DNA of 39,526 nt, from positions 1 through 39,526 of the forward strand of contig JACAEF010000049.1 in the NCBI GenBank assembly GCA_013388985.1. The letters are read 5' to 3'. The notes beneath the pieces were generated by a model that worked only from the letters and a program-made list of their open reading frames with translations, searched no databases and had not been told where the DNA came from. Shown here piece after piece: positions 1-39,526 of the stretch. Every line of letters starts with the position of its first letter. The first letter of the stretch is position 1. A program made the position numbers and the translations under genes. Source of the DNA: Rhodocyclaceae bacterium. GTDB lineage: Bacteria; Pseudomonadota; Gammaproteobacteria; Burkholderiales; Rhodocyclaceae.

Positions 1-143
1 ACGTGATCCAAGATCGGGGATTCCCCCCACAGCGAAAGCTTCGATTCTCGCCCCCACCGCCCGCGCTCGCCTCAAACTCAGCAAGCACCTACACCTATCG
101 GCTGTTCGGTTGTTAAAGAACTGCTGCGTCGTGCAGCGAAGAG
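1..143 (-). other. rRNA operon leader, partial
   Basis: On the minus strand this stretch follows a strong promoter and contains an rrn-type boxA antitermination sequence, so it is read as the untranslated leader of an rRNA operon. The 16S gene would begin to the left of position 1 and is not visible. No ORF of interest is present. Promoter and boxA are seen directly; the identity of the downstream rRNA gene is inferred. Confidence 0.7.
110..120 (-). promoter_or_regulatory. boxA antitermination element of rrn leader
   Basis: The minus strand reads TTCTTTAACAA, matching the core of the E. coli rrn boxA (TGCTCTTTAACAA). It lies about 25-30 bases after the predicted transcription start, as expected for Nus-factor antitermination of rRNA transcription. 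Confidence 0.7.
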
Positions 144-149
144 GGGCGC

Positions 150-177
150 ATTATACCCATCGACTTTTACGCGTCAA
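150..177 (-). promoter_or_regulatory. sigma70 promoter of rRNA operon
   Basis: Minus strand: -35 TTGACG (172-177), 16-bp spacer, perfect -10 TATAAT (150-155), then a GC-rich start region (GCGCCCC) typical of stringently controlled rRNA promoters. Just upstream (about 181-205) is an A/T-run tract resembling an UP element. The promoter begins about 40 bp after the tyrS stop, and no terminator is seen between them, so some tyrS read-through into rrn is possible. Confidence 0.75.
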
Positions 178-217
178 CGGCTTTCTGAAAAATTTTTTCC
201 AGCCCTGATAGGCGGCC

Positions 218-1405
218 TCAAGAAATAGTGACTCGCGCGAATTTGCGCTTACCGACCTGCAGCACGACTGTCGTGCCCGGCTTCAGTTGCAGGGCTTTGT
301 CCTCGATCTTGATGCCGTCGATACGCACACCGCCGCCGTCGATCAGGCGGAAGGCCTCCGAGGTGCTCGCAACCAACCCCGCCTGCTTCATGAGCTGCGC
401 CACCGGCGCCGCAGCCAAAGACAGTTCGGGCATCTCATCGGGAATGGCTCCGCGCTGGAAGCGCGCGAGAAAATCTTCCAGCGCCAGGTCTGCTGCAGCT
501 TGACCATGGAAACGCGCCACCAGCTCTTGGGCCAGTGCGATCTTGGCGTCACGCGGGTTGGCGCCTTCCGCAACACCACGCTTGAGCTGCGCAATCTCGC
601 TGCTGGAGCGGAACGAGAGCAGCTCGTAATAGCGCCACATCAGCTCGTCGGAGATCGACATGAGCTTGCCGAAGATTTCCCGCGGCGGCTCGGCGATGCC
701 AATGTAGTTGCCCAGCGACTTCGACATCTTGTTGACGCCATCCAGCCCTTCGAGCAAAGGCATGGTCAGGATGCACTGGGGGGACTGGCCGTAATGCTTT
801 TGCAGCTCGCGCCCCACCAGGAGATTGAACTTCTGATCCGTGCCGCCCAGCTCGATATCCGCCTGCATGGCGACGGAATCGTAGCCCTGGCACAACGGAT
901 AGAGAAACTCGTGGATGGCGATCGGCTGATTGGCGGCATAGCGTTTGGCAAAGTCGTCACGCTCGAGCATCCTTGCGACGGTATGCTGGGCCGCCAGCTT
1001 GATCATGCCCGCCGCCCCGAGCGTGTCGAACCACGCGGAGTTGAAGCAGATCTCCGTTTTCTCCGGATCGAGAATCTTGAATACCTGATCCTGATATGTC
1101 CGGGCATTTTCCTGGATCTGCTCTCGGGACAGCGGCGGGCGGGTGGCATTCTTCCCGGTCGGGTCACCGATCATTCCGGTGAAATCACCGATCAGGAACA
1201 TCACGTGATGCCCTAGCTCCTGGAAGTGTCTGAGCTTGTTGATCAACACCGTATGTCCGAGATGCAGATCTGGGGCAGTCGGATCGAATCCAGCCTTGAC
1301 CCTGAGGGGACGTCCGGTTTTCAACTTTTCGACGAGTTCGGCTTCGACGAGCAGCTCTTCAGCGCCACGTTTGATCAGGGCGAGCTGGGATTCGACGTCA
1401 ATCAT
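218..1405 (-). CDS. tyrS: Tyrosyl-tRNA synthetase
   Basis: Charges tRNA-Tyr with tyrosine in the cytoplasm (class Ic aminoacyl-tRNA synthetase). The protein is 395 residues. The HIGH-type motif is HLGH at 48-51, the KMSKS loop is at 226-230, and an S4-like RNA-binding domain fills the C-terminus (about 335-395). The long TyrRS form with KMSKS and C-terminal S4 is the TyrZ-like class common in beta- and gammaproteobacteria. It is divergent from the M23 peptidase gene and runs leftward straight into the rRNA operon promoter. Family assignment is secure. Confidence 0.97.
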
Positions 1406-1440
1406 GCGTGATCATCCGGTTTTTCAATGGAGTGGGATAT

Positions 1441-1468
1441 CTGATAGACTTGGCCGCCATTTTGCCAA
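1441..1468 (-). promoter_or_regulatory. candidate tyrS promoter
   Basis: Minus strand TTGGCA (1463-1468), 16-bp spacer, TATCAG (1441-1446), about 36 bp before the tyrS ATG. Each box matches the sigma70 consensus at four to five of six positions. It overlaps the likely control region of the divergent peptidase gene. Confidence 0.35.
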
Positions 1469-1479
1469 GCCATGCAACA

Positions 1480-2811
1480 ATGCCTCAGATTCTAAACCAA
1501 GCGCCGGGGCGGTCCCTCATTGGCAAGGCTTCGCCCAGACTGCGCGCCGCCGCTGTCGGCCTGGGTGCCGTCGCGACCCTTTCCTTCATGGCGGCAGCAT
1601 TTGGCACGGCACGCGACACTCTCGAACGCGATGCCAGAATCGAGCAGGTCGTCGAACAGTTGCCTTTGACGGCTCTCGAAAACGTCGAAGGCACAGCAAA
1701 TACTCTCAGCCGCGAGATCGTCATCGAGCGTGGCGACACTCTGGGCAGCCTGCTGGCCAAACTCGACATCGACGCTACCGAAATCGAGCGGTTCCTGCGC
1801 CATGACAAGAATGCCGCCGCATTTGCTAGACAACTGGTTCCGGGCAAGTCCTTCACTGCGCGAGTCGATGTGGATGGCGAACTCGAATCGCTCGTCTTCC
1901 CGCTCAATGGCGAGAATTCCAATGCACTCGTCGTGCAGCGCATACCCGAGGGATTCATTGCGAAAACCGAGGCTCTGCCTTTAGCACGCAGGATCTCGCT
2001 GAAATCCGCGACGATCCGCCATTCATTGTTCGGCGCGACCGACGAAGCCGGCATCCCGGACGCCATAGCCATGCAGCTGGTCGATATCTTTGGCGGCGAC
2101 ATCGATTTCCACCGCGATCTGCGTAAGGGTGACAGATTCACCGTGGTTTACGAAACCAACGACTATCTCGGCAAACCAGTCGGTAATCCGCGCATTCTCG
2201 CTGCCGAGTTCGTCAATGACGGCAAGATGCTGCGCGCTTATTGGTACCAGCCGGCGCAAGGTGCCGGTGGTTACTACACGGAAAACGGGCTCAGCATGAA
2301 AAAGGCTTTCCTGCGTTCCCCGCTCGAATTTTCCCGAATCACCTCGGGCTTCTCCTCTGCCCGCTATCACCCGGTCCTGCAGGAAATCCGCGCTCACCGC
2401 GGCATCGATTACGCCGCTCCCATCGGAACACGGGTCAAGGCCACCGGGGATGGCGTGATCGATTTCGTCGGCGTACAGGGCGGCTATGGCAAGGTGATCA
2501 TGATCAGACATCCGGGTAACCGCACCACCGTCTATGGCCACCTTTCCGGTTTTGCCACGGGAGTGCGCAAGGGTTCGCGGGTCTCGCAAGGCGAGGTCAT
2601 CGGTTATGTCGGCGCCACCGGCCTTGCCACCGGCCCTCACCTGCATTACGAATTCAGGGTCGAGGGGGTGCATCGCAATCCGCTGACGATTGCCCTGCCG
2701 GATGCAACCCCATTGTCTGCGGATCAGTTACCGGCGTTCAAGACCGCCGCGGCAGAAATGGCGCGCCAGCTCGATGCGGCTCGCAGCATCCAGGTCGCCT
2801 CGCTGGATTGA
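1480..2811 (+). CDS. M23-family peptidoglycan metallopeptidase (OapA/MepM-like)
   Basis: Probable cell-wall endopeptidase, or an activator of amidases, acting in the periplasm. From the ATG at 1480 the protein has 443 residues: an N-terminal membrane anchor (about 20-42), an OapA/LysM-like region with the phrase ERGDTLGSLL, and a C-terminal M23 (LytM) domain. Zinc ligands are visible: H306 and D310 in HRGID, and H387/H389 in HLHYEF, so the enzyme looks active. An in-frame GTG at 1408 would add 24 residues, but that start abuts the tyrS start and would occupy the whole divergent control region. Neither start has a clear ribosome-binding site, so the start is uncertain. Divergent M23-tyrS is a common betaproteobacterial arrangement. 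Confidence 0.85.
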   Translation: MPQILNQAPGRSLIGKASPRLRAAAVGLGAVATLSFMAAAFGTARDTLERDARIEQVVEQLPLTALENVEGTANTLSREIVIERGDTLGSLLAKLDIDATEIERFLRHDKNAAAFARQLVPGKSFTARVDVDGELESLVFPLNGENSNALVVQRIPEGFIAKTEALPLARRISLKSATIRHSLFGATDEAGIPDAIAMQLVDIFGGDIDFHRDLRKGDRFTVVYETNDYLGKPVGNPRILAAEFVNDGKMLRAYWYQPAQGAGGYYTENGLSMKKAFLRSPLEFSRITSGFSSARYHPVLQEIRAHRGIDYAAPIGTRVKATGDGVIDFVGVQGGYGKVIMIRHPGNRTTVYGHLSGFATGVRKGSRVSQGEVIGYVGATGLATGPHLHYEFRVEGVHRNPLTIALPDATPLSADQLPAFKTAAAEMARQLDAARSIQVASLD

Positions 2812-2821
2812 GATCGACCCA

Positions 2822-2858
2822 AACGAAACGGGGGCGTCTGGGACGCCCCCGTTTCGTT
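2822..2858. terminator. bidirectional terminator hairpin
   Basis: A perfect 17-bp stem (2822-2838 with 2842-2858) and a 3-nt loop sit between the convergent M23 peptidase and erpA genes. The stem's A-rich and T-rich arms give a short T-rich 3' flank on both strands, so it can serve both genes. Confidence 0.85.
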
Positions 2859-2874
2859 CTCACCGCGCCTGCCT

Positions 2875-3225
2875 TCAGACCGAAAACGAAGAGCCACAGC
2901 CGCAGGTGCTCGTGGCGTTCGGATTCTTGATGACGAACTGCGAGCCTTGCAAACCTTCGCTGTAGTCGATCTCGGCGCCGACGAGATACTGGAAGCTCAT
3001 CGGGTCGATCAGCAGCGTGACGCCGTTCTTTTCCATCACGGTATCGTCTTCGTTGGCCACTTCGTCAAAGGTGAAGCCGTACTGGAAGCCGGAACAGCCA
3101 CCTCCGGTGACGAAAACCCTGAGCTTCAATTCCGGGTTGCCTTCTTCGAGGATCAGTTCCTTGACCTTGTTGGCGGCGCTGTCGGTGAAGATCAACGGCG
3201 CGGTCATTTCAGCGGGCGCGTTCAT
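2875..3225 (-). CDS. erpA: Iron-sulfur cluster insertion protein ErpA
   Basis: A-type carrier that delivers [Fe-S] clusters to apoproteins, including the isoprenoid enzymes IspG/IspH in E. coli. The protein has 116 residues. The three conserved cysteines are C44 (in GGGCSGF), C108 and C110 (in TCGCG). Length and C-terminal motif match ErpA better than IscA. An AAGGAG-type Shine-Dalgarno precedes the ATG, and a good sigma70 promoter lies at 3264-3292, so it can be transcribed separately from the bactofilin gene upstream. Confidence 0.95.
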
Positions 3226-3263
3226 GGCGAGTTCTCCTTGGGGATGGTTTATCGAGTGGCTTC

Positions 3264-3292
3264 ATTATCCGGCGCCGGAGGCTGCCGGTCAA
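3264..3292 (-). promoter_or_regulatory. sigma70 promoter of erpA
   Basis: Minus strand TTGACC (3287-3292), exactly 17-bp spacer, GATAAT (3264-3269). Both hexamers match consensus at five of six positions. It lies about 40 bp upstream of the erpA ATG. Confidence 0.6.
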
Positions 3293-3322
3293 ATCCATCA
3301 ATTGGCGACTGGACCAATGATT

Positions 3323-3724
3323 TCAATGCGTGTTCGCCAATTTCAACTCGACGGCCTTGGCGTTTCCTGCACCGCGATGCAGCAGACGTCCTTCCACGAC
3401 CGCTCCCAGATGGATTTCGATCGTGTTGTATTCGACGTCGCCAGTCACCCGTGCGCGCGGCTGCAACTCCAGCGCCTCGGCAGAACGAACCGGTCCATTG
3501 ACCGTGCCGTTGATGACGACGTGCGGAACGGCGACCTCACCATCCACCCGGGCATGCTCGCTGATCACCAGCGTGCCAGGATGCTCTCCTACAGCGCACA
3601 CGCTGCCATGAACTTCGCCATCGATGCGTAAGCCGCCGGCGAACGCAATGTTGCCTTCCACGGTCGTTCCTGCGCCAATCAGGGTATCGATCCGGCTGTT
3701 CGGCTTGCTGGATTTCTTGAACAT
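3323..3724 (-). CDS. Bactofilin family polymer-forming protein
   Basis: Bactofilins self-assemble into beta-helical filaments and scaffold cell-wall, polarity or appendage functions at the membrane. The 133-residue product is short, with repeated G/V/I-rich beta-helix turns (for example TLIGAGTTVEGNI, GLRIDGEVHGSV) and charged termini, which is typical. I chose the ATG at 3724 because a strong AAGGAG lies six bases upstream. The first in-frame ATG at 3766 would overlap the preceding gene and has no such site. Its neighbours DUF6776 and erpA are its usual betaproteobacterial neighbours. Confidence 0.9.
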   Translation of the reverse strand: MFKKSSKPNSRIDTLIGAGTTVEGNIAFAGGLRIDGEVHGSVCAVGEHPGTLVISEHARVDGEVAVPHVVINGTVNGPVRSAEALELQPRARVTGDVEYNTIEIHLGAVVEGRLLHRGAGNAKAVELKLANTH

Positions 3725-3762
3725 GCGCATCTCCTTTTCGATCAAGAAGTCATGATTGCGAC

Positions 3763-4188
3763 TCACCTCTTCCGGGTTTTCGCTGCCAACCGCTGCAGCA
3801 CGGCAAGCTCCTCTTTGAGTCGGGCATTTTCTTCCATCAAGGCCTTCTGCTTGTCCGTCAGGGTTCGTTGCGCAGCCTGCTCGATCTGCAAGTCGTTTTC
3901 GCGTGCTGCCAGCAAACCGCGCAGACGCGCGACTTCCTCCTCCAATGCAGCATTGGCATTTTGCAAGGCTTTGAGCTCATTGGCATGCCCCATTCCGCCC
4001 AGACGTTCGGCAGGGTCGAACATCCAGATCAAGACGACCGCCAGCAAAAGTGCAGGGGCGGCCACGAGGACACGCAAATACCACGGCCTGTGGGGCCGTA
4101 CCGCGACCAGCGGGGCAGAAATGCCGAACCGCCCGCGCCAGCGCCGCAATATCAGGGCAAGACGGGAACTTGCGTGAGACCAAGACAT
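3763..4188 (-). CDS. DUF6776-like membrane-anchored coiled-coil protein
   Basis: 141 residues of unknown function. A single membrane segment (about 41-56, [18 protein letters not shown]) follows a basic, presumably cytoplasmic N-terminus. A long, Leu/Ala/Glu-rich coiled coil (about 70-135) then extends outward. Position between argC and bactofilin matches the DUF6776 family. A link to the bactofilin filament is plausible from adjacency but only inferred. The start overlaps the argC 3' end by 37 bp, so a downstream start is possible. Family name moderately sure. Confidence 0.75.
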
Positions 4189-5180
4189 TCGTCGAAGCCA
4201 AACATCAAGTTCATGTTTTGCACCGCTTGGCCGGCCGCTCCTTTGACCAGATTGTCGATGACCGAGAGCACCACGAGCGTGTCACCCCCTTGCGGGCGAT
4301 GGACGGCGATGCGGCAAACATTCGCCGCCCGGACGGAACGGGTATCTGGATGCGATTTGGGTGGCAGGACATCGACGAAGGCTTCAGCCGCATAGCGTTT
4401 TTCATAGAGGGCCTGAAAGTCCTCCTCCCGCGTGATGCGCGCATAGAGCGTCGCATGGATGCCGCGGATAATCGGCGTCAGATGGGGGACGAAAGTCAGG
4501 CCGACCTGTCTCCCAGCGATGCCCGCGAGCCCTTGGCGGATTTCAGGCAGGTGGCGATGTCCCGCGACGCCATAAGCCTTGAAATTGTCGGAAGCCTCGG
4601 CGAAAAGGATATGGGTTTCCGCCTTACGGCCCGCGCCTGAAACCCCGGATTTGGCATCGGCGATCAGGTGCTCGATGTCGACGCAGCCGGCCTCGATCAA
4701 GGGCAGGAAGCCGAGCTGCACCGCCGTCGGATAGCAACCGGGATTGGCCACCAGGCGGGCTTGTCTGATCTGGTCGCGATTCAGTTCCGGCAGGCCATAG
4801 ACCGCTTCGGCGATGAGATCCGGTGCGGCGTGGGTCATGCCATACCACTTCTCCCAGACGGCGACATCCTTGATGCGGAAATCGGCGGCGAGATCGATGA
4901 CGCGCACGCCGGCATCGAGCAGGCTGCGCGCCTGCTGCATCGCCACGCCATTGGGTGTGGCGAAGAAGACGACCTGACACTCCGTGAGCGGCGCGTTTGC
5001 CGGATCGCTGAATTTGAGGTCGATCCGCCCGCGCAGGCTCGGGAACATGTCGGCCACTGCATTGCCTGCCTCGGCGCGGGAAGTGATCGCCGTCAATTCC
5101 ACCTCGGGGTGCTGTGCCAGCAGGCGCAGCAATTCGACGCCAGTGTAGCCGGTGCCGCCAACGATGCCTACCTTGATCAT
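4152..5180 (-). CDS. argC: N-acetyl-gamma-glutamyl-phosphate reductase
   Basis: NADPH-dependent reduction of N-acetylglutamyl phosphate, the third step of arginine biosynthesis. The 342-residue type-1 enzyme has an N-terminal nucleotide-binding motif (GGTGYTG, 8-14) and the catalytic cysteine C149 in ANPGCYP. The gene for the preceding step, argB, is also in this window but 16 kb away, so arg genes are scattered. argC is separated from rpsI upstream by a terminator and must have its own promoter within 5181-5262. Confidence 0.97.
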
Positions 5181-5266
5181 GCTTTACTCCAGAAACATGT
5201 CTTGCTACCGGGCGGGATGCCCCGTCGGTCGAAACCGGGATCATAACCCGACAACGGCAAGGGACA

Positions 5267-5294
5267 AAAAAAGCCGCCCGGAGGCGGCTTTTTT
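5267..5294. terminator. Rho-independent terminator after rplM-rpsI
   Basis: A 12-bp stem pairs A-run plus GCCGCC with GGCGGC plus T-run around a 4-nt loop. It lies 14 bp after the rpsI stop on the minus strand and separates the ribosomal operon from argC. Confidence 0.9.
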
Positions 5295-5308
5295 GCGAGT
5301 CGCAGTCC

Positions 5309-5701
5309 TCAACGCTTCGAGAACTGCTTGCGCCGGCGCGCCTTGTGCAAGCCGACCTTCTTGCGTTCGACTTCGCGTGCATCGCGCGTGACGAAGCCTG
5401 CCTGCGAAAGAACCGGCTTGAGCGCGGCATCGTATTCGATCAGGGCGCGGGTAATGCCGTGGCGCACGGCGCCAGCCTGACCGGATTCGCCGCCTCCCGT
5501 GACGTTCACCATGATGTCGAAGGTGCCGAGATGCTGGGTCAGTTCGAGAGGCTGACGCACGATCATCCGGCCGGTTTCGCGGGAGAAGAATTCATCCACC
5601 GGCTTGTCATTGACGACGATCTTGCCGCTACCGTTCTTCATGAACACACGCGCGACGGCGGTCTTGCGGCGACCGGTGCCATAGTAGTAATTGGCCGACA
5701 T
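5309..5701 (-). CDS. rpsI: 30S ribosomal protein S9 (uS9)
   Basis: Small-subunit ribosomal protein whose C-terminal tail reaches the P-site tRNA. The 130-residue protein is full length, with the conserved [13 protein letters not shown] start and the basic SKR C-terminus. It follows rplM by 15 bp in the canonical rplM-rpsI operon. Confidence 0.99.
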
Positions 5702-5716
5702 AGCTTATTGATCCTG

Positions 5717-6145
5717 TCAGATTTCCAGTGTCTTGGGCTGCTGCGCCGCATGGGGATGCTCGGCGCCGGCATAGCATTTCATCTTCTTCAGCATCGCGTA
5801 GCCGAGCGGGCCCTTCGGCAGCATGCCCTTGACGGCTTTTTCGAGCACGCGGGCCGGGAAACGCTGCTGGAGCTTGATGAAATTGGTCTCGTAGATGCCG
5901 CCGGGAAAGCCGGAATGGCGGAAGTATTTCTTGTCCTGGGCCTTGTTACCCGTCACGCGCAGCTTCTCGACATTGACGACGACGATGTAATCGCCCGTAT
6001 CGACGTGGGGCGTGTATTCGGTCTTGTGCTTGCCGCGCAGACGGCGGGCGATTTCGGAGGCCAAACGGCCGAGCACCTTGTCCGTGGCATCGACGACGAA
6101 CCAATCGCGCTTGACTTCATGCGGTTTGGCAGAAAAAGTCTTCAT
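5717..6145 (-). CDS. rplM: 50S ribosomal protein L13 (uL13)
   Basis: Early-assembly large-subunit protein. The 142-residue product is full length, from MKTFSAKP to the C-terminal [13 protein letters not shown]. First gene of the rplM-rpsI operon. It is transcribed from a promoter at 6243-6272, leaving an about 90-nt leader that could host autoregulation, although I see no defined structure there. Confidence 0.99.
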
Positions 6146-6242
6146 GGAAAGTCCTTGCTACCTGATTCAAACAGCCGGTGGGCGCGGCCGGGTGGTGTCT
6201 CATGGCAGCCGACGCATCCGACCACCACGCGGAAAGCCGCGC

Positions 6243-6272
6243 ATGTTAGCGCAGGCAAACGAGAAAAGTCAA
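6243..6272 (-). promoter_or_regulatory. sigma70 promoter of rplM-rpsI
   Basis: Minus strand TTGACT (6267-6272), 18-bp spacer, TAACAT (6243-6248). An A/T-rich tract (AAAAATATT) lies immediately upstream, as in strong ribosomal promoters. Confidence 0.6.
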
Positions 6273-6292
6273 ATATTTTTCCAACGCTTATC

Positions 6293-6317
6293 GTGCCGTG
6301 CCGCCAGCGCCGAGTTT
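6293..6317 (+). repeat. 25-bp dispersed motif, copy 1
   Basis: Matches GTGCCGT-N3-GCCAGCGCCGA-N-TTT at all fixed positions. It lies between the rplM promoter and the divergent OsmC gene. It is the only intergenic copy not placed at a gene 3' end. Confidence 0.85.
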
Positions 6318-6386
6318 CTCGTGGATGGATCAGCCATCGCGCGGCCGGCTACAATCGAGGCCACAGGATTCTAAAGGAGGTCACAG

Positions 6387-6809
6387 ATGTTGGAATGCAC
6401 GGTACATTGGCAGCCGCGGGGGATGAGCTTCGTCGCGGAAACCGGTTCCGGGCACATGGTGGCGATGGACGGCGCGCCCGAGGCCGGCGGCCGCAACCTG
6501 GCACCGCGTCCCCTCGAACTGTTGCTGGCCGGCACCGGCGGGTGTACTGCCTTCGACGTGGTGTCGATCCTGAAGAAGTCACGCCAGGACATCACCGATT
6601 GCGCCGTCAGGATCACGGCCGAACGCGCCACAGAGGACCCCAAGGTGTTCACGCGCATCGACCTGCACTTCGTCGTCAAAGGCCGCGGGCTGAAACCCGA
6701 GGCGGTCGAACGCGCTGTCAAGCTCTCCGCCGAGAAATACTGTTCGGCCTCGATCATGCTGGGCAAGACGGCCCAGATGCATCACTCTTGGGAAATCATC
6801 GACGACTGA
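6387..6809 (+). CDS. OsmC family peroxiredoxin-like protein (YhfA type)
   Basis: OsmC-fold thiol protein, probably reducing organic hydroperoxides in the cytoplasm. The 140-residue protein has the two family cysteines C53 (GTGGCTAFD) and C119 (EKYCSAS), so the catalytic pair is intact. The PLELLLAGTGGC segment is closest to the E. coli YhfA branch, whose physiological role is less defined than Ohr/OsmC. A very strong ribosome-binding site (AAAGGAGG) lies seven bases upstream. Its stop codon directly abuts that of the convergent coq7 gene with no spacer. Confidence 0.9.
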   Translation: MLECTVHWQPRGMSFVAETGSGHMVAMDGAPEAGGRNLAPRPLELLLAGTGGCTAFDVVSILKKSRQDITDCAVRITAERATEDPKVFTRIDLHFVVKGRGLKPEAVERAVKLSAEKYCSASIMLGKTAQMHHSWEIIDD

Positions 6810-7436
6810 TCAGAGCCAGTAAGCGGTCGTCGTCATCACTTTGGCAGCCAACTTCATCGCCCCCTTGGCCAGCGGCGGTAGCTCGGCCGCGCCGAGACTC
6901 ACCGCCATCTTCGTGTGGGCCATCTCGTCGGCTTTCATCTGGTCGATGATCGCCTGCGAGCGCTGATCGGCGGCCGGCCATTGGCTCAGATGCCCTTCCA
7001 GGTGCGCCTCGACCTGCCGTTCGGTTTCCGCGACGAAGCCGAGACTGACCGGATCCCCCAGGCGGCCGGCGATCGCGCCGATCGTCCAGGCGCCAGCATA
7101 CCAGAGCGGATTGAGCAGACTCTTGCGGCCGCCCAGCTCCTCGATGCGCCGCTCGGTCCAGTTCAGGTGCTCGGTCTCCTCCCAGGCAGCCCGCTTGAGT
7201 GCCTCGCGCACCGTGCTGCTCGCCGCGGTAAAGGCCTGGCCGGCATACAACGCCTGCGCGCAGACCTCGCCGACATGATTGATGCGCATCAGCGCGGCGG
7301 CATGCCGGCGTTCGGATTCGCTCAGCTCCGGCTCGGGCAGGGATTCACCGGGCATCGGCCGCTGCGTCGGCGCCGGGACGAACAGGGTGCGCAGCGCCTG
7401 ATCGAGTTGCAGAATGACAGGATCGAGAAGGCTCAT
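6810..7436 (-). CDS. coq7: 3-demethoxyubiquinol 3-hydroxylase (Coq7/UbiF-type)
   Basis: Di-iron hydroxylase that adds the C6 hydroxyl in late ubiquinone biosynthesis, membrane-associated. From the ATG at 7436 the protein has 208 residues. Predicted iron ligands are E57 (HVGEV), E87 and H90 (EETEH), E139 (AETER), and E171 and H174 (EMAH), so the two-repeat ferritin-like core is complete. A longer ORF extends upstream through the neighbouring gene's shadow frame and is not used. The gene runs after the CNP1-like gene with an 11-bp gap and ends tail-to-tail with OsmC. Confidence 0.95.
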
Positions 7437-7447
7437 TTCTTGGATCC

Positions 7448-7957
7448 TCAATTCACGCTGGGATGCTTGCCAAGCCGCAAGGCTTCGCGTCCCTCGTCGG
7501 GCGTTGCGATGGGAGTGCCGATCGGACAGAAGAAATCGTGCGCGAGCGCTGCGTGGTGGCGGTAGGTCGGCTTGTTCGTGATCGGCCGCCACTCGCTGCG
7601 CCGGGCCCAGGCCCAAGTCCCATCGGCATGTCCCGTCGCGTAGATTTTGTATTGGCCGGTGGCGCAACGCATGCCCTCAAAGGTTACGTTGGTGACCCCG
7701 CCTTGCGTGCGCACGACGAGGATGTAACGCACCACACCGTCCTTGCCGACGGCGAGGCTCGTGGTGTCGATGAAATAGCGGTGTGGCGTCGTGGCGCTCA
7801 CATAGAACTCGCGCAAGTTCGCTTCCTTGGGAAATTCGGGAAGCTGCGGCGTTTCCTCTTCCCATTTGGGGGCATCGGGGTCCTCGTCGGCAAGCAGGCC
7901 GGCCGAGGCGGTGCCGGTGACGCAAAGCGCGACGGAGATCAGCAAAAGGCGTCTCAT
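7448..7957 (-). CDS. CNP1-like family periplasmic protein
   Basis: 169-residue protein of unknown function. A signal peptide (about 1-19, ending TASA) is followed by a region with W/E/P-rich start and the phrases [14 protein letters not shown] and RSEWRPI that resemble the CNP1-like family. Two cysteines (about C116 and C148 in the mature part) could pair in the periplasm. It overlaps the end of rppH by four bases (ATGA) and is therefore translationally coupled to it. Function is not known to me. Confidence 0.75.
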
Positions 7958-8502
7958 CGTTCCTCGACCGCCGACGTCGTATCCGACGCCCGATGCGGCG
8001 CCTCCCGCCGGTTTGGCGCCTGGCCGGGCACGCGAAACAGCAGGTGCGCGAGTTCGTTCAAAGCCTGCTCATAGACGCCACGCTTGAATTCGATCACCGA
8101 CTCGAGTGGCACCCAGTAATCGCTCCAGCGCCAGGCATCGAATTCCGGATTCGCGGTCGCGCGCAGACAGATGTCGCTGTCGCGGCCGATCAGCCGCAAC
8201 AGGAACCAGATCTGCTTCTGCCCCTTGTAGGTGCCGCGCCATTCGCGGCGCACCCAGTGTTTCGGAACGTCGTAGCGCAGCCAATCGCGCGTGCGGCCGA
8301 GGATGCGGACGTGCTCGGGACGCAAGCCCACTTCCTCGTACAGTTCGCGGAACATTGCCTCTTCGGGCGTTTCCCCCTTCTTGATTCCGCCTTGCGGAAA
8401 TTGCCAGGAATGTTCGCGAATCCGTTTGCCCCAGAATACCTCGTGACGCTGATTGGTCAGAATGATGCCGACGTTCGGGCGATAACCTTCCCGATCGAGC
8501 AT
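7954..8502 (-). CDS. rppH: RNA pyrophosphohydrolase
   Basis: Removes pyrophosphate from the 5' end of mRNAs, opening them to RNase E decay. The 182-residue product has the Nudix box at 38-60 ([17 protein letters not shown]...EEVGL) with catalytic E53, E56 and E57, and the RppH-specific N-terminus [14 protein letters not shown]. The C-terminal 25 residues are a variable polar tail. It is divergent from proS, a standard proteobacterial pairing. Confidence 0.96.
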
Positions 8503-8615
8503 GGTGAAACCCCAAACTGATTGTCTGGACGGGATTGTTCCACATTCGCCGGGTCGAGGAAAGCCGGTCGGTGGGTAAAATCCGCAGTCCGTTGTCAGAC
8601 CAAGGAAATTCCGCC

Positions 8616-10343
8616 ATGCGCGCCAGCCAGTTCTTCATCAACACCCTCAAGGAAGCCCCCGCCGATGCCGAAGTCGTCTCGCACAAGCTGATGACGCGCG
8701 CCGGCATGATCAAGAAGCTCGCCGGCGGCATCTACACCTACATGCCGATGGGACTCAGGGTGATCCGTAAGATCGAGGCGATCATCCGCGAGGAGATGAA
8801 CCGCGCCGGCGCCATCGAGTTGTTGATGCCGATCGTGCAGCCGGCCGAACTGTGGCAGGAGACGGGGCGCTGGGACAAGATGGGGCCGGAACTGCTGCGC
8901 GTGAAGGACCGCCATCAGCGCGATTTCGTGATCCAGCCCACGTCCGAGGAAGTGATCACCGACATCGCCCGCAGCGAAATCCACAGCTGGCGTCAACTGC
9001 CGAAGAACTTCTATCACATCCAAACCAAGTTCCGCGACGAACGCCGGCCGCGCTTCGGCGTGATGCGCGGGCGCGAATTCACGATGAAGGATGCCTACTC
9101 CTTCGACCGTGATGCCGCCGGCGCCGAAAAGAGCTATCAGGCGATGTACGCCGCCTATGTGAAGATCTTCGAGCGCCTCGGCCTGAAATTCCGCGCCGTG
9201 CGTGCCGACACGGGAGCGATCGGCGGCTCGCTCTCCCACGAGTTCCAGGTGATCGCCGACACCGGCGAGGATGTGCTGGTGTATTGCCCGGATTCCGATT
9301 ACGCCGCCAACATCGAGCTCGCGGAAGCGCTGCCGGCCAGTGCCGTCCGGCCAGCGCCGACTTTGGCGATGCAAAAGGTCGCCACGCCGAACACCACGCG
9401 CTGCGAGGATGTCGCGAAGCTCCTCGGCGTGCCGCTCGAGCAGACCGTGAAGTCGATCGTGCTCGCCGTCGACACGCCGCTCGGCCCGGAGCTTTGGCTG
9501 CTCCTGGTGCGCGGCGACCACGAACTGAATGAAGTCAAGGCCGGCAAGCTCAAAGGCCTCGATCAGGGCTTCCGTTTCGCCACCGAGCCGGAGATCATCG
9601 ACCACTTCGGCTGCCCGCCGGGCTATCTGGGACCGCTCAATACCCAGAAACCGGTCAGGATCGTCGCCGACCGCACCGTCGCGAACATGGCCGATTTCAT
9701 CTCCGGCGCCAACGAGATCGGCTTCCACCTCCAAGGCATCAACTGGGGGCGCGATCTGCCGGAGCCCGACCTCGTCGCCGACATCCGCAACGTCGTCGCC
9801 GGCGACCCTTCGCCCGACGGCAAGGGCACACTCGCGATCCAGCGCGGCATCGAGGTCGGCCACGTCTTCTACCTCGGCACCAAGTATTCAGCGGCGATGA
9901 ACTGCAGCTATCTCGACGAAAACGGCAAGCCGCAGCTGATGGAGATGGGCTGCTATGGCATCGGCGTCACGCGCCTGGTCGGCGCGGCGATCGAGCAGAA
10001 CCACGACGAGAAGGGCATCATCTGGCCGGATGCGATCGCGCCGTTTACCGTAGTGATCTGCCCGGTCGGTTGGGGCAAGTCGGAGGCCGTGCGCCAGGCG
10101 GCGCTCGACCTGTACGAAAAGCTGGTCGTCTCGAACATCGACGTGATCCTCGACGACCGCGACGAGCGACCCGGCGTGATGTTCGCCGACTGGGAGCTGA
10201 TCGGCGTGCCGCATCGCGTCACTTTGGGCGAGCGCGGGCTCAAGGAGGGCATGGCCGAATACCAGCATCGCCGCGACGCGGCGGCCACCAAGGTGCCGTT
10301 GGCGGAGATCGCGGCGTTCGTGCGCGGCAGGGCATGCGTCTAG
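8616..10343 (+). CDS. proS: Prolyl-tRNA synthetase
   Basis: Charges tRNA-Pro; class II synthetase of the long bacterial type with an editing (INS) domain between motifs 2 and 3. From the ATG at 8616 (AAGGA ribosome site, [13 protein letters not shown] start) the protein has 575 residues. Motif 2 is [17 protein letters not shown] and motif 3 lies in [14 protein letters not shown] longer frame from 8535 has no family support. Residues S242-L250, at the start of the insertion domain, are encoded by a copy of the dispersed 25-bp motif. The stop overlaps the start of the next gene by 10 bp. Confidence 0.97.
9340..9364 (+). repeat. 25-bp dispersed motif, copy 2 (inside proS)
   Basis: All fixed positions of the motif are present within proS. 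Here it is read as A-V-R-P-A-P-T-L, a different reading frame from the copies in engB and comF. Confidence 0.85.
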
Positions 10344-10939
10344 CGCTGCTGGTCCTGCTGGCCTGTCTCGCAACGCAGGCCCGTGCCGGCGCCCAGAAAT
10401 ACGAGCCGCTCGCCGCCAGCGTGCAGGCCGCATTGCATGCGGCGATCGCCGATCGCGCTGCGCCGGAGCCGCAGTTTTCCAGCATCGAGGAAAAGATCGA
10501 CTGGCTCACCGAGATGTCGCGCCGCTTGGCGCGGCGCATGCCCGATCGCGCAGCGCGGCTCGAATTCCTCAAGACCGTGCGCTATGAAGCCCAACGCGCC
10601 GGCCTCGACCCGCAGCTCGTGCTGGGGCTCATCGATGTGGAGAGCGGCTTTCGCAAATATGCCGTCTCGACGGCCGGCGCGCGCGGCTACATGCAGGTGA
10701 TGCCGTTCTGGGTGGGGCTGATCGGTAATCCGGAACACAATCTGTTCCATCTGCGCACCAACCTGCGCTACGGCTGCACGATCCTGCGCCACTATCTCGA
10801 CCTCGAGAACGGCGATCTCTTTCGCGCGCTCGGCCGTTACAACGGCAGCCTCGGCCGGCCCGAATATCCGAACATGGTGCGCGCGGCATGGGAGAAACGC
10901 TGGAACTGGGGCCCGCGCGTCATTCAGGCGCGGCAGTAG
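10334..10939 (+). CDS. Lytic transglycosylase (SLT domain), secreted
   Basis: Probable periplasmic peptidoglycan lytic transglycosylase. From the ATG at 10334 the 201-residue protein starts with a signal peptide (about 1-19, [14 protein letters not shown]). The C-terminal SLT domain carries the catalytic glutamate in [12 protein letters not shown], then the family phrases [12 protein letters not shown] and [13 protein letters not shown], and Asn-Gly-Ser in [11 protein letters not shown]. It overlaps proS by 10 bp and is presumably cotranscribed with it. The last G of its TAG stop is the first base of a dispersed motif copy. Confidence 0.92.
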
Positions 10940-10963
10940 TACCGTTTCGCCAGCGCCGATTTT
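10939..10963 (+). repeat. 25-bp dispersed motif, copy 3
   Basis: Begins on the G of the lytic transglycosylase TAG stop. It has A instead of G at position 3 and otherwise fits the consensus. Its T-tail leads directly into the palindromic element at 10964. Confidence 0.8.
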
Positions 10964-11115
10964 TAGGGAAACGCTGAATAATTCTGCTGCGCGGGCGGAT
11001 GGCTACGTTGCGCGGTGCTCGGATGCTCGCCTATCTCATTGATATGTCTCGCATCCTGCGCTCCGTGCGCCTTGCCCTCCTCCCGCTCGCAACGAATTCT
11101 TCAACATTTCCTTAG
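10964..11115. mobile_element. MITE-like 150-bp imperfect palindrome
   Basis: The ends are inverted repeats: the left starts GGGAAACGCTGAATAATTC, and the right, read on the minus strand, starts AGGAAATGTTGAAGAATTC. Both are flanked by TA. The interior continues as an imperfect palindrome (GGATGCTCG against GGATGCGAG arms) centred near 11040. There is no transposase and no convincing ORF. TIRs, TA flanks and short length suggest a non-autonomous IS630/mariner-type element; the family is inferred. Confidence 0.6.
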
Positions 11116-11279
11116 ACAACGCAGCGTTTGCGAAGGGCCGCACCGAGCAAACGCGGCTTTGGCCTACGGCGCAAACCGTGACGCGCTGACCAAGCTAGAC
11201 GCCCTCATATTCGAGCGCCGCAAGGCGGCGCGAGCGGTTCCGACCCCCCCGTGAGGGGGAGAAGGGGGGCGGGCCTGCG
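11116..11279. other. GC-rich non-coding stretch with three inverted repeats
   Basis: This 164-bp gap before the ffh stop has no supported gene. It contains three hairpin-capable pairs: GCGTTTGC/GCAAACGC (11124-11131 and 11147-11154), GCGCCGC/GCGGCGC with a 3-nt loop (11215-11231), and CCCCC/GGGGG with a 4-nt loop (11246-11259). The last two could stop or stabilise the ffh transcript, but none has a T-run, so they are not called as intrinsic terminators. Confidence 0.5.
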
Positions 11280-12653
11280 CTAGCGCGGCATGCCGGGCAG
11301 GCCGCCGCGCCCCATCAAGCCTTTGGCGGCACGCAGCATCTTCGCCATGCCGCCCTTCGAGAACTGCTTCATCATCTTCTGCGTCTGCTCGAACTGGTTG
11401 AGCAGGCGGTTGACTTCCTGCACCGGCACGCCGGCGCCAGCCGCGATGCGGCGCTTGCGGCTGGCCTTGATGATCTCGGGCTTGGCGCGCTCGGCCGGCG
11501 TCATCGAGTTGATGATGCCCTCGATGCGGCGGATCGCCTTGTCCTCGACCGCGCCGCCGGCCTGCTGGGCCAGGGCGCCGAACTGCGCCGGCAGCTTGTC
11601 GAGAAGCGCCCCCATGCCCCCCATGCTGCGCATCTGACCGATCTGCTCCTTGAAGTCGTTGAGATCGAAGCCCTTGCCGGACTTCATCTTCTTGACGAAC
11701 GCCTGGGCCTTTTCCTGATCGACGCTGCGGTGCGCCTCCTCGACCAGACTGAGGATGTCGCCCATGCCGAGGATGCGGCTGGCCATGCGCTCGGGATGGA
11801 ACTCCTCGATACCGGTGAGCTTCTCGCCGACACCGGCGAACTTGAGCGGCTTGCCGGTGACATGCCGCACCGACAGCGCCGCGCCGCCGCGCGCATCGCC
11901 GTCGAGCTTGGTGAGGATCACGCCAGTGAGCGGCAAAGCGTCATTGAAGGCTTTGGCGGTATTGACCGCATCCTGGCCCTGCATCGCATCGACGACGAAC
12001 AAGGTCTCGATCGGCTTCAACTGGTCGTGGAGCGCACGGATCTCCGCCATCATTGCGTCGTCGATCGCCAGCCGGCCGGCGGTATCGACGAACAGCACGT
12101 CATAAAAATGACGTTTCGCATGATCGAGCGCAGCCGCCGCGATCTCGGCGGGCTTTTGCCCCGCGTGCGAGGGGAAAAAGTCGATGCCCACCTGCGCGCA
12201 GACGGTTTTCAGCTGCTCGATGGCCGCCGGACGATAGACGTCGCAGGAAACCGCCAGCACCTTCTTCTTCTGACGCTCTTTCAGCCACTTGCCGAGCTTG
12301 GCGGTCGTCGTCGTCTTGCCCGCGCCCTGCAGGCCCGCCATCAGGATGATCGCCGGCGGCTGGCAGGCGAGATCGAGCCCCGTCTTCGCGCCGCCCATGA
12401 GCTCCGTCAGTTCGCGATGCACCACGCCGACGAGCGCCTGGCCGGGAGTGAGCGAACCGACGACCTCCTGGCCCAGCGCCTTTTCCTTGACGCGGGTAAT
12501 GAACTCCTTGACGACCGGCAAGGCGACATCGGCTTCCAGCAGCGCCATGCGCACCTCGCGCAGCATCTCCTGGATGTTGTCTTCGGTCAGGCGCGCCTGG
12601 CCGCGCAGCGTCTTGACGACCTTGGCGAGCCGTTGGGTCAGATTGTCGAGCAT
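11280..12653 (-). CDS. ffh: Signal recognition particle protein Ffh (SRP54)
   Basis: GTPase that binds signal sequences of nascent membrane proteins together with 4.5S RNA and docks with FtsY. The 457-residue protein has the N-domain, a G-domain P-loop GLQGAGKTTTTAKL (about 108-121), DTAGR, TKLDGDARGG, and a methionine-rich M-domain from about 330 with the GMGALLDKLP and KMLRAAKGLMGRGG stretches. It is divergent from ypjD, 23 bp away, the same neighbourhood as in E. coli. Confidence 0.98.
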   Translation of the reverse strand: MLDNLTQRLAKVVKTLRGQARLTEDNIQEMLREVRMALLEADVALPVVKEFITRVKEKALGQEVVGSLTPGQALVGVVHRELTELMGGAKTGLDLACQPPAIILMAGLQGAGKTTTTAKLGKWLKERQKKKVLAVSCDVYRPAAIEQLKTVCAQVGIDFFPSHAGQKPAEIAAAALDHAKRHFYDVLFVDTAGRLAIDDAMMAEIRALHDQLKPIETLFVVDAMQGQDAVNTAKAFNDALPLTGVILTKLDGDARGGAALSVRHVTGKPLKFAGVGEKLTGIEEFHPERMASRILGMGDILSLVEEAHRSVDQEKAQAFVKKMKSGKGFDLNDFKEQIGQMRSMGGMGALLDKLPAQFGALAQQAGGAVEDKAIRRIEGIINSMTPAERAKPEIIKASRKRRIAAGAGVPVQEVNRLLNQFEQTQKMMKQFSKGGMAKMLRAAKGLMGRGGLPGMPR

Positions 12654-12676
12654 GGGGCTTGGTGTAGACTCCGGAT

Positions 12677-13525
12677 ATGCCGACGATTTTACTGCATCCC
12701 CCCGTCCCGCACCTCTTGGCTGCGCTGCTGTATGTCGGTCTGGCGATCCATTTCTGGCGCACCCGCTGGCGCGGCGCGGTGCTCGACCAGCCGGTCAAGG
12801 GGCTGGCCGTCTGGGAACGGCTGTGGCTGCTCATCGCGCTAGTGATGCATGGAGCGACCCTGGGACTCGAGGTCCATCCCGGCGACGAATCGACGCGTTT
12901 CGGCTTCGCGGTCGCCCTGTCGCTGATGATGTGGCTGGCGGTGGCCTTCTACTGGGTCGAAAGCTTCTACGCACGCATGGAAGGCCTGCAGATGCTGGGG
13001 CTGCCGCTGGCCGCCGCCTGCGTCCTGCTGCCGCTCCTGATCCCCAGCCAGCACATCCTGGCCAACGCCGGCTCCCCGGCATTCCGCTTTCATCTGCTGA
13101 TGGCGATGCTCGCCTACAGCCTGTTTACCCTGGCCGCACTGCATGCCATCCTGATGGCGGTCACGGAAAAACGTCTGCATCGCGGCCGCATGACGCCGCT
13201 GTTCGCCGGCCTGCCACCGCTCTTGACGATGGAAAAGCTGCTGTTCCGGCTGATTCACATCGCCTTCTTCCTGCTCACGCTCACCCTGGTCTCGGGAATC
13301 CTCTTTTCCGAGCAGATCTTCGGCCAGGCGCTGCCGTTCAATCACAAGACGGTGTTTGCCGTTTTGTCGTGGATCATTTTTGCCTTGTTGCTCGCCGGGC
13401 GCCGTTTCCGCGGCTGGCGGGGAAAGATCGCGCTGCGCTGGACGCTGGCGGGTTTCGTCACGCTCCTGCTCGCCTACGTCGGCAGCCGTTTCGTGCTTGA
13501 AGTCCTGCTCGGTCGTCCCGGCTGA
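12677..13525 (+). CDS. ypjD: YpjD/CcsA-like cytochrome c assembly family membrane protein
   Basis: 282-residue inner-membrane protein with about eight hydrophobic segments. It resembles E. coli YpjD, a member of the CcsA/CcmC haem-handling superfamily; whether YpjD moves haem is not established. Histidines that could face haem are visible in the membrane core (HLLMAMLAYSLFTL near 139 and RLIHIAFFLL near 195). It is coupled to the next gene by a TGATG overlap. The order ffh-ypjD-CorB-like is the proteobacterial norm. Confidence 0.88.
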   Translation: MPTILLHPPVPHLLAALLYVGLAIHFWRTRWRGAVLDQPVKGLAVWERLWLLIALVMHGATLGLEVHPGDESTRFGFAVALSLMMWLAVAFYWVESFYARMEGLQMLGLPLAAACVLLPLLIPSQHILANAGSPAFRFHLLMAMLAYSLFTLAALHAILMAVTEKRLHRGRMTPLFAGLPPLLTMEKLLFRLIHIAFFLLTLTLVSGILFSEQIFGQALPFNHKTVFAVLSWIIFALLLAGRRFRGWRGKIALRWTLAGFVTLLLAYVGSRFVLEVLLGRPG

Positions 13526-14781
13526 TGGGTGACTACCCACTCTCGACCCAGTCCATCGCGCTCGTGATGCTGCTGGTGCTATCGGGCTTCTTTTCGATGT
13601 CCGAAACCAGCATGATGGCGGCCAACCGCTACCGCCTGCGCCACCTCGCCAGCCAGGGCCATCGCGGCGCGCAATTGGCGCTGCGTCTGATCGCCAGCAC
13701 CGACAAGATGCTGGGCGTCATCCTGCTCGGCAACAATCTGGTGAATGCGGCGGCGGCCACCCTGGTCTCGGTGATCGCGATCGAGCTCTTCGGCGGCGAG
13801 GAATGGGCGCTGGCTGCCGGCACCCTGTTCATTACTTTCGCCATTCTGGTGTTTTCGGAGATCACGCCGAAGATCATCGGCGCGGCGAATGCCGAACGGA
13901 TCGCGGTGATCCTCGCCTTCCTGCTCTGGCCGTTGTTGCGCCTGAGCTATCCGGTGGTCTGGTTCATCAACCTGTTCGCCACGGGCCTGCTGAAGGTCCT
14001 CCGCCTCGAACCGGCAGGGGAACCCGCCGCGCTCACCACCGAAGAGTTGCGCACCGTGGTGCTGGAATCGGGCCGTTATCTGCCGGAGGCCCACCGCGAC
14101 ATCCTCGTCAATCTGTTCGACCTCGAGCACATCACCGTCGAGGACATCATGACGCCGCGCGGCGAGCTCGAGAGCATCGACATCACCGCGCCGATCGACG
14201 AGATTCGCGACCAGCTGGCCACCAGTTTCCATACCCGCCTGCCGGTCTATGAAGGCGAGCCGGGCAACGTCATCGGCATCCTGCATCTGCGCCGCCTGGT
14301 GGCGCTGGTTCTCGGCGGCGAGATCGACCACGCGACGCTGCGGGAGAACCTGGCCGCCCCCTACTTCATTCCGGCCGAAACGCATGCCTATGACCAGCTG
14401 CGCTTCTTCCGCGAAAACCGCCAGCGGCTCGGCCTGGTCGTCGATGAATATGGCGAATTGCTCGGCCTGGTGACGATCGAAGACATCATCGAGGAGATCG
14501 TCGGCAAGTTCACCACCAGCATGCCGGGCAGCGAGGCGCTGATCCACTGGAATGAGGATGGCACCGCCCTGGTCGATGGCGGACATAGCCTGCGGGAAAT
14601 CAACCGCGCCCTGGGGCTGGATCTGCCCATCGATGGCCCCAAGACCCTGAACGGCCTGATCCTCGAACATCTGCGCGACATTCCCGAAATCGGCGTCGGC
14701 CTGCGCATCAACGGCATCCCGATGGAAGTCATCCAGACCGAGAATCGCCGCGTGAAAGTGGTGAAAATCCATCGTCCCTGA
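13525..14781 (+). CDS. HlyC/CorC (CNNM) family transporter with CBS domains
   Basis: 418-residue membrane protein of the CorB/YfjD (CNNM) type, implicated in Mg2+/Co2+ efflux or resistance. The N-terminal DUF21 (CNNM) domain has about four membrane segments (about 5-175) with the small-residue phrase GNNLVNAAAATLVS. A CBS pair follows (about 200-325, with DIMTPRGELESID and LVVDEYGELLGLVTIEDIIEEI). A CorC_HlyC domain (about 335-418) closes the protein. Its start overlaps the ypjD stop by one base, implying coupled translation. Confidence 0.93.
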   Translation: MGDYPLSTQSIALVMLLVLSGFFSMSETSMMAANRYRLRHLASQGHRGAQLALRLIASTDKMLGVILLGNNLVNAAAATLVSVIAIELFGGEEWALAAGTLFITFAILVFSEITPKIIGAANAERIAVILAFLLWPLLRLSYPVVWFINLFATGLLKVLRLEPAGEPAALTTEELRTVVLESGRYLPEAHRDILVNLFDLEHITVEDIMTPRGELESIDITAPIDEIRDQLATSFHTRLPVYEGEPGNVIGILHLRRLVALVLGGEIDHATLRENLAAPYFIPAETHAYDQLRFFRENRQRLGLVVDEYGELLGLVTIEDIIEEIVGKFTTSMPGSEALIHWNEDGTALVDGGHSLREINRALGLDLPIDGPKTLNGLILEHLRDIPEIGVGLRINGIPMEVIQTENRRVKVVKIHRP

Positions 14782-14825
14782 TGTCATGCTGCCTCGCCGC
14801 GGCGGAAAAGGCGGGCTATTCCGTC

Positions 14826-14854
14826 TTTACAATAAGGCGCCGGCAAGGCATTAT
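14826..14854 (+). promoter_or_regulatory. candidate sigma70 promoter for pilC-pilD
   Basis: TTTACA (14826-14831), 17-bp spacer, CATTAT (14849-14854), about 30 bp before the pilC start. The -10 is a four-of-six match. A promoter is expected here because pilC is not coupled to the gene upstream. Confidence 0.4.
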
Positions 14855-14883
14855 CACTCTGCATAAATTCGCAAGGAGCGGGC

Positions 14884-16098
14884 ATGGCAACAGCCAAACG
14901 GGATGATTTCCTGGCAATCTACAATTGGGAAGGCAAGGACAAGAGTGGCAAGCTGATCCGCGGCGAGCTGCGCGCCGCCTCGCCGACGGTCGTGCGCACC
15001 ACGCTGCGCCGCCAGGGCATCCTCGTCACCAAGGTCGCCAAGCAGTCCTTTCGCAGCCGCGGCAAGGTCACCGACAAGGACATCACCTTGTTTACGCGCC
15101 AGATGGCGACGATGATGAAATCGGGCGTGCCGCTCTTGCAAGCCTTCGACATCGTCGCCAAGGGGGCGAGCAATCCGGCACTGACCAAGCTGATCCTCGA
15201 CATCAAGACCGATGTGGAGACGGGCGCGGCGCTGAACCAGGCATTCCGCAAGCATCCGCTCTATTTCGAGCCGCTCTACTGCAATCTGGTCGAAGCCGGC
15301 GAGCAGGCCGGCATCCTCGATCAGGTGCTCGACCGTCTGGCCACCTACAAGGAGAAGACCCAGGCGCTCATCGCCAAGATCAAGAGCGCGCTGTTCTACC
15401 CGATCTCGGTACTGGTCGTCGCCTTCATCGTCACCGCGGTGATCATGATCTACGTCGTGCCGCAGTTCAAGAAGGTGTTCACCAGCTTCGGTGCCGACCT
15501 GCCGGGGCCGACCCTGGTGGTGATGGCGATTTCCGACTACTTCGTCGAATACTGGTACATCATCTTCGGTGTGCTGTTCGGTGGCCTCTACGCCTTCTTC
15601 TATTTCTGGAAACGTTCCGAGAAGATGCAGATGTTCATGGATCGGCTGGCGCTGCGCCTGCCGATCTTCGGCGAAGTGATCCGCAAGGCCACGCTCGCGC
15701 GCTGGACGCGCACCTTGTCGACGATGTTCGCGGCGGGCGTGCCGCTCGTCGAGGCGCTCGATTCGGTCGGCGGCGCCTCGGGCAACTACATCTACCGCGA
15801 GGCGACGAAGCAGATCAAGGCGGAAGTCAGCACCGGTTCGAGTCTGACGGTGGCGATGCAGAACACCGGCGTGTTCCCGAACATGGCAGTCCAGATGATC
15901 TCGATCGGCGAGGAATCCGGCCAGATCGACGCGATGAGCGGCAAGGTCGCCGATTTCTACGAGCAGGAGGTCGATGACGCGGTCGCGCGGCTCTCCAGCC
16001 TGATGGAGCCGATGATCATGGTCGTGCTTGGCGTGCTCATCGGCGGCATCATCATCGCGATGTATCTGCCGATCTTCAAGCTCGGCGCGGTCGTCTGA
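14884..16098 (+). CDS. pilC: Type IV pilus inner-membrane platform protein PilC
   Basis: Platform protein that transmits ATPase motion (PilB/PilT) to pilin polymerisation. The 404-residue protein has two GspF domains (about 70-195 and 275-395), with repeated RQMATMMKSGVPLLQAFD and RTLSTMFAAGVPLVEALD signatures, and three membrane segments (about 170-195, 220-240, 375-395). A GGAG ribosome site precedes the ATG. It is followed by pilD three bases later. Unusually pilB is not directly upstream; a CorC-type gene is. Confidence 0.96.
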   Translation: MATAKRDDFLAIYNWEGKDKSGKLIRGELRAASPTVVRTTLRRQGILVTKVAKQSFRSRGKVTDKDITLFTRQMATMMKSGVPLLQAFDIVAKGASNPALTKLILDIKTDVETGAALNQAFRKHPLYFEPLYCNLVEAGEQAGILDQVLDRLATYKEKTQALIAKIKSALFYPISVLVVAFIVTAVIMIYVVPQFKKVFTSFGADLPGPTLVVMAISDYFVEYWYIIFGVLFGGLYAFFYFWKRSEKMQMFMDRLALRLPIFGEVIRKATLARWTRTLSTMFAAGVPLVEALDSVGGASGNYIYREATKQIKAEVSTGSSLTVAMQNTGVFPNMAVQMISIGEESGQIDAMSGKVADFYEQEVDDAVARLSSLMEPMIMVVLGVLIGGIIIAMYLPIFKLGAVV

Positions 16099-16101
16099 CC
16101 G

Positions 16102-16950
16102 ATGGCCAGTCTCGATCCGACGACGCTCGCCGTCGTCTGCGGCGTGTTCGGGCTCTTGATCGGCAGCTTTTTGAACGTCGTCATCCACCGGCTGCCGTTG
16201 ATCATGGAGCGCGAGTGGCAAATGCAATGCGCCGAGCTTGCCGGCAAGCCCCAGCCTTCTTTCGAGCCGCTCTCGCTGCTTGCGCCGCGTTCGCGCTGCC
16301 CGCACTGCGGCCACATGATCGGCGCGCTGGAAAACATCCCGATCCTCAGCTATCTGCTGCTCAAAGGGCGCTGCAAGGGCTGCGGCAAGCCCATCGGCGT
16401 GCGCTATCCGCTGGTCGAGGCGGCGACCGGCCTGCTCTTCGGCTATGCGGCCTGGCGCTTCGGCGTCACGCTGGCCCTGGGCGGCGCCCTGTTGTTCATC
16501 GCCGCACTGATCAGCCTGACCTTCATCGATGCCGACACCCAGCTGCTGCCGGACGACATCACCCTGCCGCTCCTCTGGGCCGGGCTGCTGCTCAACTTAA
16601 ACGGTACCTTCGCGCCGCTCGCCGACGCCGTTATCGGCGCGGCGGCCGGCTATCTGGCGCTTTGGCTGGTGTATTGGGCCTTCAGGCTTGCCACCGGCAA
16701 GGAAGGCATGGGCTACGGCGACTTCAAGCTGCTCGCCGCGATCGGCGCCTGGTTCGGCTGGCAGATGCTGCCCCTGGTGATCCTGCTCTCCTCGCTGGTG
16801 GGAGCCGTGGTCGGCATCGCCTTGATCGCGCTGGCGCGGCACGGCCGCAACGTGCCGATCCCGTTCGGTCCTTACCTCGCCGCCGCGGGCGTCATCGCCC
16901 TGTTCTGGGGCAAGCCGCTCAATCAGGCCTGGCTGGGCCTGCTCTATTGA
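16102..16950 (+). CDS. pilD: Prepilin peptidase / N-methyltransferase PilD
   Basis: Cleaves the leader from type IV prepilins and related pseudopilins and methylates the new N-terminus. The 282-residue membrane protein is full length. The N-terminal cytoplasmic zinc site has C66, C69, C91 and C94 (CPHCG, CKGCG). The aspartyl protease residues are in FIDADTQLLPDD (D143/D145) and GYGDFKLL (D207). One PilD would be expected to process both T4P and MSHA pilins, which links it to the msh block at 29.8-36 kb. Confidence 0.97.
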   Translation: MASLDPTTLAVVCGVFGLLIGSFLNVVIHRLPLIMEREWQMQCAELAGKPQPSFEPLSLLAPRSRCPHCGHMIGALENIPILSYLLLKGRCKGCGKPIGVRYPLVEAATGLLFGYAAWRFGVTLALGGALLFIAALISLTFIDADTQLLPDDITLPLLWAGLLLNLNGTFAPLADAVIGAAAGYLALWLVYWAFRLATGKEGMGYGDFKLLAAIGAWFGWQMLPLVILLSSLVGAVVGIALIALARHGRNVPIPFGPYLAAAGVIALFWGKPLNQAWLGLLY

Positions 16951-16957
16951 ATTTGCG

Positions 16958-16991
16958 GACTTTCGCACTTATTTAGCGCGCCGCGAAAGTC
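16958..16991. repeat. 9-bp inverted repeat between pilD and fmdB
   Basis: GACTTTCGC (16958-16966) pairs with GCGAAAGTC (16983-16991) across a 16-nt loop. It starts 8 bp after the pilD stop and its right arm reaches the expected -35 region of the fmdB promoter. It could be a weak terminator for pilD or an operator for fmdB; the sequence does not decide. Confidence 0.45.
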
Positions 16992-17007
16992 TTTCCCGCC
17001 AGCATCT

Positions 17008-17013
17008 TATAAT
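17008..17013 (+). promoter_or_regulatory. -10 element upstream of fmdB
   Basis: A perfect TATAAT lies 23 bp before the fmdB ATG. The matching -35 is poor (around 16985-16990) and falls in the right arm of the inverted repeat at 16983-16991, suggesting regulated or activator-dependent use. Confidence 0.45.
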
Positions 17014-17036
17014 TCGCTAAATTTTTGGAGAAAACC

Positions 17037-17297
17037 ATGCCGATCTACGCTTATCGTTGCAGTCAGTGCGGTTTCGAGAAGGATGTCCTGCAAAAGATGT
17101 CCGACCCGCCGCTGACGACCTGCCCGGAATGCCAACAGGAAACCTTCAGCAAGCAGCTGACCGCCGCCGGCTTCCAGTTGAAGGGCAGCGGTTGGTATCA
17201 GACCGACTTCAAGAACGGCAGCAGCAAGCCCGCCGCCAAGGCGGATACGCCACCCCCTTGCCAGGGCGGCACGGGAAGCTGCGCCTGCGGTAGCTGA
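17037..17297 (+). CDS. FmdB family zinc-ribbon protein
   Basis: 86-residue protein with a four-cysteine zinc ribbon (C8, C11, C29, C32; YRCSQCG and TCPECQ), of the FmdB/CxxC_CxxC_SSSS family. A conserved GFQLKGSGWYQTDF segment follows, then a low-complexity tail with three extra cysteines (CQGG, CACGS). The role is unknown; regulatory functions have been suggested for family members. The ATG at 17037 follows a GGAG site; an in-frame TTG at 17025 is less likely. It opens the fmdB-DUF502-aspS run. Confidence 0.9.
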   Translation: MPIYAYRCSQCGFEKDVLQKMSDPPLTTCPECQQETFSKQLTAAGFQLKGSGWYQTDFKNGSSKPAAKADTPPPCQGGTGSCACGS

Positions 17298-17305
17298 GCG
17301 GCGGC

Positions 17306-17941
17306 GTGAAAGCCCTGAAAAAATACTTCATCACCGGGCTCCTGATCTGGATCCCGCTGGTGATCACCGTCTGGGTCGTGTCGGCGATCATCGGCGCGAT
17401 GGATCAGTCGCTCAATCTGCTGCCGCAGGCGATCCACCCGGACAGGCTGCTGGGCGTCCACATCCCGGGTGTCGGCACCGTGCTGACGCTGGTGGTGATC
17501 CTGCTCACCGGCCTGGTGACGGCCAACATCATCGGCCAGAAGCTGGTGCGTTTCTGGGAAGGCATCCTGGCGCGCATCCCGATCGTCAAGTCGATCTATT
17601 ACAGCGTCAAGCAGGTCTCCGACACGTTGTTTTCCTCCTCCGGCCAGGCGTTCCGCAAGGTGCTGCTGGTACGCTATCCGCATCCGCAGGCCTGGTCGGT
17701 CGCCTTCATGACCGGCACGCCGGCGCTGCAGATCGCCGAGCTCCTTCCCGACGAGCACGTCAGCGTCTTCATCCCGACCGCCCCCAGCCCGGTCAACGGA
17801 TTCTTCTTCTTCGTCAGGAAGAGCGACACCATCGAGCTCGACATCAGCGTCGACGATGCGCTGAAATACATCGTCTCGATGGGCGTCGTCCCGCCCTTGC
17901 CCCGCCATCCGAACCTCACCGGACGCGCCCAGAACGAATGA
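17306..17941 (+). CDS. DUF502 family membrane protein
   Basis: 211-residue inner-membrane protein of unknown function. Two membrane segments are visible (about 8-30 and 57-78), followed by the family phrase RIPIVKSIYYSVKQVSDTL and a soluble C-terminal half rich in beta strands (AELLPDEHVSVFIPTAPSPVNG). The start is the GTG at 17306, 8 bp after fmdB. The fmdB-DUF502-aspS order is recurrent in betaproteobacteria. A copy of the dispersed motif lies 14 bp past its stop. Confidence 0.9.
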   Translation: MKALKKYFITGLLIWIPLVITVWVVSAIIGAMDQSLNLLPQAIHPDRLLGVHIPGVGTVLTLVVILLTGLVTANIIGQKLVRFWEGILARIPIVKSIYYSVKQVSDTLFSSSGQAFRKVLLVRYPHPQAWSVAFMTGTPALQIAELLPDEHVSVFIPTAPSPVNGFFFFVRKSDTIELDISVDDALKYIVSMGVVPPLPRHPNLTGRAQNE

Positions 17942-17954
17942 CCAACCCCGGCGC

Positions 17955-17979
17955 GTGCCGTCTTGCCAGCGCCGACTTT
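17955..17979 (+). repeat. 25-bp dispersed motif, copy 4
   Basis: Occupies most of the gap between the DUF502 stop (17941) and the aspS start (17998). It matches all fixed positions. Confidence 0.85.
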
Positions 17980-17997
17980 TGACCCATTGGAACCACC

Positions 17998-19796
<1,799 letters not shown>

Positions 19797-19797
<1 letters not shown>

Positions 19798-20135
19798 TGC
19801 GGGTTCTGCTCGGGCTGCTGTTCGCCTGCTTGTTCGGTTTCGCGCAGGCAGAGGATATTTCGCGCAGTGATTTGCCTGCCGAAGCCCACGAGGTGCTCGC
19901 CCGGATCGCGGCGGGCGGTCCCTTCCCCTACCGGCGCGACGGCATCGTCTTCGGCAATTTCGAAAAGCGCCTGCCGCCCGCGCCGCGCGGCTACTATCGC
20001 GAATACACCGTGCCGACGCCGGGTGTGCGGCAGCGCGGCGCGCGGCGCATCGTCTGCGGCGGCGAGCCAACGCGACCTGAGGCGTGCTGGTACACCGCCG
20101 ATCATTACAAGAGTTTCCGGAAGATCGTCGAATGA
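19797..20135 (+). CDS. Secreted ribonuclease, barnase / RNase Sa family
   Basis: 112-residue predicted guanyl-specific endoribonuclease. A signal peptide (about 1-18, ending FAQA) is followed by a domain that aligns well with Streptomyces RNase Sa: LPAEAHEVLARIAAGGPFPY, GYYREYTVPTPGVR and RRIVCGG. Catalytic residues correspond to E69 (RNase Sa E54), R80 (R65), R84 (R69) and H103 (H85), so it should be active. C87 and C97 could form a disulfide after export. It overlaps aspS by one base and the barstar gene by four (ATGA). The order RNase then inhibitor, tightly coupled, is that expected for toxin plus immunity. Export and activity are inferred. Confidence 0.9.
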
Positions 20136-20566
20136 AATACGCAAGCCTGCTGACACGTTTCGAGCATGCCGGCGTCTATCACATGCCGGTGGGCGGTGAG
20201 GACGACCTGATCGCGGCGGCCGAACACGACGGCTACGCGGTGTTCCGCGTCGATCTTTCCCATGCGCGCAACAAGGACGAGATGCTCGACGCGATCGCCC
20301 GCTCGATGCATTTTCCCGACTGGTTCGGCCACAACTGGGATGCGCTGCTCGACTGCCTCGCCGATCTTTCCTGGCAGCCGGCCGACGGCTACGTCGTGAT
20401 CCTCGAACATTGCGACGGCATCCACGGCTACGCGGAGGCCGATTTCGTCCAGGCCCTGCAGATCTTCGAGAACGCCGCCAACGAATGGCGCGAGCAGGGC
20501 ATCCCCTTCTGGTGCTTTGCCGACATGCAGGCCGACGGCATCAGCTGGCTGTCGGACATCGCGTAA
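20132..20566 (+). CDS. Barstar family ribonuclease inhibitor
   Basis: 144-residue cytoplasmic barstar-like protein (no signal peptide), expected to neutralise the RNase encoded immediately upstream. The barstar signature is FPDWFGHNWDALLDCLADL (61-79). An acidic helix region and the C-terminal strand phrase IPFWCFADMQADG follow. It is longer than Bacillus barstar (about 90 residues) by an N-terminal extension of about 35 residues, as in many proteobacterial barstars. Start ATG overlaps the RNase stop, so RNase and inhibitor are translated together. nudB starts three bases after its stop. Confidence 0.92.
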   Translation: MKYASLLTRFEHAGVYHMPVGGEDDLIAAAEHDGYAVFRVDLSHARNKDEMLDAIARSMHFPDWFGHNWDALLDCLADLSWQPADGYVVILEHCDGIHGYAEADFVQALQIFENAANEWREQGIPFWCFADMQADGISWLSDIA

Positions 20567-20569
20567 GCC

Positions 20570-21028
20570 GTGGCCGGCACGAAGAAACCAGTCTCCGTCC
20601 TCGTCGTCATCCACGACCCGCATACGAACATCCTGCTGCTGGAACGGGCGGCGCATCCGGGCTACTGGCAGTCGGTGACCGGCAGCCTGGAAGACGGCGA
20701 GACGCCGCTTGACGCCGCCTTGCGCGAAGCCGAAGAAGAAACCGGCATCCTTTGCGCGCCGGCGCAACTCAGCGACTGGCGTCTTTCCAACCGCTTCGAG
20801 ATCTTCGCCGAATGGCGGGACCGCTATCCCGTGGGCGTGACCCACAACGTCGAACACGTCTTCAGCCTTTGCGTGCCGGCGGCGACCGCCGCCATCACCG
20901 CCCCCGGCGAGCACCGCGCCTGGCGCTGGCTGCCATGGCGCGACGCGGCCGCCGCGTGCTTTTCCTGGTCCAATCGCGATGCGATCTTGATGCTCGGACT
21001 GGAAAAGCTCGATCGCCCGACATCTTGA
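20570..21028 (+). CDS. nudB: Dihydroneopterin triphosphate diphosphatase (NudB-type Nudix)
   Basis: 152-residue Nudix hydrolase, expected to remove pyrophosphate from dihydroneopterin triphosphate in folate synthesis. The Nudix box is GSLEDGETPLDAALREAEEETGI (about 43-65) with the catalytic REAEEE glutamates. The opening KKPVSVLVVIHDP and the WRWLPW segment fit NudB. The start is the GTG at 20570. In many betaproteobacteria nudB follows aspS; here the RNase/barstar pair intervenes. Confidence 0.88.
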   Translation: MAGTKKPVSVLVVIHDPHTNILLLERAAHPGYWQSVTGSLEDGETPLDAALREAEEETGILCAPAQLSDWRLSNRFEIFAEWRDRYPVGVTHNVEHVFSLCVPAATAAITAPGEHRAWRWLPWRDAAAACFSWSNRDAILMLGLEKLDRPTS

Positions 21029-21085
21029 ATTTTTCCCATTCACGTCTAAGTTGATAGCGGACAACCTGGGAAAAAGGAGGACGAG

Positions 21086-21499
21086 ATGAACGAACTGAGA
21101 CGCTATGACCCGTTCGATGATTTCTTCCGTGGTTTCTTCGTGCGCCCGGTCGAGATGGGCAAGGGTGTCGAAGCCCCGGACATGAAGGTGGATGTCAAGG
21201 AGCAGGAGAAAGCCTATCTGATCCATGCCGAAATGCCGGGCATCAAGAAGGAAGACATCCACGTCACGATCGACGGGCCGGTCGTTTCGATCAGCGCCGA
21301 GCGCAAGGAAGAAAAGGAAGAGAAGGAAGGCGAGCGTGTGCTGCGCTCCGAACGCTATTTCGGCAAGGTGTCACGCAGCTTCAACCTCGGGCAGGACATC
21401 GATGACGCGGCCGCCACCGCGAAATTCACCGATGGCGTGCTCGAACTGACGCTGCCGAAGAAGGCCGTGGCGCAGGCGAAGCGCCTGACGATCGAGTAA
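21086..21499 (+). CDS. Small heat shock protein, Hsp20 family
   Basis: 137-residue alpha-crystallin-type holdase. A short N-terminal arm with FDDFFRGFF is followed by the crystallin domain (about 38-130: MKVDVKEQEKAYLIHAEMPG, DGPVVSISAERKEE, and the terminal GVLELTLPKK). The C-terminus ends RLTIE, giving a weak I-x-I-like anchor. A strong AAGGAGG lies seven bases upstream of the ATG. The 57-bp gap before it contains CTTGAA, the -35 of sigma32 promoters, but no convincing sigma32 -10 at the right spacing, so heat-shock control is likely only by family. A motif copy and a terminator follow. Confidence 0.93.
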   Translation: MNELRRYDPFDDFFRGFFVRPVEMGKGVEAPDMKVDVKEQEKAYLIHAEMPGIKKEDIHVTIDGPVVSISAERKEEKEEKEGERVLRSERYFGKVSRSFNLGQDIDDAAATAKFTDGVLELTLPKKAVAQAKRLTIE

Positions 21500-21505
21500 G
21501 CGCGG

Positions 21506-21530
21506 AAAGTCGGCGCTGGCGAGACGGCAC
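21506..21530 (-). repeat. 25-bp dispersed motif, copy 5
   Basis: Six bases after the hsp20 stop, on the minus strand. It matches the consensus at every position and lies between the gene and its terminator hairpin. Confidence 0.85.
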
Positions 21531-21542
21531 ACGCAGCACGGG

Positions 21543-22481
<939 letters not shown>

Positions 22482-22482
<1 letters not shown>

Positions 22483-23126
22483 TGCGCTCGCATCGCGTCT
22501 GGCTGTTCGATCTCGACAACACGCTCCACGACGCCAATCCGCACATCTTTCCGGCCATCAGCCGCCTGATGAGCGAATACGTCGCCCAGCAGGTCGGCCT
22601 CGACGAGGCAGCGGCACAGCAGCTGCGCGACCACTACTGGCGGCGCTATGGGGCGACCTTGACGGGGCTGGTAAGGCATCACGGCGTCGATCCGCATCAC
22701 TTCCTCGCCGAGACGCACGACTTTCTCGCCGACCTGCCACGCATGCTCGTCCATGATCCGGCGCTGCGCCATGTGCTGAAGCGGCTGCCGGGCCGCAAGA
22801 TCGTGTTTTCCAACGCGCCGCGGCGCTACGTCGAGGCCGTGCTCGAATCGATCGGCATCCGGCCGCTGATCGATGGCGTATGGTGCATCGAGCGCCTGCG
22901 TTTCACGCCCAAGCCGCATCTCGAAGCCTTCCGGCGTCTGCTGCATGCGGAAAAGCTCGATCCGCGCCGCTGCATCCTCGTCGAGGACACGCCGGCCAAC
23001 CTCGCCGCCGCCAAGCGGCTGGGCATGACGACGGTGTTGGTGAGCCGCGCTGCGCGAGTGCCCACTTACGTCGATAGGCGCATAAAATCCGTGCTCGATT
23101 TGCCGAGACTGAGACTGACCCGATGA
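22482..23126 (+). CDS. HAD-family pyrimidine 5'-nucleotidase
   Basis: 214-residue haloacid dehalogenase-like phosphatase with motif I FDLDNTLHD (9-17), motif II serine in VFSNAPRRY, motif III lysine in KPHLEAFRRLL and motif IV LVEDTPANL. The insertion pattern and argB-slmA neighbourhood fit the Pyr-5-nucltdase/SDT1-like group. Substrate is inferred from family. It overlaps slmA by four bases (ATGA). Confidence 0.88.
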
Positions 23127-23695
23127 CCGCCCACGGCGACCGCAAGCTCCATATCCTGCAAGCCATCGCCGCGATGCTGGAGAACCCGTCCGGCGAGAAG
23201 ATCACCACCGCAGCCCTGGCCGCGCGCCTTAAGGTTTCCGAAGCCGCGCTGTATCGCCATTTCCCGAGCAAGGCGCGTATGTTCGAGGGCCTGATCGAGT
23301 TCATCGAGAACGCGATCTTTTCCGTCGTCGGCCAAATCGTCGCGGAAGAACCCAATGGCCTGCGGCAGGCGGAATTGATGCTGGCGGCGAGCCTGCGCTT
23401 CGCGGGCATGAATCGCGGCCTGGCGCGCCTGATGATCGGCGACGTCCTGGTCCATGAACATCCGCGCCTGCAAGCCCGGATCAACCAGCTCTTCGAGCGG
23501 CTGGAAGCCTCGCTGAAACAGGCGCTGAAGATCGCCGTGGCACAGGGCGCGCTGCCCGCCGGGCACGATTGCGCCGCGCACGCCGACCTGCTCGTCTGCT
23601 ACCTGCTCGGCCGCCTGCAGCGCTTCGTCAAGAGCGGCTTCCAGGACGACCCGCTCGCCCATTGGGCCAGCCAATGGCCTTTGCTCGCGAGTTAG
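23123..23695 (+). CDS. slmA: Nucleoid occlusion factor SlmA (TetR fold)
   Basis: 190-residue TetR-like DNA-binding protein that, in E. coli, binds SBS sites and antagonises FtsZ over the nucleoid. The N-terminal HTH (about 28-55: KITTAALAARLKVSEAALYRHFPSKARMF) and the C-terminal all-helical domain with GLARLMIGDVLVHE match SlmA. The argB-nucleotidase-slmA order supports the call over a generic TetR. The gene ends in TAG whose G begins a dispersed motif copy, which then reaches the stop of the convergent hemB. Confidence 0.9.
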   Translation: MTAHGDRKLHILQAIAAMLENPSGEKITTAALAARLKVSEAALYRHFPSKARMFEGLIEFIENAIFSVVGQIVAEEPNGLRQAELMLAASLRFAGMNRGLARLMIGDVLVHEHPRLQARINQLFERLEASLKQALKIAVAQGALPAGHDCAAHADLLVCYLLGRLQRFVKSGFQDDPLAHWASQWPLLAS

Positions 23696-23719
23696 TGCCG
23701 TCCTGCCAGCGCCGATTTT
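23695..23719 (+). repeat. 25-bp dispersed motif, copy 6
   Basis: Shares its first base with the slmA TAG stop and ends immediately before the hemB stop codon, so the whole slmA-hemB intergenic region is the motif. Confidence 0.85.
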
Positions 23720-25505
<1,786 letters not shown>

Positions 25506-25597
25506 CGGCCGACCCCGGGCGCGAGGCATCGATGGAAAATGGGAGCTGATATAGAATAGCGCGTTTATCGGTCAAACAGTTCTCCGAGGAGCTTCAG

Positions 25598-26260
25598 ATG
25601 AGCCGCTTTTCGCCCTTGATGAAAGCCCTGTCCACGGCCGCCTTGTCGCTGACGTGTGGTGCGATCGCCCATGCCAGCGAGGCGGACAAGACCGCCTTCG
25701 CCGGTGATCCCGCCAAGGGCAAGGAAATCGCGGCGACGGTCTGCGCGGCCTGTCACAATCCGGACGGTAACAGCCCCACCCCGGCCAACCCGAAGCTGGC
25801 GGGCCAGCATGCCGGCTACCTCTTCAAGCAGATGAAGAATTTCAAGGCGGGTGCCGACGGCAAGCCCGAACGCGTCAATGCCATCATGAACGGCATGATC
25901 GCGCCTTATAGCGAAGAGCAGATGAAGGATCTCGCCGCCTGGTTCTCCAGCCAGAAGCAGGTCGGCGGCGAGGTGAAGGACCGCGCCACGCTCGAACTCG
26001 GCCAGAAGCTGTATCGTGCCGGTGACGCCAGCAAGGGCCTGCCGGCCTGCGCCGGTTGCCATGGCCCTGCGGGCAAGGGCATTCCCATCCAGTATCCGCG
26101 CATCGCGGGCCAGTATCAGGAATACCTCGAAGCGCAGCTCAAGGCCTTCCGCAATGGCGAGCGCGCCAACGACCCGAACAAGATGATGCGCATGATCGCC
26201 ATCAAGATGACTGACGCCGAGATCCACGCGGTCGCGGATTACATCGCCGGACTGTATTGA
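25598..26260 (+). CDS. Dihaem cytochrome c4
   Basis: 220-residue periplasmic electron carrier, typically feeding terminal oxidases of the cbb3 or related type. It has a signal peptide (about 1-26, ending AHA) and two CXXCH haem sites, CAACH (49-53) and CAGCH (151-155). Each is followed by a distal Met-containing region, consistent with two His-Met haems. Divergent engB is its usual neighbour in betaproteobacteria, but the ResB/CcsB-type assembly genes that often follow are absent here and a sensor kinase follows instead. A terminator closes the unit. Confidence 0.94.
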   Translation: MSRFSPLMKALSTAALSLTCGAIAHASEADKTAFAGDPAKGKEIAATVCAACHNPDGNSPTPANPKLAGQHAGYLFKQMKNFKAGADGKPERVNAIMNGMIAPYSEEQMKDLAAWFSSQKQVGGEVKDRATLELGQKLYRAGDASKGLPACAGCHGPAGKGIPIQYPRIAGQYQEYLEAQLKAFRNGERANDPNKMMRMIAIKMTDAEIHAVADYIAGLY

Positions 26261-26323
26261 CGGCCGAGCCGGATTCCTGGCCTGCGCCGATGAGCGGGCG
26301 CGCCATCATCGCGATCGAAACCC

Positions 26324-26358
26324 ACAGGGGCGGCAACAGACCGCCCCTGTTCGTTTTT
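26324..26358 (+). terminator. Rho-independent terminator after cytochrome c4
   Basis: A 10-bp stem (26324-26333 with 26341-26350), 7-nt loop and a T-run (26354-26358). It ends 11 bp before the kinase start, so the kinase is not simply cotranscribed with the cytochrome. Confidence 0.88.
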
Positions 26359-26369
26359 CGCGCCCGCGC

Positions 26370-28277
26370 ATGAAATCGTTCGGCATCCGCGCGCGCATCC
26401 TGCTCACCGCGGTCGGACCGGCGATTCTGGTGGCCGTGCTGGTCGCCGGCATGCTGATCTTCGACCAAATGCGGCAGGCCGAAGCCGAGCAGCATCGGCG
26501 GCTTTCCGCCGTTGCCCGGCAACTGTCGGCGCTGGCGGAATACAGCCTCTTCGTCGGCAATGCCGAAGCGCTGGAGAAACTCGTGCTGGCCGCGCGTCAG
26601 GAACCGGACGTGATCGCCGCCGCCTTCCTCGACGGCAAAGGCAAGGTGCTGGCGAGCACCCTGCCGCGCGAACAGCTGCCGCGCGCGGAGCAGCTGCGTC
26701 CCGGTTTCGAGACAGGCAGCTGGAGCGACGCCACCGAGCATTGGCACATCGTGACGATACGTCCGACCCAACTGGCCGAAAACGATCCCTTTGGCGCCCC
26801 CGCACAGGCCGGCGACGCACCGGTGCTGGGGCAATTGCTGCTCAAGGTCTCGACCCGCGCGCTGCATGACGACATCCGCGTCTATGCGATGAAGGCCGCT
26901 GCGCTCTCCGCGTTCATTCTGTCGTTGGCGATCGCCATCGTGATTGCCTTTTCCCGCGGCCTGATCCGCACGCTGACCGAGATCGGTGCGGTCGTCGCCG
27001 GCATCGGTCGTGGTGATTACTCGCAACGTGTCAGAGTGCGGGGCAATGACGAACTCGGCCGCCTCGCGCAAGGGATCAACGAGATGGCTGCCGCGGTCGG
27101 GCAGACCCAGGAACAGCTCGCCGAGCGCATCCTCGAAGCCACCGCGATGTTACGCCACCAGCGCGACGCGGCCGATCACGCGGCGCGGGCGCGCAGCCGC
27201 TTCTTCGCGGCGGCGAGCCATGACCTGCGCCAGCCGGCGCAGGCGCTCGGCCTGTTCGTCACCCGGCTGCTGAAAGACAATCCGCCGCCAAGGCTCGAAC
27301 CGAAGCTGCGCCAGCTTTCCCACACCGTCAGCAATCTCCAGGAACTGCTCGGCACGCTGCTCGATTATTCCCGCCTCGACGGTCAGGTGATCCAGGTGAA
27401 GCGCCAGCCGGTGCGCACGTCTGCGGCCATCGGTCAAGTGATGGAGAGCCTTGCCGATGCGGCGGCGGAAAAGGGCCTGGTATTGCGCAGCCGTATCCGC
27501 GACTGCTGGATCCTCACCGATCCTGCGCTGCTGCACCGCATCCTCATCAATCTGGTCGGCAACGCGATCCGCCACACGCACCGCGGCAGCATTCTCGTCG
27601 CTTGCCGCCGCTGCGGCGATACGGCACGCATCGAAGTCTGGGATACCGGTCCCGGCATTCCTCCGGAAGCCCGCGAGGCGATCTTCGACGAGCTGGTGCA
27701 GCTCGACAACCCGGAGCGCGATCCCGAAAAAGGGCTTGGTCTGGGGCTGGCGATCGTCCGCAAATCCGCCGAGCTGCTCGATCACCCGCTGACGCTGTGT
27801 TCGCGGGTGGGGCAGGGCTCGCGCTTCGCGCTGACGGTGCCTCTTGCCGCCGTGCCGGTGGGCATGGGGACCTTCGAAGAGCGTCCGGTTCCGGCGCAGC
27901 CTCCGTTATTGCTGATCGGCCCACCCTCCCCGGAGCAGGAAGAGCTCGTACGTCTGCTCGACAACTGGCATTTCACGGTGACGCGCCTGGCCGATCCGGA
28001 GTCGGCGCAATTCGACCGCGACGGCCTGCCCCGCGGCGTGATCCTCGCGCTGCCGGACGGCGCGGCCGGCGTCGAACGCAGCCTGGCCTGGCTCGACCGG
28101 ATCGCCGCAGACACCGGACAGCCGCTGCCGGCGCTGATCATCAGCAGCGGTCCGACGCCGGCTTTGGAGGAACCGCCCGACGGGACGCCGCGTCTGTTGC
28201 TGACCCGTCCTTTCCGGCCGGCGCGGCTGCGCGCGTTGCTCGACCGGCTGCTCGCGCATCACGAAACGCCGGAGTGA
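26370..28277 (+). CDS. Membrane sensor histidine kinase with degenerate receiver domain
   Basis: 635-residue sensor kinase. Domains in order: TM1 (about 9-31), periplasmic sensor region (about 33-170), TM2 (about 173-194), HAMP (about 195-248), HisKA with the phosphoacceptor H284 in SHDLRQP, and HATPase_c with an N-box at 394-402, DTGPGIP (425-431) and GLGLGLAIV (455-463). A receiver-like fold (about 512-630) is last. In that last domain the usual acidic pair is replaced (LLLIGPPS), the phosphorylated Asp position reads VILALPDG and the conserved Lys is Arg (LLTRPF), so it cannot be phosphorylated in the normal way. HDLRQP-type boxes occur in NahK/hybrid kinases. No response regulator is adjacent; signal and target are unknown. 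The 3' end overlaps convergent bioC by 19 bp. Confidence 0.9.
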   Translation: MKSFGIRARILLTAVGPAILVAVLVAGMLIFDQMRQAEAEQHRRLSAVARQLSALAEYSLFVGNAEALEKLVLAARQEPDVIAAAFLDGKGKVLASTLPREQLPRAEQLRPGFETGSWSDATEHWHIVTIRPTQLAENDPFGAPAQAGDAPVLGQLLLKVSTRALHDDIRVYAMKAAALSAFILSLAIAIVIAFSRGLIRTLTEIGAVVAGIGRGDYSQRVRVRGNDELGRLAQGINEMAAAVGQTQEQLAERILEATAMLRHQRDAADHAARARSRFFAAASHDLRQPAQALGLFVTRLLKDNPPPRLEPKLRQLSHTVSNLQELLGTLLDYSRLDGQVIQVKRQPVRTSAAIGQVMESLADAAAEKGLVLRSRIRDCWILTDPALLHRILINLVGNAIRHTHRGSILVACRRCGDTARIEVWDTGPGIPPEAREAIFDELVQLDNPERDPEKGLGLGLAIVRKSAELLDHPLTLCSRVGQGSRFALTVPLAAVPVGMGTFEERPVPAQPPLLLIGPPSPEQEELVRLLDNWHFTVTRLADPESAQFDRDGLPRGVILALPDGAAGVERSLAWLDRIAADTGQPLPALIISSGPTPALEEPPDGTPRLLLTRPFRPARLRALLDRLLAHHETPE

Positions 28278-29113
28278 GCCTTGAGCCGAGCCTGTGAGCG
28301 CTGGAAATGCATCACGGCCCGCCCGTCCGGCGGCTTGCGTGGCGTGAGCTTCCAGGCGTGACCATAGATGATCTCGAAACGCGCGGGCAGCAGCCCTTCC
28401 ATCCGCGGCCAGGCGGCGAAGAGCCTGCGCCAGTCGCGCCAGGTCTGCTGGCCGAGCAATCCCTCGCGCACGCCGAGATGGCGCTGATCGGCGAGAAAGG
28501 CGCGCGGACTGCGGTAGGTCAGCGTCAGCATCTCCATTTCCATCACCGGATCGCCGAAGCCGGCGGCCATCAGCATGTCGCCGATGTCATGCATGTCGAT
28601 GAACGCCTTGCCGCTCCAAGGCAGGCCGAGCCGGGCCGCGCATTCGCGCAGCTCCTTGAGCGTATCCGGGCCCAGCAGCGAAAAATGCAGCAGGCCACCC
28701 TCGGCCAGCACGCGGTGCAATTCCGCGAAAGCCGGGCGCGGATCGGGCAGCCAGTGCAGCATCAGGTTCGACCAGACCAGATCCAGGCTGCTCTCCGCGA
28801 ACGGCAATGCGCGCACGTCCGCATTCACGCAGCGTGGCGCGCGGCTGCGCAGGCGCTCCCACCAGCCGGCGCGCTCACGCACGGCCGCCAGCATCGGCCG
28901 CGCGTAATCCACCGCCAGCGGCAGCGCGTCGGGATGGCGGCGCATCAGTTCGCGCACCCCGTCGCCGGTCGCGCAGCCGACATCGGCGATGCGCCGCGGC
29001 GCGAGCCGCACGCAATCGAGGCGCGCGGCCATGCGTCGGCCAACCTCGCGCGCCAGCACGGCGGCGCCGTCGTAGGATTTCGCCGCTGCCGCAAAGCTTT
29101 CCTTCGAGCTCAT
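28259..29113 (-). CDS. bioC: Malonyl-ACP O-methyltransferase BioC
   Basis: SAM-dependent methyltransferase that methylates malonyl-ACP to disguise it for fatty-acid-type elongation to the pimeloyl moiety of biotin. From the ATG at 29113 the protein has 284 residues, with SAM motif I ADVGCATGDG (43-52), then the BioC-like LVWSNLMLHWLPDP and LRECAARLG regions. It lies 23 bp from the divergent comF; bioC next to comF recalls the bioH-comF (gntX) linkage elsewhere. Biotin made here serves the carboxylase encoded at 36.2-39.5 kb. Confidence 0.9.
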   Translation of the reverse strand: MSSKESFAAAAKSYDGAAVLAREVGRRMAARLDCVRLAPRRIADVGCATGDGVRELMRRHPDALPLAVDYARPMLAAVRERAGWWERLRSRAPRCVNADVRALPFAESSLDLVWSNLMLHWLPDPRPAFAELHRVLAEGGLLHFSLLGPDTLKELRECAARLGLPWSGKAFIDMHDIGDMLMAAGFGDPVMEMEMLTLTYRSPRAFLADQRHLGVREGLLGQQTWRDWRRLFAAWPRMEGLLPARFEIIYGHAWKLTPRKPPDGRAVMHFQRSQARLKAHSGVS

Positions 29114-29136
29114 CGGCGCATTATCCGCGATCGACC

Positions 29137-29832
29137 ATGACTGTGAGAACGCCCGTCTCCGCCCTGCTCGACATTCTTCTGCCGCGTGCCTGCCTGCTCT
29201 GCGGCGCGCGCGCCCACGCTGTGCTGTGCGAGGGCTGCGCAGCCGACCTGCCTTGGCTCGATGCACCGCTCTGCCCGGTGTGCGCCACCCCCTTGGCCGC
29301 ACCGGCCCAAGCCTGTGGCGCCTGCCTGAAAGCGCCACCCGCCTTCGCTGCGAGCCTCGCTCCGCTGCGCTACGCCTTTCCCGTCGATGGACTGGTGCAG
29401 GATCTCAAGTTCGGGTGCCGTCTCGCCAGCGCCGACTTTTTCAGCCGCTGCATGCTCGCCGGCCCCCGCCCGGCAGGCGATCTGCTGATGCCGGTGCCTT
29501 TGTCGCGGCAGCGCCTGCGCGAGCGCGGCTTCAACCAGGCGCTGGAAATCGCGCGGCCGCTGGCGCGGGCGCTGGGATTGCCGCTCGATACCACCGGCCT
29601 TGTGCGCGAGCGCGACACGCTGCCGCAAAGCCGCCTACCCTGGCGCGCCCGGCAAGGCAACGTGCGCTATGCCTTCACTTGCCGCCGCGATCTCACCGGC
29701 CTGACGGTAATCGTCGTCGACGACGTGATGACCAGCGGCGCCACGCTCGAGGCCGTGGCGCGCACGCTCAAGGCCCACGGCGCCCGTCGCGTCGTCAATT
29801 GGGTGGCGGCGCGGACGGTGAGGACGCCCTGA
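29137..29832 (+). CDS. comF: ComF/GntX family phosphoribosyltransferase-like protein
   Basis: 231-residue ComF family protein. ComF is needed for natural transformation in several bacteria; the E. coli homologue GntX/YhgH is needed to use DNA as nutrient. The N-terminal double zinc finger has eight cysteines (C19, C22, C31, C34, C46, C49, C60, C63). The C-terminal PRTase domain carries the PRPP loop VIVVDDVMTSGAT (191-203). C94-F101 (CRLASADF) is encoded by a dispersed motif copy. Its 3' end overlaps convergent mshN by 38 bp. Confidence 0.93.
   Translation: MTVRTPVSALLDILLPRACLLCGARAHAVLCEGCAADLPWLDAPLCPVCATPLAAPAQACGACLKAPPAFAASLAPLRYAFPVDGLVQDLKFGCRLASADFFSRCMLAGPRPAGDLLMPVPLSRQRLRERGFNQALEIARPLARALGLPLDTTGLVRERDTLPQSRLPWRARQGNVRYAFTCRRDLTGLTVIVVDDVMTSGATLEAVARTLKAHGARRVVNWVAARTVRTP
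29415..29439 (+). repeat. 25-bp dispersed motif, copy 8 (inside comF)
   Basis: Perfect consensus copy in sense orientation within comF, encoding CRLASADF at residues 94-101. Confidence 0.85.
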
Positions 29833-30931
29833 GTTTTTCCTCGACGCTGCCTTGCATCTCCACGGGCAGAGTGCCCGACTCGCGCGCCCTGGCGAATGCC
29901 GCCCGGGCCTCGTCGCCGCGGCCCGAGGCTTCGAGCGCCAGTCCCAGACCGAACCACCAGCGTCCCTCGTTGGGGCGCAGGCGCAGCGCGGCCTGATAGT
30001 GCTGCGCGGCCTCGGCCTGGCGCTGGCGTTTCTGCAGCAGGAAGGCGAACAGGGCATGGAAGTCGGCATCGTTCGCTGCCTGCGCGGCGTATTTGTCCAG
30101 CGTCTTCAGCGCGGCATCCGTATCGCCTTCCTCATACTGGAGCCGCGCCAGAAGCGTCGCCCAGCCGGTGCGCGTCGGATCGAGCGCCAGTCCGGCCTGG
30201 GCGACCTGCTTCACCTCATCCCATTGCCGGCTGTTGGCCAGCACCGCGAGCAGCGCCTGACGCGCCTTGGCGTGCTGAGGATCGAGCTCCAGCGCGCGGC
30301 GCAGCGCGGGCAATGCCGTGGCGGAGTCGCCCTGGCCCGCCGCCTGCATGCCCTTGCGGTATTCCGCCTCGGCGATCTCGCGCGTCGGCGGGGTTTTCGG
30401 CTGCTTGTCGATCCGCGCTTCGCCGCCGGGCGGTATCGCCGGCTTTGCCTCGACCGGCTCGGTCGCGGCCGTCGCGGCTCGCACCGCCTGCTCGGGCGGC
30501 GGCGCTGGAACAGACCTGGCCGCAGCGGCTGGAACGGGCGCTTTCGGCTTCTCGGCCGCCGGCTTGGCACTCGCCGGCCTGGGTATCGGTGCTGGCTGCG
30601 ACGTCGCGGCCGGTGCGACAGGCGCAGCCGGTGGCGGTGCCGGTTCAGCGCCGGCCTGCATCTCCACGGCGGCGGATGCCACAGCCGCCGGCGCAGCTTT
30701 GGGCGGCGGGGTGTTTTCGGCCAACATTGGAGCCTCGGGCGACGGCTGCGCGGCAAAGAACCAGACAGCCACGGCGCCCACGAGCAGGCCGAGGGCGAGC
30801 AGCCCCCACGGCTGCATGCTGCGGCGCGGCTCGGGCGGCAGGGTGCGCAAGCCGGCGGGTAGCCCGGCGCGCTCCTGGCGGCTCGCCTGACGCGCATCGA
30901 GATCGCGCAACATCTGGTTGATCACGCTCAT
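29795..30931 (-). CDS. mshN: MSHA biogenesis protein MshN (TPR protein)
   Basis: 378-residue inner-membrane protein. The N-terminus MSVINQMLRDLDAR is typical of MshN/ExeB-like partners. A membrane segment (about 42-60) leads to a long Ala/Pro/Glu-rich periplasmic spacer (about 65-185), then at least four TPR-like repeats (about 190-355). TPRs probably bind the secretin or peptidoglycan. It is the last gene of the msh run, 14 bp after mshM with an AAGGAGG site, and ends in overlap with comF rather than continuing to mshE. Confidence 0.9.
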   Translation of the reverse strand: MSVINQMLRDLDARQASRQERAGLPAGLRTLPPEPRRSMQPWGLLALGLLVGAVAVWFFAAQPSPEAPMLAENTPPPKAAPAAVASAAVEMQAGAEPAPPPAAPVAPAATSQPAPIPRPASAKPAAEKPKAPVPAAAARSVPAPPPEQAVRAATAATEPVEAKPAIPPGGEARIDKQPKTPPTREIAEAEYRKGMQAAGQGDSATALPALRRALELDPQHAKARQALLAVLANSRQWDEVKQVAQAGLALDPTRTGWATLLARLQYEEGDTDAALKTLDKYAAQAANDADFHALFAFLLQKRQRQAEAAQHYQAALRLRPNEGRWWFGLGLALEASGRGDEARAAFARARESGTLPVEMQGSVEEKLRASSPSAPPPN

Positions 30932-30945
30932 CGGGTCCTCCTTCG

Positions 30946-31782
30946 TTACCAGGCCCACCAGGGCTTGTCGCGCACGCCTTCGGTGTCGCGCGCCGCCGCC
31001 TTGATGTGCCGCGGCTCGACCTGCAGCCGCCCCTCGCCGAAAGCCAGCAGCAGGGCCTTGTTGGCGAGGATGTTGATGAGCCGCGGCGTGCCGCCGGAGC
31101 GATGGTAGAGCGCCCGCAGCGCGCGTGGGGTAAACAGCGCCTCGCCGCGGTAGCCGGCCGTCGCGAGGCGCTGTTCGACATAGCGTCTCACCTCTGCGGC
31201 ATCGAGGTGCTGCAGGCGGCAGGAAAAGGCGATGCGCTGGCGCAGCTGGCGGGCGGAATGCCGCGCCAGCATCTCGTCGAGCTCCGGCTGGCCGAACAGC
31301 ACGATGTGCAAGAGCTTGCGCTTCTCGGTTTCGAGATTGGACAGCAGGCGCAGGCTCTCCAGCGTCACGCGCGGCATGGTCTGCGCTTCGTCGATGCACA
31401 GCACCACCTTGCGTCCGGCGGCGGCGAGATCGAGCAGGCGCTGGTTGATGCGCTTGACGAGCCGCGCGATGTCCTTGGCGCCCTCGCCCGCCCCCAGCTC
31501 ATCGGCGATTTCGAGCAACAGCTCGCGCGGGTCCATCTGCGGGTTGGGGATGTAGGCGGCCAGCCAGTCGGCGTCCAATTCGTTCAGCAGGCTGCGGCAC
31601 AGCAGGGTCTTGCCGGTGCCGACCTCGCCGACCACCTTGATGAAGCCCTCGCCGCTGGCGAGCGCGAAATGCAGCAGGTTGATGCCTTCGCGGTAGCTGC
31701 GGCTCGGATAGGCGAACTCGGTATCTGGCGTGATGCCGAAGGGCGGCTGGTTCAGGCCGAAGTGGGCAAGATAGACGCTCAC
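30946..31782 (-). CDS. mshM: MSHA biogenesis protein MshM (ExeA-type AAA ATPase)
   Basis: 278-residue AAA+ ATPase of the ExeA/GspA type, thought to help insert or position the secretin in the cell wall. Walker A is GEVGTGKT (52-59), Walker B is VVLCIDEAQ (126-134), and the start MSVYLAHFGLNQPPFGITPD is the family hallmark. It lacks the C-terminal peptidoglycan-binding part of full ExeA, as MshM does. Overlaps mshL by four bases. Confidence 0.94.
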   Translation of the reverse strand: MSVYLAHFGLNQPPFGITPDTEFAYPSRSYREGINLLHFALASGEGFIKVVGEVGTGKTLLCRSLLNELDADWLAAYIPNPQMDPRELLLEIADELGAGEGAKDIARLVKRINQRLLDLAAAGRKVVLCIDEAQTMPRVTLESLRLLSNLETEKRKLLHIVLFGQPELDEMLARHSARQLRQRIAFSCRLQHLDAAEVRRYVEQRLATAGYRGEALFTPRALRALYHRSGGTPRLINILANKALLLAFGEGRLQVEPRHIKAAARDTEGVRDKPWWAW

Positions 31783-33482
31783 TGCAACGGCACGTCGATG
31801 GCGGGCAGGTCGAAATTGCGGACACGCTCGCCGCTTTGCCGCAGATCCTCCACCCAGCCGCGATCGTCCTTGATGATCGTCGGCTTCAACAGGATCACCA
31901 GCTCGCGCTTTTCCAGGCTGCTGCCACGCTGGCCGAACAGCACGCCCGCCGGCGAGGAGACGGTGCCCGGCAGGCCGTTGCGGTTGCTGGTCTGGCTTTG
32001 CGTCATCAGGCCACCGATCGCGACGATGTTGCCGTCTTGCACGCGCACGATGCTGTCGGTCTCATTCACGCTCGAAGTAGCCAGCGGCAGGCGGTACTGG
32101 CCGAGCGAGCCGAGATCGACGACCTTCTCTTTTTCGGTCACGGCGCTGATCGCCGGATGGATGTGCAGGATGATCTTGCCCTCTTCGTCGATCTGCGGCG
32201 TCACGTCCAGAGAGATGCCGGAAAAATAGGGCTGCAGCGTCAGGTTCGGCGTCGAAGTCGTGCCGGCGGCGGTGCTGGTCGTCGTGGAGGTCACGTTGGT
32301 GACGAACAGCTCGTCGGTGCCGACCTTCAGCACGGCCTTCTGGTTGTTGAGCGTCGCGATGCGCGGACTGGAGAGCACCGAGACCTGGCCCTGGGTTTCG
32401 AGGAAGCTCAGCAGCGCGGCGAAGTTGGCGGTCTGGAAGGCCAGTCCGACGAAGCCATTGCCGAGCGCCGAGGCCGCCAGCGAGCCGGCCACGCCCGGCA
32501 GCGCGGTGAGGTCGTTGCTGCCGAGCGCGCTGACGCTGCCGATGGCGCCGAGCGTGGTGCCGGGCTGCAACACGCCCAGGCTCGCCCGGTGGTTCGCGCC
32601 ATTGAAAGAAGACCAGTTGATGCCGTTCTGGAAGCGCTCGGAGAGCTGCACTTCGAGAATCTTGGCCTCGAGCATCACTTGGCGCTCGACCATCACCTGG
32701 GTGGCCTTCAGATACTGCTCGACGGCGCGCAGCTCGGCCGGATAGGCGCGCACGACGACGACGCCGGAGAGGCCATTGACCACCACGCTGCGGCCTTCGC
32801 CGCTGACGATGGTCGCCAGCGAGGTTTGCAAGTCACGCCAGAAATCGGTATCGGATTGGGTCTGCACCCGGCTGGTCAGGCTGCCGGTCGTCCGCGTGCC
32901 GCCTGCGACGGTCTGCACGGGCGTGGCCGTCGCCGTCGAGGTCGGCGCCGTCTCGTTCGTGGCGATCGAACTCGAAGTGACGCGCAGCTCGGTCGCCCCC
33001 TGGCGGCGGCTGGCCAGATAGTTCACCTGGAAAACGCGCGTCTGCAGCGTGTTCGGCTGGATCGCGATGCGGTTGCCCTTGATCGTGAATTCGTAGCCAT
33101 AGAGCTCGCGGATCGATTCGAGCGCCTCCCGGACCGTCACGTCCTTCAGATTGATGGTAATCGTGCCGGTGACTTCCGGGCCGACCAGCATGTTGTAGCG
33201 TGTGCCGCTGACGATGGCCATGAACACTTGCGCCGCCGGCGCATTGACGACGGAAAGATCGAAGCGCGGCTCGGCCTGCTCCGGCTTCGGCAATTCGATG
33301 CTCAAGGGCGGCAGCAACGCTTTTTCGACCGTATCGGCGGACTTGCGTTGATTTACTGCTTGTGCCAGCTCTTCGCCAATGCGCTCGCGTACCCGATCGG
33401 GACGCGCCGGCGGCGCCGCGCAAGCCGCCAGCACGAGCGGTATGGCCGCCAGCCACACGGTTCGCAGGATGGTCCGGTTCAT
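31779..33482 (-). CDS. mshL: MSHA biogenesis secretin MshL
   Basis: 567-residue outer-membrane secretin pore for the MSHA pilus. A lipoprotein signal peptide ends in the lipobox LAAC (about 17-20). A secretin N-terminal/STN region (about 75-150) follows, with FDLSVVNAPAAQVFMAI and GYEFTIKGNRIAI. A low-complexity Thr/Ser/Ala loop comes next (about 160-200). The secretin core is C-terminal (VLSSPRIATLNNQKAVLKVG, and VRVQDGNIVAIGGLM). It overlaps mshK by four bases. Start at 33482 chosen for the lipoprotein signal and GGGAAGG site. Confidence 0.95.
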   Translation of the reverse strand: MNRTILRTVWLAAIPLVLAACAAPPARPDRVRERIGEELAQAVNQRKSADTVEKALLPPLSIELPKPEQAEPRFDLSVVNAPAAQVFMAIVSGTRYNMLVGPEVTGTITINLKDVTVREALESIRELYGYEFTIKGNRIAIQPNTLQTRVFQVNYLASRRQGATELRVTSSSIATNETAPTSTATATPVQTVAGGTRTTGSLTSRVQTQSDTDFWRDLQTSLATIVSGEGRSVVVNGLSGVVVVRAYPAELRAVEQYLKATQVMVERQVMLEAKILEVQLSERFQNGINWSSFNGANHRASLGVLQPGTTLGAIGSVSALGSNDLTALPGVAGSLAASALGNGFVGLAFQTANFAALLSFLETQGQVSVLSSPRIATLNNQKAVLKVGTDELFVTNVTSTTTSTAAGTTSTPNLTLQPYFSGISLDVTPQIDEEGKIILHIHPAISAVTEKEKVVDLGSLGQYRLPLATSSVNETDSIVRVQDGNIVAIGGLMTQSQTSNRNGLPGTVSSPAGVLFGQRGSSLEKRELVILLKPTIIKDDRGWVEDLRQSGERVRNFDLPAIDVPLQ

Positions 33483-33820
33483 TTTTTTCCCTTCCTCACA
33501 GCCTTCTTTTCGATGCCGGGCGTCAGATAGAGGGTTTCGACGCCTTGCGGGCCGCGCAGCACGACGAAATCCTCGCCGATGCGGATCAGCCGCGCCTCGC
33601 CGACCTTGCCGCCGAGCTCGACCAGCGCGCCATCGATCAGCGCCGCGGGCCGGCCCGTCTTGCGCCGGATGATCGACTGCAATCCGCTCCCGGCTTCCGC
33701 TGTAGCCGCGCCGGATGCCGCCGTGGGATTGGTATCGAGGGGCGGCCGTGTCGGATCGGCCCCCTGTGCCAGCGCCCAGGCACAACACAACGACAAAAAC
33801 AGCATCAGACGACCAGCCAT
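33479..33820 (-). CDS. mshK: MSHA biogenesis protein MshK
   Basis: 113-residue periplasmic protein, the PilP/GspC-like member of the cluster. A signal peptide (about 1-19, LSLCCAWALAQG) is followed by DPTRPP, the phrase shared with PilP/GspC-type proteins, and a small beta domain (RKTGRPAALIDGALVELGGKVG). Starts inside mshJ (16-bp overlap) and overlaps mshL by four bases. Confidence 0.85.
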   Translation of the reverse strand: MAGRLMLFLSLCCAWALAQGADPTRPPLDTNPTAASGAATAEAGSGLQSIIRRKTGRPAALIDGALVELGGKVGEARLIRIGEDFVVLRGPQGVETLYLTPGIEKKAVRKGKK

Positions 33821-34476
33821 CGCGCATCCAGACTCAAGGTGTATATCGTCAGCGTCAGCTCGCTGACCGGATACTGCCGCACGGTGAGACTGATCCCGCC
33901 CCGCAGCAGCCTCTGGGGACTGGCATCGAGTTCGGCGGCGTAGGCGAGCAGGTCGGGGTAGCTTCCTGCCAGCTTGAGCTCGATGCCGTGCTGGTAGAGA
34001 TTCCCCTCCAGAGGCGCCGCCCCATCGGACGCCGCCGGCGCGGCGACGAGCGGACGCGGCGGCAGCGTTTTCATGCTCAAGAGCGTCAGGCCACGATGCC
34101 GGGCCAGCACCCTTTGCAGCAGGACCGGCATCTGGACGGGCGAGACCAAGGTGCTGCCATAAGCGGCGATCTCGCGTTCGGTAAGCGCGAGCTCCCCCTG
34201 CAGGCGTTGCAAGGCGGCGCGATTCGCCGCGTCGGGATCGCTGCCGCGTGCCGCGAGAGCGGCCGCCTGCTGTTCGAGATGGCTTCGCTCCTCCCGCAGC
34301 TGGACGAGCCGGTTTTGCAGCTGCTTTGCCTGTAGCTGCGCCGGTTCGATCCACAGGACATGGCCGCCGAGGAGGATGCCCAAGACCAGGGCCAGCGAGA
34401 TCAACAGCCGTTCGCGCGGCCGCAGCGCGGAAAAGCGCGCGCTCCAGTGTTGCCAGCGGGCCTGCATGGCGCTCAT
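33805..34476 (-). CDS. mshJ: MSHA biogenesis protein MshJ (PilO/GspM-like)
   Basis: 223-residue bitopic inner-membrane protein. Short cytoplasmic N-terminus, one membrane segment (about 25-43, LLISLALVLGILLGGHVLW), a coiled coil (about 48-110) and a ferredoxin-like periplasmic domain. That layout is the alignment-complex PilO/GspM topology. Position between the PilN-like gene and mshK supports MshJ. Confidence 0.88.
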   Translation of the reverse strand: MSAMQARWQHWSARFSALRPRERLLISLALVLGILLGGHVLWIEPAQLQAKQLQNRLVQLREERSHLEQQAAALAARGSDPDAANRAALQRLQGELALTEREIAAYGSTLVSPVQMPVLLQRVLARHRGLTLLSMKTLPPRPLVAAPAASDGAAPLEGNLYQHGIELKLAGSYPDLLAYAAELDASPQRLLRGGISLTVRQYPVSELTLTIYTLSLDARWLVV

Positions 34477-35144
34477 CCCCGCCCTCCGCCGACGGCGGGC
34501 GCCGCGTCCTCGCGCTTGATTGGCACCAGCGTGAACTCATGAAAAGGCGGCAGGCGGGATGCCGTCGCAGGGCTGCCGGCGGCTGGCTGTTCGGGCTTGC
34601 CTTCGGCGATGTTCAGCGCCGCGAATGCCCGGCCGCGCAGGGCGGGCTCACGATTCAGACGCTGGATGTATTCGGGCAGCAGGGCAGGGTCGGTGGTACG
34701 ACCGCGAATTTCCATGTCGTTGCTCGCCGCATCCCAGACGAAGCCGGTGATCCAGACGCCCGGCATCGCCAGGTTGGCCAGTGCGCGCAAGGGCTCGGCG
34801 AAAGCCGGGGTGTCGGCGACCAGCCGCTGGCGCAGGGTTTGCAGCACGGCACCGCGTGCTTGCGCCAGCCGCTGGGCGGCAGCCAGTTCCTGCTCCAGCC
34901 GCGCATCGGGTTTCCGCTCCGCGACCTGTTGTCCGAGGGTCTGCACCTGCGAGCGCAGTTCTTTCACTCGCGCCTCCTCTGCCGTCACCTGAGCACGGAG
35001 TCCGGGCAAATCGCCGCGCGCCAGCCAGCCTGCGCCGATGACGATGAGCAGCAGCGCCACGGTGGCCAGCCCGACGTTGGCGAGCGTCAGCCAGTCGCGC
35101 TTCTTGCGCAGGGCGGGGTCGAAGAGATTGATCTGCCCGGCCAT
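34473..35144 (-). CDS. PilN-like MSHA assembly protein (MshI2)
   Basis: 223-residue bitopic protein. Its N-terminus MAGQINLFDPALRKKRDW carries the INLF/INLL box with which PilN docks on PilM. One membrane segment (about 25-43), a coiled coil (about 50-100) and a PilN-type periplasmic domain with VWITGFVWDA follow. Start at 35144; the gene begins two bases after the mshI stop and overlaps mshJ by four bases. Confidence 0.87.
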   Translation of the reverse strand: MAGQINLFDPALRKKRDWLTLANVGLATVALLLIVIGAGWLARGDLPGLRAQVTAEEARVKELRSQVQTLGQQVAERKPDARLEQELAAAQRLAQARGAVLQTLRQRLVADTPAFAEPLRALANLAMPGVWITGFVWDAASNDMEIRGRTTDPALLPEYIQRLNREPALRGRAFAALNIAEGKPEQPAAGSPATASRLPPFHEFTLVPIKREDAAPAVGGGRG

Positions 35145-35145
35145 G

Positions 35146-36069
35146 TCACTCTCTGAGCGCGGCCCCGAGCGCACGCCAGGCATCGGCTTGCCGCGCCGGC
35201 TCGAGCAGATGGGGCGTTTGCGTCAGATCCATCACCGTGGCGAGGTCCGCGCTCGCCACCGGCAGCGAAAGGTTGTCACGCAGATAGTCCACGAAAGTCG
35301 CTGCCTGGGCATGCGGCATCGGGCCGACCAGCAGGCGTGCGACATTGATCGCGCCATAGTTGCGGTCGAAGCCATCGAGGGTGCGCTGGATGTCGAGCAG
35401 CACGCGCTCGTGGAGCACCTCGGCTTGAGGCCCGGCGAGCGCCGCGGCGCCGATGTCGATGTGCCGCGTCATATAGAGCTCGCCCCGGTAGGTGACGACG
35501 AGCGTGCCATCCTGGCGTTCCAGGAACAAGAATGCGAGTCCGCGGTTGGGCTCCTCGAACAGGGCCGCCAAATTTCGCAACGCCAGCTCGGGAATGTCGA
35601 TGGCGGCGATTTCGACCTTCGTTTCCTGGAATTGCCAGATGAGCGGCTGCAGCACCTCGTGACGGGCAAGCACCACCCAGGCCTGGGCCGGACGGTTGCC
35701 GACCGGGGGGATGTCGAGCAGATCGATGCCGGCGCGCTCGACGGGGAAATCGACCATCTCCTTCACCCGCCAGCGCAGCGCTTCGCGCAGCTCTTCGCGC
35801 GTCATCCCCTCGGCATTGGTAGGCAGTTCCACCTGCAAGAGCTGATATTGGCCTTCGCCGAGCAGCGTCACGCAGCGCTGGCGGCCGAGGCGGTGCGCAC
35901 TCCTCAACCGCTTGAGGATACCGGCGACGCTGCCCTCGCGTGCGTAACCCTCGCACACGCGCACCACCGGTCTGCCGCCGCGTTCGACCTGCGCGACGGT
36001 CACCCGATCGGCACCGAAATCCACCGCCGTCCATGCGCCTTTGCTCGACTTGCCCTCTCCCAATGCCAT
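35146..36069 (-). CDS. mshI: MSHA biogenesis protein MshI (PilM-like)
   Basis: 307-residue cytoplasmic actin-like protein of the PilM type, which organises the inner-membrane alignment complex. The opening AWTAVDFGADRVTVAQVERGG resembles the phosphate-1 loop; EMVDFPVERAGIDLLD and a C-terminal LLVGP region follow. It is first in the msh run. Upstream on the minus strand a TACACT lies about 40 bp before the ATG, a possible -10 without a well spaced -35. A start at 36108 is possible. Confidence 0.88.
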   Translation of the reverse strand: MALGEGKSSKGAWTAVDFGADRVTVAQVERGGRPVVRVCEGYAREGSVAGILKRLRSAHRLGRQRCVTLLGEGQYQLLQVELPTNAEGMTREELREALRWRVKEMVDFPVERAGIDLLDIPPVGNRPAQAWVVLARHEVLQPLIWQFQETKVEIAAIDIPELALRNLAALFEEPNRGLAFLFLERQDGTLVVTYRGELYMTRHIDIGAAALAGPQAEVLHERVLLDIQRTLDGFDRNYGAINVARLLVGPMPHAQAATFVDYLRDNLSLPVASADLATVMDLTQTPHLLEPARQADAWRALGAALRE

Positions 36070-36165
36070 ATCCGGGTCCACCCTACCGTGTCCCCGGAGT
36101 GTAGCCATCCGCACATTACGGCAAGGGCGGATAAGAGGTCGAAAATCCCGCCAGTTGACGAGGGG

Positions 36166-36190
36166 GTGCCGTGTCGTCAGCGCCGACTTT
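36166..36190 (+). repeat. 25-bp dispersed motif, copy 9
   Basis: Three bases beyond the pccA stop, oriented towards it. It has T for C at position 12 and otherwise fits all fixed positions. Confidence 0.8.
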
Positions 36191-36193
36191 CGG

Positions 36194-38185
36194 TTACTTG
36201 AACTGCAGGATCGGCTGATCGACCGAGAGACTTTCCCCGGGCTTGGCGAGCAGCGCATCGACGACGCAGTCGCGCTCGGCTTTGAGCACGTTCTCCATCT
36301 TCATCGCCTCGATCTTCGCCAGCACTTCGCCGGCCTTGACTTCCTGGCCGGGTGTGACGGCGATCTGGGTGAGCAGCCCGGGCATCGGCGAGAGCAGGAA
36401 GCGCGACATGTCGGGTGCGGCCTTCTTCGGCATCAAGGTCAGCAAATGGGCAGCGCGGGCCGTCAGCACCAGGATATCGGCCTGCTTGCCCCAGTGGAAC
36501 AGCCGATACCTCAAGCCGCGCCGCTCCACTTGCATGCAGAAAGGCGTGTCGTTGAAGGTGCCGCGATAGAGCGGCTGGCCGAATTGCCAATCGCTGCGGA
36601 TCGCATACGTTTCGCCATCCAGACGGACGTCCCAACCACCTGGCGCACGCGTCACGGAAACCTCGTAATCGCCGCCGCTTTCGATGCGCACGACGAAATC
36701 CGAGCCGGGACGGTATTCGTGGCCGGGCATCTGGCCGGAAATCTTCGTGTTGCGTTCCTGGTGCTGGCGGTGCATCGCCGCGGCGACCGCCACCAGCAAG
36801 GCCGGATCGTCATGCGGCACCATCGAGGCATCGAAGCCCTTCGGATACGTCTCGGCGATCAGCCCGGTGCTGAACTGGCCGGAAACGAAGCGCGGGTGCT
36901 GCATCAGCGCGGCCTGGAAGGCGATGTTCGAGGCGACGCCGCGGATCACGAAGGCATTGAGCGCGTCGCGCATCTTCGCGATCGCCGTCTCGCGCGTCGG
37001 CGCATGGGTGATGAGCTTCGCGATCATCGAATCGTAGAACATCGAAATCTCGCCGCCTTCATAGACGCCGGTATCGACGCGCACGCCGTCGCCTTCTTCG
37101 GGTGGGATGAATTTCACCAACCGTCCGGTCGAAGGCAGGAAGCCGCGGAACGGATCCTCCGCGTTGATGCGGCACTCGATCGCCCAGCCGTCGAGCCGAA
37201 TGTCCTCCTGGCGAAACGGCAGCCTCTCGCCGGCGGCCACGCGGATCATCAGCTCGACGAGGTCGAGACCGGTGATGCATTCGGTCACCGGGTGCTCGAC
37301 CTGCAGGCGCGTGTTCATCTCGAGGAAGTAGAAGCTCTTGTCCTTGCCGTTGACGACGAACTCGACGGTGCCGGCCGACTGGTAATTCACGGCGCGGGCC
37401 AGCGCCACGGCCTGTTCGCCCATTGCCCGCCGCGTTTCCGGATCGAGGAAAGGCGAAGGCGCCTCCTCGATCACCTTCTGATGGCGGCGCTGGATCGAGC
37501 ATTCGCGCTCGTGCAGATAGAAGACGTTGCCGTGGGCGTCGCCCAACACCTGGATCTCGATATGGCGCGGCTCCTCGACGTACTTCTCGATGAAGACGCG
37601 GTCGTCGCCGAAAGCATTTTTCGCCTCGGTCTTGCAGGAACTGAAACCCTCATGGGCTTCCTTGTCGTTCCAGGCCACGCGCAGGCCCTTGCCGCCGCCG
37701 CCGGCGGAGGCCTTGATCATCACCGGGTAGCCGATGCGGCGAGCGATCTCCACGGCATCTTCGGGCGTGTCGATCGCCTCGTTGTGGCCGGGGATGGTAT
37801 TGACGCGGGCTGCGAGGGCGAGCTTCTTCGATTCGATCTTGTCGCCCATCTTCGCCACCGACGTGTGCTTCGGGCCGATGAAGACGATGCCCGCTTCCTC
37901 CAGGCGGCGGGAGAATTCGGCGTTCTCGGACAGGAAGCCGTAACCGGGATGCACGGCCTCCGCGCCGGTCTGTTTGCAGGCAGCGATGATCTTGTCCATC
38001 GCCAGATAGGAATCCTTCGACGGCGCCGGCCCGATGCAGACGGCTTCATCCGCCATCTCGACATGCAGGGCATCCCTGTCGGCCTCGGAATACACCGCGA
38101 CGGTGGCGATGCCCATCCTGCGGCAGGTTTTGATGACGCGGCAGGCGATCTCTCCGCGGTTGGCAATGAGAATTTTCTTGAACAT
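36194..38185 (-). CDS. pccA: Propionyl/acyl-CoA carboxylase biotin-carrying alpha subunit
   Basis: 663-residue biotin carboxylase plus biotin carrier. The N-terminal biotin carboxylase domain (about 1-450) has IANRGEIACRV, the ATP-grasp glycine loop KASAGGGGKG, and EMNTRLQVEHPVTE. A linker/BT domain follows (about 480-585) and the biotinyl domain is C-terminal with K629 in EAMKME. Fusion of BC and BCCP distinguishes it from AccC/AccB. Adjacent pccB supports propionyl-CoA carboxylase, feeding methylmalonyl-CoA; acetyl- or other acyl-CoA specificity cannot be excluded. Confidence 0.93.
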   Translation of the reverse strand: MFKKILIANRGEIACRVIKTCRRMGIATVAVYSEADRDALHVEMADEAVCIGPAPSKDSYLAMDKIIAACKQTGAEAVHPGYGFLSENAEFSRRLEEAGIVFIGPKHTSVAKMGDKIESKKLALAARVNTIPGHNEAIDTPEDAVEIARRIGYPVMIKASAGGGGKGLRVAWNDKEAHEGFSSCKTEAKNAFGDDRVFIEKYVEEPRHIEIQVLGDAHGNVFYLHERECSIQRRHQKVIEEAPSPFLDPETRRAMGEQAVALARAVNYQSAGTVEFVVNGKDKSFYFLEMNTRLQVEHPVTECITGLDLVELMIRVAAGERLPFRQEDIRLDGWAIECRINAEDPFRGFLPSTGRLVKFIPPEEGDGVRVDTGVYEGGEISMFYDSMIAKLITHAPTRETAIAKMRDALNAFVIRGVASNIAFQAALMQHPRFVSGQFSTGLIAETYPKGFDASMVPHDDPALLVAVAAAMHRQHQERNTKISGQMPGHEYRPGSDFVVRIESGGDYEVSVTRAPGGWDVRLDGETYAIRSDWQFGQPLYRGTFNDTPFCMQVERRGLRYRLFHWGKQADILVLTARAAHLLTLMPKKAAPDMSRFLLSPMPGLLTQIAVTPGQEVKAGEVLAKIEAMKMENVLKAERDCVVDALLAKPGESLSVDQPILQFK

Positions 38186-38196
38186 GGCCGGTTTCC

Positions 38197-39526
<1,330 letters not shown>

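Follow-up and report, generated by a model that had tools for sequence, protein, structure and literature searches.

A putative 25-bp bipartite DNA uptake sequence in a clade of probable Rhodocyclaceae

According to a 2025 paper (PMC12616744), Neisseriaceae and Pasteurellaceae are the only families known to select their own DNA at uptake by means of short motifs. As described in PMC3630211 and PMC7371117, the DUS of Neisseriaceae is abundant in core genomes, at both coding and intergenic sites; its dialects track phylogeny and it is missing from genomic islands. The USS of Pasteurellaceae is abundant and found genome-wide (PMC7811141 and PMC12616744), and FimT-mediated DNA uptake is reported for Legionella and others (PMC8897410). 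Literature searches on uptake sequences in Rhodocyclaceae, Rhodocyclales, Azoarcus and betaproteobacteria found nothing pointing to the motif presented here, and its half-words occurred only in eight papers whose titles indicate unrelated subjects. Here we describe an unreported bipartite motif of 25 bp from a clade that probably belongs to the Rhodocyclaceae, most of whose members are free-living; judged from its sequence and distribution it is probably a DNA uptake sequence, with a putative role in uptake.

The window, the whole stretch of 39,526 nucleotides that was analysed, holds exactly nine copies of the motif, in the places given by the initial annotation, and no copies were found in 100 dinucleotide shuffles of the window. 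The pattern is GTGCCGT-N3-GCCAGCGCCGA-N-TTT and the consensus GTGCCGTCCCGCCAGCGCCGACTTT, with about 20 of the 25 bp fixed, arranged as two long GC-rich blocks and a single TTT. Across the nine copies 19 of 25 positions are invariant, matching the earlier estimate of about 19. Seven copies are perfect to GTGCCGTNNNGCCAGCGCCGANTTT, while those at 10939 and 36166 carry one mismatch, and the flanks appear unrelated, as had been claimed. The variation placed at positions 8-10 is real, but it is not free choice: in 37 perfect copies from genome G000 these positions are pyrimidine-rich (C 0.68, 0.68 and 0.86) and A is absent from them. A at positions 8-10 is present in some other copies of the genome, outside these 37; among the 37, A is also never found at position 26.

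Where do the copies lie, and are they retained in relatives? Copy 1 (6293-6317, +) sits in the intergenic space that separates rplM (5717-6145, -) from a divergently oriented osmC-like gene (6387-6809, +); it has one mismatch in each of the genomes G080, G019 and G126, and its flanks have diverged in G080 and G019. Four further copies are found in all three relatives: copy 2 (9340-9364, +) within proS (8616-10343, +), copy 4 (17955-17979, +) between a DUF502 gene (17306-17941) and aspS (17998-19797), copy 7 (24996-25020, -) within engB/yihA (24771-25505, -), and copy 8 (29415-29439, +) within a comF-family gene (29137-29832, +). Copy 3 (10939-10963, +), which is convergent intergenic and overlaps the last stop base of a transglycosylase-domain gene (10334-10939, +), is aligned in G080 and G019, and its match in G126 falls within a wide anchor interval. 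Copy 5 (21506-21530, -), between an HSP20 gene (21086-21499) and argB (21595-22482), is found in G080 and, with 3 mismatches and in a wide interval, in G019, but was not found in G126. Copy 9 (36166-36190, +), which adjoins a biotin-carboxylase-type gene (36194-38185, -) at its stop, is found in G019 and G126 but was not found in G080. Copy 6 (23695-23719, +) occupies the whole of the 24 bp that separate the stop of an slmA-like gene (23123-23695, +) from that of hemB (23720-24688, -), and was not found at the orthologous place in any of the three genomes. In G019 and G126 there are 11 bp between the anchors, with most of the word missing; the difference therefore involves an insertion or deletion and not a set of point changes. 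In sum, the window sites recur at 7/9 in G080, 8/9 in G019 and 7/9 in G126.

The same conservation is seen in the wider comparison of two relatives. Of 19 sites in G080, 18 have a counterpart in G019, and in the reverse direction 18 of 21 do, with wide anchor intervals underlying 3 of the 18 recurring sites each way. Differing positions number 18 of 420 (4%) in the motif versus 257 of 1109 (23%) in the flanks.

How common is the motif beyond the window? The genome of the window, a 2.90 Mb draft, contains 592 copies at up to three mismatches and none of the reversed-pattern control. The hundreds that had been predicted are present, the count is far from chance, and copies occur genome-wide and in relatives instead of being confined to the window. 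The density is one per 4.9 kb (about 5-kb spacing). A sharp mismatch gap sets the sites apart: a 427 kb sample has 44, 30, 16 and 2 sites with 0, 1, 2 and 3 mismatches, and 4, 9, 26 and 154 with 4, 5, 6 and 7. Both strands are used (277/315, P=0.13); the bias of seven to two is true in the window but not genome-wide, and as a local bias it is meaningless. Among 199 family genomes, 21 from six genera are motif-rich (205-712 copies each), two are intermediate (73 and 30 copies) and 176 are motif-poor (at most 15 copies each), and the spread is limited to part of this one family. Some copies in motif-poor genomes are clustered. Scattered exact copies are present in unrelated families, and BLAST of a 30-base motif query against plasmids and phages gave weak matches only (best E about 0.1 and 0.05). 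The AspS tree is compatible with one origin of the motif; the ProS tree, which includes 26 of 30 rows (4 not extracted), separates the motif-rich genomes into different parts.

The motif differs between genera. Positions 1-3 are GTG in G000, GCG in 14 of 20 copies among those listed for G008, and GCA in most copies among those listed for Rhodocyclaceae bacterium RC263, while none of 12 copies sampled or listed for G064/G148 has GTG there. T stands at position 18 in 19 of 20 copies among those listed for G045. By analogy, the first-base differences resemble the 'dialects' of uptake sequences.

Intergenic copies number 44 of 91 versus 10 expected, convergent gaps hold 16 versus 1.2 expected, and about half of the copies (47/92) lie within genes; overall, copies favour gene ends. 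They also keep apart, with 0 of 80 spacings below 600 bp (P=3e-5). GC-atypical 5-kb bins, which are a proxy only for acquired DNA, hold 9 copies in 20 bins against 133 in 123 typical bins; without two islands noticed for their emptiness, the figures are 8 in 16 versus 133 in 119 (P=0.008). Copies are missing from a 20-kb DISARM region, 20 kb of prophage and a 20.9-kb glycosyltransferase gap, although the choice of these islands was not blind. Comparison of core and accessory DNA over 100 kb of G080 and G019 contained no accessory block of at least 1.5 kb and hence had no power.

The initial proposal of a recognition sequence under purifying selection is supported by the count, the dialects, the conservation of orthologous sites beside diverged flanks, and the scarcity in atypical and, as far as the GC proxy and the three islands suggest, acquired DNA. 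Which function would maintain it? Count, placement, dialects and conservation are the signature of DUS and USS, and we infer that motif-bearing DNA is taken up preferentially and read by a receptor. It is rather likely, if less secure than the uptake function as such, that probable Rhodocyclaceae evolved a DNA-uptake code of their own, the third in bacteria, with a two-block word of 25 bp whose blocks may each be contacted by one of two pilus-tip pilins, PilE and FimT. In the proposed mechanism, cells of the clade would take up DNA via type IV pili, and a DNA receptor at the pilus tip would prefer DNA carrying the pattern. Recurrent uptake and recombination of tagged DNA from kin would spread copies born by mutation and remove decayed ones, which would be why about 200-700 copies persist. 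Copies would lie over core genes, be best tolerated between gene ends and be missing from recently acquired DNA. Several observations weigh against this reading: the length and low density of the word relative to DUS and USS, candidate receptors whose distribution does not follow the motif, the ProS tree, the insertion or deletion at copy 6, and the exact copies scattered in unrelated families.

The machinery for such uptake is present in the host. In the window, a PilC/GspF-family type IV pilus/T2SS platform protein (14884-16098, +; strong E-values, below curated cut-offs) is a candidate part of the uptake machine, and putative uptake roles are assigned to an A24-family, PilD-like type IV prepilin peptidase (16102-16950, +) and to a ComF/GntX-family protein (29137-29832, +; below curated cut-offs). 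Type IV pilus and ComEC machinery is found equally in motif-poor relatives, ComEC being detected in 195 of 199 family genomes at E<=1e-6, including that of the window, and above the cut-off in 191. In G000 the pilin PilE matches Pfam ComP_DUS and a FimT/GspH-type minor pilin is encoded beside it; this pair also occurs in motif-poor relatives. ComP_DUS-type pilins above the Pfam cut-off (184/199) and FimT-type profile matches (186/199) include motif-poor genomes, and neither type was found in G045 (73 copies) or G138 (460 copies), both fragmented drafts. Co-occurrence was rejected as a route to the receptor: ComP_DUS, ComEC and FimT fail to separate motif-rich from motif-poor genomes. An apparent lack of the PilE/FimT pair in G020 was dismissed as a gene-calling miss. 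The PilE C-terminal CWVxxxGGxC, present in most motif-rich PilE proteins, was discarded as a marker, since motif-poor genomes have it too.

Other readings of the motif have to be weighed. A chromosome-organising, segregation or nucleoid protein that needs many spread-out binding sites would account for sites that are genome-wide, spaced apart and conserved, and an slmA-like gene lies in the window. However, the sequence itself is not a palindrome, motif orientation shows no association with GC skew (P=1.0), and 15 sampled stretches of G080 hold 0-6 copies each, with no concentration in one region. Dialects, gene-end preference and scarcity in atypical DNA also fit uptake better. Orientation-dependent segregation, as suggested initially, fits less well, and a sequence-specific chromosome protein survives as an unlikely explanation. 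The motif might instead be a mark of self read by another system, such as Chi-like recombination or a defence that spares tagged DNA, as its absence from the sampled phage and defence islands would allow; Chi-type signals are short and strand-biased, though, and no candidate reader was found; this reading is very improbable. The RNA 3'-end signal of the initial annotation, a terminator or processing site, would suit the enrichment downstream of genes in convergent gaps and a word ending in TTT, but with half of the copies genic, 42 oriented with the gene and 29 opposed to it (P=0.15), and little hairpin signal in intergenic copies (mean folding z -0.26 on one strand and -0.70 on the other), we give it still less credence. 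Least probable of all is that the motif is a small mobile repeat of REP-like or transposon origin: copy number is high, some copies in motif-poor genomes are clustered, and most of the word is missing at the copy 6 place in G019 and G126, but of 18 G080-G019 sites 11 have an orthologous interval of exactly 25 bp and another four one of 22-31 bp, half of the copies are genic, flanks are not shared and close pairs are absent.

Do related genomes use other codes? Counting words in 12 motif-poor genomes, 60 kb per genome, and in 40 kb of G023 gave no clear second uptake-like code in these samples, and sparse codes could escape such counts. The spaced-word scan recovered the motif itself at 8-9 copies in samples of G000 and G080; others reached 3-7, with the top values in GC-rich simple words. 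A plain 11-base scan brought out a local repeat in G044 and a G060 word with 9 copies versus a shuffled maximum of 7. If the uptake-sequence reading is true, a third lineage with the motif in at least six genera, with dialects and with motif-poor relatives that have the same pilus, would offer a natural comparison addressing the origin of uptake codes, their readers and the reasons for reading them. Bacteria that have received little study would then be predicted to be transformable, and the motif would serve as a tag for doing so.

How does the motif compare with described systems? REP and other small mobile repeats are palindromic, extragenic, inserted units; unlike these, 47 of 92 copies here are genic, folding is weak and the interval is 22-31 bp at 15 of 18 G080-G019 sites, copy 6 being an exception. 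In common with FimT-mediated uptake, G000 encodes a FimT/GspH-type minor pilin next to PilE; FimT systems are not known to have a sequence preference, and the same pair occurs here in motif-poor relatives. The layout of the USS is a core plus a T-rich tail, and both this and genome-wide abundance are shared; the USS has a 9-bp core at about 1-kb spacing, whereas the motif combines two long, fixed GC-rich blocks with a single TTT and recurs about every 5 kb. The USS core, AAGTGCGGT/ACAAGCGGT as given in PMC12616744, is absent from the motif consensus. With the Neisseriaceae DUS, whose receptor is ComP, the motif shares abundance, coding and intergenic sites, dialects and a PilE that matches Pfam ComP_DUS. 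The DUS is 10-12 bp long with thousands of copies; the word described here spans 25 bp, of which about 20 are fixed, and has 592 copies. The letters differ, and no inverted pairs were seen among the spacings examined. The consensus contains neither the DUS word GCCGTCTGAA nor a CTG-core dialect, with the core taken from PMC3630211. The motif is a far longer and less dense word than either DUS or USS.

All nine copies of the 25-bp motif that the initial annotation placed in the window were found there, against none in 100 shuffles. It had also estimated hundreds of copies genome-wide if the local density held; the whole assembly holds 592 sites with at most three mismatches (277 and 315 on the two strands, one per 4.9 kb), and the pattern read backwards gives none. 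In 427 kb of this genome (the window plus 20 stretches), 44, 30, 16 and 2 sites have zero to three mismatches, and 4, 9, 26 and 154 have four to seven. The sites thus fall into two groups, and those of the motif are a real class held near a consensus. This is approximately GTGCCGTCCCGCCAGCGCCGACTTT; in 37 perfect copies, positions 8-10 are rich in pyrimidines and position 22 is mostly C.

What is the function of these sites? We consider it probable that the motif is a DNA uptake sequence, and the main rival is a site for a chromosome protein. On the complete chromosome of a motif-rich relative, G080, copies occur in 14 of 15 sampled stretches, the empty one being a DISARM region, and motif orientation shows no link with GC skew across the 15 (15/10 versus 16/12, P=1.0). 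Within the 427 kb, which our own simple gene caller reads as 90.5% coding, 47 of 92 copies lie inside genes (about 81 expected at random), 44 are intergenic and one is at an edge. Convergent gaps contain 16 copies against 1.2 expected, tandem gaps 24 against 5.4 and divergent gaps 4 against 3.3; copies are therefore rarer in genes than chance would give and prefer gene ends to promoter gaps. An RNA-level signal, which the initial annotation had offered as a 3'-end alternative, is unlikely because copies point both ways relative to their genes (42 along, 29 against, P=0.15) and intergenic copies fold much like shuffled controls (mean z -0.26 and -0.70).

Are the copies maintained at their sites? 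When orthologous sites were compared by flank anchors, 18 of 19 motif sites of G080 recurred in a second relative, G019, and 18 of 21 in the reverse direction, three of the 18 in each direction being less sure owing to wide anchor intervals (at least 224 bp, once 10 kb). The nine window sites recur seven times in G080, eight times in G019 and seven times in a third relative, G126, against which their flanks are 67-81% identical. Where both genomes have a copy, 18 of 420 fixed positions differ, compared with 257 of 1109 flank positions, although restricting the copies to those with at most three mismatches makes the first figure somewhat lower. Between G080 and G019 the interval measures exactly 25 bp in 11 of the 18 shared sites and 22-31 bp in another four, so copies have mostly been kept in place and not inserted. 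The copy at 23695..23719 (+) is exceptional: the anchors are just 11 bp apart in G019 and G126, and the flank-anchored comparison finds it absent in G080 as well. An Rfam anti-hemB small RNA (RF02837) matches at 24797-24888 (+), between hemB and engB (57 bits, gathering threshold 49.5).

Among 199 genomes of the family, own included, 21 from six genera are motif-rich, with 205-712 copies each; G045 has 73 and G023 has 30, and 176 genomes have 15 or fewer. Every drawn member is motif-rich in genera g1 (n=6), g2 (n=5), g46 (n=4) and g64 (n=4); g9 and g38 are represented by a single genome each. Across 386 genomes drawn from the order's other families, the highest count is five (slightly shorter pattern, two mismatches), and 10 of 368 other genomes in a class-wide draw have one or two (one mismatch); these stray copies exceed our chance expectation. 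Of 12 genomes reached via named loci, 'Rhodocyclaceae bacterium RC263', whose ProS is 88% identical to that of the window, has 324 copies; the two Azoarcus, one Aromatoleum and two Thauera genomes lack it, and the remainder have at most two. Near-exact copies are clustered within tens of kilobases in otherwise motif-poor genomes at L358 and L359 (G083, 1.46-1.50 Mb), L353, L354 and L360, perhaps as DNA from tagged donors. At L191 (IMGVR_UViG_3300009945_000063, ~700-2500), five copies, four spaced by exactly 316 bp and one by 385, lie in units without genes. These are bounded by GCCTAAC...GTTAGGC, which we take to resemble integron attC sites; the units look like integron cassettes bearing an uptake-like tag.

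The dialects have their inner blocks in common. The motif start is mostly GCACCGT in RC263 (best ~100 of 324 listed) versus GTGCCGT in the window, and GCGCCGT in 14 of 20 copies listed for G008; among 12 copies in 59 kb of G064 and G148 it begins TCG (6), GCG (3), CCA (2) or TCA (1). Position 18 is T in 19 of 20 copies listed for G045. An AspS tree with two label changes would allow a single motif-rich group, recovered in 52% of bootstrap trees. The ProS tree (26 rows) forces three changes and does not allow one, perhaps because of ProS transfer. By genome search, aspS of G148 and G064 (L381, L385; genus g64) each contains one in-frame TGA, not seen in a separate local alignment.

The window encodes pilC/gspF-family, prepilin peptidase and comF-family genes, and ComEC is present in the genome. 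Adjoining a gene read as ispH are a FimT/GspH-type gene and a PilE-type pilin. The latter matches Pfam ComP_DUS (E=2.9e-11), a profile named for the DUS receptor that, in our reading, also matches ordinary PilE here. Of the 199 family genomes, 184 have a ComP_DUS-type pilin over the cut-off and 186 a FimT type, motif-poor genomes included. The machine is therefore present. Window 29795-34476 is a putative second pilus-like locus, judged from below-cut-off matches: an MshL-like secretin (249.1 bits, just under 250.2) beside PEP-CTERM-associated ATPase-like, TPR and T2SS M-like proteins.

Is the motif scarce in acquired DNA? Three stretches, about 60 kb, contain no copy against 12 expected: a DISARM defence island (G080:C1:1800001-1820000), a prophage at 1.82-1.84 Mb (25 genes called; the 10 that were tested all match phage families) and, in the window's own genome, the longest gap, 20.9 kb on contig C33 with glycosyltransferase and related genes. 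This count is illustrative, since the island and gap were examined for their emptiness and the prophage as adjoining. The island matches DrmA, DrmB, DrmC, DrmD and DrmMI, with DUF2290 and helicase genes inside. GC-atypical 5-kb bins, a less selected proxy, agree with the empty islands, holding 9 copies in 20 bins versus 133 in 123 typical ones (8 in 16 versus 133 in 119 without the two empty stretches, P=0.008).

Genomic islands without DUS are reported for Neisseria (PMC7371117). Our sample contains no inverted terminator pairs of the Neisseria type, since none of 80 neighbouring pairs is under 600 bp apart (P=3e-5, exponential model). No published account of the motif was found in a search covering few subscription journals or preprints. 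The motif resembles DUS and USS on most tested features, scarcity in acquired DNA being assessed by proxy, but its letters and its 25-bp length place it outside both known sets; in our judgement, it is probably an as yet undescribed uptake sequence of the DUS/USS kind.
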